64,000 nt of DNA. It comes from Bactericera cockerelli. Taxonomy: Eukaryota > Arthropoda > Insecta > Hemiptera > Triozidae. Below the pieces are notes generated by a model that saw only the letters and a list, made by a program, of their open reading frames with translations, made no database searches and had not been told where the DNA came from. The first letter of the stretch is position 1, and each line of letters starts with the position of its first letter. Positions 1 through 64,000 of this stretch are shown one piece after another. The stretch spans positions 8,514,771 to 8,578,770 of the forward strand of contig CM044958.1 in assembly GCA_024516035.1 (NCBI GenBank), read 5' to 3'. The translations under genes and the position numbers were made by a program.

Positions 1-556
1 CTGAAACATACTGTATACTATGCAGTGCAAAACAATTTCTCTGATTAGGTCATGTTTCTCACTTGTGAATTCTATGACTCAACTTGGAAAATATGAAATA
101 ATGTGAAAAAAACGAACACAATACTTCCGATTTCTAATATTAGAAATTTATCGGAATTAATATTGTAGGTATTAATAGTTGAGTTATGAATAATAGATTG
201 TATTAATAGTCACGAGTAGTTTGAGGTATTTCCCCTGGATTAACATGTTATATTGAGTTAGAATACATACTCCAATAGTTATCTATAGCATTTTCAATCT
301 GATAAAAGATCATTCTTGTTAAAATAGTTTTTTTATCATGTAACACACGTCTCGAAATAATATCCTAAGAATTTTGCCGAGACATGGTCAACCGTCACAT
401 TTTTGGTACTGATATTTCAAAAAATTGTATTTGATTTTTTTCCTCTGTTGGAAGTGTTGAAACTACTTCTTACTCCTTCCAGACTGAAAGACTAGGAAAC
501 ATTTCCATTTCTAGTTTGGTTTCGAAGAATACTGGTAATACTGGTGAATGAACCAC
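1..556. other. Non-coding, AT-rich (probable AdSS intron)
   Basis: No convincing coding sequence. Positions 104-160 hold one copy of a short palindromic repeat (acttccgatttctaatatta and its near-inverse) seen again near 2964, 3263, 61540 and 61723. The rest has no structure that I recognise. Confidence 0.5.
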
Positions 557-830
557 ACAAGCCTTCTTGAGAAAGGATTGGTGAAATTCCACTCCCTTGT
601 CATACAGGCCCGGGTGTCGCCACCCCAATAATGAGACCATGTGAACTTGTGAAGCCCTCTTGAGAAAGGAGTGGTGAAATTCCACTCCCTCGGTATACAG
701 GCCCGGGTGTCGCCACCCTAATAATGAGACCATGTGAGTTCTTCTTGAGAAAGGAGTGGTGAAATTCCACTCCCTTGGTATACAGGCCCGGGTGTCACTA
801 ATAATAAGACCCCAATAATGAGAACATGTC
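557..830. repeat. Three tandem copies of an approximately 90-bp repeat
   Basis: Units begin near 557, 651 and 739. Each contains cttgagaaaggagtggtgaa, ttccactccctyggtatac and ggcccgggtgtc, followed by aataatgagaccatgtga. The copies differ by point changes and small indels. The - strand is open across all three units, but I see no coding signature. Confidence 0.85.
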
Positions 831-1119
831 AGTGAGGACAGTGTGAACAATGAAGTAAATTTCCTACGTCATTGTTTCTAGTCCTATTTTGCCCTCATCT
901 TGTAAGATCCACTACCAAAAAATCAAAGTATGTTGGGGCATAGTGTCAATTAAAACTTCGAAAAGTCAAAGGGATTCATTCATTCGTTTCCTATGGAACA
1001 GTCTTTTACCTACTTGTCAAAATTACCTTCTTTTATCATTGTTGCACACGTCTCTAAATAATATCCTAAGAATTTTGACGAGACATTTCCAAAACACTTA
1101 CCTTGCTCTAGAAATTAAC

Positions 1120-1362
1120 TAGCCGTTTGCCCGTGCTTTGCAACGGGACTAAATTTCAAATTTACTATGGCATGGCCGTACTGCTGGACAGCAATGCCTT
1201 TTTGAATTTTTTATAATTTTTCTGGACAAAGCGTTAATGGTTTTGGGGGGGGGGGGTCAATTCTGAGACATTTTTCGCTATCTCTTACCGTTTTGACTAA
1301 ACAACTCCGGACAAACAAACAAACATAGGTAGTCCTTTTTTCTGTTTTATATATAAATAAAA
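1120..1362 (+). repeat. Short interspersed element of the 'ctagc..gcccg.ctttgc' type, diverged
   Basis: It starts with actagccgtttgcccgtgct and ends in tttatatata, like the elements at 17787-17977 and 52358-52603, which share the G/C-rich head, the ggcatggccgt motif and an AT-rich tail. It includes a run of 12 G. Probably a non-autonomous retroelement; the family is not identified. Confidence 0.55.
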
Positions 1363-1488
1363 TAATAAATAAAATAGCCTTTATTAAAATATTATTTTAC
1401 AATTTACAATACAAGTTATTTACATACATAGTTATTTTATATTTTATTCAATTTTATATACATAGAGTTTTATATATAGAGATTCTAA

Positions 1489-1653
<165 letters not shown>

Positions 1654-1734
1654 TGAGAAGTAAAGGGTCTTGTCACTCCCAATGATGCTGGTGTTATCTA
1701 GTCAATTGGTTCAAGCCTTATTATTATTAGTATA

Positions 1735-1912
1735 CAACTCTTTATTAGATACAAAAGGACATTATGTACATACAAATAATAATTTTAACAGTGAAAAAAA
1801 TGAAAAAAACAATATATACAATAAAAATGAGAAAGAATAGAAAATATTTGAAAACATATGTCCTAACTAAAGGGCGGGGTTATTGCCTATGGCAATCTCT
1901 TCCACCCAAGCC
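1735..1912 (-). repeat. RT-tail element, minus orientation
   Basis: Read on the - strand it begins with gggtggaagagattgccata, passes the ggcaataaccccgcccttt motif and ends in a taataaagag-like polyadenylation signal and an (ATT)n tract. The same segment recurs at 3622, 15985, 21277, 47965, 51645 and 55265. It is probably the 3' end of a non-LTR retrotransposon or a SINE using that end. No coding part is attached. Confidence 0.7.
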
Positions 1913-2095
1913 TTGGTCTGGTAATTCAGGGAGTGTAGGGATCCGTTGGTTCGAATTCCACCCAGTGCGTGAATTCTCATTCATTTGAGTATTAGACCAC
2001 TTAGTAATAAGACTCTGAGAGTTAGGTGATAAAAAATGCTTTAAGCATTAACCTCGCCTGATGGTTCCCTTCCACCAAAGAGTATTATTATATTA
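1905..2095 (+). repeat. T2 tRNA-like SINE, 5' truncated
   Basis: It retains the B-box-like ggttcgaattcc near 1948, the cacccagtgcgtgaattctc linker, the tgctttaagcattaacctcg hairpin and the ATT-rich tail. It lacks the A-box region of the full T2 copy at 12850-13076. Confidence 0.8.
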
Positions 2096-2420
2096 TATTT
2101 GGGATTCGATGGAAGAGAAAGCCACATAATTTATATCTTGCCCCTTGGTTCATTACTATTGAATTGTATTATATTTCATTTCCTGTGTCGCAATACGTAA
2201 TTATGTAGTTAGCCAATAAATAATGACATTATAATAATATTCTATCTATTTGTGAGTGCCATCATAGTTTTATTATTGAAGTAATAATGAGAGTTGATAT
2301 GAGGAAATTAGAAATATCTTGCGTATACAGCTCAGGCTGGGTAAGGTTTATGTGAGTAGCAGGTTTGTATGCTTTCTGCGAATGGAAGATTAGACTCAGG
2401 TTTTGAATGACCTTTTTTGT
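2096..2420. repeat. Old repeat fragments
   Basis: 2096-2260 resembles the tail seen in reverse at 38521-38655 (gattcgatggaagagaaagc). 2331-2396 is a 5S-SINE tail fragment (caggctgggtaaggtttatg, gtagcaggtttgtatgcttt). No gene is seen. Confidence 0.5.
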
Positions 2421-2421
2421 T

Positions 2422-2573
2422 TGTGATCATATTATTTGTGTTAATTACTATTTTGATATCAATTCTACTCAAACTTACTTTACTACATTTTTTCCCAACT
2501 TCGGACATGAACCACCGACCTCCAGGTTACAAGTCCGCAGCCTTTTCGATCAGGCTACTGAGGTCGCTTCTCT
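2422..2573 (-). repeat. T3 tRNA-like SINE, minus orientation
   Basis: On the - strand it opens with cgacctcagtagcctgatcg, then the B-box-like gtggttcatg, then gtttgagtagaattgatatc and a gattaacacaaat end. The cleanest T3 copy is at 31330-31472. Confidence 0.75.
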
Positions 2574-3339
2574 TAAATGACCTAGTTGTTATACAGACGT
2601 TAGGAAGGAGAAGGATATACCTGAAGCATTGTAATTACACGATTCCGGGTGCACTATCATCCTCCGGAGGAGCCTAGGTTTTTATAGTGGCTAGAAATGC
2701 CACTCCTTGTTTTCTGGGTGTCTTCGAAAGATTTTTACTTTCTATTTACCTGTGGATTACTCGCTGGTGAATCCTGCGAAGTGTTGGAGATTGCAGTCAA
2801 TAATCTACCTTTACCCATATTCCGATATTATTATTAGTTCCTTTGTGTTTCTTTCTTTTACTTTCTATTACCTTTTTACTTTTACTTTCTATTACCTGTA
2901 AGGTATAGAAAGTTTTGTTTTCAGTCAGTTTCTTCCCGAAAGTCTCTCTCTCTTAAAGAAACGAACACAAAACTTCCGATTTCTAATATTGGTAATTTCT
3001 TGGAAGTCATAATAATAGTCTGGCTGGGGGACAATAAACAGGGAGTAGACCAGCAGTCTGGCTGGGGGACTATAAACAGGGAGTAGACCAGCATTGGCTT
3101 GGTTCTGGGGGCCCTTGTCAATTATTAGCCTCCTTGTAAAGACAGTGGTAGAAGTGCTGAGTCATTCCTCCACTGTCTGGCTACCATCGTTCACGATGAC
3201 GCCACCCTATGATGATGATGAATAATAATAGTTCCGCCCTCTTCCAGGTAAAACGAACACAAAACTTCCGATTTTTAATATTGGTAATTTCTTGGAAGTA
3301 ATAATAATAAAGGAAGGTGCGTGTGTCCCCCTCTTCCAG
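2574..3339. repeat. Intronic sequence with small repeats
   Basis: 3017-3054 and 3055-3092 are tandem 38-bp units (agtctggctgggggac..aaacagggagtagaccagc). Copies of the palindromic acttccgatttctaatattg repeat lie at 2964-3010 and 3263-3299. Nothing else is recognised. Confidence 0.6.
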
Positions 3340-3469
3340 GCAACGGCGTGGTGGTTCACTCCCCGGTCTGTTCGAGGAGCTGCAGAAGAATGAGAACAAG
3401 GGTCTGACGGGGTGGAAGGATCGGCTGCTCATTTCTGACCGCGCCCACCTCGTGTTCGATTTCCATCAG
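3340..3469 (+). CDS. AdSS: AdSS exon with a one-base deletion
   Basis: The acceptor is ctcttccag and the donor is tttccatcag/gtcagt. From the phase of the previous exon it reads GNGVVVH and then shifts frame; the next frame gives [16 protein letters not shown] and [21 protein letters not shown]. The family has continuous GNGVVIHLPGLFEE here, so one C is missing near 3356-3358 (ttcactcccc instead of ttcacctcccc). The exon is 130 nt where phase requires 131. No alternative splice site fixes this. It may be a sequencing or assembly error, a null allele or a real polymorphism. The rest of the exon shows strong purifying conservation, including the ISDRAH motif, so a recent loss or an error is more likely than an old pseudogene. 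Confidence 0.93.
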
Positions 3470-3574
3470 GTCAGTTTTTTCTTCCAGCCCTCATTTCCTT
3501 GTCATATTTCGCCGATAGAAAGTCAAAGAGGCGTAAGTGACAAAAACTGAAAATCGAGCACAGGCAAACTGCTA

Positions 3575-3624
3575 TTGAAAGATACTCTTGGTAGCACGAA
3601 CAGGCTACCAAGAGTATCTTTCAA
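3575..3624. repeat. Perfect 21-bp hairpin
   Basis: The arm at 3575-3595 (ttgaaagatactcttggtag then c) is exactly complementary to 3604-3624, with an 8-base loop. It sits at the 5' edge of the RT-tail at 3622. It could be a terminal remnant of an inverted-repeat element. Confidence 0.9.
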
Positions 3625-3792
3625 CCTAACCCCGCCCTTTAGTTAGGACTTATGTTTTTATATATTTTCAATTCTGTTTCATTTTCATTGTATATATTGT
3701 TTCCATTTTTTTCATTGTTAAATTAATTATTTCTATGTACATAATGTCCATTTATACCTAATAAAGCATTGTATAATAATAATAACAGGCGT
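3625..3792 (+). repeat. RT-tail element, uninterrupted copy
   Basis: It contains aaccccgccctttagttagg, the target-like cattgtatatattgtttcca, then cctaataaagcattgtataa and an (AAT)n end. It is the intact counterpart of the copy at 15985-18025, which carries two later insertions, so it shows the empty site for both. Confidence 0.75.
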
Positions 3793-4002
3793 ATGTGTTC
3801 TCTAAACCCTTGAGAAGATATTGATTTTTTATGTTTGGGCGTATGTGATATTTGCGGGAACATTGTAGCATACATGTGGCTTAAGTGCGCTCCTGAAAAC
3901 TGTGATAAAATCACTGACGCCTCTTTGACGATTAGCGGCGATTTGATATCTTCCAGCCCTAGATCAACACAAGTTTTAGAAATTTAGAACAAGTTTCTGT
4001 CT

Positions 4003-4192
4003 GTCCCAGTAGCTCATTGGTAAAGGCGGCGGTCTGGTAATCCAGAGGTCGCGGGTTCGAAACCCAGCCGGGACATGACATGTTTTCATCCCATTTGGGA
4101 TTTTTACTACGTAATAATACGTCTTAAGCTTACTGCTGGAATAATGGGACTTAATAGTCTTAATCGGGCCATATAAATAAGGCGATATCTAA
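4003..4192 (+). repeat. T1 tRNA-like SINE
   Basis: The 74-base head has the A-box-like tagctcattggtaaaggcgg and B-box ggttcgaaacc with a 3' strand pairing back (tgtccc/gggaca), so it looks like a near-complete tRNA fold. It then runs into a unique tail with cttaagcttactgctggaat and ends in atataaataaggcgatat. I call it a SINE rather than a tRNA gene because the same head-plus-tail recurs at 46060-46177 (minus). Confidence 0.8.
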
Positions 4193-4332
4193 GTTTCTAA
4201 TTCGACAAGGGGAAAAGGGTAAAAAATAGGACTCCTAGTATGTTTAATCTCACCCTCCTAAACAAGTATGGGAAAGAATTGGCAGCTTCGCTTCTCATAC
4301 ACCCTCTTTTAAGACACTTTCTAATTAGTCTA
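4193..4332. other. Unassigned intron sequence
   Basis: No recognisable feature. Confidence 0.4.
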
Positions 4333-5551
4333 TACAGGGTGGGGCAAAAGTCTGGAAACCCCTGAATAACTTTCGAATGCCTTCTTCGGTAAACTTAAAA
4401 TTTTGTACGGTAAACCGGGCTAATAAGACCTTCTTTTAGAGTGGGGTCGATTTTTGTTACCGGCCCCCATGTCGGGGCCAGGGGGCCTAACTTCATTTTT
4501 TTAAATACGAACCCCCACCTTGCGATACATTTTTGGAAAGGTCTTCAAATAAGAAATACATTGGTGCAAATTTTATTTTTTTAATATTATTTGTTTGCAA
4601 ATGGAGTCCAACTTTGTGTATGTAGTAAAGTCTGGAAACCCCTGAATATCTTTCGAAAGGACTTTCTCAGTAAATTTAAAATTGTGTACGGTAATCCTTG
4701 GTAATTAGACCTTATATTAGAATTGGACCGATTTTTTAAATGGCCCCCATGTCGGGGCTAGGGAGGTCAACTTCATTTTTTTTAAATACGAAACCCCACC
4801 TTGCGATACATTTTTGGAAAGGTCTAATTACCCCGACTTACCGTGCACAATTTTAAATTAACTGAGAAAACCCTTTCAAAAGATATTCAGGGGTTTCCAG
4901 ACCTTACTGCATACACAAAGTTGGACGCCATTTGCAAACAGTTAATATTAAAAAAATAAAATTTGCACCAATGTATTGCTTATTTAAAGACCTTTTCAAA
5001 AATGTATCGCAAGGTGGGGGTTCGTATTTAAAAAAAAGAAGTTTTCCCCCCCTGGTCCCGACATGGGAGCCGGTAACAAAAATCGACCCGACTCTAAAAG
5101 AAGGTCTTATTAGCCCGGTTTATATATCTCCCTTGCCTTTATCCCATATTAGCTTATGTTGCTTTTGGGGTCGGCATTGTTCAACCTCATGGTTGAGGTT
5201 GGTAGGGTGGAGCACGTTTTTTATGGCTGGATGCCCTTCCTAACGCCAACGATTCTATTTGATTTAACGTCGTGGATTAGGACGGGGGTTTTACCCTCCA
5301 TTCGCTGGGAATCGTACCAGCTACCCACATTAACCTCACCCAGCCTGGGTAGGGCCGGAAATGGCAGCCTCACGTGTTTTGGATGGAACAGAATCTTCTT
5401 CGAAAAGTCTGCCGGGAGTTGAACTCGGGAACTCTGGACTACGGGCAGTAGTCACAACCATTACGCCGGTTTACCTTACAAAATTTTAATTTCACCGAAG
5501 AAGCCATTCGAAAGTTATTCAGGGGTTTCCAGACATTTGCCCCACCCTGTA
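4333..5551. mobile_element. Foldback element C, TACAGGGTG termini
   Basis: It begins tacagggtggggcaaaagtc and ends with its complement gccccaccctgta, flanked by TA on both sides (4331-4332, 5552-5553). The two arms are inverted copies along their length (for example ctggaaacccctgaataact near 4351 against its inverse near 5515). Within each arm a second, diverged copy of the same module occurs (4631 and about 4885-4910). No coding capacity. The arms are unrelated in sequence to elements A and B except for the terminal TACAGGGTG. TA duplication suggests mobilisation by a Tc1/mariner-type transposase (inference). Confidence 0.85.
5123..5465 (-). repeat. T5 tRNA-like SINE inside foldback element C
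   Basis: It is flanked by an 8-bp direct repeat ccggttta (5115-5122 and 5466-5473). On the - strand the head carries gttgtgactactgcccgtag and B-box-like gagttcaactcc, followed by a body shared with 5S-SINE tails (caggctgggtgaggttaatg on the - strand). A second copy is at 37120-37345. Confidence 0.8.
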
Positions 5552-5663
5552 TAATTACCTGTAAGGTATAAAAGCAATGGAGAAGAAAAATCAGTGTTTT
5601 AGTCCTTATATAATAATCAATATGCCTGTTACAGTTATAACAACACTAGCGGTCTGTCGCCTA

Positions 5664-6038
5664 CTTTTTGATTTCCTTGAAAATTTACTCATGCTTATTA
5701 TTCTGCTATTTCCAGCAAGTGGATGGGCAAACAATTGTACCCATTTTTTTCTTGTTTGAAAATTTACTTTTTTTCTTTTTTTTTTTTGATTTCCTTGATT
5801 AAAGTTTACTCATGCGTATTATTCTGCAATTTCCAGCAAGTGGACAATTGTACCCATTTTTTTTTTTTTTTTTTTTGATTTCCTTGATTAAAGTTTACTC
5901 GTGCGTATTATTCTGCTATTTCCAGCAAGTATGGGCAAACAATTATACCCATTTTTTTTTTTTTTTTTTTTTTTGATTTCCTTGAAAGTACTCATGCGTA
6001 TTATTCTGTAATTTCCAGCAAGTGGATGGGGGGCAAAC
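5664..6038 (+). repeat. Acceptor array I, upstream part (4 copies)
   Basis: Four copies of a unit built from gatttccttg, aaatttactcatgcgtatta, ttctgcaatttccag, the first bases of the AdSS exon (CAAGTGGATGG), then caaacaattgtaccc and a T-tract of varying length. The matching genuine junction is at 9666. Acceptors lie near 5715, 5835, 5925 and 6020. The transposon at 6044 interrupts the array. Confidence 0.9.
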
Positions 6039-6043
6039 AAATG

Positions 6044-8464
6044 AAGGGGTGTCTAGAAGAACAACCTATGTTATTTTTGGTACTTTTCAGGAGAGAGGTT
6101 TAAAGTTGAAATTGCTGTTATTTTATTTCAATTTAGGTTTCTTGCCACATAGGTTGTTATTCCACTCAACCCAAAAAACACAAAGAAAAAAACATGCCAA
6201 GAAACTTACTTTTCTACTGGGAAGGTAAATTTGTGTAGAATCTCTTGTGACTGGGATTGCTCATGTAAGGCACCATACTCAATAAGTTTTTTCTTTTTTC
6301 GGCATCTACTGGAATGTGTCCTGGGTAAAGTTGAGGTAAATTTTCTTCTGTGATTTGTAGATTATCTCTTCTGAATATAACAAAGTTTTTCCAGGGCCTA
6401 ATAGTATTGTGTGACTCTCTAGCATAAACTGTAGTGATGTCATCGCTGGACATCTTAAACCAGACATATTTTGTAATCTTGAACTTGTTGTTATTGAGAT
6501 ATAACGCTTCAGTAACTTTGTCCATGTCTTTGAAGTCTTCCTGGTGCATTTCTGTCATTTGAAAAGGAGATTTTTCATTGGATTCACCTATCATGTGTTT
6601 GATTTGTGAAGGAACCATCAGTTTAGTGTGTTTTTTCTTCTTCTCAATAAGTGCAAAATCTCTATCGCAAGGTAAGAAGCTGTGTCCTGTGACCAGGAAT
6701 TTCTGATGTACCTCTGTGAAATAACCACATCGAATGAAGAACATACATAAAGATAAGACAGTTTTGTTATTGTTTTGTCCAACACATCTGTCGGACCAAA
6801 TTACTAGTTTCCTCTCTTCTGTTGGTTGGAGTTTCTTGTATTGAGTTGTAATGTAGTTCAACAAACAAGAGGAAACTTCTTTTGATCCTCTTTTTGCAAT
6901 AATCTGATGCCACAGGAACATGTGTGCTTGACTTTTTGTCATATTATGCACGGCAAAGTTATAGTTAGAATATTGCCTCTGATAGTACATGTCTGAATGA
7001 GTCAACATTGGAGTAAATATGACTTGCTCTAAGTCCATGCATAGCACGTTAAGATTAATATTCCTGCCATCTTCTGCAAGTGTTTTATAGGCTGCATCAG
7101 ATTGCATGTGGTGAATAGTGGTTTCCTGATGTATTGCTTCTCTTTCCTCATCTGTATTTGCCAAAACCATTTCACAGAATAATTTGTCACACTTTTTGCA
7201 GGTGTCAGAACGGGGTGTGCCAAATCTTAGATTGAAATCTTTAATAAACACCTTTCTGTATAAACTGTAAGAAACTTGATTATTAGGGTACTTGGTCAAA
7301 AATAGTTTATGCATCTTATTCACTGATAAATTATAGTTCAAGCACTTTTTAGCAGATTCACGTCTTGAGTAATGGTTTTCCATGAGAGGGAAGCTGTTGA
7401 TGTGTGCTTTCACTCGGTCTCTGTCTTCTTGGCGAATGGCAAGAGGACGATTAGCATGAGTACCTCTCTGGTCATGAGCAATAAAGTCACCAGTTTTCAT
7501 TTTGTTCTGTATGTTTCTAAGGCGCATGATAGTAATAGAGAAAGTATTCAAAAGAGTAGCACGACATACAGGTTGTCCATTGATTACATAGTCGTATCCA
7601 GCTAGTTTTAATGAGTTATTATCATACTTGCCAGGTCTCCTTTTCTTAACTTCTCTTATGGTCACATACTTTATGACAAACAAATTTTGTTCATTATAAT
7701 TTAGATTGTAGAAGTTATTGTGTAAACCATGCACAGTCTGCAGTGTAAGAGTTTCACAGCCTCTTTTGGAACAATGTTCTTCTCCACATCCTCTGGGATT
7801 AACAGGTGGATTCTTCCTTGGAACAAATACACCTTTTCCTCGTTTGTTAACATATGCCTGGCCAGAATTGCGTTTTTGTTGCAATTTTTTGTCTGCCCAG
7901 TTGGAAGTGTTCAAACTTCTCTTCTTCACACTGTTCAAGCACTCAATGTCTCCTTGAGTTAAACTCATGTTTACTAAGTACTTGAAACTTTACTTTACTA
8001 GTCACTGAAAACACTGGGAAAATTAAACATAAAAGTTACTGAACATTAAACTTATGCATATTGATTACTAGGTAACTAGTGTTTACAATTATGCATAGGT
8101 AACTAGTGTTTACAATTTAAATAGGTGTCTCAACAAAATTGTTATGCACCTAAAAATTGACACAATAAAATTAATTAGAATAAACGAAAATAATTTTATT
8201 GGCGGACGAAAATAAAACAAACGGCCGAGGGGTTAGACTATAGCCTTTTGCGCGCACGCACTAGCTGAAATTTTTGTAACATAGGTTGTTCTACATCAAA
8301 ATTTTCATTCCTTCTCCCACTCTTTTTTCCAAGTTTGACCGACATAAGCCGATTTTTTCCGAATTCTGACAACACTACGCTATGAAAGAGAACACATAGG
8401 TTGTTATTCTGCAAAAAAAAAAACTCGAAAAATTAACATAGGTTGTTCTTCTAGACAAGCCTTG
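6044..8464 (-). mobile_element. Complete 2.4-kb DNA transposon with terminal inverted repeats
   Basis: The ends are inverted repeats: 6050-6073 matches the complement of 8434-8457 perfectly, and similarity extends outward to 6044 and 8463 with two mismatches. A candidate target duplication aaatg lies at 6039-6043 and 8465-8469, with one unpaired base (8464), so its length of 4-5 bp is tentative. The dodecamer acataggttgtt (or its inverse) occurs five times, all near the ends: 6060-6071, 6147-6158, 8279-8290, 8394-8405 and 8436-8447. These look like transposase binding sites. The single gene is intact. It landed inside acceptor array I. Confidence 0.88.
6214..7968 (-). CDS. Transposase-like protein, 584 residues, intact
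   Basis: An uninterrupted frame starts at ATG 7968 and fills most of the transposon. The N-terminal third is basic, with a possible Cys/His cluster (RGCGEEHCSKRGC near residue 60). A second Cys motif, CKKCDKLFC, lies near residue 255. The C-terminal half has CMDLEQ (Asp312), WSDRCVGQNNN (Asp393) and PCDRDFALIEKK (Glu442). Their order and spacing fit an RNase-H-fold DDE/D core (inference). The SDxCxGQN and DRDFxxIE motifs recall large uncharacterised insect and plant proteins with a DUF7869-type domain. I cannot assign a named superfamily. Intact frame and ends suggest recent activity. Confidence 0.85.
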   Translation of the reverse strand: MSLTQGDIECLNSVKKRSLNTSNWADKKLQQKRNSGQAYVNKRGKGVFVPRKNPPVNPRGCGEEHCSKRGCETLTLQTVHGLHNNFYNLNYNEQNLFVIKYVTIREVKKRRPGKYDNNSLKLAGYDYVINGQPVCRATLLNTFSITIMRLRNIQNKMKTGDFIAHDQRGTHANRPLAIRQEDRDRVKAHINSFPLMENHYSRRESAKKCLNYNLSVNKMHKLFLTKYPNNQVSYSLYRKVFIKDFNLRFGTPRSDTCKKCDKLFCEMVLANTDEEREAIHQETTIHHMQSDAAYKTLAEDGRNINLNVLCMDLEQVIFTPMLTHSDMYYQRQYSNYNFAVHNMTKSQAHMFLWHQIIAKRGSKEVSSCLLNYITTQYKKLQPTEERKLVIWSDRCVGQNNNKTVLSLCMFFIRCGYFTEVHQKFLVTGHSFLPCDRDFALIEKKKKHTKLMVPSQIKHMIGESNEKSPFQMTEMHQEDFKDMDKVTEALYLNNNKFKITKYVWFKMSSDDITTVYARESHNTIRPWKNFVIFRRDNLQITEENLPQLYPGHIPVDAEKRKNLLSMVPYMSNPSHKRFYTNLPSQ

Positions 8465-8469
8465 AAATG

Positions 8470-8950
8470 TACCTACCCATTTTTTTTTTTTTTTTTTTTT
8501 TTTTTGATTTCCTTGATTAAAGTTTACTCGTGCGTATTATTCTGCTATTTCCAGCAAGTGGATGGGGGGCAAACAATTGTACCCATTTTTTTTTTTTTGA
8601 TTTTCTTGATTAAAATTTACTCATGCGTATTATTCTGCAATTTCCAGCAAGTGGACAATTGTACCCATTTTTTTTTTTTTTCTGATTTCCTTGAAAATTT
8701 ACTCATGCGTATTATTCTGCTATTTCCAGCAAGTGGACAAATATTGTACCCATTTGTTTTTTGTTTTTTGTTTTTTTTTTTTTGATTTCCTTGATTAAAA
8801 TTTACTCATGCGTATTACTCTGCTATTTCCAGCAAGTGGATGGGCAAACAATTGTACCCTTTTTTTTTACTTTTTTTTCCTTGATGAAAATTTACTCATG
8901 CGTATTATTCTACTATTTCCAGCAAGTGGATGGGGGGCAAACAATTGTAC

Positions 8951-8992
<42 letters not shown>

Positions 8993-9068
8993 ATTTCCTT
9001 GATTTAAATTTACTCATGCGTATTATTCTGCAATTTCCAGCAAGTGGATGGGGGGCAAACAATTGTAC

Positions 9069-9107
<39 letters not shown>

Positions 9108-9525
9108 ATTTCCTTGATTAAAATTTACTCATGCGTATTATTCTGCAATTTCCAGCAAGTGGATGGGCAAACAATTTTATTGTACCCATTTTTTTTTTTT
9201 TTTTTTTTTTGATTTCCTTGATTAAAATTTACTCATGCGTATTATTCTGCAATTTCCAGCAAGTGAATGGGGGGCCAACAATTGTACCCATTTTTTTTTT
9301 TTTTTTTTTTTTTGATTTCCTTGAAAATTTACTCATGCGTATTATTTTGCAATTTTTAGCAAGTGGATGGGCAAACAATTTATTGTACCCTTTTTTTTTT
9401 TTATTTCTTTTTTTTTGATTTCCTTGATTAAAACTTACTCATGCGTATTATTCTACAATTTCCAGCAAGTGACTGGGGGGCCAACAATTGTACCCATTTT
9501 TTTTTTTTTTCTTTTTTTCAACCTT
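8470..9525 (+). repeat. Acceptor array I, downstream part (10 copies)
   Basis: Ten more copies of the 5664 unit, with junctions near 8550, 8649, 8730, 8830, 8920, 9040, 9150, 9260, 9360 and 9470. Each has tttccag/CAAGTG; the copy near 9360 has tttttag. T-tracts between copies run from about 8 to 42 bases. Every copy diverges from the true exon after CAAGTGGATGG or sooner. No coding function. Confidence 0.92.
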
Positions 9526-9665
9526 ACCTATCTCGAGTTGAACAAATTTATGCGTCCAACTTTGAACAGCTGATGATCCCTCTTTCACAAAATCCTGGCT
9601 TCTGATTGGTTCAATTTATTTTCTTGATTAAAGTTTACTCATGCGTATTATTCTGCAATTTCCAG

Positions 9666-9814
9666 CAAGTGGATGGACTCCAAGAGGCGGAGAAGGGAAA
9701 GAAGTCCCTGGGAACCACCAAGAAAGGCATTGGCCCCGCCTACTCCTCCAAGGCCACGAGGAATGGTATCCGGGTGGCGGACCTCCTGGGGGACTTCGCT
9801 GTCTTCACGGAGAA
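9666..9814 (+). CDS. AdSS: AdSS exon: active-site signature
   Basis: The acceptor is attctgcaatttccag and the donor is cacggagaa/gtgagt. It encodes [20 protein letters not shown] then [20 protein letters not shown] and [21 protein letters not shown] is the family's active-site signature (G-I-G-P-x-Y-x2-K-x2-R); its lysine and arginine contact IMP. The exon is 149 nt, entering in phase 0 and leaving two bases that pair with the G at 15700. Fourteen decoy acceptors lie upstream, but only this copy continues into coding sequence. Confidence 0.96.
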
Positions 9815-9849
9815 GTGAGTTTACATTTACGTATGTTATTATGTATAAT

Positions 9850-10075
9850 AATAATAATAATAATAATACTCTTTAGTGGAAGGCATCCACCAGGCGAGGT
9901 TAATGCTCAAAGCATTTTCTACCACCTAACCTTCAGAGTCTTATTATTATGTGGTCGCAAACTCAAATTAATGAGGAAAAATTCATGCACTGGGTGGTAT
10001 TCGAACCGACGGATCCCTACACTACCTGGATTACCAGACTAGCGCGTTTACCACTTGACTACCAGTGCACTTTAG
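9850..10075 (-). repeat. T2 tRNA-like SINE, minus orientation, near full length
   Basis: Reading on the - strand: tgcactggtagtcaagtggt, B-box-like ggttcgaatacc, cagtgcatgaatttttcctc, the tgctttgagcattaacctcg segment and an (ATT)n tail at 9851-9870. Confidence 0.85.
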
Positions 10076-10849
10076 TAGTATAGTAAGTACCTGTGTAACT
10101 GTAAATAAATAATTAATACAAACCTGGTTACACTCACGGACTGATAATGAAAAAATAATAGGGGTCTACTCTGATCATTTTTTTGATATCTTGAACTTTT
10201 CGGACCTCGGCCCCAATTTACCGGTATTTTGGGGGGGACCCGCTTTAATTAACTTTTTTATTATTGACCCTAGAAGGTGGTTGTGAGATATCAAATCCAA
10301 AGGTTTTGAGGTGCTCATAACGAATTTGGCATTGATTTTTATCAATCTGTTACCGTTGAGTCACCAGTGGCGGAATTCGACTTCTTTTTGGTGGATAAGG
10401 AAAGTCGTGTGATGTTTACACTCGATTTTTATTAATCGAAAATGCATTATGTCGAAGTTATTGACTATTTGATATGCCGATAATGATTACCATGTGTCAT
10501 GTTTCTGTGAATAAAGAAATTTGAAGTTATGGTAGAGATGTAATTAAGTCAGTAAGATACATGAAGTGGCAACGTCTGGCAAATCATGGATTTCCAGCGG
10601 CACCTTTAATGCTTCTATCTTAACCGTCTGCTTTGATAAGAGTTCTTATCAGTCAATTTTTTTTATTAGTAAAAATTCCGCATGATGTCATTCTGAGAGT
10701 TCTCGAAATAAGATTTACAACTGCAATGCTTAGCAATTAATTAAATATGATCTATCAATCAGTGTGATTGTGGTTATTCGACTGTCCATATTTATGTCTC
10801 TTCCTTATCGGCTCGTGCGTCTAATTTATATGACTTTGTTATTATTATT
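10076..10849. other. Unassigned intron sequence
   Basis: AT-rich. I found no coding frame, tRNA-like head or terminal repeats in about 770 bases. Confidence 0.4.
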
Positions 10850-11050
10850 AAACATGTTTGATATCACAACTAATCAAATTCGCTTTAGTAAATCTACGCT
10901 GAAACCGGGGCTTGAACCAGGTTACAAGTCCGCCGCCTTGGGTTTGTGACCACGTAATAATACGACTCTCAGGGTTAGGTGGTATAAAATGCTTTGAGCA
11001 TTAACCTTGTCTGGTGGTTACCTTCCTCTAAAGTCTAAAGAGAATTATTA
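10850..11050. repeat. T3 (minus) and T2 tail (plus) fragments
   Basis: 10850-10945 is the 3' part of T3 on the - strand (gatatcacaactaatcaaat, aaatctacgctgaaaccggg). 10950-11050 is a T2 tail (tgctttgagcattaaccttg) ending in attattattt. Confidence 0.7.
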
Positions 11051-11149
11051 TTTGTCTCGCAATGTTGCTGAGCGTTTTACAACCTTTCATGCTCCACTCT
11101 TCCTTGAACCAAACGAGATGGAATCCCAGTCCCCTGCCAAATTTGAGAC

Positions 11150-11412
11150 AGTATGTATGTTTTTATTTCTGGTGAAGCATTACTAAGAGCCTCCTTCACT
11201 TTTCAAATTCTATTACATTAATTTCTTTTTACTCTGGTAATGCCGCCACTAGTCATTACTCATACAAGTAACTACTCATTTTTCCTCACGAGGTATAATT
11301 GGACCCGGAACATCTAAGTGCAGAGCAGAAAAATTCCTGCCCCGCTGGGGATCGAACCAAGGTCACCGTGCATGCAATGCCTAGCGCGCTAACTCACTCG
11401 GCAACGGTGACT
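11150..11412 (-). repeat. T4 tRNA-like SINE, minus orientation
   Basis: The - strand head is gtcaccgttgccgagtgagt, tagcgcgctaggcattgcat and B-box-like ggttcgatccc, followed by cacttagatgttccgggtcc and the body. Other copies are at 19205-19507 and 30850-31136. Internally deleted relative to 19205. Confidence 0.8.
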
Positions 11413-11478
11413 ACATCGAGACAAAATGTTGCGAACAGTATTGAGGTTTAATCTCATTTCATTCTAAACGGAGCATTA

Positions 11479-11748
11479 GCCAGCGTCGATGGCATGTTGA
11501 ATACACCGATTCCCTTCAGAACACCGAAGTTAAGCGACATCCAGCGAGGTTAAGACTTGGATGGGTGACCATTCAAATTCTAATTCTCGTGACGCTGGCT
11601 TTTCCCGGCCCCACTCAGGCTGGGTGAGGTCAATGTGAGTAGCAGGTTTGTGAGTTTCCTGCGAATGGAGGGTAAAACCCCCGTCGTGATATGACCATGG
11701 CAGTTGAAAGCGACGTTAAACCCCACTTAAAAAAAAAAAAAAAAAAAA
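11479..11748 (+). repeat. 5S rRNA-derived SINE, full length
   Basis: 11479-11600 (122 bases) is collinear with 5S rRNA: gccagcgtc at the start pairs with gacgctggc at the end (helix I), with the internal box-A-like accgaagttaagcgac near 11524 and the C-box-like cttggatgggtgacc near 11556. A 130-base body (ggccccactcaggctgggtg, gtagcaggtttgtgagtttc) and a poly(A) tail at 11729-11748 follow. Transcription by RNA polymerase III through the internal 5S promoter is inferred. Many decayed copies occur in the window. Confidence 0.88.
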
Positions 11749-12079
11749 GAAGAAGAGCTGCTGCTAATATTTCTCAATGTGGAACTATTAAAATAAATGA
11801 GCTCTTTATTCGAACACAAACTTCCCAACTACAATTCACATTTTACGAATATGGTAAAATGTCCTCAGTTTTTTTTTTTTAAACAATAATCCAAATATTG
11901 ATTACTATCCAAAATAAGACTAATATTACTTGACTAATATCATGAATTGTAATAATTCAATTCGTATCAACTATGGTGAAGCCACAAAAACTACTCACAA
12001 GAAATTAAAAAATTGAAAAAATATATTTATCTTGAACTTTGAAACAATTCTTCAAAACAAAAAACAAAAAAACAAAAAA

Positions 12080-12345
12080 AAAAAAAAAACGGAGCATGAA
12101 ACTTTGCGAAGACAACGTCGATGGCACCTTGAACACACCTGTTCTCGTTCTGTCCTTGAATTGAAGCAACGTCCAGCGAGGCTAGAACGCGGATGGGTGA
12201 CCAAGCTGGTTATTCCCGGGCTCACCGAGGCTGGGTTAGGTTGAGTAACTGGTTTTTGAATTTCCAGCGAATGAAGAGTTGAAACCCCGTCGTGATATGT
12301 ATGACCATGCTTTTGAAAGCTACGTTCAACCCAAATTAAAAATAA
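12080..12345 (+). repeat. 5S-SINE, diverged copy
   Basis: It retains cgtcgatggcaccttgaaca, gatgggtgaccaagctggtt, the caccgaggctgggttaggtt body and gtcgtgatatgtatgaccat. It is preceded by an A-rich stretch that may be the tail of an earlier insertion. Confidence 0.75.
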
Positions 12346-12359
12346 TCTCTGCATCATAT

Positions 12360-12832
12360 TAGTAGAGCCCCTTTCAATAGGAAAGTTTAATTAAGGGCGG
12401 AATTAATAGACGTTTTTGTAATACCTCTGTGGCGCTAAATCACGAATTGCGTACTGTGTAAGATAGGGAAAACCGACGCTTAGCAATGACTCGAGTAATA
12501 GAACTTGTCTATAAATTTCGCCCTAAAAGTATCTCTACATTTTTATGGTCACGTGAAAATTAGAAAAATGAAAATAAAATTGAAAATCAACGCTCGATCA
12601 ATAATGTCAGAGATCAATGGACATATGTATATATTTTATTTATTTTTCTGTTGTTCATATTATAAATACTGTCAATTTTATATTTAATTTTTACCATTGT
12701 TTGTCTGTATATATGTTCTGCTAATAAAGAGTTTCTAAATAAATAAAATAAATAAATCAAATGTTAAAAAAGAAATTTTCAAAAATGTCAGAGAGTTCTC
12801 AGACAGAAAGTTGCGCTCAGTGCGAGCCCGCC
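12360..12832 (+). repeat. Retroelement 3' end and intron
   Basis: 12600-12760 ends with ctgctaataaagagtttcta and an (AAAT)n tail. The segment attgtttgtctgtatatatg (12697-12716) is the uninterrupted version of the sequence split by foldback element B at 19621. No coding region. Confidence 0.65.
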
Positions 12833-12853
12833 TTAACTTTCCACCGCCTCCCC
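12833..12853 (+). promoter_or_regulatory. Founder polypyrimidine tract of acceptor array II
   Basis: ttaactttccaccgcctccc occurs here once without exon sequence in front of it, followed by a T2 SINE. The same tract is the intronic half of every unit in the array at 13535-15699. This is probably the original intron end before tandem duplication. Confidence 0.7.
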
Positions 12854-13076
12854 TTGTCTGGTAGTCAAGTGGTTAGCGCGCTAGTCTGGTAATCCAGGTA
12901 GCGTAGGGGTCCGTTGGTTCGAATCCCACCCAGTGCATGAATTTTCCTCATTAATTTGAGTTTGTGACTACATAATAATAAGACTCATAGGGTTAGGTGG
13001 TAGAAAATGCTTTGAGCATTAACCTCGCCTGGTGGTTACCTTCCACTAAAAAGTGTTATTATTATTATTATTATAC
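12854..13076 (+). repeat. T2 tRNA-like SINE, reference copy
   Basis: A-box-like gtagtcaagtggttagcgcg, B-box ggttcgaatcc at 12927-12937, cacccagtgcatgaattttc, then tgctttgagcattaacctcg, ctggtggttaccttccacta and an (ATT)n tail. It separates the founder intron tract from the array. Confidence 0.9.
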
Positions 13077-13334
13077 GAATCTAGTTATTAGGGTTTTAAT
13101 TTTTTTACATACATATTCTTTTTATATACCGTTTCTCATGTCACTCTACATTGTAGTATGTATACATCTCTTTCTCTTTAGATTTCATTACCTCCAATAA
13201 TATTGTTTTTATAATTATAATGTATTCTTAATTTAGTTCATAGTGTGATATAATGTAATAGGTTGATTTATTTAACTGTATTGTATTACACTCAAATAAA
13301 ACAAATTCAATTCAATTATTATTATTGTCCTGCC
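13077..13334 (+). repeat. Retroelement 3' tail and acceptor
   Basis: The end attacactcaaataaaacaaa then ttcaattcaattattattat is like the insertion at 18733-18810. It runs into attgtcctgccag, an acceptor for the partial exon copy at 13335. Confidence 0.6.
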
Positions 13335-13428
13335 AGGTACCAGGCCCTGATAGACTCCCACCGCCGCATGTTCCCCGACCTGAGTGTGGACATGGAGCAG
13401 GAGATAGGCCGCTACAGGGACTACGCCT
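13335..13428 (+). pseudogene. Partial copy 1 of the AdSS exon at 15700
   Basis: It matches the first 90 or so bases of the true exon (YQALIDSHRRMFPDLSVDME through YRDYA) behind an acceptor-like cctgccag. It breaks off at gactacgcc and meets taattccgcc and a T2 tail, giving a stop directly after the break. It lacks the second half of the exon and a donor in register. Confidence 0.9.
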
Positions 13429-14218
13429 ATTAATTCCGCCCTAAGACTTTAAGGGTTAGGTGGTAGAAAATGCTTTAAGCATTAACCTCGCCTGGTGGTT
13501 ACCTTCCACTAAAGAGTGTAATTATTATTATTATTGTCCTCCCCTAGGTACCAGGCCCTGATAGACTTAACTTTCCACCTCCTCCCCCAGGTACCAGGCC
13601 CTGATAGACTTAACTTTCCACCTCCTCCCTCCTCCCCTAGGTACCAGGCCCTGATAGACTTAACTTTCCACCTCCTCCCCCAGGTACCAGGCCCTGATAG
13701 ACTTAACTTTCCACCTCCTCCTCCTCCCCTAGGTACCAGGCCCTGATAGACTTAACTTTCCACCTCCTCCCCCAGGTACCAGGCCCTGATAGACTTAACT
13801 TTCCACCTCCTCCCTCCTCCCCCAGGTACCAGGCCCTGATAGACTTAACTTTCCACCTCCTCCCTCAGGTACCAGGCCCTGATAGACTTAACTTTCCACC
13901 TCCTCCCTCAGGTACCAGGCCCTGATAGACTTAACTTCCCACCTCCTCCCCCAGGTACCAGGCCCTGATAGACTTAACTTTCCACCTCCTCCCTCAGGTA
14001 CCAGGCCCTGATAGACTTAACTTTCCACCTCCTCCCTCAGGTACCAGGCCCTGATAGACTTAACTTTCCACCTCCTCCCTCAGGTACCAGGCCCTGATAG
14101 ACTTAACTTTCCACCTCCTCCCCCAGGTACCAGGCCCTGATAGACTTAACTTTCCACCTCCTCCCTCCTCCCTAGGTACCAGGCCCTGATTGACTTAACT
14201 TTCCACCTCCTCCCCCAG

Positions 14219-14345
14219 GTACCAGGCCCTGATAGACTCCCACCGCCGCATGTTCCCCGACCTGAGCGTGGACATGGAGCAGGAGATAGGCCGCTACAGG
14301 GACTACGCCTGGTGGTTACCTTCCACTAAAGAGTGTTATTATTAC
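14219..14345 (+). pseudogene. Partial copy 2 of the AdSS exon joined to a T2 tail
   Basis: About 90 bases of the exon, identical to the true copy apart from isolated changes, fuse at gactacgc to ctggtggttaccttccacta and an ATT tail, then array units resume. The same fusion recurs at 14827, so the block was duplicated after the fusion formed. Confidence 0.9.
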
Positions 14346-14826
14346 TGTCCCCTCAGGTACCAGGCCCTGATAGAGTTAACTTTCCACCTCCTCCCCCAGG
14401 TACCAGGCCCTGATAGACTTAACTTCCCACCTCTCCCCCAGGTACCAGGCCCTGATAGACTTAACTTCCCACCTCCTCCCCCAGGTACCAGGCCCTGATA
14501 GACTTAACTTCCCACCTCCTCCCCCAGGTACCAGGCCCTGATAGACTTAACTTTCCACCTCCTCCCCTAGGTACCAGGCCCTGATAGACTTAACTTCCCA
14601 CCTCCTCCCCTAGGTACCAGGCCCTGATAGACTTAACTTCCCACCTCCTCCCCCAGGTACCAGGCCCTGATAGACTTAACTTCCCACCTCCTCCCCCAGG
14701 TACCAGGCCCTGATAGACTTAACTTTCCCCCTCCTCCCCTAGGTACCAGGCCCTGATAGACTTAACTTTCCTCCTCCTCCCCTAGGTACCAGGCCCTGAT
14801 AGACTTAACTTTCCACCTCCTCCCCA

Positions 14827-14965
14827 GGTACCAGGCCCTGATAGACTCCCACCGCCGCATGTTCCCCGACCTGAGCGTGGACATGGAGCAGGAGATAGGC
14901 CGCTACAGGGACTACGCTTGGTGGTTACCTTCCACTAAAGAGTGTTATTATTATTATTGTCCTGG
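14827..14965 (+). pseudogene. Partial copy 3 of the AdSS exon joined to a T2 tail
   Basis: Same exon-T2 fusion as copy 2 (junction near 14918, here gactacgcttggtgg). It is followed by attgtcctggcag and further array units. Confidence 0.9.
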
Positions 14966-15699
14966 CAGGTACCAGGCCCTGATAGACTTAACTTTCCACC
15001 GCCTCCCCTAGGTACCAGGCCCTGATAGACTTAACTTTCCACCGCCTCCCCTAGGTACCAGGCCCTGATAGACTTAACTTTCCTCCTCCTCCCCTAGGTA
15101 CCAGGCCCTGATAGACTTAACTTTCCACCTCCTCCCCCAGGTACCAGGCCCTGATAGACTTAACTTTCCACCTCCTCCCCCAGGTACCAGGCCCTGATAG
15201 ACTTAACTTTCCTCCTCCTCCCCTAGGTACCAGGCCCTGATAGACTTAACTTTCCACCGCCTCCCCTAGGTACCAGGCCCTGATAGACTTAACTTTCCAC
15301 CGCCTCCCCTAGGTACCAGGCCCTGATAGACTTAACTTTCCTCCTCCTCCCCTAGGTACCAGGCCCTGATAGACTTAACTTTCCACCTCCTCCCCCAGGT
15401 ACCAGGCCCTGATAGACTTAACTTTCCACCTCCTCCCCCAGGTACCAGGCCCTGATAGACTTAACTTTCCTCCTCCTCCCCTAGGTACCAGGCCCTGATA
15501 GACTTAACTTTCCTCCTCCTCCCCCAGGTACCAGGCCCTGATAGACTTAACTTTCCACCTCCTCCCCTAGGTACCAGGCCCTGATAGACTTAACTTTCCT
15601 CCTCCTCCCCCAGGTACCAGGCCCTGATAGACTTAACTTTCCTCCTCCTCCCCCAGGTACCAGGCCCTGATAGACTTAACTTTCCACCTCCTCCCCCAG

Positions 15700-15872
15700 G
15701 TACCAGGCCCTGATAGACTCCCACCGCCGCATGTTCCCCGACCTGAGTGTGGACATGGAGCAGGAGATAGGCCGCTACAGGGACTACGCGGAGCAGTTGC
15801 GGCCTCTGGTGGTGGAGACTGTGTCCTATCTGCACACCGCGCTGCGGGCCGGGAAGCAAATCCTGGTGGAAG
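15700..15872 (+). CDS. AdSS: AdSS exon: YQALIDSHRR to ILVEG
   Basis: The acceptor is cctcctcccccag and the donor is ctggtggaag/gtcagt. It encodes YQALIDSHRRMFPDLSVDME, then QEIGRYRDYAEQLRPLVVET and VSYLHTALRAGKQILVE. It is 173 nt; phases fit both neighbours. This is the only one of four exon-start copies that continues past YRDYA. The helical region here precedes the conserved [12 protein letters not shown] segment. Splicing must bypass about 46 upstream acceptor look-alikes and choose the last one. Confidence 0.96.
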
Positions 15873-16082
15873 GTCAGTGGGTCAGCCCTGATGTTTCGGC
15901 TTTGGGGTTGTTTTTTTTCTTTCAGAAGGCGCGCATGTCGAATACAGAAAATATTCGACATTCGAATAAGGTTTGGGTGGAAGAGATTGCCATAGGCAAT
16001 AACCCCCCCCCCCCCCCCCCCCCGCCTTTTAGTTAGGACTTATGTTTTTATATATATTTTATTCTTTTTCATTTTCATTGTA
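15873..16082 (+). repeat. RT-tail element, first segment
   Basis: From 15973: gggtggaagagattgccata, a run of about 20 C, then gccttttagttaggacttat, up to cattgta. The element resumes at 17740 after foldback element A and again at 17978 after a second insertion. Confidence 0.75.
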
Positions 16083-17739
16083 TACAGGGTGTCCCACCAA
16101 ACTTGGACACCTCAAATTACTCGGCCCCTGAAAGAGTTTTTCAAAAATAAAAAAATCTAGGGTACATGTGCTAATTATGCGGTTTCAGTTATGAAATTTT
16201 TTTTATACAGGGTGGTTCAAAAGTCAGAAATTGAGGTGTCAACTTTCGATTTTTAAATGGATCGACCTGAATTTTATTTGATAATTTTACTTCTAAATGA
16301 TTCCTGAGTACTTTTTTAAACAAAAATATTACATACAGGGTGGTTTTTTTTCGACCAATTTTTTTTCTAAATCTTGAATAACTCAAGTTTGGTTAATTTT
16401 TTCGATAACAAGAATAGAAAGTGTTTGTGCAACAAATACACGCACTTTCAATTGGCATCAAAAAATTTTATACAGGGTGGTTCACAAGTGAAATAATGAC
16501 TTGATTTTTTTTAAAACCGAGTTTTTTTAATTTTTTATTTAGGATTAATAATTTTCGTCTAATTTTACACATTTTTCGTTAGTCATATCGAAAAACAAAA
16601 CTAAAGTGTTGTACAGGGTGAGACATATTTTTTTTGTAACACCCTGTATATGGGCAGTCAAAGAGACGCAAAATTAAATATAAAGACTAAATATGCAAGA
16701 AAAACTTTGATTTTTAATTAAACTAAAAAGTTATGGTTTTTTAACTAATATTGTCGCATGGACCACCCTGTAGATATTTTCTTAAACTATCATGTAGGTA
16801 CTTTAAGTTGTATAAAATTCAACGAACACTTCGAATCATGTGGGAAAAACAAGTAAAAAACACGAATTTGAAGCCATTTTCAATTTGGTGTCCACACTGA
16901 ATGATTTTAAAACTTGAAATAAAAAGTAGGTAGGTGTAGACACAAAATTGAGCATGGCGTTTTGAATTCATTTTTTTTCTTTCAGATTTGGACTCCTCGT
17001 TGAATTTTAGACAGTTTCGACTACCCATATGATGGTTTAAGAAAATATCTACAGGGTGGTCCATGCGACAATATTAGTTAAAACACCATAACTTTTTGGT
17101 TTAATTAAAAATCAAAGTTTTTCTTGCATATTTAGTCTTTATATTTAATTTTGCGTCTCTTTGACTGCCCATATACAGGGTGTTACAAAAAAATTATGTC
17201 TCACCCTGTACAACACTTTAGTTTTGTTTTTCGATATGACTAACGAAAAATGTGTAAAATTAGACGAAAATTATTAATCCTAAATAAAAAATTAAAAAAA
17301 CTCGGTTTTAAAAAAAATCAAGTCATTATTTCACTTGTGAACCACCCTGTATAAAAATTTTTGATGCCAATTAAAAGTGCGTGTATTTGTTGCACAAACA
17401 CTTTCTATTCTTGTTATCGAAAAAATTAACCAAACTTGAGTTATTCAAGATTTAGAAAAAAAATTGGTCGAAAAAAAACCACCCTGTATGTAATATTTTT
17501 GTTTAAAAAAGTACTCAGGAATTATTTAGAAGTAAAATTATCAAATAAAATTCAGGTCGATCCATTTAAAAATCGAAAGTTGACACCTCAATTTCTGACT
17601 TTTGAACCACCCTGTATAAAAAAAATTTCATAACTGAAACCGCATAATTAGCACATGTACCCTAGATTTTTTTATTTTTGAAAAACTCTTTCAGGGGCCG
17701 AGTAATTTGAGGTGTCCAAGTTTGGTGGGACACCCTGTA
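16083..17739. mobile_element. Foldback element A (1657 bp)
   Basis: A long imperfect palindrome: tacagggtgtcccaccaaac at the left end, its complement at the right, TA on both sides. Each arm is subdivided by further tacagggtg motifs at 16206, 16334, 16471 and 16612, and outward-facing caccctgta near 16641 and 16767; the right arm mirrors these (17051, 17175, 17206, 17343, 17481, 17611). Spacing is about 120-140 bp. Short open frames in the arms are not genes. Probably a non-autonomous element with TA target preference. Confidence 0.92.
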
Positions 17740-18025
17740 TATTGTTTCCATTTTTTTCATTGTTAAATTAATTATTTTTATGAACATAACTAGCGGGCTG
17801 TCGCCCGCTTTGCGGACCGAGGCATGGCCGTGAAAGCAAAAAATCCTTTTTCGCCAATGGCAGGTGTTGTTGTACATCTAGACTATAAGACAAAGCTACC
17901 TCGCTAGGACTTTCGGTTTGGGCTGTAGAGCGATGATCAGTCAGTCAGTCAGTGACTTAGACATTTATATATTAAGATGTCCATTTATACCTAATAAAGA
18001 GTTGTATAATAATAATAATAAGATA
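17740..18025 (+). repeat. RT-tail remainder with a second insertion
   Basis: 17740-17786 continues the interrupted RT-tail. 17787-17977 is an inserted short element (actagcgggctgtcgcccgc head, ggcatggccgtgaaagcaaa, gtcagtcagtcagtgactta, end tatatattaagat) like the one at 52358. 17978-18025 completes the RT-tail (gtccatttatacctaataaa, (AAT)n). Confidence 0.8.
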
Positions 18026-18213
18026 ATATGAGATGAGGGGCAAGAAAGAGAATGCCGTTGGTATTAGCATCGCCCGTGATCAAGTTTTGTTTTAATAATT
18101 TCAATTTTTATGTATGTTTATAATATTTTATCCAACATATTGTAAATGAAACTTGATCAAACATGTTTAAAAGGACTTGTAGAAGTTTCTAAATAAATGC
18201 TCATTAAAAAAAA
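18026..18213 (+). repeat. Second RT-tail-like element
   Basis: It contains gagaatgccgttggtattag, tcgcccgtgatcaagttttg and an A-rich end at 18208. The same segment follows the donor repeats at 38031. Confidence 0.6.
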
Positions 18214-18537
18214 AAGATAAAATATTTGTTAAACTAGAAGTATTTTAATTTCACGAAAGGGAAAAAAGGGAAAAATCAAATTTTAGAAAAGTATTGAACT
18301 TATGATTAAATATCTCTCTGGTCTTTCATTATTTTTTTCATGCAACCAACTACATTTGCAGGGAAATATGCATGACTATCCATACATTAAGTCCAACCTT
18401 ATGTCCACGGTGTCCACGGTGCGCTGAACCTATCCTCAAAATATTTGCATCTGTATACGGGACACCCTGTAGAGAGGTAAATTTAATTTTTTTTTTTTTT
18501 TTCAAAAGGTTAATTCATGTCCACTGTTCTCCTCCAG
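18214..18537. other. Unassigned intron sequence
   Basis: AT-rich; a stray terminal motif gggacaccctgtagagagg at 18459 resembles a foldback end. It ends in the acceptor gttctcctccag. Confidence 0.5.
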
Positions 18538-18725
18538 GTGCCAACGCCGCCATGCTGGACATAGACTTCGGCACCTACCCCTACGTGACCTCCTCCAACT
18601 GCAGCATCGGGGGCGTGTGTACGGGCCTGGGCCTGCCCCCCGCCACCATAGGACACGTGGTGGGCGTGGTCAAGGCGTACACTACCCGCGTGGGGGACGG
18701 GCCTTTCCCCACGGAACAGCTGAAT
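18538..18725 (+). CDS. AdSS: AdSS exon: [20 protein letters not shown] segment
   Basis: The acceptor is ctcctccag and the donor is cagctgaat/gtaagt. It encodes [40 protein letters not shown] and [20 protein letters not shown] then QLN. The segment contains the conserved DFGTYPxVTSSN loop and TRVGxGPFPTE, which form part of the IMP and aspartate sites. It is 188 nt, entering in phase 1 and leaving in phase 0. Its donor region is partly copied at 19510. Confidence 0.96.
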
Positions 18726-18732
18726 GTAAGTA

Positions 18733-18810
18733 TTTTATATTTCTATTATCTCTTTAATGTGAAACACATACTTTTGTATTGAATTTTTTCACAATAAATA
18801 AATTGAATTG
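18733..18810 (+). mobile_element. Short retroelement tail inserted beside a splice donor
   Basis: About 78 bases ending aataaataaattgaattg, flanked by aagta at 18728-18732 and 18811-18815. It splits the native intron start gtaagta/tgagcagggc just seven bases after the exon. The donor hexamer is intact. Confidence 0.65.
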
Positions 18811-19204
18811 AAGTATGAGCAGGGCTGTCTGGCTGTGGGGTGCGAAGACCAGTGTCTCGCTAAAAGACTAAAAGCAGAGAACGAACTACTCAACCCGGGG
18901 TTAAATGGCAGAGAATGCCTAAGACATTAACTTCGCCCCGGATTACAATACATTGTACATTTAAATTTAAATATTTTTTTTCTTCTATATCTTATTTTGT
19001 AAATACCTATAGTAATTTTTTTTTTATATTTGTTAATAATTTATTGTTGTATGTATTGTATAAAAAATAAAGTGTATAAAAAAAAAAAAAATAGCGTGCG
19101 CCGTGCTATACTAAATGCTGTACTATTTATCTAAAAGAAATATCTAAATAATATTTCTTTATCCAGAATCCAAATATAAATTCAAACGTACATTACCCTC
19201 TACA
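18811..19204 (+). repeat. Native intron start, then retroelement tail
   Basis: 18816-18925 (gagcagggctgtctggctgt, gaagaccagtgtctcgct, agcagagaacgaact) is repeated at 19526-19575 and 21418-21440. 18926-19092 ends with aaaaaataaagtgtat and poly(A). 19093-19204 is unassigned. Confidence 0.6.
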
Positions 19205-19507
19205 TAAGTATGTATGGTTTTATTTGTGGTGAAGCACAAGGCCTCTTCACAATTTTTGTGGGTAGCGCAGCATTACTAAGAGCCTCCTGTACTTTTCGAA
19301 TTATTCTATTACATCAATTTCTTTTTACTCTGGTAATGCCGCCACTGGTCGTTACTCATACAAGTAACTACTCATTTTTCCTCACGAGGTATGAGTGGAC
19401 CCCGAACACCCAAGAACAGAGCAGAAAAAATCCTGCCCCGCTGGGGATGGAACCCAGGTCACCATGCGTGCAATGCCTAGCGCGCTAACTCACTCTGCCA
19501 CGGTGAC
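19205..19507 (-). repeat. T4 tRNA-like SINE, longest copy
   Basis: The - strand head at 19507 is gtcaccgtggcagagtgagt, tagcgcgctaggcattgcac and the B-box-like gggttccatccc (19450-19461). The body includes cactcatacctcgtgaggaa and ends with acaaataaaaccatac. Confidence 0.85.
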
Positions 19508-19509
19508 TA

Positions 19510-19580
19510 CAGCTTAATGTAAGCATAAGCAGGGCTGTCTGGCTGTGGGGAACGAAGACCAGTGTCTCGCTAGAAGACTA
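19510..19580 (+). repeat. Duplicated donor junction of the 18538 exon
   Basis: cagcttaatgtaagcataag followed by cagggctgtctggctgtggg repeats the last exon bases (CAGCTGAAT), the donor gtaag and the first part of the intron at 18717-18850, with minor changes. It lacks the insertion at 18733. Confidence 0.8.
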
Positions 19581-19620
19581 TTTATTTATTTATTTAGAAA
19601 CTCTTTATTAGCAGAACATA
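19581..19620 (-). repeat. Retroelement tail split by foldback element B
   Basis: agaaactctttattagcaga then acata; the other half resumes at 21277. The unbroken equivalent is at 12697-12735 in the opposite orientation. Confidence 0.75.
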
Positions 19621-21276
19621 TACAGGGTGTCCCACCAAACTTGGACACCTCAAATTACTCGGCCCCTGAAAGAGTTTTTGAAAAATAAAAAATCCTAGGG
19701 TACATGGTCTAATTATGCGGTTTCAGTCATGAATTTTTTTTTATACAGGGTGGTTCAAAAGTCAGAAATTGAGGTGTCAACTTTCGATTTTCAAATAGAT
19801 CGACCTGAATTTTATTTGATAATTTTACTTCTAAATGGTTTTTGAGTACTTTTTTAAACAAAAATTTTACATACAGGGTGGTTTTTTTTCGACCAATTTT
19901 TTTTCTAAATCTCGAATAACTCAAGTTTGTTTAAGTTTTTCGATAACAAGAATAGATAGTGTTTGTGTGATGAAATCACGCACTTTCAATTGGCATCAAA
20001 ATTTTTTATACAGGGTGGTTCACAAGTGAAATAATGACCTTATTTTTTTTAAAACAGAGTTTTTTTAATTTTTTTATTTGGGATTAATAATTCTAACCTA
20101 ATTTTACACATTTTTTGTTAGTCATATCGAAAAACAAAACTAAAGTGTTGTACAGGGTGAGACATATTTTTTTTGTAACACCCTGTATATGGGCAGTCAA
20201 AGAGACATAAAATAAAATAGAAAGACTAAATGTGCAAGAAAAACTTCGATTTTTAATGATATTAAAAAGTTATGGTGTTTTAACTAATATTGTCACATGG
20301 ACCACCCTGTAGATATTTTTTTTAAACATCATATGGGTAGTCGAAATTGTCTAAAATTCAACGAGGAGTCCAAATCTGAAAGAAAAAGATGAATTCAAAA
20401 GCCATTTTCAATTTTGTGTCTACACCTACCTACTTTTTATTTCTAGTTTTAAAATCATTCAGTGTGTACACCAAATTGAAAATAACTTCAAAATTCGTGT
20501 TTTTTACTTGTTTCTCCCCACGATTCGAAGTCTTCGTTGAATTTTATACAACCTCGAGTACCCACATGATAGTTTAAGAGAATATCTACAGGGTGGTCCA
20601 TGCGACAATATTAGTTAAAACACCATAACTTTTTGATATCATTAAAAATCAAAGTTTTTCTTGCACATTTAGTATTTATAATTAATTTTACGTCTCTTTG
20701 ACTGTCCATATACAGGGTGTCACAAAAAAATTATGTCTCACCCTGTACAACACTTTAGTTTTGTTTTTCGATATGACTAACAAAAAATGTGTAAAATTAG
20801 GTTAGAATTATTAACCCCAAATAAAAATTAAAAAAAACTCGGTTTTAAAAAAAATCAAATCATTATTTCACTTGTGAACCACCCTGTATAAAAATTTTTG
20901 ATGCCAATTGAAAGTGCATGTTTTCATTACACAAACACTTTCTATTCTTGTTATCGAAAAAATTAAACAAACTTGAGTTATTCGAGATTTAGAAAAAAAA
21001 TTGGTCGAAAAAAAACCACCCTGTATGTAATATTTTTGTTTAAAAAAGTACTCAGGAACCATTTAAAAGTAAAATTATCAAATAAAATTCAGGTCGATCC
21101 ATTTAAAAATCGAAAGTTGACACCTCAATTTCTGACTTTTGAACCACCCTGTATAAAAAAAATTTCATGACTGAAACCGCATAATTAGACCATGTACCCT
21201 AGGATTTTTTATTTTTCAAAAACTCTTTCAGGGGCCGAGTAATTTAAGGTGTCCAAGTTTGGTGGGACACCCTGTA
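19621..21276. mobile_element. Foldback element B (1656 bp)
   Basis: Same organisation and nearly the same sequence as element A, including the internal tacagggtg series (19745, 19873, 20008 and 20149 in the left arm), and flanked by TA (19619-19620, 21277-21278). The right arm of A matches B more closely than B's own left arm in some stretches, as expected for copies of one master. No gene. Confidence 0.92.
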
Positions 21277-21415
21277 TACAGACAAACAATCGAAAAAAAT
21301 AAATAAAAAATTGACAGTATTAATAATATAAACAAGAAAAAAATAAATAAAATATATACATATGTCCTAACTAAAGGGCGGGGTTATTGCCTATGGCAAT
21401 CTCTTCCACCCAACT
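21277..21415 (-). repeat. RT-tail element, continuation
   Basis: It resumes the element interrupted at 19620 and ends with ggcggggttattgcctatgg and caatctcttccacccaa. Confidence 0.75.
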
Positions 21416-21756
21416 ATAAACAGAGAACGAACTAGTCAACCCTAACAAGCCAGGCTAGCTTACAGTTTCCCAAGAGTTTAATGGCTTATAAAGAAAAAGC
21501 CCAAGTGCTTATGTAATATGTAATAATGTATATTTATTTTATTTTTTCTTTACAATTTTTGTGGCTCTCTCCCTAAGGAATTCTTCTAAGGAGTTTTTGT
21601 GATTTGTGTTGATCCCACATAGAATTATGTGCTCCAGAACGAACCAATTTTTGATCTAAAGTTGAATAGAGCCCATCAGTTCCCCAGCTGTAGCCAAGAC
21701 GGCTGCAATAACAACATCAGTAGGGCTTTGTTTAGACTCTGAGCGCAAGTTCCTAG
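21416..21756. other. Native intron sequence
   Basis: 21418-21440 (taaacagagaacgaactagt) continues the native intron cut at 19580. The rest holds no recognised feature. Confidence 0.5.
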
Positions 21757-22343
21757 TATTCCAAGTGATTCTGTTGCTTTCTCTCCCCATGAAATAGGAG
21801 ACAAGCTGCAGAGCATCGGGAATAAAGTGCAAGTTTCTGAGTATTTCCTAGTATTCCAAGTGATTCTGTTGCTTTCTCTCCCCAGGAAATAGGAGATAAG
21901 CTGCAGAGCATCGGGAATAAAGTGCAAGTTTCTGAGTATTTCCTAGTATTCCAAGTGATTCTGTTGCTTTCTCTCCCCAGGAAATAGGAGACAAGCTGCA
22001 GAACATCGGGAATGAAGTGCAAGTGTCTTAGTATTTATATATAATAATATAATAACTCTTTATTGACAAGAATAATATTGACAAAGGGCCTGATTATTGT
22101 CTGAGGCAATCTCTGCCATCAAACCCAGTATTCCCTAGTATTCCAAGTGATTCTGTTGCTTTCTCTCCCCAGGAAATAGGAGACAAGCTGCAGAGCATCG
22201 GGAATAAAGTACAAGTTTCTGATTTTTTTATATATAATAATATAATAACTCTTTATTGACAAGAATAATATTGACAAAGGGCGTGATTATTGCCTGATGC
22301 AATCTCTGCCATCAAACCCAGTATTTCCTAGTATTCCAAGTGA
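21757..22343 (+). repeat. Acceptor array III, upstream part
   Basis: Copies of a 95-bp unit: 62 bp of intron end (aaagtgcaagtttctgagta, tttcctagtattccaagtga, ttctgttgctttctctccccag) and 33 bp of exon start (GAAATAGGAGACAAGCTGCA, GAGCATCGGGAAT). Exon-start copies begin at 21791, 21886, 21981 and 22173. The first has cccat in place of cccag. Between 22033 and 22330 two RT-tail fragments (ctttattgacaagaataata) were duplicated together with the unit, making a block of about 193 bp. The array is then cut by the retrotransposon at 22344. Confidence 0.93.
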
Positions 22344-22551
22344 AGTGATGGTTTTTCGAGGGAGCTAGCGCACTGGATGGTCGCGTTACTCCTCGTGCAA
22401 TTAATTATATTTTTTTTTGGAGTTTTTCAAAAATGTTTTGTTTCATTATTGAATTATTTTTAACTTTATATTTCAATTTAGTTTCTTTTCAAGTTATTTC
22501 GTTTCAAGAATAAATGATTAGTTTATCATACATCCTAATATACCAAGAAAT

Positions 22552-23343
22552 ATGTTAAATAAAATAATATTCTTATTGTTAACCCTAAATATTTTATCCT
22601 TGAACAAAAACATGTGCAGGATTCAATACAACAAGAGATGCCTCTTGAAGATTCAAGATGAAATGAAAATCTTCAACATTCCAACTTCAGTACTAGAGAA
22701 CAACAAAGACTTATTAAGAAATATCAGACCAATTAAGTATGCTAAAACAAGAGGAAAGAAAAACAAATGTACACTTTTAAAAATCATAAATTGGAACATA
22801 GAAGGCATAGACAATCTCCTCAAGAAGTCTCCGGAGATCAGTCCCTTCAAAAATGCTGATTTAATATTCCTTACAGAAACACTGAGTACAGCAGAAGAGG
22901 CAGCCCAAATCCCAGGATACTATGGAATAACATCACCAGCCCAAAAACAAGATCAGGGTAGGCCAATAAACGGTATGTCTATTTATGCCAAACCATTCTT
23001 AAACATAAAACTTATTGAAAAGAGCAATCATAAAGTGCATGTAAACTCAAATATAGGAGAATTTATTTGTTATTATTACAATCCAACCACCAGTATACAT
23101 GATATCATTCAAGAATTAACCGATGATGTATCCAACGTATCAAGCAACACATGTATCATAGCAGGAGACTTCAACTGCAGAATAGACAAAGATTTTGAGA
23201 AAGGAAATATTCTGCTACAACTCATGAATACCCTAGGATTTCAACTTTGTAACATGACCAAAGAACCCACATACATAACGCACAATGGTGATAGCTGTAT
23301 AGATCTTGTTTTCATCAGAACAATCAACAAAAAAAATAGTTAA
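22552..23343 (+). pseudogene. Endonuclease domain of retrotransposon 1
   Basis: A 263-residue frame with the AP-endonuclease fold motifs NWNIEGI (residue 82), LIFLTETLS, GMSIYAK, IIAGDFNCRI (residue 200) and CIDLVFIR near the end. These match steps of the endonuclease/exonuclease/phosphatase family that nicks target DNA. It ends at a stop and continues in another frame at 23306, so a frameshift or deletion separates it from the polymerase. Confidence 0.88.
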
Positions 23344-24078
23344 AAAATACAACATTATATTAGATCCCATCAAAAAGCATCAAAGGGTACAAGTTAATGT
23401 AAGAATAAGAAATCAATTAATATTATCTTCTAAATTTACCAACATTCCAAACAAATATACAAGGAAGATAGACATTGATAAAACAGAAAAACTTTCTAAA
23501 CTATACAATTTAGAAGCAGAAAATGTTAATGATATCCTCACACTATCTAAAACATTGTTGGATTCAACTGAAACAAAGAAAAAAATAAAGAAGATTCATA
23601 AACCTTGGTTTGATGTAGAATGTAAACAAATGAAAGCCAGAAATGTGACTATGATGAAATCAAACAAATACACAACAGAGATGAAACAACAAAGAAAAGA
23701 ATATAATAATATTCTGAAAAAGAAAAGAATCGAGCATAATGAAATGAAAATCTTAGAACAATGTAAAAAAGCTCTATCAAAACCATGGGAATTATTTGAA
23801 AAACCTAAAAACACTTTTTGCTCAATAAACCTACAGCTGCTACAAGAACATTTTGTAAAATTACTTACTTACAACAACCCAGATATAGAACAGCTACAGC
23901 ATCAAAATAATACTTCAGAAGAAAAATGGTACAATGCTGAAATCAGACCCGAGGAGATCAACACAGCAATGAAAATGCTAAAGAAGAAAAAAGCTGCTGG
24001 TCCGGACAATTTATACAATGAACACTTGAAAGACTCGTATCAGTATTTTCAGGATTGGTGGTTAATTTACTTCAAATA
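23306..24078 (+). pseudogene. Linker to polymerase, retrotransposon 1
   Basis: A lysine-rich linker leading to KKKKAAGPDNLYNEHLKD (reverse-transcriptase motif 0/1, 'A-GPDN'). The frame is cut at WLIYF by the inner element and would resume in the same register at 28141 (MLLRNCLIPDIWRNANLK). Confidence 0.85.
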
Positions 24079-24139
24079 AATTTTCGATCTAAAATTTTTC
24101 AAAATTTACTCAACTATTCTTGAAGCATTTTTCTTTTTC

Positions 24140-24982
24140 TTGTGTTTTGTGTATTTGTTTGCAATGGCACCTCCAAAGGGATCCCAGCGGAAGACTAAAG
24201 GGAATGAAAAAAAGAAAGAAGAAATTGTGTCAGAATCAGAATATGAAGAAGAGGAAGATGAGATGGAAAAGAAAATTGAAAAAGTAGTAACAAAAGTGAT
24301 GAACGGATTCAAAAGAGAAATGAAGAATGAATTGAGAGAATTTGAAAAGAGCATTAACTTCAACCATGATAAGCTAGATGAAATTAATGAAAAAATGGAC
24401 AAAATGCAAGAAATGATTACAAAGATGAATGAAAATCAAGAGAAATTGGAAATTGAGAACAAAGAATTGAAAAAGAAAATAGACGGTCTGGAACACATTG
24501 TTGATGATTTGGAACAATACACACGCAACAGAAATGTTCAGATCGATGGAATACCACTGAAAAAAGATGAAGATTTGAGAGATCTGATGATGGAAATTGG
24601 GAAGAAAATAGAAGTAGATATGAAAAATGAATATATAGACGCCATACATAGAGTTCCTACAAGATCGTCCAAAAATCCAGAGCCGATAGTTGTTCAGTTC
24701 ACGACCCGACAGACCAGAGATGCTGTAGTGCAAAAAGCCAGAGAAAAGAAATTGTGCACGGATGATTTCAACATGCAGTGTGAGAAAAAATACATATATG
24801 TGAATGATCACCTGACTCAAAGAAAGAAAAATTTGATGTTTGAAGCAAGAAAATTGAAATATTTAAACAATTACAAATTTTTATGGACGAAAAATGGCAA
24901 AATCTTCATTAAAAAAGATGAAACCAGAGAAAGCAAGACAATACTCTTGAACACTCTGGGCGATCTGTCCCAAATAGTCTAG
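24140..24982 (+). CDS. ORF1 protein of retrotransposon 2, intact
   Basis: 280 residues: an acidic N-terminus, a long coiled coil (about residues 45-125, KMDKMQEMITKMNENQEKLE), then DLEQYTRNRNVQIDGIPLKK and an RRM-like region (IHRVPTRSSKNPEPIVVQFT). This matches L1-type ORF1 layout (coiled coil plus RNA-binding domain), an RNA chaperone that coats the element RNA. The frame is open from ATG to stop. No zinc knuckle is seen. Confidence 0.85.
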   Translation: MCFVYLFAMAPPKGSQRKTKGNEKKKEEIVSESEYEEEEDEMEKKIEKVVTKVMNGFKREMKNELREFEKSINFNHDKLDEINEKMDKMQEMITKMNENQEKLEIENKELKKKIDGLEHIVDDLEQYTRNRNVQIDGIPLKKDEDLRDLMMEIGKKIEVDMKNEYIDAIHRVPTRSSKNPEPIVVQFTTRQTRDAVVQKAREKKLCTDDFNMQCEKKYIYVNDHLTQRKKNLMFEARKLKYLNNYKFLWTKNGKIFIKKDETRESKTILLNTLGDLSQIV

Positions 24983-25020
24983 AAAAGAAACACCATCACA
25001 TTTTAATTTAATATATTTTA

Positions 25021-27972
25021 ATGGAAAGAGATATTATAGAAAATATTCAACATGAAATTTTAACACAAGAATATGAGCATATAGAAGAATGGTTCAAAAA
25101 AGAAATCAATTTACAAGCTAAAAACATGAATATTGTCCATATTAATGTTAGGAGTTTAAATATTGATAAATGGAATCAACTTAAAGTTTATTTAAGAAAC
25201 TTTATAAAAATTGATATTTTAATTCTCACAGAGATATCATTGAAAGAAGAACAAATGGATTTATTTAAAATAAAAAACTTCAAGGTATACACATATCACA
25301 GAAATAATAAAAAAGGAGGTGGTATTGCTGTTTACATCAAAGACAATATCCAAGCTTCTGAAGTCAGAAATATTCAATTCAAAGCTTCTGAAAATATTGA
25401 AATAAAATTTGAAAAAGTTAACATGATATTAAATGCAGTTTATAGACCACCGAAAATGAATGTAAAAGAATTTATAAATGAATTGAAAAATTGGATAAAA
25501 CACAAGGACATAAAGAACAAAGACTTATTAATAATCGGTGATATAAACATTAATACTTTAGAAGAAACAGCAAACAAACGAGAATACATTGATTTATTAT
25601 CCAGTTTTGGAATACTAAATTCAATCCAAATAACTACAAGAGAAGAAATTTTAAATGGTAAAATTGTACGTTCATGTTTAGATCACATAAATATCAGATC
25701 GAAACAAAGCATTAAAGCAGGGGTCATCAAAGAAAAAATAGCAGACCATTATTTTACATTTGTACAAATCAAAAAGGATAAAATAGACGACGAAAATAGA
25801 ATAATAAATATTAATATCATAGACGAAGATAAAATGAAAAGTTTAATAGAAGATTATAATTGGAATCAATTATTAAATGTAGATAAATCTGCAGAAATAT
25901 TATACCGTGACATAGTAAAAACCTTTGAGTTATTATACCAAGAAGCAAAAAAATGTATAAAAATAAAAAAGAAATATGAAGGAAATACTTGGATAAATAA
26001 AGAAATCCGAGATGATATTAAAATGAAAAACCATTTGTGGAAATGTGCAAAAGCAAATCCAGGAAGCGCCTATTATTTGAAACAATATCAACAATTTAGA
26101 AATAGATTAAATAACAAAATAACTCAGGCCAAAAGAAAAGAAAATAACTCTAAATTTAGCAACGTTAAAGGAGATATGAAATTGACTTGGAAATTAATAA
26201 ACGAAGTAACCAGTAAACATAAAATCAACGTAGAGAATACAATAAAAAATAATTTTAAAAATTCTGGACTAAGTTTGGAAATAATAGCGGATAATTTTAA
26301 CAATAATTTTAAAAATGAAATAATGGAAATCAAAAACAAAAAACAAACTCTGAATGCATCTTTAAATATTGCTAGTGTGATGAATAATGTCAGTCACAAA
26401 TTTAAAATCAAAGATATCACAAATTTAGAATTATCAAATATTGTTCGTGAAATGAATGTAAATAAAGGACCAGGATTTGATAATATAAGACCAAAAGACA
26501 TAAAATTAAACATTTTATATTTACAAGATGTTTTAACAGACCTCATAAATAAAATCATAACTGAAAGAAAGATACCTTCTGGAATGAAAATTTCAAAAGT
26601 TACACCAGTATATAAAAAAGGCACAAAAGATAACTATTCAAATTATAGACCAATTAATGTATTACCTTGTCTGGAAAAAGTAATGGAGAAACATGTAAAT
26701 AAACAGTTGAATGAATATCTGGAAAATAACAATATTATTAGTCAAAATCAATTTGGATTTAGAAAGAATAGATGTACTGTTGATGCGCTACACATATATA
26801 AAGAAGATATAAATAATGCACTCAATAATAACCAATTATGTTTAACTTTATCAATAGATTTGAAAAAAGCTTACGAAACTATAAGTCATAAGAAAATGAT
26901 TGAATCTTTAGAAGAAATGGGCATTGCCAATGAAACAAAGATTTTTTTATTAATTATTTTCAAGAAAGAAAACAAAAGGTGAAAATAGGTAATCTCGAAA
27001 GTAAAGAAAATGATATTTCCTGTGGATTAATAACCGGGGCTATTATATCACCAACATTATTTAACATATATGTCAATAATATCAATAACATTGGAATTAG
27101 ATCAAAAATAATACAGTATGCAGATGATACTATAATATATTATATACATGAAAATATTGATGAACTATACAAAACAGTACAAGAAGATATGAATAAAATT
27201 ATAATATGGTTGCATAAAAAAGATATTTTTTTAAATAAGGAAAAGACAGTCGCAATATTATATCAAAATCCAATGGTGAGACGTTTTCGACAATTTGATA
27301 TAAAACATCTAAAAATACATGAAAATAAATGCATAGATGATAAAAAATTAAATAATTGTGTTTGCAAAAATATTGAGAATCAAAAATCAATAAAATATTT
27401 AGGATTGCATTTCGATAATGATATGAAATGGAGAACACAATATTTATACTTAAAGAACAAAATGAATATAATATCATACAAAATACATTTCATGAAAAAA
27501 ATCGTACCATTAAGAATAAAATGCTTGATGTATAAAACATTATGCGATCCTGTTATACGATACGGCATTGAAATATTTGGATACAGCACTGAAAATAATA
27601 AAAAAACTCATCAAATCAGCACAAAAAAAGATCATAAAATCAGTCGTGTATCCATGGTCATCTAAAGCACAAAGAAACAAAATAGTCAACGAAAATGAAA
27701 TATTGAACTTTGAAAATTTATATATCTATACGCTTTTAACCAAACATTATTATAAAGAAAATTATAGAAGAACAGAAGACACAAATCATAACACGCGACA
27801 TGTGTATTATATAACACCGAGAGTAAACAATAATTATGGAGCAACAATAAGATCTTTTCAAATCCCAACTATGCTAAATAACATTCCAACAAATCTGAGA
27901 AATATTTTTAATGAAAATAAAATGAAGAAAGAGTTAAAAAAATATTTGATAAATTGCAATAATGAAATTTAA
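25021..27972 (+). pseudogene. ORF2 of retrotransposon 2: endonuclease and reverse transcriptase, two frameshifts
   Basis: The first frame (25021-26982) has NIVHINVRSLN, GGGIAVYIKDN and LLIIGDININ (endonuclease), then GPGFDNIRPK, NYRPINVLPCLEK, QFGFRKNRCT and LSIDLKKAYETI (polymerase). It shifts near 26975 to a frame with ISCGLITGAIISPTLFNIYV and the catalytic QYADDTI (27116). A second shift near 27600 leads to the C-terminal tail RHVYYITPRVNNNYGATIRS, ending at 27972. No RNase H domain is visible. Inactive as it stands; frames are otherwise open, so the damage is recent. Confidence 0.88.
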
Positions 27973-28140
27973 ATCAATATGGAAGACAAAGATTAATGAA
28001 GAAATGATTTAACATATATTGTAAAATGTACCCTATCTCCCGAAAAGTACAAGAGTACTTAAGAGGAGATAGATGATGCGACATAGTATGAAAATATTAA
28101 TAAAAACAATTATTATTATTATTATTATTATTATTATAAC

Positions 28141-29607
28141 ATGCTTCTCAGGAACTGCCTCATCCCTGATATATGGCGGAATGCAAACTTGAAAATTTTA
28201 TTCAAAGGAAAAGGTAATAAAACTGACCCAAATTCTTATAGAGGTATTGCTCTTCTACAAACTTCTTATAAGCTTTTTACAAAAATACTGAACAATAGAA
28301 TCATGAAAAACATTGACTCTCAACTCCCAAACGAGCAATTTGGATTCCGTCAAAACAGAAACTGTCAGAAAGCCGTACACATATTAAGGGGTAAAATCAA
28401 AGAAGAACTATGTAAGCCCAAAGGATCTATGTACTGCCTGTACATAGATTTCCAAAAAGCTTTTGATTCTATAAATAGATCAATTTTACTGTCATCATTG
28501 TTAGAAATGAACATCAAAGGAAAGATCTGGAATACCATACAAAATATTCTGTCCTCTAACTATCTTACTCTAAATAATGGTGTAGAAAAGTCTTCCAGAA
28601 AAATAAAACAAGATATAGGAGTAATCCAAGGGGACCCCTTAAGTACCACACTTTTCATTATTTATATAACAAGCCTTGCAAATAAACTTAGACAAATTGA
28701 CGGCATAGATTTTTTATTTTTTGCAGATGATCTTGTAATTTTTGGCCCAGACATAATTTTCATACAAACAGCAATGAATATGTTATATGAATGGTGCATG
28801 TTATCCAAACTATCCATTAATATTAGCAAAACCAAAATATTAAAATTTAGGAATGGGGGTAGATTAAAACACTCAGATCAAATGAAATACAATAGTGAAA
28901 CAATAGAATTTGTAAATGAATACACATACTTGGGTATAGTCATGCAAACATCACTAACATTGACAAAACACATTCAAAGAATACAAATTAAAGCAGCAAA
29001 TGCTATTGGCACAATAAAACACCTTCAAAACACAAGTTTAGACACTGCTCATAAAATTTACAAAATAAAATTGTGGCCTATTATAGGTTACTGTCTAGAT
29101 ATTCTAGTTGAAGACTTAAAGTACTTCCATCTCTTAGAACTAGATAAAATCAAAGCAGCTTTTTACAAAAAAGTATGTGGGTTACATAAATCATCATCTA
29201 ACACTATGGTATTTCATCTGACTGATAGTAAAAGAGTAGGAGAAGAAATAATTGAAAAATATAAAGATAAGATTCAAAAGAATGATATTGATAAATATCA
29301 AAACCAAGTGGAAGATAAAAATATGAAATTTGTTCTAGAGAAATACACAGATGGCCCGGCTTTTAATAACACAGGCTGGAAATCACATAATCAACGGAAC
29401 AGACATTTAATGACACGATACACTTCTCATGGCTTTCACAGTAAAATTTGTACAAAAGAGGGCTATCACACAACATATGAAAACTGTATATGTAAAATAT
29501 GTAAGCATACAATAATAGATAGATATCATTTAGACCAACATATTTCAAAAAATGGAACTTTAACATCAATGTTATCCACTTTAGATGAAAATGGAAGGAT
29601 TTTCTGA
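28141..29607 (+). pseudogene. Reverse transcriptase and C-terminal Cys/His domain of retrotransposon 1
   Basis: 488 residues: NSYRGIALLQTSYKLFTKIL, QFGFRQNRNCQKAV, YIDFQKAFDSINRS, GVIQGDPLSTTLF and the catalytic FFADDLVIF near residue 196. A Cys/His cluster near the end, CICKICKHTIIDRYHLDQH, fits a C-terminal zinc-binding domain. The frame is open to its natural stop but is cut off from its N-terminal half by element 2. Confidence 0.88.
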
Positions 29608-30745
29608 TTCATGCTTAAATTTGGTAAGACTTGTAGAGACTTAAGGACTTTTCCTCACTTTTTTAGTACCATTTTTGATTTGGTATTATTTTTTATTTTG
29701 TAATGTACTTTTAATGTACAAGAAATATATAAAAAAAAAAAAAAAAAAAAAAAATGTTACCTGTTCTTTGTATTTTTAACTATAGATATGATTTGTAATC
29801 ACTATAAATATTATACTGAAAAGGAATTATAGTCCTCACCATAAGTAATAGTCCTCTCAAAGGTATATGTATATTACATTTTTGTATATTGAACCCTTTA
29901 GGACATAATGTAGGTTCATGTATGTATAAACCTCTTTCAACTGTAACATATTACTATAAATATTATACTGAAAAAGAATTATAGTCCTCACCATAAGTTA
30001 TAGTCCTCTCAAAATAAGGTATATGTATATTATATTACATTTTGTACATGTAATCCTTTAAGACATGATGTTTGTAGGTTCATGTATGTATAAACCTCTT
30101 TCAACTGTAACATATTACTATAAATATTGTACTGTAAAAGAATTATAGTCCTCACCATAAGTTATAGTCCTCTAAAAAAAAATAAGGTATATGTATATTA
30201 CATTTTGTACATTGAATCTTTTTAGGACATGATGTAGGTTCATGTATGTATAAACCTCTTTCAACTGTAACATATATATTACTATATAGCTTCTCTAGTA
30301 CAGAGGGAACAAAACATGCCATATCAGGAATTAGGAAGTAAAAAAAAAAAAAAAAAAAAAAAAATAGAGAGAAAATAAAACAGAAAAGAAATTAAATTGA
30401 AACTGTAAATTTACTTTTATTACAAGATACATTTCAAATTTTGTAGGTACCTAGGTAGGTATGTGTTTCCATCTCAAATATCTAGATTTTTACATTGGAA
30501 AAATAGGTAGATGGATGGAAATAAGGAGGAAATTATCTATTCCTTTTTTTCCCTTAAAATTTAATTATTATTTTTTTTTCTTTCTTTCTCTAAATTTCCT
30601 GAGTTGTAAATTTTGTATTTTCTATACATAAAAAAAAAACATCCATATTTGTAAATTTGTATCCATGTATGTATGATTTCCTTGTAAAAATTATAAATAA
30701 AACTACAACTTAAGTTGTGAATATGTTTAAAAAAAAAAAAAAAAA
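29608..30745 (+). repeat. 3' region of retrotransposon 1 with tandem repeats
   Basis: Poly(A)-like run at 29731-29754, then three tandem units of about 152-165 bp starting at 29801, 29953 and 30117 (actataaatattatactgaa, ttatagtcctcaccataagt, ggttcatgtatgtataaacc), a second A-run at 30341-30363 and the terminal A-tail. Two internal A-runs may record earlier priming events or composite 3' ends. Confidence 0.8.
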
Positions 30746-30845
30746 GTATTCCAAGTGATTCTGTTGCTTTCTCTCCCCAGGAAATAGGAGACAAGCTGCA
30801 GAGCATCGGGAATAAAGTGCAAGTTTCTGAGTATTTCCTAGTAAT
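30746..30845 (+). repeat. Acceptor array III, copy after the retrotransposon
   Basis: The unit resumes within the target duplication (gtattccaagtga) and includes a complete acceptor and the 33-base exon start at 30781. Confidence 0.93.
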
Positions 30846-30849
30846 AATA

Positions 30850-31136
30850 ATAATAATACTTTTTCTTTGTGTTATTATGTCACAATTTTAGTGGGTAGCG
30901 CAGAATCATAGGACTTTACCACTTTAATTTACAATATCTTGTATTATTTTTTTGCCTAAGATTCTGCCACTGGTCGCTGCTTCACATTAAAGCAGCTACT
31001 CATTTTTCCTCACGAGGTATGAGTGGACCCCGAACATCCAAGTACAGAGCAGAAAAAATCCTCCTCCGCTGGGAATCGAACCCAGGTCACTATGTGTGCA
31101 ATGCCTAGCGCGCTAACTCGCTCTGCCACAGTGACT
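30850..31136 (-). repeat. T4 tRNA-like SINE, minus orientation
   Basis: The head on the - strand at 31136 is gtcactgtggcagagcgagt; B-box-like gggttcgattccc at 31075-31087. The body matches 19205-19507. Confidence 0.85.
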
Positions 31137-31189
31137 ACTGCATTTTTTTTAAAATATGAGTATTTCACAGCCGTTTTTTATTTCGTAGC

Positions 31190-31329
31190 CTAGTATTCCA
31201 AGTGATTCTGTTGCTTTCTCTCCCCAGGAAATAGGAGACAAGCTGCAGAGCATCGGGAATAAAGTGCAAGTTTCTGAGTATTTCCTAGTATTCCAAGTGA
31301 TTCTATTGCTTTCTCTCCCCAGGAAATAG
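31190..31329 (+). repeat. Acceptor array III, last two copies
   Basis: Exon-start copies at 31228 (33 bases) and 31323 (only gaaatag, then the SINE). The copy at 31323 is probably the original exon start, cut by the SINE. Confidence 0.92.
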
Positions 31330-31472
31330 ACCGACCTCAGTAGCTTGATCGATAAGGCAGTGGACTAGTAACCTGGAGGTCGGTGGTTCAAGTCCCGGTT
31401 TCAGCGTAGATTTAGTAAAGCGAGTTTGAGTAGTTGTGATATCACGAATGTGATTAACACAAATATGATAAC
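31330..31472 (+). repeat. T3 tRNA-like SINE with 19-bp target duplication
   Basis: It is flanked by perfect copies of ttctctccccaggaaatag at 31311-31329 and 31473-31491. The head has cgacctcagtagcttgatcg and the B-box ggttcaagtcc; it ends gattaacacaaatatgataac. It was inserted seven bases into an AdSS exon. Confidence 0.95.
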
Positions 31473-31484
31473 TTCTCTCCCCAG

Positions 31485-31609
31485 GAAATAGGAGACAAGC
31501 TGCAGAGCATCGGGAATGAAGTGGGCGTGACCACCAAGAGGAAGAGGAGGTGTGGCTGGCTGGACATTCCTCTGCTCAAGTACACGTCCATGGTGAACGG
31601 CTACACCAA
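31485..31609 (+). CDS. AdSS: AdSS exon: [20 protein letters not shown] segment
   Basis: The acceptor ttctctccccag lies in the right-hand target duplication of the T3 SINE; the donor is ctacaccaa/gtgagt. It encodes [40 protein letters not shown] then [14 protein letters not shown] is the family's guanine- and IMP-binding motif. It is 125 nt and phases fit. Its first 33 bases are the ones copied in array III; the true exon continues with GAAGTGGGCGTGACC while copies turn to aaagtgcaagtttc. Confidence 0.96.
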
Positions 31610-32117
31610 GTGAGTTGAGCTGAGCCCTTTTATTATAAACTTTAATGATTAGTAAAACTTTAATGATTAGTAAGACTAATGCAGTTCATCTGTAAATAAA
31701 TGCCCTTGCCCAAATTGGGTGATTTTGGGGTTTATTATTATTATTATTATAAGACTAATATCGTCCAGAATAGTCCATTAAATAGATGCATGACATTATG
31801 CAACATCTTAGCAAATCCTCCTCACAATATAAATGTTCTTCATGAGACTCCTACATCACTGAAAATCAAACTTCAGGACCTTGTTTCCTTTAGGTTTCCT
31901 TTTTTAACCTTAGTTTTAGATACTGTTTTATTTTGATTTACTTGACCTAAGTTTATTTTGTATTAGAATAAGATAGGGAAATAGTGAAAAATGGTTAGTT
32001 CCCGTTAATTACTTTAAAATTAAAAAAAAAATTAAAAAAAACTGGTTGGAGTCCCACACATAATTATCACACCGCTCTATTTGATCCATTGTGACGTAAC
32101 GGCGTCCGTTAACGTCC
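31610..32117. repeat. Intron with retroelement remnants
   Basis: 31688-31752 ends in an (ATT)n tail after gtaaataaatgcccttgccc. 31753-32060 is AT-rich and unassigned. Confidence 0.45.
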
Positions 32118-32735
32118 TCGGTACAAATGAGGAGCATACGTGCAAAAATGAATATCTCCAAAAATACAAAAAATGGAATTAAGAATTGATTCTAACAGTT
32201 TATACTCAGGTATGAGTCTTTATCTACGACCCTGCAATTCGCAAGCTAACATATTGCATTTTAATAACACCATTGTTAAAACCTCAGTAGCTTGATCGAT
32301 AAGGCGGCGGACATGTAACCTGGATTTCGATGTTTGAAGTACCGATTTCAGCGTAGATTTAATTAAGCTAGTTTGAAAAGCTATGATATTTTTATGAAAG
32401 TGATTAAAAAGATTTTTAAATCGAAATTGTAAATTTTTAAATGGTAAAGCGAGTTTGAGTAGTTGTGATATCACGAAAGTGATTAACACAAATATGATAA
32501 CTTTCAACTTTTTTTCTTACTGAGCGAAATTAAAAAAATATATAATAAACGACCTTACTCGAACACATCCCACAGTAATTGCGCTTTCAAAATGACCGTA
32601 TCAATCAAATCTGAACAGATCCGTACTTGTTTCTTTATTGTTTTACTTTTCATAATATCAGTTTTTCCTTCATACTGAAAATTTATATTTCCGGAGATGT
32701 TAATTTTGCACGTATGCTCCTCAAATGTAGTACCT
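32118..32735. mobile_element. MITE-like inverted-repeat element with nested T3 SINE
   Basis: gaggagcatacgtgcaaaa (32129-32147) is repeated in inverse at 32705-32723, and weaker complementarity extends on both sides (ggtacaaatg / catttgtagtacc type). It contains a T3-like SINE (32276-32505; ctcagtagcttgatcgataa, gagtttgagtagttgtgata). No coding capacity. Exact ends and target duplication are not clear. Confidence 0.7.
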
Positions 32736-32764
32736 AAGGCTGAAAAATCCCTTCCCAGATCAAC

Positions 32765-35455
32765 AATGAATGGAGGGCCAAGGAACTTAGTTCTTGGAAC
32801 ATTAATCTGCCTGAATTACAATGCATTTGGGTCGAGACAAAAATTAACTATACAACATTGTTAATATGTTTAGTTTATCTTCCCCGTCCAGTGTCATCTG
32901 AAACTATGGAGCGTTTTCAAAGTATGCTTACGCAACATAACATAACAGAATATGATAAAAACCTATTGATCATCGGTGATTTTAACTGTTCTGGTCTTTC
33001 GATGACACTGCATAAAGCAAATGGCGTATACCACCCTAGAGATGACATCTTAATAGATACTATTTCCTTTTTTAATCTTCAATCTCAGAACATGGTACAG
33101 AATAGTATGGGCCGTTCCTTGGATATTGTGCTTTATAAACACAACCCCAATCCCAATGTAAAAAGAAGTGTCTTTGTCGAAGTCCAGAGAGGGGAACCGA
33201 TGGTTCGTGAGCATCCTCTTCATCCGACTTTGGAATTAAACTTTTATTATAAGAAAAATAAAAATCAAAATATATCTAAACCAATGAAACCTATATCAAA
33301 TAATTCTCTTCCTAAAACAACAAAGAAACCAAGATACAGAAAAAGACAAAAACAACCTGAAAGCCCTTTTGGTAATCATTTATTTCTTAGCAAAGCCTAT
33401 AACTTCCAAAACGTTGATATAACCACCTTGCAACAGCAGCTTAATAACCTAGACTTGTACCACGTTTTGGAAACGGATGACTCTGAGATTGCTTTGAAAC
33501 AGTTGTATGATACATTATATACCTTTTTAGATCACAATGTACCTACTAAGAAAACCAGAGCCATCCGTTTTAATAATAAAAAATATCCATCGTGGTGGAG
33601 CCGCAACACAATAATCCTCATGAAAGAAAAAGAGAAATTGCGGAAATGTAAAATTATTGATCATTCATACCGATTAAAGAAAAAACAAGTTAAAAACTTA
33701 ATAAAATCAGATTTTAAAATTTATATTAAAGAACTACAAATGAAACTCAAATCAAAAAGTAAAAAAGAGTTTTGGAAGTTCATTAAGTCCAAAAATAAAA
33801 GTTTGGGTAAAGTTGAATACAAGCTGGATGATGTGATTCTCTCTGAACCGGAAGTCATTTGCAATGAGTTTGCGAAATACTTTAAATCTGTTTATAGTGA
33901 AGCGCCTGATGCTTATAATGTAGATCTAGATAGCCTATCATATCATATTGAACTGCCCATGTTCTCTATCTCAGAAACAGATGTAAACTTTGCCATTCAA
34001 TCATTACCTGAAAAATCTCCTGGAATGGATAGCTTTCCCCCAATATTATTAAAAAACTATCCATCTTTATTGATAAAATGCTTAACTCATATTTTTAACA
34101 TCTCTCTAGAACATAAACAATTTCCTGATCTACTGAAATACACCATTGTTACTCCAATACCAAAAAAATCAAACTCAAAAGATATAACCAACTTTAGGCC
34201 AATATCTTGTCTTACAGTTTTCTCTAAATTATTTGAGTCTTGTATTTTTTCCAAAATAGCACCTTTCATCTATGCTAAAAATTCAAACCAACAACATGGA
34301 TTTATAGAGAAAAGATCAACTGTTAGTAATTTGGTTGTTTTCCATGACTTTGTGGCGGGGGAACTGAACGATGGGCGTGGTCAGGTTGACGTCATTTATA
34401 CCGATATATTAAAAGCTTTCGACAAGCTGTCTTTTGACGTTCTCCTGAACAAGCTACTATCGTTTGGTTTTCACCCAAACTTTGTGACTTTCATTTCAAC
34501 TTATCTCAGAGATAGAGAGCATCGAGTACGTTTTCAAAACACCTTTTCAAAACCCTACCACCCAACATCATCTGTGATTCAGGGTTCAAAGCTATCTAGC
34601 CTTTTCTTTGCAATCGTCATAGACGGCATAGGCGCTGCTATAAAATATTCTAACCACCTACTTTTTGCAGACGACTTTAAATTATACAGACACATTGATA
34701 ACAGTGGTGATTGCCAGTTGTTGCAGGAGGACCTGGATTCAGTTAGTACTTGGTTAGCCAATATCAAATTACAATTTCACCCAAATAAATGTGAGGTCAT
34801 GTCCATAACAAGAAAAAGAGCACTTTTACATCATGAATACACAATAAATAATGTCCATCTAAATAGAGTTACAGTGAAAAAAGACCTAGGCGTTACCTTT
34901 CAACAAAATCTCAAATTTGATCAGCACACAAATAATATTACCTCTGCTGCTAATAATACCCTAGGTCTTGTACTTCGTCATTCTAAATTCTTTAACGATT
35001 TTGACACAATTGTGACACTCTACACGGCCCTTGTTAGAAGTAAACTCGAGTATGCTGCCATTATATGGGCTCCAAAACACCAATGCCACATAAAAAAACT
35101 CGAGCAAATTCAAGCAAGGTTCGTGAGAGTGTTGTTTTTGAAATATAATGGTTTCTATCCTGCCTATCCAAATGCTATCTCATATTCAGACTTACTGGAA
35201 CAACTTTGTATAGGCAGGTTAGAAAGAAGACGAATGTATTACCAACTAATTTTCATACATGGCCTCAGTAATAACACCATTATATGTCCAGGGCTAATTG
35301 AGAAAATACTGATTAAAGTGCCTAACTTACAACTGTCACTGAGAGAACGACCACTAACTCAGTATTTTCATATACCAAGAAACTATTCTCCTGTGTACCT
35401 GGAATCACCACTCATCTCCTCTCTAATAAATTTAATAATTATTGTAATAGTGTAA
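32765..35455 (+). pseudogene. ORF2 of retrotransposon 3, N-terminally truncated but open
   Basis: Open for about 890 residues. The readable part begins upstream of the first ATG (32858) with [21 protein letters not shown]. Endonuclease: [12 protein letters not shown] and SLDIVLYKH. Polymerase: [82 protein letters not shown] and the catalytic [11 protein letters not shown] (near 34660). Typical C-terminal [20 protein letters not shown] follows. No internal stop or frameshift, so the polymerase may be functional though the element cannot make ORF1. Confidence 0.88.
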
Positions 35456-35620
35456 ATTTAGATCTCGATCTCACATTGGAACAATTTAAACAAGGATGTA
35501 GGGAGGGCCTGGATATAGGTCTTTAGTCTGTATGCAGTGTCCCTCAAACCTGTTTACGTAATTGCAGCATTATTGTTGCGTGTAAACAGTGATGAAAAAA
35601 AAAAAAAGAAAAAAAACAAG
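32765..35620 (+). mobile_element. Non-LTR retrotransposon 3, 5' truncated
   Basis: It starts within the endonuclease domain and ends with an A-rich tail at 35594-35620. Related to the - strand element at 56581-61537 in ORF2 sequence. Truncation at the 5' end is the normal result of incomplete target-primed reverse transcription. Confidence 0.85.
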
Positions 35621-36196
35621 AGCATGTTTAGCCCAGATCCGATCTGGCGGGTGTAAACACCTGAATAACTACAAAGCCAGAATAGATCCATTACTATACA
35701 TACACAAAACTCAAGAAACACTCCAACACAACCAAGACAACCACACATACAACACAAGAAATGCCAAACAAATCACAGTCCCTAAACATAAAACATCATT
35801 CTTTGAAAGAACATCTAAATACAATGGCATAAAATACTACAACAACTTAACAACAGAAACAAAAACACTAAGTCTACCCCAATTCAAAAGAAAAATAACT
35901 GAACATATCATAAAAATAACACCATACAAATTCAAAGACCTAGAGAACATTACATACTAATCATACCACATATACCAAACACATCCATGTACACACACCC
36001 ACACCTCCACATATAACACTTACTTAAATCACACTCATGCGCCACAGTCATCAAATAAGAATCATTATTATTATTATTATTTTTTTTTTTTTTCTTTGTC
36101 ATAAGTTAGTCCATAAGTTAGATAGGGTGACAATGTTTTCTACATTTTTCAATGTCTAATAAACAATAAATATACTATACTATACTATACTATCTG
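35621..36196 (+). pseudogene. Retrotransposon C-terminal fragment with (TATAC)n end
   Basis: A frame to 35960 reads NHTYNTRNAKQITVPKHKTS and YNGIKYYNNLTTETKTLSLP, the usual C-terminal tail of non-LTR ORF2 proteins. It is followed by an untranslated region and ctatactatactatactatc at 36176-36195, a microsatellite-type 3' end. Confidence 0.75.
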
Positions 36197-36330
36197 ATCT
36201 ATGTCCCTCATGCCAAACAAAAACACATGATGTACACCATGACCAGTCTGGACCCATCATCCCTCTGGACAAACCTCACTCAAGCAGCTGCTCTTCTCGA
36301 CCTAGGAACAGTGATGTAGGCGCAAACGTT
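36197..36330 (+). pseudogene. Second retrotransposon C-terminal fragment
   Basis: DLCPSCQTKTHDVHH and, after a frame change, SLWTNLTQAAALLDLGTVM and stop. The CPxC..H..H pattern followed by LWxNPxxxAxxL is the common C-terminus of RNase H-bearing non-LTR polyproteins. Only about 130 bases remain. Confidence 0.65.
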
Positions 36331-37119
36331 AACAACAACATCTGTTCTGACCTTATGCCCTTAGATTTTTACTTTTTAATTTTTGACAGAATGCTCTTTG
36401 AATATAACTTGGAAATAAAACAGAAAGAGGGCTTTGGTAGGCAAGGCAATTCCATTATTATTACCTGGTTGTAGGGTTTTCAGTGAAACCCTTACAATTA
36501 GAAACACTACAACCTAATTAGAGTTATTGTGATCAGTCGATTCTATTTGGTTTTAACTTACTGATTTAATAATAATAATAATAAATGCCCGCAGCACGGG
36601 TGTATATTTACGAGCCTAGCTCTATTTACAAACAGAAAACAAATAACATGAATATATCACATAAGAAAGGTTCAAAAACAATCATATCACAGTTACATAA
36701 AAAAAAGTTAAAAAAAAAAAAAAAAAAAAATCAAGTGAAGTTAAAACCAGCACTGACATTTGCTGCCCTCATCATCCTATTTAATGGAGCATTGTACATG
36801 TAGTTTGTGGCACATGTTGCAACGTGAAATGTGTTGCTCCTCCTAAGTCTCCTATGGCAGCCTAATGTAACAGAGGCAAGCAGCTCGGGACAATCCACGG
36901 AACCCATTACAAGATGATGCAGGAACCAGCACGGATGCGGCGCTCCTTAAGCCCTTCAACATTAACCTGGCACAGTGGAAAACGGAACTTGAAATACCAG
37001 AGAAATCTCTTCTGTACTCTTCCCAGCATATGGTCGTATATATGGTAGTGAGGTGACCATATAGGGCATGCGTATTCTAAAAGAGAACGGACAAGAGATA
37101 CATACAGAAGTCTGAATCA
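36331..37119. other. Intron, mostly unassigned
   Basis: A short inverted repeat at about 36473-36520 (ggttgtagggttttcagtga against actacaacc). An A-run at 36715-36730. 36770-37110 has scattered coding-like composition but no consistent frame. Confidence 0.4.
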
Positions 37120-37345
37120 GTGGGAGATAGACAGTCTCGACGGGGGTTTTACCTCCATTCGCTGGGAATCGTACCGGCTACCCACATTAACCTCACCCAG
37201 CCTGGGTTGGGCCGGAAATGCCAGCCTCTCGTGTTCGGAAAAAAACAGGATTTTCTGTTAGAAAAATCAGCACCAACCGGGAATCGAACTCAGGATCTCT
37301 GGACCACGGGCAGTAGTCTCAACTGTTACGCCACGGAGTCTAGCT
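37120..37345 (-). repeat. T5 tRNA-like SINE, minus orientation
   Basis: Head on the - strand: ggcgtaacagttgagactac, tgcccgtggtccagagatcc and B-box-like gagttcgattccc, then a body ending in the 5S-SINE-like caggctgggtgaggttaatg and gaatggaggtaaaacccccg. Better preserved than the copy at 5123. Confidence 0.82.
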
Positions 37346-37792
37346 AGCCATTCCATACAGTCAAACAATGTCTATTAATGCTGTGCTACCCACTAGATTT
37401 GTAATATAATAACATAAAAAAAACCTTCCTATGTTATTTATTTTATTTATTTAATAAATGACAAGTAAATGGTTCAAATATATATAACAATGACAGTTTA
37501 CATAATTCATAATATTTTTAATTGAACTTATTCTAGTTTCTTTTGGTTGTCGTCATCTCACACTAAGGGCCACACCTATGAAGTATGGTCCTTGTGTCGT
37601 GGGATGCAGCCTTGTTCTAGTTTCTGTGTTAATTATAATTACTATCCTTTACATTTCTATTTCTTTTTGTATAAAATAATTTCTTTTTGCACAAAATAAT
37701 CATTATTTCCATTAACATCAACATATTTTCCCACAAGTCAACATAAATATGCCTCTCGACTGACCAATAACTCGTTTCCCCTCTGCCCTCAG
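37346..37792. repeat. Intron with retroelement tail fragment
   Basis: 37438-37620 has ttatttaataaatgacaagt and cacactaagggccacaccta, probably a - strand retroelement end. It then runs to the acceptor cccctctgccctcag. Confidence 0.5.
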
Positions 37793-37919
37793 ACTCTGCA
37801 TCACCAAGCTGGATATTCTCGACAGCTTCGACGAGATCAAGATAGGCGTGGCTTACAAACGTGACGGCCACGCCCTCTCCTACTTCCCCTCCAACTCCTC
37901 CGAGCTGGCCAAAGTTGAG
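37793..37919 (+). CDS. AdSS: AdSS exon: [20 protein letters not shown] segment
   Basis: The acceptor is ctctgccctcag and the donor is gccaaagttgag/gtaatg. It encodes [20 protein letters not shown] and [20 protein letters not shown] then VE. TKLDILD is strongly conserved (nucleotide-binding domain; the aspartate in this region contacts the guanine base). It is 127 nt and phases fit. Three further donor copies follow, all in frame. Confidence 0.95.
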
Positions 37920-38030
37920 GTAATGACAGTAAAAAATATCAAAGTTGAGGTAATAACAGTAAAAAATATCAAAGTTGAGGTAATAACAGTAAAAAATATC
38001 AAAGTTGAGGTAATAACAGGAAGAGACTGC
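37911..38030 (+). repeat. Donor array: four in-frame copies of a splice donor
   Basis: The 30-bp unit aaagttgaggtaat(g/a)acag then taaaaaatatc is present four times (37911, 37941, 37971, 38001). The first nine bases are exon end (KVE) and the rest intron start. Each copy has the same gagGTAAT donor. Reading through adds [10 protein letters not shown] and then [10 protein letters not shown] twice, with no stop before the fourth donor. Confidence 0.93.
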
Positions 38031-38340
38031 CGTTGGCATTAGCACCGCCCTTGATCAAGTTTTGTTTTATTTCAATTTCTATGTAAATATTCTATGTACC
38101 TACTTTATTGTAAATAAACTTCAATTTAGACCTTTGTTTGTAAGGGGACAGCACCAAGTAGAAGTTCAATTTAAACCTTTGTTTGTAAGGGGACAGCACC
38201 CACGAGGAGTCTTGTATAAACCTTTTTCTTGTAATGTGATAGCAGCCAGTGTATGACGAGATATCGTAGCTGTCCAGTGCAAGCAATGTGCAATGGTTCA
38301 AATTGCTGCGCAGCCAGTATTTACTTCCGAATCCAGTTTG
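38031..38340 (+). repeat. RT-tail-like segment and 50-bp tandem pair
   Basis: gaagagactgccgttggcat and ttgatcaagttttgttttat match 18045-18100. 38116-38205 has two copies of caatttaracctttgtttgt, aaggggacagcacc. The remainder is unassigned. Confidence 0.65.
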
Positions 38341-38745
38341 ATGTAATAATCATAATAGTAACACTCTTTAGGAGAAGGTAACCACCAGGAAAGGTTAATG
38401 CTCAAAGCATTTTCTACAACCTAACTAACCCTCAGAGTCTTATAATCATAAAATGCTTTGAGCATTAACCTCGCATGGCGGTTACCTTCCACTAAAGAGT
38501 GTTATTATTATTATTATTATTTAACTCTTTATTGGTCAACTACATTCATTCAACAAAATAGGACATGCTAAAAAAATAAAAATAAAAAAATAGAAAAAGT
38601 AGTGAACCAAGGGGCGAGGTTAAAGCCTGTGGCTTTCTCTTCCACCGAACCCCATATTATTATGTGGTCACAAACTCAAGTTATGAGGAAAAATTGATGC
38701 ATTGGGTGAGATGTAGATAAGAACGTACCTACTTCTGTGTTCCAG
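38341..38745. repeat. T2 fragments in both orientations and an RT-tail-like element
   Basis: 38345-38445 is T2 tail on the - strand and 38448-38520 T2 tail on the + strand, forming an inverted pair around tgctttgagcattaacctcg. 38521-38655 is a - strand retroelement end inserted in T2. 38656-38712 resumes T2 body (tatgtggtcacaaactcaag). The acceptor acttctgtgttccag follows. Confidence 0.7.
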
Positions 38746-38866
38746 GTGGAGTATGTGACCATGAAAGGTTGGAAGTCGAGCATAGAAGATGTGCGAGATT
38801 ACGACAAGTTACCCAAGGAGGCGAAACAGTATCTGGAAACCATCCAGGAGCTGGTGCAAGTGCCGA
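38746..38866 (+). CDS. AdSS: AdSS exon: VEYVTMKGWKSSIEDVRDYD segment
   Basis: The acceptor is ctgtgttccag and the donor is gtgccga/gtaagt. It encodes VEYVTMKGWKSSIEDVRDYD and KLPKEAKQYLETIQELVQVP. The family has VxYxTLPGW..DI......LP..AQ.Y...IE. here, so the match is clear. It is 121 nt, phase 0 to phase 1. Confidence 0.95.
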
Positions 38867-39955
38867 GTAAGTCATCCTAGCCTTCTCCGTCTTAATTTAA
38901 TTTAATTTAATGTTTTTTTTTTTTTGAATTTAATGTTTTATTTGTACATAAAATATTCAGGTGAATGTTGTACAAAGTCAATAAATACTAAATTATATAC
39001 AATTAAAGTTAAAAAGTACTTAAATCTAAACAGGTGAGCTAAGAAAAGTTAAGAGAGAGAGAGAGTTTTTTTTAACTTAACTTAAAAACTTATTACTAAG
39101 TTTTTAAGTTAAGTTATCATATTTGTGTTAATCACTTTCGTGATGTCACAACTAGTCTAACTCGCTTTACTAAATCTACGCTGAAACCGGGACTGGAACC
39201 ACCGACCTCCAGGTTACGAGTCCGCTGCCTTATCGATCAAGCTACTGAGGTCGGTTCGTCTTATTACTAACAATAATAATTTCACTAAAGAGTACAATTA
39301 ACACTAAAGAGTAAAGAGTACAACTTCCACTAAAGAGTACAATTAACAATAATAATTGTACTCTTTAGTGGAAGGTAACCACCAGGCGAGGTTAGTGCTC
39401 AAAACATTGTCTACCGCCTAACCCTCAGATTTTTATTATTAAGTGGTCTCTAACTCGAATAAATAAGGAAAGTTTCATTTTTCTATTGGTTAATATGAAC
39501 GAAATTACCACTCGTCCTTTGTGTGACAGTTGAGAAGGGAGATTTGGGGATTATGAGAGTGAGCGTGGTTGCTTTGGAGAAAAGTTTCATGCATTCGTTG
39601 GTACTCGAACCAATATCCCCACCCTACTTGGATTACAAGACCAGCGTGTTAAACACTCGACTACCAAAGCACGGTACAACGAGTACCTATTAAACTGATG
39701 TTTTGGTGACAACATAATTAGACTGGCGCTACTTGTCTATTGAAACATGAAAAAGTTGGATTTGAACGTTAGGTATTTAGGTATCTGGTAAAGGTTTTCT
39801 CATTTGTGTTAATTACAAGGGTGATTTCACAATTACTCCACCTTGCTAAAATTATCCGTGCTTAGGACTTGAACCTCCGACCTTCAGGTTGCGAGTCCGC
39901 TGCCTTATAGATCCAGGTGCTATAATCGGTATTTTTTATTTAATTTTCAAGATGA
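38867..39955. repeat. Last-intron SINE cluster
   Basis: 39112-39258 is T3 on the - strand (ctcagtagcttgatcgataa). 39345-39675 is T2 on the - strand, with an internal insertion of about 110 bases (39475-39585). 39798-39930 is a decayed T3 on the - strand. 38905-39110 holds simple AT repeats and a 25-base inverted repeat around 39070-39113 (ttaacttaaaaacttattac). Confidence 0.7.
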
Positions 39956-40228
39956 GTGTTTCACAGCCTTTTTTTATCTTGTAACTTTGAAACCACAGCT
40001 ACTTGTGGTCTGTGTTGTACGAGGCTTGCCCATCCCTTAGTATGCCTCCCCTCTGACGGCGAGAAGTCAATACTTACCCTAGTGCTGGGTCATCACGAGC
40101 TCATTCGACGGTATCCCATAGGAACAACTGTAACCAAATTTTGAGTACTAATATTTGCCGACTATGGGATTCGAATCCGGGACCTTCCGCAAGGCAAGTG
40201 AGTATCTTACCACCGAGCTAATCTAATG
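39956..40228 (-). repeat. T6 tRNA-like SINE, minus orientation
   Basis: The - strand head at 40228 is ttagattagctcggtggtaa, gatactcacttgccttgcgg and B-box ggattcgaatccc (40169-40181). The body is unlike T1-T5. It ends only about 20 bases before the last AdSS exon. Confidence 0.75.
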
Positions 40229-40249
40229 AAATTTCTCATTGTGTTTCAG

Positions 40250-40299
40250 TTGCATGGATTGGAGTGGGCAAAAGCCGGGAATCTATCATCTCAATGTAA
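40250..40299 (+). CDS. AdSS: AdSS terminal exon
   Basis: The acceptor is attgtgtttcag. The exon completes an isoleucine codon and encodes AWIGVGKSRESIISM followed by TAA at 40297-40299. WIGVGKSRE is the near-universal C-terminal motif of eukaryotic AdSS. The 3' UTR follows; I cannot place its end. Confidence 0.96.
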
Positions 40300-43200
40300 C
40301 CTACGCGAAACCTGGAACCTTTTCATTCTATAGACACGTTGTGAGCTTTCCCCGCTGATGAAAGTGCCACAGTTCCTTCTCTTCTCAGCCTGTGATGATT
40401 TGGATCGGTACAATGGCGCCAGCCTGTTAATCATATCGCAAATACTCAAGGGACTTACGATGTGTTTTAGATTCCTATCAATTATTTTCACGAACTAATG
40501 TATCAAATCACCTCAAATACTACCTATTAATTATTTTATTTTCAATATACATTTAATCGTACAAAGAAACGAATAATTTGATTTCCGATTGTGTATTAAG
40601 TAGATCGTTAAAAAAAAAAGAGTACGAGATATTTTTTCTGGTGATCGTTGAAAATTGATAATTGTAGATAACTGCACTTTTACTGTCGCAGGGGCATGTC
40701 TTTGTATTAGAAATTTGTTCCTTAAGTTTTACATTCACTCATGTTCCCTTCTGAATATTTTGAGTGATTGAATGACTATGATAACGTCTTACTGTACTTA
40801 CATTAGATGTGATGTATGTCGGGCACTCCACAACATTGTGGCTCATATTTTTGAGCGATATATTGGCTGTTCAATTCAATTTCGAATTTTCTGCAACTAG
40901 GTAGCACTTCTTGGAGTTCAAATTTCCAGTCTCACACCTTCATTTATGAACAGAAAACTTGTAGTGTAGACTGTAGAGGTCCTAATGATTTCATTGGATG
41001 ATACATACTGTACTTAAGTGTAACTTGTGAGCCAATATTTTGTTAAAAAATAAGTCCCCATGTTATTGTCACTTATCAAAACGTACGCGGTGACTGGTAA
41101 TGACGTCCCTCGGTCCAGAATTTCGACAATTATTATAAATATTGTCAGTGTATTGTCTGCCGACCCCCAATTAGGTTTGGGAAAAGGCAAAGTAAAAGAA
41201 AAATAAGATAGTTTGTGAACAATAGAAAACAGTACTTTAAAATATCGATGAATGATTATGATAAAATATTCAACGAAAGTTTCGAGAACAATTTTACTTT
41301 TTGAACTTGGAGTTTTATTAGGTTGAGATGGATTAGGTATTATTTTTCTTATTGATTAGTAATTTTATTATCCCAAGTTCTTTTTTATTCAAGGCATAAT
41401 TGTCTGATTTCGAAATTGTTGATAACTAGGGCCGTCATTTCTTTCATCCAGTTGGGTGTCTGCAATACTATTCTACTTATTCAAAAGTTCCTAAGGGTCA
41501 CTTATGGGGCTTTCATACAAACATCGCCGTCAGCACAAAACATCTGCCTATCGTATACATGTATTTTGCTTAAATCTCAGGTTTTATACTACTGAATTAT
41601 ATTTTTGCATATTTTTTTCTTTTAATTTTACTTATTTTACTTACGACTTTTAACTTTAGATAATTTTAATATTTCAAGTTTGAATATGATAAAGCATTTT
41701 TAGCGTGCGCTTATTATTATTTATGTTAAGTCTGATGTCTTACGCTCAAAATGATTTACAACAGTCCTATTTGTGTTGAGTGTCAAGCAAGTTCCGTGTT
41801 TGCTGCACCATCCCGGGTTCGATCCCGGAAAGGGTCGAATGCTTTCTTCTTTCCTTTTTTTAATCTCAGGTTGCTCTAAACTTTGTGAATACAACTGAGA
41901 CACAGCTTGTCAATTAATATCGACTAGTAATGTCATTATAAATCTCTGCTACGTTTGTTTGCTTATCGTACTTAAACTGAAAATACACGTTGATAATTCT
42001 GTACTAAAAATAAATCCAATAATGTGATTCTTTTAAACTTTTGATCCTAATACAAAATTTAAGTATAAAATACTAAAAATAATATTAACTAAAAACAATA
42101 TTATCATTCAATTATTTACGTTTGATTTTTTATTTCTAGTTGCCTGCATCTTGAAGATGTTATTTTTTTCCTTGCTATTGAGGACTCTGAATGTTCTTTC
42201 ATTTATATTATGTTCTATGTTGTATATTGAATAATTATTTTACGATGGTATTGCCATAACCTCTTGTAGGAACAGATCGGACGTATTTATAGTTCAGTTA
42301 AAGACTCAAAAAGGACACTGATTTTCAGTATGAAGTTACTGTTAAATCTATTTGCACTGGTTTTCTCATCATAGTTAAATACACAAGATACGCGTGGACC
42401 TTTAGGGTAAAGCTGCTTTTGTTGTTATATAAATATATATTTTTCAATTCGGCGGTTGGCGAAATTTTTAAATTGAAATGAATAATTTATGTAGAAAGTC
42501 ATGGGGACTAACATAGGAGAAGTGTGAGCTTTTGTTGTATGTTGGCAGTGTAAGGCGAACACTATTCCTTCAGCCGTGAGTCCATATCTCTAGGCTGTTC
42601 AATATTTTTCTCAAGATAACAAATTTGGTCAATTCTTTTACAGTAGCGCAATGCTTTAGCAGTGTTTACAAACTTGAACGTCAAGATCAGGGCTACCATG
42701 AGAGCGTTATGTCAAAACCTAACTTTGATTTCACCACAATCTAAGGCTGAATTTCCCTGAGGCAAGATTTAGGCATGTGGCTTACAATAATGTTCCTTAG
42801 AGCACATCTCCTGAAGCCTAATAAACAACCATTTGAAACACGCAATGTTGCTTTAGGGTAAGATTACCTTGAAGCATGCTGCAGTGCAGCACACTTCATG
42901 TTGCCTCTGGTTCCACTCTTAGCCGATCCTACATGAATTGTTGAATTTTATCCGAAAGAAACACATCCACGCAAAAGTGCCTGTTTCCTGTTTTATTTCA
43001 TTACGTACCAACTTAATTTTACTCTGAAAAATCAAAATGTAAAATATATTATTTCAACTCTGTTATTACCATATAAATTTTGTGTATTCTGTTCATGCAT
43101 TTTCATCAGCTGAAAGGTACTTGGCTTTTTTTTTTTTTATCAAATCCAAAAAAGCATTGTTGTACAAGTTCTTTCTTTCATCTCTTATTTTTTCTTAAAG

Positions 43201-43460
43201 AAGTTCCTATGTGCTGGATCCAATATTTAGAACCATTGCACCCAGAACTTTTTGATGTTTGGACTAGGTTTGCCTTCAGTTGTACTATACTTGATATATT
43301 TTTTTTTTTTTTTTTCTTACCAATACAAAGTAGGAATCAATAATATTGTCAAAAAGAAAGGTCGATTTGATATTGTAAATTACAGTGAAATGATGTATTA
43401 TAGGACTATGAAACAATTCAGACAGTCAATATTACGTACAATATTAATCATACTAAATTT

Positions 43461-43468
<8 letters not shown>
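40300..43468 (+). other. AdSS 3' UTR and gene-free sequence
   Basis: No coding exon is recognised in about 3.2 kb. Possible polyadenylation signals (aataaa) lie near 42007. 41808-41836 (tcccgggttcgatcccggaa) is an isolated B-box-like piece of a tRNA-derived repeat. Composition is uniform and AT-rich, with no SINE over 40300-41700. Confidence 0.5.
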
Positions 43469-43469
<1 letters not shown>

Positions 43470-43492
<23 letters not shown>

Positions 43493-43734
43493 GGTGGGGT
43501 TTAACGTCGCTTTCAACTGCCATGGTCATATCACGACGGGGGTTTTACCCTCCATTCGCAGGAAACTCACAAACCTGCTACTCACATTGACCTCACCCAG
43601 CCTGAGTGGGGCCGGAAAAGCCAGCGTCACGAGAATTTGAATGGTCACCCATCCAAGTCTTAACCTCGCTGGATGTCGTTTAACTTCGGTGTTCTGAAGG
43701 GAACCGGTGTATTCAACATGCCATCGACGCTGGC
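43470..43734 (-). repeat. 5S rRNA-derived SINE, minus orientation, full length
   Basis: The 5S-like part is 43619-43734 (complement of gccagcgtcgatggcatgtt, ccgaagttaaacgacatcca and cttggatgggtgaccattca). The body follows with caggctgggtgaggtcaatg on the - strand, and the tail is the T-run at 43470-43491. Close to the copy at 11479. Confidence 0.88.
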
Positions 43735-46059
43735 TTCACATTATTTTTTTAATATAACTCGTATTGAAAATAATGTAGTTCGACATTTTTGTATAATTTG
43801 AAACTTTAAAAGGCTTAATTGAAACTTTTCCTTTACGTCCATGATTTACCCTCCATTCACTGGAAACTTACAAAACCAGCTACCTACCCACCTTAACCTC
43901 ACCCAGCCTGGGTTGGACCGGGAATAGCTCAGACATCCAAGTCCATTTCGCTGGACTTTGCTCAGTGAAGGAACGAGAACTGGTGTTATAACCTGCCATC
44001 AACGAACCTTTAGATCCTAGAGAAGAGATTTCTCATGAGCTAAACTAAATTTCGAAATATTATTTCGTAATATTTTAATAAATTACGAAAGCTCGTTAAA
44101 GCTCATAATATGCGATAATACTCGTACTTAATACCCCACTTGAGCATTGCGAATTTGTGCATGTATTTTGCTCATAAAAATAGCATGTATGTTAAAATAA
44201 ATATTCCAGCCATGATATCTTTGTTTGTAATATTTCAAAATAAAACGGAATAAGTTCATTCGTTCAGTTTTATGTACGCAATATTTTCTCCTTATTATGC
44301 GAAAAGTACTTTAGAAATATTACTTTGCTAGCACTTCTCTTCAGTCCTCCTACACTACCTCATTAAAATATTTTTGTAGCATCTTGCTCCTTCAGAAATT
44401 CCTTTTTCTGCTCTTATGAAGTTAGTATTTTCCTACATATCACCTGATTGCTTGAAGGCTGATACTTGACTTTCGAAAATTGAACGATTTATTTGAGCAT
44501 GAACTTTGGTTTGATAGGGTTGCTTGTTTATAGTTTTATAAAATGTCTATCAAAAGTTTCTCTGTAAGATTGCAGTGACCGTTTCAAATCAATCCATAGT
44601 CATCGTAGAACTGCACGTTCTGCTGGCTATTCCCGGCCATGCTCTGGCTGTTCGACGGTAATTTGAGCAGCTGGCTTGTTTGCCCATTAGATGGTGGGTA
44701 AAATTATCGTCGTTATACTATGACCAATGACCATGTAGCTGAAAGTGACATGAAACTCAAATAAATAACACTTGTTTCTATGTTCACGTTAGTTAGTTGT
44801 CACTGAAGTTTAGCAACGTTCAGCAGTGTGGATAGGACTTTTGGGTGACTATTTAAATTAGAACAACTTGTAACGGGGGTCTTTCTAGTGGGATGGGCTC
44901 AGAATGAGTTGAGAATATAACCCCTGTTCCGAATGAACTTCGTTGTTAACCTATTAAAGAGACTAAGAAGAAACGAGTCCACTCAACATAGGTGTGAAAT
45001 GCAACAACCCGAAAGCTCTGAAGAGTGCGGGTATACCCCGCACTATCTCCTGCAACTTAGTAACTTTTCAGCGCTTAAGTTTAGAAATAACAGTGGAAGT
45101 AAAAATAAAAAAAAAGTGTTGCTCTAGTTTAACCTTTAACGAGTTTCCTCTATAATCCCTTCTTCCCTTAATTATGTGCAAAAATTTTTGAAAACTTAAA
45201 ACAGTAAAATGTCTTGCTTATCACAGTGTAGCTTTAACGATGATTTTTTTCCATTCAAGAAGATGCTTTACCCTCCATTAATTGAAAACTCAAACCAACA
45301 ACCGATGTTAACCTCACCCAACCTAAGTTGGGCCGATAACAGCCCGCATTACGAGAGTTCGAACTTGGTTTTGTGGCGAATTATCAGGAAACGGCTGAGT
45401 ATTTTGAAAATATGTAATATTTTTGATGAAGAGTGATCAAACTGAAACAAAACTATCAAACAATCTCGCGAGATTGAACATGGTGCGGATTGCCATTCCT
45501 ACGACTTGGGAAAGGGTTAATTCCGTGAATTCGGCAGCAATGTCGACTATTTAGAGCAAAGTTCTCTAATTATTTTTATTTTCGCAAGCTCAAAAAATAA
45601 CATTAATATTAATTAGCATATGTAGAGGGGGATATGCATGGCGAACGCTCAATGTTGCAAACTTTAGGATGAGTGGAAAAGTTTGGAATTTGGAAGTTAT
45701 TTTTAGCTACCTCCATAAAAAAGCGTTGCATTTTAAATTATTCGTGTAACATTACACAGACACTGTATTACATCAAAGATATGAGAGGCGTCCTGGACAT
45801 TCTTTGGGTGTCCCGTGGGTCAAAAACAGCCATCCATGCTTCCATAAATTTTATTTAATTAGATACCAACTCAAATAATGAATGAATGTCTTACCACATC
45901 ACACTGTGTTTTTATCACAATCACCTTAGTACTTTTTGGTCCAACCCAAGAGTCTTGTTTGTTCAGAGCTCAAAGTTTGCTCGTTAAATAAAGTGATCTA
46001 AATTTTGACTAACATCTGTTAACACTTAACTTGTGAAAAAGAAATAATAATAATAATAT
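43735..46059. repeat. Gene-free region with decayed 5S-SINEs
   Basis: Fragments at 43840-44010 (minus), 44620-44765 (plus; gatggtgggtaaaattatcg) and 45255-45370 (minus; taacctcacccaacctaagt). The rest is AT-rich with no coding signal. Confidence 0.55.
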
Positions 46060-46177
46060 CGCCTTATTTATACTGCCCGATTAAGACTATCACCTAAGTC
46101 CTATGTCCCGGCTGGATTTCGAACCCGTGACCTCTGAATTACTAGACCGCCGCCTTTACCACTGAGCTACCGGGACA
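46060..46177 (-). repeat. T1 tRNA-like SINE, minus orientation
   Basis: On the - strand: tgtcccggtagctcagtggt, aaaggcggcggtctagtaat, B-box-like gggttcgaaatcc and tail attaagtcccattat-like sequence to tataaataaggcgata. Confidence 0.85.
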
Positions 46178-47254
46178 GACAGGAAGAAAGAGACGAATAC
46201 CTTTACAACATGTCCTACGAAATTTTAATCCACTTTTTTAGCTACCTGTTTCAATTAAGAACACCTTTGCATTATTTCCACCGCAATTACCATCATCCCG
46301 ACCTTTCTATAACGTAATATTCCCGGGACATGCTGTAAAAAAGGACGCAAATTTAGATTTAATCCTTTCATACGAACAAGGTATTTCCCTTTTATGCAGG
46401 CTGAAATATGTTCAAGACCACAACCCTCTTACCTCGCCCATCTTTACCTCCGCTCAGTTCTTTCTATTTACATCTGAGTTCTATTGGTTTTTGTCATATT
46501 TGGAATATTTTTTCCTTCTCTGTCCCTTTTTATACCTAGATAGTGAAACATTTATGAGGGATTTCGTATTATGCTGGCGAGTATCTTTTGAATTTCCTTC
46601 CCTTCTTGAGTTCTGTAAACAGTTTTCAGTATCAAATATGACAGAGTCTTGCAATTTGCTGGTGTGGTAATCTCTCAGTGGAAGTGGGAAATCTTGTCAA
46701 CTGTTTCAACAGTAGAGAAGTTTCTCCTGGTGAAACAATTTAAGCTATAACCTCACCCAGTCTGAGTGAGGTCGGGAATAGAATGGTTCAAATTTGAAGG
46801 GTCAGACATCCAAGTCTTTAATGGGAGTTGAAATAATTAGCTAGTGAGGTTTTTTTTTTTGTTGTTGTTGATGTATGATAGAATAGAATAGAATAGAATA
46901 GAATACCTTGTTTATACTGCCGAGGTAAGACTGAAAAGTCCCTTTACTCCAGCAGTCAAACAGTATGATGTGATTAAAATTTCAAATGGGGGATAACTTT
47001 GTCTTATTCTCCCACAGTATCACTGAAAATAAAAGATTTTTAAGAATAGACTGAATAGATTAATATTGTTTACAAGTACAATATTTAGGTACTGTGTTTT
47101 TATATACCTACTACATAGTACTACTACCTATCTAAACATTGATTTTTAACTGTCTGAAAAGAGATGTTAGATCAATTATTAGGGTAAAAAGGTGATGTAG
47201 GTAAAACATAATTATGGAAGCACTACGAGGGTATTATTATGGTGGTTATAAAAA
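46178..47254. repeat. Gene-free region with repeat fragments
   Basis: 46735-46830 is a decayed 5S-SINE tail in - orientation. 46872-46901 is an (AGAAT)n tract at the start of a T1-like tail in - orientation (gaataccttgtttatactgc). Nothing else. Confidence 0.5.
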
Positions 47255-47327
47255 TGTCACGTCTGGGTTTCGAACTTGAGACATCTTAATCACGAGACAG
47301 ACGCCGTGCTGAGCTACTGGGGCAGAT
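47255..47327 (-). repeat. T1-like SINE head, decayed
   Basis: On the - strand: gccccagtagctcagcacgg, cgtctgtctcgtgattaaga and B-box-like agttcgaaaccc. It pairs with the tail material upstream (46900-47000). Confidence 0.65.
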
Positions 47328-48477
47328 ATTAGGATTCAAATTTCAGACATTTTACTCTTTTTCAGTAATCTCTATCGTCCACTAGTAATTGGATCTTTTG
47401 AATGGAACGAAGCATACCAGGGATGCTTTTCTCAGGTATTGTAAATGGTCATAATATATTACTATCCTATTTATTATCCATCATGTTTGATGGATGATCA
47501 AGATTGATTGAAGGTGCATGGGCTTCTTGGGTAGATTTCGATAAATCATATTTATTTTCATACCTACCTGAATTGAACGTTTTATTACGCGACAAAACAT
47601 TTTTCTAACTATACAATGGGTGCCTATACTACCTAACGTGTTCTTTTTTAAACTTTAATAACGTCACTTAACTGGATAATCATAACATGACGGAGGTTTT
47701 ATCCTCTATTCACTGGAAAGTCACAAACCAGCTCCTCAATAATTTAACCTCACCCAGCCTGATTAGTGCAGGGAATAGCCAGCATCACGAGGGTGGTTCG
47801 AATCTGCTCATTTTTTCCCACTTTTCCTAGACTTATAAAAACATCCTTCAATCTAAGTGTAACTAATACCCTTGACTTGAAATAATTTAGAGGTGCCTAC
47901 CACCTGTAATATTTTTTCTGACGTATTTTTGAGTTACTATAATTATGTATGTATCCACCTAAATCATTATTATTATGGAATGCTTTATTAGATACAAAGA
48001 CATACCTATATATGCATAGTACAAATAATTATTATATAAAAGATAAAAGAAATGGAAACAATAAAATTTCAATAAATACATAATGTCCTAACTAAAGGTC
48101 GGTGTTATTGCCTATGGCAATTTCTTCCACCCATCCCTAGAGAATTCATAATCCGCGGAAAAGATTTTTTTTATAATGGAAGGAATCTCCACTTGGAACT
48201 TTTTAATTATTGAGCGCAGAAGAGCTCATTCCCTACAAGTCAAAAACTTTGTTTGACTCCCAAACTCAGAACAATTTGAATTGAAAATACCTTATGTACC
48301 TATACTGTCAGCTACGACTAGAAAGTTCAATTATTAAAAGACTCCCGCCAGACAAAAGATATACGACAATTGCTGGGATTAAGCAAAACTGAAACTCAGG
48401 GGCAGGCTTAGGTAAAGTAAAGCTAAGCGTTTATTTTTTGTAGAAAACGCAGTGGGTATAACAATAGTCAAAAAGCC
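47328..48477. repeat. Gene-free region with 5S-SINE and RT-tail copies
   Basis: 47660-47810 is a 5S-SINE body in - orientation (aacctcacccagcctgatta). 47965-48142 is an RT-tail in - orientation (gtcggtgttattgcctatgg). No gene. Confidence 0.65.
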
Positions 48478-48690
48478 AGTGTCGAGGGCGCATTGAATGT
48501 ACCTTCTCGTAGGATCACCGAAGTTAAGGTAACGTCCAGCGAGGTGAATAATTCGTAATACTGGCATTTCGGACCAACGCAGGCTGGTTGAAGTTAATAA
48601 GGGTAGCAGGTTTGTTAGTTTCCTGCGACTAGAAAGTAACACCCCCAAAGTGATATGACCATGCAGTTGAAAAAATAGTTAAAAATAAAT
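48478..48690 (+). repeat. 5S-SINE, diverged copy
   Basis: gccagtgtcgagggcgcatt, ccgaagttaaggtaacgtcc, then the body (cgcaggctggttgaagttaa, gtagcaggtttgttagtttc). Confidence 0.75.
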
Positions 48691-49257
48691 CAGAAGAATA
48701 AATCGGTAAGTCTACTCTGTAGATATTGTAGATACTCCGGAATTCTTTAAAAGTAGGTATAAGCTTTTTAGATGTGACTTTCCATAGTCCTACCTACCTG
48801 TATACTCTGAATTAAGTAGTTGAAGAAAAAAAAAAAAAAAAAAAAATCGTTGAAAACGAGGTCAAGTTCTACTGTTTTATCAAAAAGTTTTATCCTAGGG
48901 AAATTTCAGTTTAGTTAGTTTTTTTATTTGTTACTAAACATAAAACATTTCATCGAAAAATACAATAGGTTCATACAATTAGTGATATCTTCGCCGTATA
49001 TAAGCCATGAGTTTACCTTTTTGTGTTTAACATCGCTTTCAACTGCATGGTGATTCATTCGCTGGAAACTCACAAAATAGCTACTCAAATTAACCTCACC
49101 CAGCCTGAGTAATGCCGGGCATAAGCAGAATCACGAGGTTTCGAACCTGAATGGTCCCCCAAGATCTATGCGTTCACACTGTTCACAGCCATTTTCATTT
49201 CTGATACCGTAAATCGTATAATCGAGCCTCATTGAACAGACTGAATAATTATATTAC
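48691..49257. repeat. AT-rich with a 5S-SINE tail fragment
   Basis: A-run at 48826-48846. 49025-49175 is a 5S-SINE body in - orientation (taacctcacccagcctgagt). Confidence 0.55.
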
Positions 49258-49400
49258 TCTAATCTTGATCGATAAGACGGTGGACTTGTACCCTGGAGGT
49301 CGCTGGTTCAAGTCCCAAGTTCAGCAAAGATTTAGTAAAGCGAGTCTGAGTAGTTGTGACGTAACGAAAGTGATTAACTCAAATATGATAACCTATTTTT
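49258..49400 (+). repeat. T3 tRNA-like SINE
   Basis: cttgatcgataagacggtgg, B-box ggttcaagtcc, gagtctgagtagttgtgacg and gattaactcaaatatgataacc. Confidence 0.82.
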
Positions 49401-49670
49401 TGATCACTCCAATTGTATGCCTATTTTTCCAAGCTCCTCGTGTTATGGTTCCGGCCCTGATGTAACGGGTACTTTTTAAGCTGCCTGAATTTGGAACACA
49501 AATAGTCGAGAAACTAGCCGACAGTGCGATGGAGAGAAAAACTTTGACATTATGAATATGAAAGTGGAAAGCGACAGTGGAGAAGAGGAGAGAGACATAC
49601 GGGAGAGAATGGCATCTCCCGAGCTTGGAAAGCCATGAGAGAAAGCGAGCTTGGAAGAAAGCTCTCCCCT

Positions 49671-49680
49671 GCGCATGCGC
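49671..49680. promoter_or_regulatory. NRF-1/Ewg-like palindromic site in a probable promoter
   Basis: gcgcatgcgc is the core of the conserved NRF-1 (erect wing in flies) site, usually found close to transcription starts of broadly expressed genes. The surrounding 49600-49800 stretch is rich in CpG-containing motifs (cgtgagtcgcgcgtatag, gaacgcatcgccg), unlike the flanking DNA. Confidence 0.6.
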
Positions 49681-49689
49681 CCTGTATAT

Positions 49690-49894
49690 CCACGTGAGTC
49701 GCGCGTATAGATCAATTCAGAAAAGTTTACCAGTAAACATTTAGCTTTCGAACGCATCGCCGAAAAAGGCAAAGCGAGAAAGCGAAATATTTCCTTCGGT
49801 TACTTTCGAACATTTTGTTTACAATTTTTTTGTGTTTACTTTTTCTCGAGAGGTAACTGAAAACCTCTCGATTTTCCTGTTCTCAACGTAACAG
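49690..49894 (+). other. Probable untranslated first exon of a second gene
   Basis: It ends at a textbook donor, aacgtaacag/gtaaga, and I see no ATG between the NRF-1-like site and this donor. The start is arbitrary, placed just downstream of the site. It could be the 5' UTR of the gene with exons at 54796 and 54983. The alternative is a promoter facing the other way. Confidence 0.4.
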
Positions 49895-51240
49895 GTAAGA
49901 TTTTCTGAAAATGTTAGTTTGATTTTTACTGCAATTTTGTTGTGTGTAGTCTGTCTTCAAGGGAAAGATATTTTTAGCTGCCTTTAGTCTTTCCTGTTGA
50001 AAATAGACTTGAAATTTCCTGAAATATTCTAACAAGTTTTATGGTTTGACTCATATGATGATCTTTTTTTCTTAATAACGTATCTAACGCCTAGGTTATT
50101 CAAGACGGTGGTTTTACCCACTATTCGCTGTGAGCTCGTAAACTAGCCACTCAAATCAACCTCACCCAGCCTTGATTAGGCTTCGAATATCTATAATCTT
50201 TAAAAAAATTTAGTTAATCATTATTTTTTCTACAGAAGAACATTGTGTGTATTGCTGAAGTAGTTAATTTTGTCACTAGTCACCATCATTGTTCTAATCA
50301 AAGTATGTCTACTTGTCTACATATCTTGTTTAGTGACCACGTGAATTAATCTTCATAATTACTTAGCACGACCATAATATACTCATTTATCTTGATGAAT
50401 GGTTAATGAATCGAAACATGACTTCTTATTCTTAATCAAAATTATTGCAGGTCAGAGAAATTTCTTCCGAAATTATTGAGAAAAGAAGTGATATCATGAG
50501 TAATAAACGCCTGAATATGCTCTTGTTTCATTGCTCTGAAATTATTAAGTTCGTAAACTCTCATCAAAAACATTATAAAAAGAAATAAAATTTAAGAAAC
50601 AACTCATTCGTTCTTTTTGCTACCTTCCTTTTTTTATTTATCCATTTTATCTGACTACCACAAACCGAGTACGCCTCTAAGAAAAAACAGTATAGACAGG
50701 TAATTATTAGCTGTAAAATCGAGGAAACAAAATATAAATTTATTTGGTGATAAAAAAAAGTAAATGGACAAAAGAGTATAAAATGGTAGCATTTGCCATT
50801 AAAGCTCTATGAAGGAGGCATTGCCATAAAACCTGTTAGGACATGCCTCCCGTTGGATTTAGGATTTCTATTCCCAGTTCACACCTGTATATAAAATCCC
50901 CCAAAAAATACCTGTTTGCGATATAAAAATTCCCCGCCAAGTCTGGAAATACTGCTTATTATCGTGCAAAGGCCAAAAACTTCCTGAAACCATGTTGGGC
51001 CCCAATGGTAAATAAGTTTGAAACTTTGAATAAACAAATTAGAGACAAGTAGGTAATATACAGTATTTCTAAGAAGGTGGCCTCCCCCTTGTAACTTTTG
51101 AACGCGATAGAATTTTCAATGTGAGCTCTAGAAAAATATAGTCTTCCATTTAAAATTCGCAAAAAAATTGAAAAAATATGGCCATAAAACCAATCGGAAG
51201 GGCCAGGCCGCAAAAAAAGTTTGACCACAAGACGGGTCAT
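49895..51240. other. Gene-free region
   Basis: 50095-50185 is a 5S-SINE body in - orientation. No coding exon is recognised in the rest. Confidence 0.5.
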
Positions 51241-51261
51241 AGGGCACTCCTATTCTTTTTA

Positions 51262-51492
51262 TTTATTTTTAATTTGGGTATAACATCGCTTTCAACTGCA
51301 TAATCATACCACGACGGAAGCTACCTTTCATTCGCAGGTAACTCACAAATATGCTACACACATTAACCTAATACAGACTGTGTTGGTCCGAAATGCCAGC
51401 ATCACGAATTCTATACCTCGCTGGACGTTGCTTAACTTCGGTGGTTCCAACTAGAACCGCTGCATTCAACGCGCCATCGACAATGGTTTCCT
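51262..51492 (-). repeat. 5S-SINE, minus orientation, diverged
   Basis: Complement of tgtcgatggcgcgttgaatg and ccgaagttaagcaacgtcca at the right, body to the left (acgacggaagctacctttca). Confidence 0.75.
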
Positions 51493-51644
51493 ATTCGTAG
51501 AACTTTGCAGAATTGAAATATTCCATTGCACTGTCCTTTTGCACCATTTAATGCTCGTAAAAAGACTCTGAGGGGTTTTTTTTTCTTCTATTTTATGTTT
51601 TTTTTTCTATCTTATATCTCTCACATTATTTTAGTTAGGCTTTT

Positions 51645-51890
51645 AAAAGGGTTGGGTGGAAGAGATTGCCACAGGCAATAACCCCACCCTTTAGGTAGGA
51701 CATTTCTCTCTTTTTTTCCTTCTTGTATATTTGTTTAATCTTTTTGTTTTTCTTTATATTTCATTGTGTTCTACTGTATATATTTTTTGTTCTAGGTACC
51801 TAATAAAGCTTAAAAAAAAAAATGGTAGAAAATGCTCTGAGCAATAACTTCGCCTGGTGGTTACCTTACACTAAAGAGTATTATTATTGC
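51645..51890 (+). repeat. RT-tail element followed by a T2 tail
   Basis: gttgggtggaagagattgcc, acaggcaataaccccaccct, tacctaataaagctt and an A-run to 51821, then the T2 end (tagaaaatgctctgagcaat, ctggtggttaccttacacta). Confidence 0.75.
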
Positions 51891-52357
51891 ATTCAAAATA
51901 TATGAGGGGGTGGCCGCTAGCCTCCTATTCAGAATCATACCTACTTACTAGACTCGAACCCTAATCTTAGTTTTAAAAGTAGATACAACAACAATCAGCA
52001 TGCGACTGTGACGTTTCATTTCGAATATTCCAGAGATTGTCTTTTTCATTTATTTTCAACCATTTCATACCGCCACAAAAAGCGGAATGAAAATCCCTCC
52101 ATTGTTGTAGAAAGAAAAGAATAACCGACTTTTTTTACGAGTAAACCGGCATTAAAAAGCGTTATTTATAAACTTGGGACGCTGTCTGAAAAGTAAAATG
52201 AAATTAAAATAAATGTGCATAAAAATAGAAAGTACTTACTAAAGATTATTTTCGTGTCAGCGACTCGGGCAGATTTTCAATCTCACCCTAAACAAATTTT
52301 CTACTTTGCATGAGACGGCAACGCACAGTTAAAATTTTTTTTTTACTTATATATAAA
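51891..52357. other. Unassigned
   Basis: No recognised coding or repeat feature. Confidence 0.4.
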
Positions 52358-52603
52358 ACTAGCGGGCTGTCGCCCGCTTTGCGGGCCGAGGCATGGCCGT
52401 GAAAGCAAAAAATCCTTTTTCGCCAATGGCAGGTGTTCTAGTGGGAATTTCGAAAAAATCCCGTCTTATTGCACATCTAGACTATAAGACAAAGCTACTT
52501 ACCAAATCTCAGCTTCCTAGGACTTACGGTTTGGGCTGTAGAGCGAAGATCAGTCAGTGAGTGGTCAGTCAGTCAGTGACTTTGACATTTATATATTAAG
52601 ATT
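52358..52603 (+). repeat. Short interspersed element, 'gcgggctgtcgcccgctttg' type
   Basis: Longer version of the element at 17787-17977, with the same head, ggcatggccgtgaaagcaaa, gcctagactataagacaaag-like middle, gtcagtcagtcagtgacttt and tatatattaagat end. The 17787 copy lacks about 50 internal bases. Confidence 0.75.
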
Positions 52604-52948
52604 ATATTTTATTTTGTTCATATTCTATTCAAGTAAAGTCACACAAAGTTTTTGACTTTGGCAATCCAGAGAGAACACTTGCTACGTTACCTCTCTGGAT
52701 TGCTAGAGACAATCTTTGTGTGAAAAATATGCCCGCTCTCATGTCTCCTGTCACTCGGGCTAAATGGAATGTTAAATGGAAAAGCAAAATGGTAATAATA
52801 AAAATTTACCTAAAGAAATTTGTGACATTAATCTTTGGGGTTTATTTAAAAAGAATGAAGAAATCTCTAAAAAGGTTACAAGATTTACCTGACAATCACT
52901 AGTTAGTTTAGTTATCATAATTGGGTTAATCACTTTCATGATGTTACA

Positions 52949-53079
52949 CTGCAAACTATCCTCTAACTTGGCCAGTTTCGCTCCCTGTGATGGTTCTACT
53001 GTCATTTTGTATACATATAATTGTAATATTCCATACAACCGATTGCATAAAACTGGCTAAGTTAGAGGATAGTTTGCAG
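52949..53079. mobile_element. Small MITE-like inverted-repeat element
   Basis: ctgcaaactatcctctaact (52949 onward) is matched in inverse at 53051-53079 over 29 bases with one mismatch, around a 73-base centre. No coding capacity. Confidence 0.75.
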
Positions 53080-53341
53080 TTAAAAACATACAAATAAGGA
53101 ACTCAGAAAACGGGGTTTAATAAAAGAAATATTTAGTACCAAGAAAACTTGGCCGTAAACAAGATATCACTGCATTCATTGGCGAAAACCTTTTTGGATA
53201 GGAGTTCTGGAACTGGGCCCTTTTTTTAACGGTAGTTTTTTTGTGGGATATCATTACTTTTTGTAAATGTTTCGTTTCACAAACATGCACAGCTCAGCAC
53301 ATGCAGTTTCATTATTTTTTATGAAAAATTTCAGGATTCTT

Positions 53342-54425
53342 CAGTTTGATATGCTCCCTAAAATGACACCGTTTAACAGCAGAATTAGTGCGAAAGTGCC
53401 GGTTTTTTTTCTTTAATTCTACAATAAACTTTATTATCATGCAAAATATCAGTCGAGAAGTGCCTCATAATTTAGATCCATATTGAGTATACTTCCTCCC
53501 TCAAACAACATCGTTTAACAGGATCCTAACTACGAAAATTCCAGTTTTCAGATTTTTCCCTGTACTTTTACAATAAACCCTACCAGTATGCAAAATTTCA
53601 GCTTTGTAAGTAGTAGGAAAATGCCTCATAATTTATATGCATAATCGAGTATACGAGTATTTCCTCCCTAAAATGACACCGTTTAACAGCATGATAAGTG
53701 CGAAATTTTCGATTTTTAGATTTTTCCCTGTATTTTTACAATAAACCCGAGCACCATGCAAAATTTCATATTTGTCGGTAGTAGGGAAGTGCCTCACAAT
53801 TTATATGCATAATTGAGTATTATGAGTATACAGTTTGATATGCTCCCTAAAATGACACCGTTTAACAGCAGAATTAGTGCGAAAGTGCCGGTTTTTTTTT
53901 CTTTAATTCTACAATAAACTTTATTATCATGCAAAATATCAGTCGAGAAGTGCCTCATAATTTAGATCCATATTGAGTATACTTCCTCCCTAAAACAACA
54001 TCGTTTAACAGGATGCTAACTACGAAAATTCCAGTTTTCAGATTTTTCCCTGTACTTTTACAATAAACCCTACCAGTATGCAAAATTTCAGCTTTGTAAG
54101 TAGTAGGGAAATGCCTCATAATTTATATGCATAATCGAGTATACGAGTATTTCCTCACTAAAATGGCACCGTTTAATAGCAAGATAAGTGCGAAAGTTCC
54201 GGTTTTCAGATTTTTCCCTGTATTTTTACAATAAACCCCAGCACCATGCAAAATTTCATCTTTTTAGGTATTAGGGAATTGCTACGTGCTTTAAATCCAT
54301 AATCGATTATATATTTTCTCCCCAAAACGACACTGTTTAACAGCAAGATAAGTGCAAAAATTCGGGTTTTCAGATTTTTCCCTGTACTTTTACAATAATC
54401 GGGAAGTGCCTTATAATTTTGATGA
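53342..54425. repeat. Higher-order tandem repeat, 489-bp period
   Basis: cagtttgatatgctccctaa starts at 53342 and again at 53831. Within each 489-bp block are three diverged units of about 160 bp, each with aacaccgtttaacagca-like, tttttccctgtacttttaca and gcaaaatttca motifs. About 2.2 blocks are present. The downstream flank (54480-54560) looks like old retroelement sequence. Confidence 0.85.
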
Positions 54426-54795
54426 TCTGTCAGTCAGTATCAATATTGCAAATTTCAAAATTACATTCCTCTGAAAGTTTTTTGCATAGAGATCAATTGA
54501 ACCGAAGATATGAGGGTGTGAAAAACCGGGTGAATCGGTTCGTGTAAAGATACACTGCCGTGCTTGCTGGAACTTGGCCTGGCGCACTGCCGTTCGCTCA
54601 CATATATGTAGCTTTCTTTCTATATGAAATGCTTTCTTTTATTTTATTAAATAAAAACCGTTTATAATCAAAATATCTCAAAGATGGACGAACGTTTCCA
54701 CCTACAAAGTAAATCCATAATGTTCAATGAGATAGTATTTCAAGTTGTAGAGACTTTGATGGCATGGATATTCAGATGATGGCATGGATATTCAG

Positions 54796-54843
54796 AACTA
54801 TTACCTGCTGATGAGAGCAAAAAAGCTCGAAACAGCTGTCCAG
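54796..54843 (+). CDS. Probable short exon of a second gene
   Basis: 48 nt between acceptor tggatattcag and donor gctgtccag/gtatgt. In the frame that matches the next exon it encodes LLPADESKKARNSCP. The acceptor region is a tandem duplicate: gatggcatggatattcag occurs at 54758-54775 and 54778-54795. Supported only by splice sites and phase agreement. Confidence 0.45.
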
Positions 54844-54982
54844 GTATGTTCTGATATTCATGTACATCTAATACAACTTCTCACTTTTCTGTTTATACTG
54901 ATTTCTGTTTATTCTGATTTGATGCTGGACTGTCTTATCCCAGTCCAAGTCTACAAAACAGTAATATATGCACTGTCCGCAG

Positions 54983-55248
54983 GTCCCCCCATGGCTCTCT
55001 CCGCCATGACGTCAGAGGACCACTGCTCCATGGAGTGCATGTCAGTCCAGGACCCCCACATCAGGGGTGTCCCCCCCACCGGCACGTGGCTCTGCTGTAT
55101 GTTCTGTGGATGGCTGCGCTCCAACAAAAGCGTCCACCAAGCCTCCATCAGCATAGCTATGCTTCTGGTGATGGCGCTACTGGTGGGATCACCCGTGATC
55201 TTCCTCATCACTAGCGCCCCCGAAGATCGGTCTGGCTGTCTGCAACAG
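54983..55248 (+). CDS. Exon of an unrecognised single-span membrane protein
   Basis: Acceptor cactgtccgcag and donor ctgcaacag/gtcagt enclose 266 nt open in one frame. It reads GPPMALSAMTSEDHCSMECM, SVQDPHIRGVPPTGTWLCCM, FCGWLRSNKSVHQASISIAM, then LLVMALLVGSPVIFLITSAP and EDRSGCLQQ. ASISIAMLLVMALLVGSPVIF is a clear transmembrane helix. The Cys-rich part before it and Lys/Arg residues N-terminal to it suggest a type II or juxtamembrane arrangement (inference). High G+C and regular codon use set it apart from the surrounding DNA. I do not recognise the family. Confidence 0.75.
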
Positions 55249-55264
55249 GTCAGTCTCCATCTTT

Positions 55265-55440
55265 CCTTTTTTTTAAAAAAAAAGCTTTATTAGGTAAAAC
55301 AAAAAATATATACAGTAGAACACAATGAAATATAAAGAAAAACAAAAAGATTAAACAAAATACAAAAAGAAAAAAAGAGAGAAATGTCCTACCTAAAGGG
55401 CGGGTTATTGCCTGTGGCAATCTCTTCCACCCAACCCTTT
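55265..55440 (-). repeat. RT-tail element, minus orientation
   Basis: A-run and agctttattaggtaaaacaa at the left, ggcgggttattgcctgtggc and aatctcttccacccaa at the right. It sits 17 bases after the exon end. Confidence 0.75.
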
Positions 55441-56578
55441 TTGACTTTTGTAAACAAATAATGGCCGGTTCTTTCAGAAATGACAAAAACAAGGTTTCGT
55501 AAAACCTCGGTTAGACTCGATCTCGTATCAAAACCTCTGCCGAGGTGTGAAGAACGCCCTATATAAAGAAAGAAACGGCGCGGTAGAGTGTAAGGTAATA
55601 CACATTACACAGGCACACTACGCGCCAATAAGCGTTGCACTAAAGTTGAGCAATTGTTAGGGTTTTTTCTACACTACTGACACATATATCTGCATTGGAT
55701 ATCTGTCCGACTTTCCATGGCGTCGAGTTCTACACTTTCTGTTATTGGTCTAGCAAATGGTGGGTAAAACTCCCGTTGTGATATGACCTTGGAGTCATGG
55801 TAGTCGAAAACAACATTGAACCTCATTACAACCCAACAAACAAAATATGTTACATTTCTTTTTGATCATTTCTAGCCCCTACCCATACAATATTTTGAAA
55901 TCCACCTTCCAGTAAAAAAAAACTGCCAATTACTTCCACATTGCCAATTACTTGGACACAATACTTCCACGTGATTGTTTCACATTGTATAGGTACACTC
56001 CCAAATTTTGAGATTTTATACTAAATCACTTGTATCTCCAAAACCACCTAACCGATTTTTTTAAAATTTATTTAATTTGGTAGAATACTATTTTTCCTAC
56101 ATTCTAGTTTTTACAAAAAAAAATCTGTATAGACAAGTGGTGGAACTTGTTTTTTGACTTTTTTGTCCAAAATTTCGGATTTTCTTAAATACCCGAGTTA
56201 AATTATAATTAATTAAAAAATAGAACAATAATATGCATATGCATTCAAAGTTTCATAAAAATCGGGTGTACCGTTCACAAGATATAAGCGTTTGAGTAAA
56301 AAGTTAGTGGTCAGGCGCATGGTCTTTTTCACCTAGAACCGCTGGTACAAACTCGATGAAATTATAAAAAATTTCATCAAAATCTGTTGTGTAGTTTCCA
56401 AGATTTGCGTGTTACAAGGAATATTTTTAACAGACGGACACAAAACAAAAGTTGCTCAGGAGGTTGTGAAACGTCCAGAAATCTGAAAAAAATTGAAATT
56501 GGAGCAAAAAAATATATTTTTTTACAAAAAAATTTTTCTTTTTACTTTTTTTTTTACAAAATATATCACAAAACTTCC

Positions 56579-56580
<2 letters not shown>
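55441..56580. repeat. Probable intron with old repeats
   Basis: 55720-55830 is a 5S-SINE body fragment on the + strand (aaatggtgggtaaaactccc, gtcgaaaacaacattgaacc). 56040-56450 has phrases common in retroelement untranslated regions (gtaccgttcacaagatataa, gtgtagtttccaagatttgc, agacggacacaaaac). No exon is recognised. Confidence 0.5.
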
Positions 56581-56615
<35 letters not shown>

Positions 56616-56692
56616 AAAGCAACTACACCAACACAGATATAAAGTCAAAGGATGACATCTATGAGGGCAATAACTGTTGCTGGTCTCTTTCC

Positions 56693-59640
56693 CTACTGGA
56701 AAATATCCGGTTGGTTTTCCAGGGTGTTAAAAGTTGACATGATGGAAATAATGGGAGATTTAAAGAGACATGTTTCTTTCTTGTTTGGCAGGTGGAAGGT
56801 CAAATTTCCTGAGTTTCTTAGTCTGTTATTAGGGACTCTTAGGTGTATTTTCTCTAGAATGTAGGGGCAGTTAAGATTAAAGTTTAGAACATTAAGTAAA
56901 AATGTCATTTGTTGTTTTTCCCTTCGGTTTGCTAGGGTTTCTAGGTCAAGATTTTCAGTCAACAAGTTATATTCAATGTACTCAGGATAAAGAGGATAGA
57001 AATTAAATGTTTTAAAAAACATACCTCGTACAAATCTTGCCTGGATTCGTTCAATGGCCCTTTTCCCCACCTTTGTATACGGCAGCCAAATTATTGAACC
57101 GTATTCTAAGACAGATCTTACCAAAGATTGATATAAAATTTTAATCACGTCAATATCTTGGATGGGTTTACTGTATCTCATTATCATACCTAGCCTCTGG
57201 TAACCTTTGCATTCAGTGATCTGTCTATGAGAGTCGAAGTTTAAATTACTTTGGAAGTGTATTCCTAAATCTTTGTACTCATTCACATATTTTAGGACTG
57301 TGTTATTGATGTTATAAGAGTACTGAGGTGGACTTGGGTTCTTTTTGTTGGTGTATACCATCACAGAGCATTTTTCAGGGTGGAAATTTAAACCAATAGT
57401 TGCAAGCCATTTAGTAATTGAGCTCAAGTCATCTTGTAGAAGCTGATAATCTTCAATTGTTTTGACGGGTCTAAAAATTTTTACGTCATCAGCGTAGAGG
57501 AGTATATTGGAGTGCAGGACATGTTGGCAGATTTCATTGTATGCAAGTATAAAAATTAAACTACTTAATTTGCTGCCCTGAGCTACTCCCGAGGGGGGTG
57601 TAAATGGGGTGGATTTTGAATTTTTATATTGCACAACAATTTTTCTGTTTTGCAGATAACTTGCAAATAAATTAACCAAAGGGGGAGAAAAACCTGTTTT
57701 TACCAATTTTTGTAATATAGAGTCATGGGCCAACCTATCGAAACATTTTTCGATATCGGTGTACACTACGTGTACATCTGCCTGAGGCAGTTTTCTCGCT
57801 ATAATGTCAGAGAATTGTACCAAATTTGTAATGGTCGATTTTTTATTAACAAAACCATGCTGATTTTCTGATATTTTGTTGGAGATGAAAACTGAAATTT
57901 TGTTGTAAAGAACACCCTCGAAAATTTTAGCAATGGCATTTAGATTTGAAATTGGGCGATGTAGGGCCACGTTAGTGCACATTGGTTTCTTGGGGACGGG
58001 ATGTACAATTGACTCTTTTAAACCATCTGGAAAAATGCCAGTTTTTAAACACAAATTAAACAGTATAGAGAGGGGGAATTTTATTTCTTCAATACAGTTT
58101 ACAAAAATCAAGGGAGGAATGCCGTCTGGACCAGGTGGTTTGTTTTTTGGCATAGATTTTATCACATCAGAAACATTGTTCTGTGATATAAGACCTAGGT
58201 GGAAATAGTCCAAATTAGAGTCGGGATTGAAATCAGGGCAGTAATTTGATGTTGTCTGGTTGTAAGCTTTCATAAAATGTTCTGCGAATGCGTCTGCTAT
58301 TTCTTGAGGGTTTGAAATTTCTTTATCGTTGTAGGTGAGTATGGTTTTTGGAGGATCTTTTCTTTTTTCTTTTGTAAATTGCCAAAACGGCTTACTATTC
58401 CCTTTTTTAATTTCATTAGATATATGTTTAACATGATCAAGATAGTCTTGTTTGATTTGGGCTTTACAGCTTTTCTTCAACTTTTTTAACTCGATATTTT
58501 GTTTAGCAGAGCGTTTTTTAAGTTTCCTCAGTCTCTCTTTTTTTATGAAATTTTTTATCGATTTTTTAAGCCACCAGGATGGGAATTTGTGATTTCTATT
58601 TTTTTGTAAAAATATTGGAACACAATTTTTAAAAATGTTGTTTAATTCATGATATAAATAATTTAAACCATCATTAGGATTTTCTTTTTGTTCAAGTATG
58701 TTCCATTGTTTTTCTCCTAATTCTTTTTTGAGTTTATAGAAGTCAGTTTTTTTAAAGAAGAATTTGGGGGGTTCATGTTCCAAAGAAGATTGGGTGGTTC
58801 CTGTGTTTTCAACTTTTATACTAATTTCTAATGGAGGATGGTGGTCATTAGGCTTTACCAAACCGTCTTCAATACTTATGTGGGTGTGGCATATTTTATT
58901 CCTAGAGATTTTAAAGCTATCAAAATTGGATAGGTACAGATCTAGGGTTCTACCAAATTTATTTTTAATACGATTAAAAGATTTTAATTCATAAAAACTC
59001 ATGAGTCTGCGTAGGTAGTGTATTCGACTTGATTGCAATCTTTGGTCTACAAGCTCTTCAGTGTCTATCTCATATTCAGGAATGTTATAGTCACCAAGAA
59101 GAATGAGACATTTCCCTGCTAATTCCTCACGACCACAAAGAGTTTCAGAAAAATGTTCAAGTGTTTTTGGTTTTACTGGTGGGGGGAGGTAAGTTAGGAC
59201 TATGTGTACCTCTTGACCATATAGTGAGCATTTAGCCCAAAGGGTTTCCTCATCTTGAGATGATTTGTTCCATTGAGTAATTGGTACAATAGAAAATTCC
59301 TTTTTTAAAGCTAGAATCAATCCACCACCGCATTTTTTTGTTGTTTTACTCAAGTCCCTATCTTGCCTTATTATTTCATATCGGGAATCAAATAGTTCCC
59401 TTATATTAATGTCCGGTGTAAGCCAGCTCTCGACAATAGCAACAATGTCGTAGTCTTCGGCTATTAAATTAAGGTAAAACTCTTGAATTTTATTTGGCGA
59501 CTTTATACTTTGGGTATTTTGATAAAAAATTCGAATTGACCTTACATTATTAATTTTGCTTGTTTTATTTGTCGAGTATAATGTTGTGGAGGGGTGTGTG
59601 CCTCTTATACAAGAGTCGTCAGAACTGTCTGAAAATTTGG
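56693..59640 (-). CDS. ORF2 of retrotransposon 4: endonuclease and reverse transcriptase, intact
   Basis: Open from about 59640 (overlapping the end of ORF1, no ATG at the start) to the stop at 56693, roughly 980 residues. Endonuclease: IRIFYQNTQSI, IVAIVESWLTPDIN, KCGGGLILALK, CLILLGDYNIPE and GRTLDLYLS. Polymerase: [82 protein letters not shown] and the catalytic LLYADDVKIF (near 57495). The C-terminus IWLPYTKVGKRAIERIQARF is like that of element 3. No RNase H. Translation may begin by reinitiation after ORF1 (inference). Confidence 0.87.
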
Positions 59641-61205
59641 TTTAATCATAGGATGGTGAATTTTATTTCGGAGTACTTGACTGTATAATGGGCGCTGGTG
59701 TGCCTGAGGTATGTGAATGTTGTAGTGGGGTGGGGGAGGGTTGTAACGAGGTGGTTGAGGAGGGCGGTTGTTATAATAGTTAGTTGAGTTTGTGTTAGTT
59801 TGTAGTCGCATATTATTGTATCTATTATGTTGTGTTGGTTGAAAGCTAAATGGAGTTTTGGATTGTGGTACTGAAGAGTCCATATAGTATCGTCTGTTAT
59901 TAGTATTATTAGGTCTGTTGTATTTGTATGTATTGCTAGAGTCATGTTTGAATGATTGTGATATATAAGATGACTTGTAAGTATGATCAAATTTAACTTT
60001 AATACCAAACACTTTGTTAACAATCTTGTTGCACAGAGTGTATTTGCCCTTTAAGTTCATGTGGAACATGTCAACTCCCATGTGTTGCATGTTAATAAAG
60101 TTATAAGGGTTAAGAACAGTAATATTTTTATATTTGCCTATGTATTGTTTTATTTTACCATTCATTTTACTGATATGCATATTTATTTTTCTGATATCAT
60201 ATCTTGGGAAAGCAAGTACAAGTAAAACCTGAAAGTCTTTACATTTAACATAGAGATTATCTAGTGCGTTTTGAATGTCATTCCATTTGGTTTTGAAAAC
60301 ATCGTTGGTGCTAGCCACAACACAAATGTGAGAATTTGTTCTGAGTTTTTCAATTTTGATACTATTAACAATTTCTTTGAGATTTTTGCCAGGTAGACAA
60401 ATTGTTTTTACACTGTATTTGGGTGCTACTGTTTTATGAATGATTTGTTCTATCTGTTTAGTGTGGCTATCACCAATTACAAATAGTCTGTTGCAATTAT
60501 TAGAAGTTGTTGATTTAAAGCTATTTTTATTATTTAAATCTATAGGGTCTGGTGTCTTCTGGTTTGAAGGCTGCTCTGCATCTGTTGTCCTCTCCAGATC
60601 GATAACATCCTGTACTCTGGGTATAGTTGGAACAGGGTTAGAGTTCTTCTCCTCTAGTTGATGTGTGGACCTATCTGAGGTTCCTGCCTGAGAAGTCAAC
60701 TGATTAATTTTGCTTTCAAGTTGTTTTATCTCCAGTTTCATTGCTACATTTTCGTCATTTGTTATTTGAATTTCTTTTTCTTTTGAGTCAATTGTTAAGC
60801 TGAGTTGTTTGACTTTTTCATCGGTCAGTTTCTTGTAGTCAGAGTTTTCTTCTCATGCTCCTCAGATGTTGTCAGAAGTGTCTCATTCAATAAATCTTTG
60901 TTTTTAACTTGGGAGTGTAAATGTTTATTTTCATTATGAAGTTTATGAATGTCTCTGGTCATTTCACTGATTTTTTCAGTATATTTAGCATTATTGAGAA
61001 TTTCTTTATTGTAGTTGTTTATGATGTCAATGATTCCTGATAGGAATGAAGGAGTAAGAAGATCATTGTCATTGTCGATGATTTGATACATGTGAGAGTA
61101 AATGTCACTAGCTACTTGATGAAGTTGGTCATCAAGTATGTTCAAATTAAGTTTTTGACCACTAAGTGTTTCTAAATGAAATATGTGGGCTCTAGTAAGA
61201 ACCAT
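59605..61205 (-). pseudogene. ORF1 of retrotransposon 4: coiled coil plus SGNH-esterase-like domain, one frameshift
   Basis: It starts at ATG 61205 (MVLTRAHIFHLETLSGQKLN). The first frame ends at 60825 after SEEHEKKTLTTRN. A one-base shift near 60845 gives NSDYKKLTDEKVKQLSLTID, continuing through a coiled coil (MKLEIKQLESKINQL) into LFVIGDSHTKQIEQIIHKTV (60470), where GDSH fits block I of SGNH hydrolases. VVASTNDVFKTKWNDI and MGVDMFHMNLKGKYTLCNKI follow; DMFHMNLKG resembles the DxxH catalytic block. The tail is Asn/Pro/Tyr-rich (PPQPPRYNPPPPHYNIHIPQ). About 530 residues overall. Confidence 0.85.
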
Positions 61206-61537
61206 GTTGTCAATTTTTTAGAAATAATTCCTTAGAAAAGAATGTCAGGTTATATACTTCACTATTTTTAGGGTAGTGAAAGGTCAATATTCAAACAAGG
61301 AAAAAGTTTGGAGAAAAATTACGTAGTTGTAATAAAATTAAAAAATATTTTTTTGCAATTGAAGGGTTCACTTATCTGATATGATGAACAGCTAGTTGTC
61401 TTTTTCAATAAAAAATACACAGTACTGTCACTTTAAAATATTTTTTTCGTCAATTTTAACTATTAAAATTAAAATAAAATTGAAATTATTTTAGAGCACG
61501 AAATTTGTGTGTGCACTCACTTGGACTTTATCTCATC

Positions 61538-62310
61538 GATTTCAAATATTAGAAATTTCTTGGAAGTAAAATCTATGCTCGAGTTTTATATATCCGCTAA
61601 ATGCGACCGCTGAATGAGGGTCAAAGTAATACTTAGAAATTTACCCCAGTCTCAATTACCCACCTTTGTTCTTTGAAGAACGAGGGTCAAAGTGATACTT
61701 AAAAACTTACTAATCAGAGTAATAATAAATCCTTCCGTTTTCTAATATTGGAAATTTCTCGGAGGTAATATCAATTTAATGTATCCTATAGTTAAATGAA
61801 AATTTATGCTAATATACATAAGTTTAATAAATCTGTATGGAATTTTCTATTACAGTGGAAATTCTTGGAAAAGCAATTTAAAATTAAATTAATAAACAAC
61901 TATTCGAATACTCTCAACTCGAAAGTTAACCAACTGAAACATTATAGGATATAACATTATACGTATTATTATTCAATTCCGCCGTTGCCAATACCCTATA
62001 CGTTCTCAAGTGCCCCCTTTTTTTCTTTTTCGGGTGCTTTTAATTGCATAGTGAGTTGCTTCTTTCCTGGAAGTTGGAGGGTCAAGTTTTTGTTTCTCGA
62101 TAAGTAAATACTTGGAAAGCGGAGCGGAGAATGCACTCATAATAGCCATTCGACGAATTCTTCTTCTTTTGAAATTGCTTCATTAAAAGTCCGGATTTCT
62201 CTTGTAACGAAACACCACCATTATAGGGTATATTTCTTGTATGTTCTGTAGTGTTTTTTGAAAATTATCCTCTATTCGCAGGAAACTTACAAACCTACTA
62301 CCCACATTAA
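61538..62310. repeat. Palindromic repeat copies and unassigned sequence
   Basis: tttcaaatattagaaatttc (61538) and gttttctaatattggaaatt (61737) are parts of the small palindromic repeat. gaacgagggtcaaagtgata and gaatgagggtcaaagtaata (61613, 61678) form a loose tandem pair. No gene. Confidence 0.6.
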
Positions 62311-62532
62311 GTTTCTAGTAAACAATATAGTTTTCAATGTGTCTGCGCACACTTGTCCGAAGTGTACGGATCTTAGTTTCTAGTAAACAACATAGTTTTC
62401 AATGTATCTGCGCACATTTGTCCGGAGTGTACGGGTCTTAGTTTCTAGTAAACAACATAGTTTTCAATGTGTCTGCGTACACTTGTCCTGATCGGAGCGT
62501 CCGGACTTCTTGTGATGTTTACTAGAAACATG
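62311..62532. repeat. 65-bp tandem repeat ending in an inverted copy
   Basis: Units start at 62311, 62376 and 62441 (gtttctagtaaacaacatag, ttttcaatgtgtctgcgcac, acttgtccggagtgtacggg). After the third, tgatgtttactagaaac (62514-62530) inverts the unit start, so the block is bounded by inverted gtttctagtaaac ends. It could be a MITE with an expanded 5' end. Confidence 0.85.
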
Positions 62533-62894
62533 CTCAACTTAAATAATATAAGTACATGTATGATTTATGTATTCAATTACATTAATTTATATTTACCTGT
62601 ATAAAAGACTAAACAAAGGTCTTTGCACACTGCACTGACAGAAATGGCGGAAAATTATGTAACTACGTGATCTGTTGGAACGAACGTACTTAAAGAAATG
62701 TAAATAAAAGACATTGTTTCTCTATTTGAATAAAAGTCACATAAAATGCATCTTGGAACTTGGAACAAAGAATTAGAATAATAATTTCAGAAGAAGTAAA
62801 GGAAAAATAATAAGGAGAAAAAGACAGCATTCCAGCACGTGATTTCAGTGGGCACAGGGATGTATTAATAAAAGTTCCCAGTTATGTGTTACTC
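62533..62894. other. Unassigned
   Basis: AT-rich; no coding or repeat signature recognised. Confidence 0.4.
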
Positions 62895-63012
62895 ATTTTC
62901 GTAAAATAACAACTACACAAACTCGCTTTACTAAATTTTTGCTGAACTTGGGACTTGTACCTCCAACCTCCAGTTTACCCGTCTTATCGAACAAGCTACT
63001 GAGGTCGGTTAA
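62895..63012 (-). repeat. T3 tRNA-like SINE, minus orientation, decayed
   Basis: On the - strand: ccgacctcagtagcttgttc, gataagacgggtaaactgga, ggttggaggtacaagtccca and tttagtaaagcgagtttgtg. Confidence 0.75.
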
Positions 63013-63713
63013 CTATTTGGTATGTATTATAATGACCAAAAATTCGTCTGTTCAGAATAATATATTTTTATGTGTATGTATGAACGTGACTGGAAGGAAA
63101 ATGCTGACATGAAAGCTAGGTCATGGAATAGATGGTGATGGGTTGTTTTGAGCTTTTGTTAAGCTGCCAACCCTGTAGCACGGGAAAATTAAAATTAGAG
63201 AGTGGACTGTATCACTTAGGTTTGGAGGGTTTGAATCCCTTCAATGTAAAGTTCAAAGTTTTAGATAATTATGGAATAAGAAACGAACTGACACCAGAAA
63301 TAATAAATGGTTGAGTCTTACCTGGTGACTTCGCTGATTTATTTTATTACTTTTGAAAACCCCATACTTACTCCCCACTTGTAGTAAAGGAAAAAGGAAT
63401 GAGATTCTACAAGTTCCCTATCAGAGTTAAACCCCTTGTGCCATTTAATAATTAATTTTGGAGGAAAATATGAAACCACACTTGCAAAGGACTTGGTTTT
63501 AGATAGTTCTAGGCGAACTTAATAGCTTGACGCTATTTCACAAAAAATCGTACTAGACGTACAGCAAATTAAGAAAACTAGTTGTTCCTCTTAAGATGGC
63601 TAAAAACACAGTGACGCGGTGAGCATAGATTGCATTTCACCGAATCAAAAAGGAGACAAGAAAATCGACAAATTTAACAAGTTAGGTACTTGCTTTTGCC
63701 CTTTCACAGTATG
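63013..63713. other. Unassigned
   Basis: No convincing exon. A short + strand frame at 63132-63314 has no splice or family support. Confidence 0.4.
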
Positions 63714-64000
63714 TGGCCTCCTCCATCCTGTTTCCTTTACCTCCATTCCCTCCTGCCTCCTCCATCCTGTTTCCTTTACCTCCATTCTCTCCTGCCTCCT
63801 CCATCCTGTTTCCTTTACCTCCATTCTCTCCTGCCTCCTCCATCCTGTTTCCTTTACCTCCATTCCCTCCTGCCTCCTCCATCCTGTTTCCTTTACCTCC
63901 ATTCCCTCCTGCCTCCTCTATCCTGTTTCCTTTACCTCCATTCCCTCCTGCCTCCTCCATCCTGTTTCCGTTACCTCCATTCCCTCCTGCCTCCTCTATC
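63714..64000. repeat. 39-bp minisatellite reaching the window end
   Basis: About 7.3 copies of cctcctccatcctgtttcct followed by ttacctccattccctcctg. Copies differ at one or two positions. The period is divisible by three and two - strand frames stay open (13-residue units EVKETGWRRQEGM and GGKGNRMEEAGGN), but no other gene evidence supports translation. Confidence 0.93.

Follow-up and report, generated by a model that had tools for sequence, protein, structure and literature searches.

Tandem repeats spanning splice junctions in the AdSS gene of the psyllid Bactericera cockerelli and at other sampled loci

The AdSS locus and its repeated junctions

The window analysed here, a stretch of 64,000 nucleotides from the psyllid Bactericera cockerelli, carries exons of AdSS (Table 1), and five of their splice junctions are accompanied by extra local copies of themselves. 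A preliminary description of this DNA had reported such copies at acceptors 9666, 15700 and 31485 and at the donors after 18725 and 37919; its counts (14, 46, 7, 1 and 3, respectively) and coordinates hold. At the exons beginning at 1516, 3340, 38746 and 40250, which it described as free of copies, neither our 30-mer nor our 24-mer test detected any. Once joined, the seven exons from 9666 to 40299 form an open frame that is 91% identical, without gaps, to a predicted psyllid protein. With this frame intact, and with the frameshift of exon 3340 missing from a second copy of AdSS in the assembly, a pseudogene is not favoured. This second copy, probably the other haplotype, contains three of the junction families with different copy numbers.

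Table 1. Features of the AdSS window (positions count from its first nucleotide).
Feature	Positions	Strand	Remarks
Plain-intron array	559..796	.	93-bp unit
AdSS exon	1516..1618	+	Junction copies: none detected (30-mer and 24-mer tests)
AdSS exon	3340..3469	+	Junction copies: none detected; one-base frameshift
9666 array, upstream part	5668..6042	+	4 copies
Insertion within 9666 array	6043..8473	.	~2.4 kb; missing from second AdSS copy
9666 array, downstream part	8474..9518	+	10 copies; units mostly 82-118 bp
AdSS exon	9666..9814	+	Real acceptor 9666
Solitary intron half (43-bp unit)	12832..12853	+	
Acceptor-15700 array	13337..15699	+	Higher-order repeat; 43 short units, three 90-bp pieces
AdSS exon	15700..15872	+	Real acceptor 15700
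AdSS exon	18538..18725	+	Real donor after 18725
Small insertion in the real donor 18725 copy	18734..18812	.	AAGTAT duplications apparently flanking
Diverged copy of donor 18725	19510..19580	+	9 exon bases and ~62 intron bases
31485 family, distal part	21750..22343	+	95-bp units, ~39 exon bases each
Plain-intron array	29801..30275	.	164-bp unit
31485-family copy	30745..30843	+	Insertions on both sides
31485-family copy	31189..31328	+	Truncated acceptor at its end is the SINE-like element's 5' target-site duplication
SINE-like element	31329..31473	+	~17-base target-site duplication across acceptor
AdSS exon	31485..31609	+	Real acceptor 31485
AdSS exon	37793..37919	+	Real donor after 37919
Donor-37919 array	37910..38019	+	3 extra donors, all in frame, stop-free
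AdSS exon	38746..38866	+	Junction copies: none detected (both k-mer tests)
AdSS last coding exon	40250..40299	+	Junction copies: none detected (both k-mer tests)

At acceptor 9666, the repeated unit is made of about 11 exon bases, a T-run and intron. The 30-mer test agrees with 14 extra copies, the stricter 24-mer test finding 13; they are located at 5716, 5837, 5926, 6019, 8555, 8648, 8730, 8833, 8923, 9041, 9156, 9260, 9360 and 9466. The large insertion that splits them is probably later than the array, as it is missing from the second AdSS copy, where a block of about 914 bp is repeated within the array. The 46 extra copies of acceptor 15700 comprise 43 short units, mostly of 43 bp (20 exon and 23 intron bases), against 15 short units in the second copy, as well as three copies in which a SINE-like tail comes after the initial 90 bases of the exon. 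The isolated intron half upstream of this array probably represents what flanked the ancestral acceptor on its left, interrupted by a SINE-like insertion; no evident gradient suggested that the 43-bp array had grown in a polar fashion toward the exon.

Acceptor 31485 has six extra full copies and a truncated one at about 31320, the latter having an ordinary cause, namely the target-site duplication of the SINE-like element. In a whole-genome search that skips very common words, all 13 matches listed for the 31485 unit sit in the two AdSS copies, and a dispersed transposon carrying this unit was therefore rejected; for the junctions passing the dispersal filter, such a carrier was rejected within the sampled sequence. 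As for the donors, the three extra copies at 37919 have a 30-bp unit, and the copy of 18725 becomes clear only after allowing for the small insertion at 18734-18812, the strict 30-mer and 24-mer tests missing it. AG or GT is kept in nearly all copies inspected at 9666, 15700, 31485 and 37919, with CAT replacing CAG before 21791 as an exception.

The repeats thus cross junctions, are split by insertions and differ by point changes, as first described; the second AdSS copy, with its three families, its other copy numbers and one insertion fewer, indicates that the arrays are unstable and do not stem from one assembly error. The assertion that the unit is never plain intron or plain exon has to be abandoned in view of the plain-intron arrays at 559-796, at 29801-30275 and, with a 45-bp unit, in the part of intron 1 that precedes the window, and of the 90-bp exon pieces at 15700.

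Junction repeats in the wider sample

We compared three samples, namely AdSS, seven TCP-1-type loci and the exons found in evenly spaced 10-kb stretches (120 kb), using as junctions those of our own predicted gene models. One has to keep in mind that, in the evenly spaced stretches, the arrays were viewed before the exons were listed; a Pfam scan of 15 of the 17 exons used there matched 12 and gave no match for three. The TCP-1 counts include one wrongly modelled donor that was replaced and three sites added by hand. Both junctions of an exon picked for its array (locus L028) are excluded from the counts; one of the two has copies.

Private local copies accompany 13 of the 102 modelled junctions outside AdSS, or about one in eight: 8/73 at the TCP-1-type loci and 5/29 in the evenly spaced stretches (6/31 with the two L028 junctions). 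By the strict test, further donor copies number 28 at a trypsin-type exon and 29, 1 and 5 at three CPSF2-type exons, all four exons having Pfam matches. The phenomenon is consequently wider than the one gene to which it had been attributed, extending to the TCP-1-type loci and to exons of the evenly spaced stretches. Arrays make up 10.7% of the 120 kb of evenly spaced sequence; in a genome this rich in minisatellites, some overlap between arrays and junctions is to be expected.

We then asked how many repeat families were founded on a junction, dropping extra arrays of a junction already counted; four arrays that touch a junction (oriented coordinates L029 7025, L030 5258, L030 6956 and L031 7547) were not scored as junction-derived, as they were uncalled, lay exactly at the edge or contained too little exon sequence. 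Without AdSS, 11 of 71 families are junction-derived against 2.35 expected at random (P 1.2e-5); with AdSS, 15 of 93 against 2.62 (P 1.7e-8). The excess is about 4-fold in the TCP-1 sample (P 0.0027), 6-fold in the evenly spaced one (P 0.0012) and 15-fold in AdSS (P 9e-5), so that, over our sample, an exon edge lies within the founding unit at about five times the frequency predicted for units placed at random. The preliminary interpretation is partly supported: random founding is exceeded in the sampled loci, also outside AdSS, but plain-intron arrays are common.

Tests per intronic window depend on the control. In the AdSS window, 4 of 17 junctions have a private copy against 22/939 intronic windows once those of the junction families are set aside (binomial P 6e-4), or against 142/1131 non-dispersed intronic windows if the families' own copies are kept (P 0.16). 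Similarly, intronic windows outside junction families give 56/3220 for AdSS (P 2e-4) and 280/6540 for TCP-1 (P 0.013), and, with the families' own copies kept, 307/3615 (P 0.06) and 586/6989 (P 0.27). Counted per window against all introns, junctions are not outstanding, which speaks against the interpretation favoured below; as significance is lost when the families' own copies enter the control, we took the founder-based test as the fairer one.

The 51 non-junction arrays of AdSS and TCP-1 show no GC preference (median 0.31 vs 0.32-0.40 in introns), which counts against a simple account in which GC-rich exons are hot, and GC-rich exons were rejected as general array hotspots. Of 48 intron-only arrays, 11 lie within 100 bp of an exon, where 5.15 would be expected (P 0.007). 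Three of these are in fact junction arrays that the gene models had overlooked, and the over-representation is at most mild.

Origin of the arrays

The arrays are very probably junction-spanning minisatellites, known as "mirages", and they are common in the sampled part of the psyllid genome. Judging from the anatomy of the units, an array would begin with a local tandem duplication of about 20-180 bases overlapping a splice junction, and would then grow or shrink block-wise, possibly by unequal exchange or slippage, in keeping with the block differences observed between the gene copies. Retroelements and other insertions would subsequently enter and split it, as is seen in AdSS. The array would persist, its extra copies being removed with the intron, and be tolerated, as normal mRNA could still be produced from the splice site nearest the exon. 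The excess at exon edges might tentatively be ascribed to an increased rate of local duplication affecting exons together with their margins, selection removing the purely exonic products and sparing those that span a junction, a view that we hold weakly.

As possible causes, the preliminary description had named template switching linked to transcription or splicing and microhomology-mediated tandem duplication. A rival reading is that a transcription- or splicing-coupled process (R-loops, stalled spliceosomes or template switching) duplicates exon-intron boundaries as such. The approximately 5-fold excess of junction-founded families agrees with it, as does the preponderance of donors over acceptors outside AdSS (10/49 vs 3/53 by the strict test, P 0.036), but this bias disappears when AdSS is added (P 0.19), and the exon share varies from 6 to 96 bases per unit, so that the units are not cut at a constant position relative to the junction. 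Splice-like motifs are not raised in the 44 arrays untied to known junctions either, in a low-power test in which known junction arrays are equally unremarkable. We consider this reading unlikely, and we are as doubtful of its broader form, in which mutation targeted at exon margins, and perhaps linked to transcription or splicing, copies about one junction in eight genome-wide and feeds new introns and exons. Pure chance in a minisatellite-rich genome, where arrays are everywhere and only those touching exons were noticed at first, would account for the share of evenly spaced sequence in arrays, the many intron-only arrays and the non-significant tests against all introns; given the founder-level excess in all three samples, we regard it as improbable.

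Retroelements could also have seeded the copies, an insertion duplicating the acceptor and an array growing from there; the duplication flanking the element at 31329-31473 and the SINE-like tails at 15700 point that way. Inspection, albeit unsystematic, noticed no such element in the 9666, 37919, trypsin and CPSF2 units, however, and the large 9666 insertion is probably later than its array, which makes this origin quite improbable. That the spare splice sites were selected as decoys or splicing regulators is very improbable: the 37919 donor copies are indeed in frame and free of stops, but the 17 upstream acceptor copies tested would yield 16 stops and one frameshift, and copy numbers are very different between the gene copies. 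Least credible of all is an assembly artefact, even though tandem arrays are error-prone and exon 3340 has its frameshift in the window and not in the other copy, as point changes and distinct insertions distinguish the copies and like structures occur in the second AdSS copy and in other genes.

In this insect sample, the repetition of about one junction in eight and an approximately 5-fold founder excess make two questions testable with ordinary data: how a splice site is chosen among dozens of near-identical sites in series, and whether exon edges are tandem-duplication hotspots supplying new introns. The apparent excess at splice sites also brings a little-understood type of mutation within reach of testing. 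Caution is needed, as such genomes may mislead gene prediction and splice-site models.

Comparison with known systems

Cases of intron gain by tandem duplication of AGGT segments have reportedly been found in Drosophila and potato. In the Rogers model, as presented in PMC2891723, introns are gained by tandem duplication of AGGT-containing segments, and the psyllid arrays share with it a tandem duplication that copies splice signals within a gene. The model makes a new intron from exon sequence, whereas in the psyllid existing junctions are multiplied, no new intron being seen in the DNA. Surveys of internal gene and exon duplications are said to concern whole exons or single duplications, unlike the psyllid arrays of partial junctions. 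Such surveys, as cited in PMC3087553, treat within-gene duplications as an intron source.

The closest likeness is with the mirages of amphioxus (lancelets). The preliminary description knew of no process that repeatedly amplifies exon-intron boundaries, but this kind of structure is documented: PMC3087553 and PMC3902484 report junction-spanning minisatellites in a handful of genes (Adh3, the globins BflGb6 and BflGb9, TnC and PGBD5), located at both 5' and 3' exon boundaries. Many of their units contain splice signals, unit length runs from 10 to about 160 bases and copy numbers differ between haplotypes; regular splicing is undisturbed, and somatic instability is reported for Adh3. Our literature search found no report of such repeats outside lancelets. 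As in mirages, the psyllid tandem unit spans the exon-intron boundary, both boundary types are concerned (three acceptors and two donors in AdSS, 10 donors and 3 acceptors elsewhere by the strict test), splice signals are kept in the units, and length is unstable, the 15700 and 9666 arrays differing between the AdSS copies, presumed haplotypes. The psyllid differs in belonging to another phylum, as an insect, and in having several genes sampled with a random-founder control; its arrays, studied here in genomic DNA, are split by insertions, with a higher-order repeat at 15700, and the largest hold 46 and 28-29 extra copies, whereas 3 and 6 units are reported in amphioxus BflGb6.

Junction copies in AdSS and in its second copy

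The gene in the window, located at C4:8514771-8578770 of an assembly of 565 Mb in 1032 contigs, is adenylosuccinate synthetase (AdSS); when joined, exons 9666-40299 match a protein of the psyllid Cyamophila willieti at 91% identity, against 75% for the next hits, which places the window in a psyllid or a near relative. A recount at all five junctions (exon-intron boundaries) confirmed the numbers of extra copies given in the preliminary description, and the units are listed in the table below together with the other arrays.

Junction units and other tandem arrays (window coordinates unless another stretch, L016 to L027, is named)
Feature	Position	Strand	Copies	Unit	Exon bases per unit
AdSS acceptor	9666		14 extra	mostly 82-118 bp	about 11
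AdSS acceptor	15700		46 extra	43 bp	20
AdSS acceptor	31485		six full extra, one truncated	95 bp	about 39
AdSS donor	18725		one extra, diverged	about 71 bp	9
AdSS donor	37919		three extra	30 bp	10
CPSF2-type donors, one gene	L019 oriented 1884, 4399, 6227	minus	all three amplified	27, 72, 63 bp	
AdSS plain-intron arrays	559-796; 29801-30275				
Common unit	L027 6859-7272; AdSS intron 1 (about 11.5-11.9 kb upstream of window)			45-46 bp	
Related units (CTCCCTAAAACGACACCGTTTAACAGCA...)	53342-54398; L022 1974-2444			about 165-168 bp	
Pyrimidine-rich unit	63716-64000 and onward into L016		about 82 repeats	39 bp	

A SINE-like element accounts for the truncated copy at 31485, which is the element's target-site duplication. 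The array leading to acceptor 15700 (13327-15700) is a higher-order repeat, where blocks of 43-bp units alternate with 90-base exon starts bearing a SINE-like tail, three of these pieces lying ahead of the real exon. Within the 43-bp units at 13548-15699, the exon parts look unusually uniform, with just two single changes over 940 bases, and the intron part has five columns with shared variants.

Plain intron had been described as never repeated, which is wrong for AdSS: two such arrays lie in the window and a 45-bp one in intron 1. As the 45-46-bp unit is arrayed both there and in L027, some plain-intron arrays are members of dispersed families. The related units of about 165-168 bp, found at two places far apart on the same chromosome, apparently represent a tandem element that is dispersed.

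A portion of AdSS, from exon 1 through exon 18538, occurs again, rearranged, at C4:468001-509645, with a 100-N run at 509646-509745; its long blocks are about 92-99% identical to the window. Several other genes are likewise present twice, many pairs lying some hundred kb apart on the same chromosome, a pattern suggestive of haplotigs retained in the assembly, and we take the second AdSS copy for the alternative haplotype; given the 8-Mb distance and the absence of the last exons, a partial duplication is a possible alternative. Exon 3340-3469 carries a one-base frameshift in the window and is otherwise intact; as the second copy is in frame, the frameshift is either allelic or an error of the assembly.

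Whichever its origin, the second copy has different arrays: at 15700, 15 short units versus 43 in the window; for the 31485 family, one unit within the portion examined; at donor 18725, no extra copy detected; and at 9666, an array with a repeated block of about 914 bp and without the window's 2.4-kb insertion. It follows that the junction arrays are unstable and that, in at least one case, an insertion probably postdates the array it interrupts.

Junction copies in other genes and their excess over chance

The preliminary description had tied the phenomenon to one gene; the copies are real, but they are not confined to AdSS. From 68 matches to the TCP-1 family we took seven loci, picked by coordinates before their sequence was inspected, and used reading frame and splice signals to model their junctions. 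Requiring 8 exon and 16 intron bases with at most 3 mismatches, a private local copy (nearby and non-dispersed) was found at 8/73 TCP-1 junctions, AdSS giving 4/18. For a further sample, C4 was covered at even intervals between 1.0 and 7.6 Mb by 12 stretches of 10 kb each; TRF arrays of period 10 or more make up 10.7% of this sequence. Seventeen exons from these stretches (16 from coding score, 12 with a Pfam match) gave copies at 6/31 modelled junctions, or 5/29 once two junctions included because of their array are removed; one has to bear in mind that the arrays were known to the analyst before the exon list was made. Among them, a trypsin-type donor has 28 further copies and three donors of a CPSF2-type gene have 29, 1 and 5. 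Every unit of the latter is a multiple of three in length.

Whether junctions stand out depends on how repeats are counted. Within AdSS, private local copies at 4/17 window junctions exceed those in intronic windows outside families (22/939, P = 6e-4); set against all non-dispersed intronic windows, families included (142/1131), P is 0.16. Per-window counts behave likewise, with junctions above windows outside families (P = 2e-4 for AdSS, 0.013 for TCP-1) and no excess over the full set of intronic windows (P = 0.06 for AdSS, 0.27 for TCP-1). Since one array fills many windows yet was founded once, we counted at the level of founders, comparing the number of junction-derived families with that expected if the founding unit lands randomly outside pure coding sequence. 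Junction-derived families were in excess in AdSS (4/22, 0.26 expected, P = 9e-5), the TCP-1 loci (6/39, 1.50 expected, P = 0.0027) and the evenly spaced stretches (5/32, 0.85 expected, P = 0.0012), as well as in the latter two combined (11/71, 2.35 expected, P = 1.2e-5) and in all sets (15/93, 2.62 expected, P = 1.7e-8). Taking each array's largest period instead of the best-scoring one gave P = 1.9e-5 outside AdSS, and a stricter count of contiguous arrays physically crossing a junction (AdSS and TCP-1) gave 6/62 versus 1.35 (P = 0.0017).

Possible origin and relation to amphioxus mirages

The exon share of the units ranges from 6 to 96 bases, so nothing in their anatomy suggests that the splice site itself is cut. 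As, in addition, non-junction arrays showed no GC richness when checked and arrays confined to introns cluster near exons only mildly at most, what is favoured is overlap with exon sequence. In the account we prefer, local duplication would be frequent over exons and exon edges; purely exonic duplications would be removed by selection, and junction-spanning ones tolerated because the exon-proximal splice site would still function. Use of the upstream acceptor copies would bring stops in 16/17 tested and a frameshift in 1/17, so they are presumably ignored in splicing; the donor copies at 37919, if used, are predicted to add 10, 20 or 30 residues in frame.

The finding is real, broader than first claimed, and belongs to a kind that has been described though it is little known; its interest lies in the excess at boundaries and in what causes it. 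Our literature search, of partial coverage, returned no report of such structures outside cephalochordates. Structures of this kind are described in amphioxus: tandem repeats of exon-intron boundaries have been named “mirages” in Adh3, globins, TnC and PGBD5, the mirage of the globin BflGb6 has 6 units in one haplotype and 3 in another, and those of Adh3 and globins are reported to leave regular splicing undisturbed (PMC3087553, PMC3902484). The psyllid arrays share all four testable traits of mirages.
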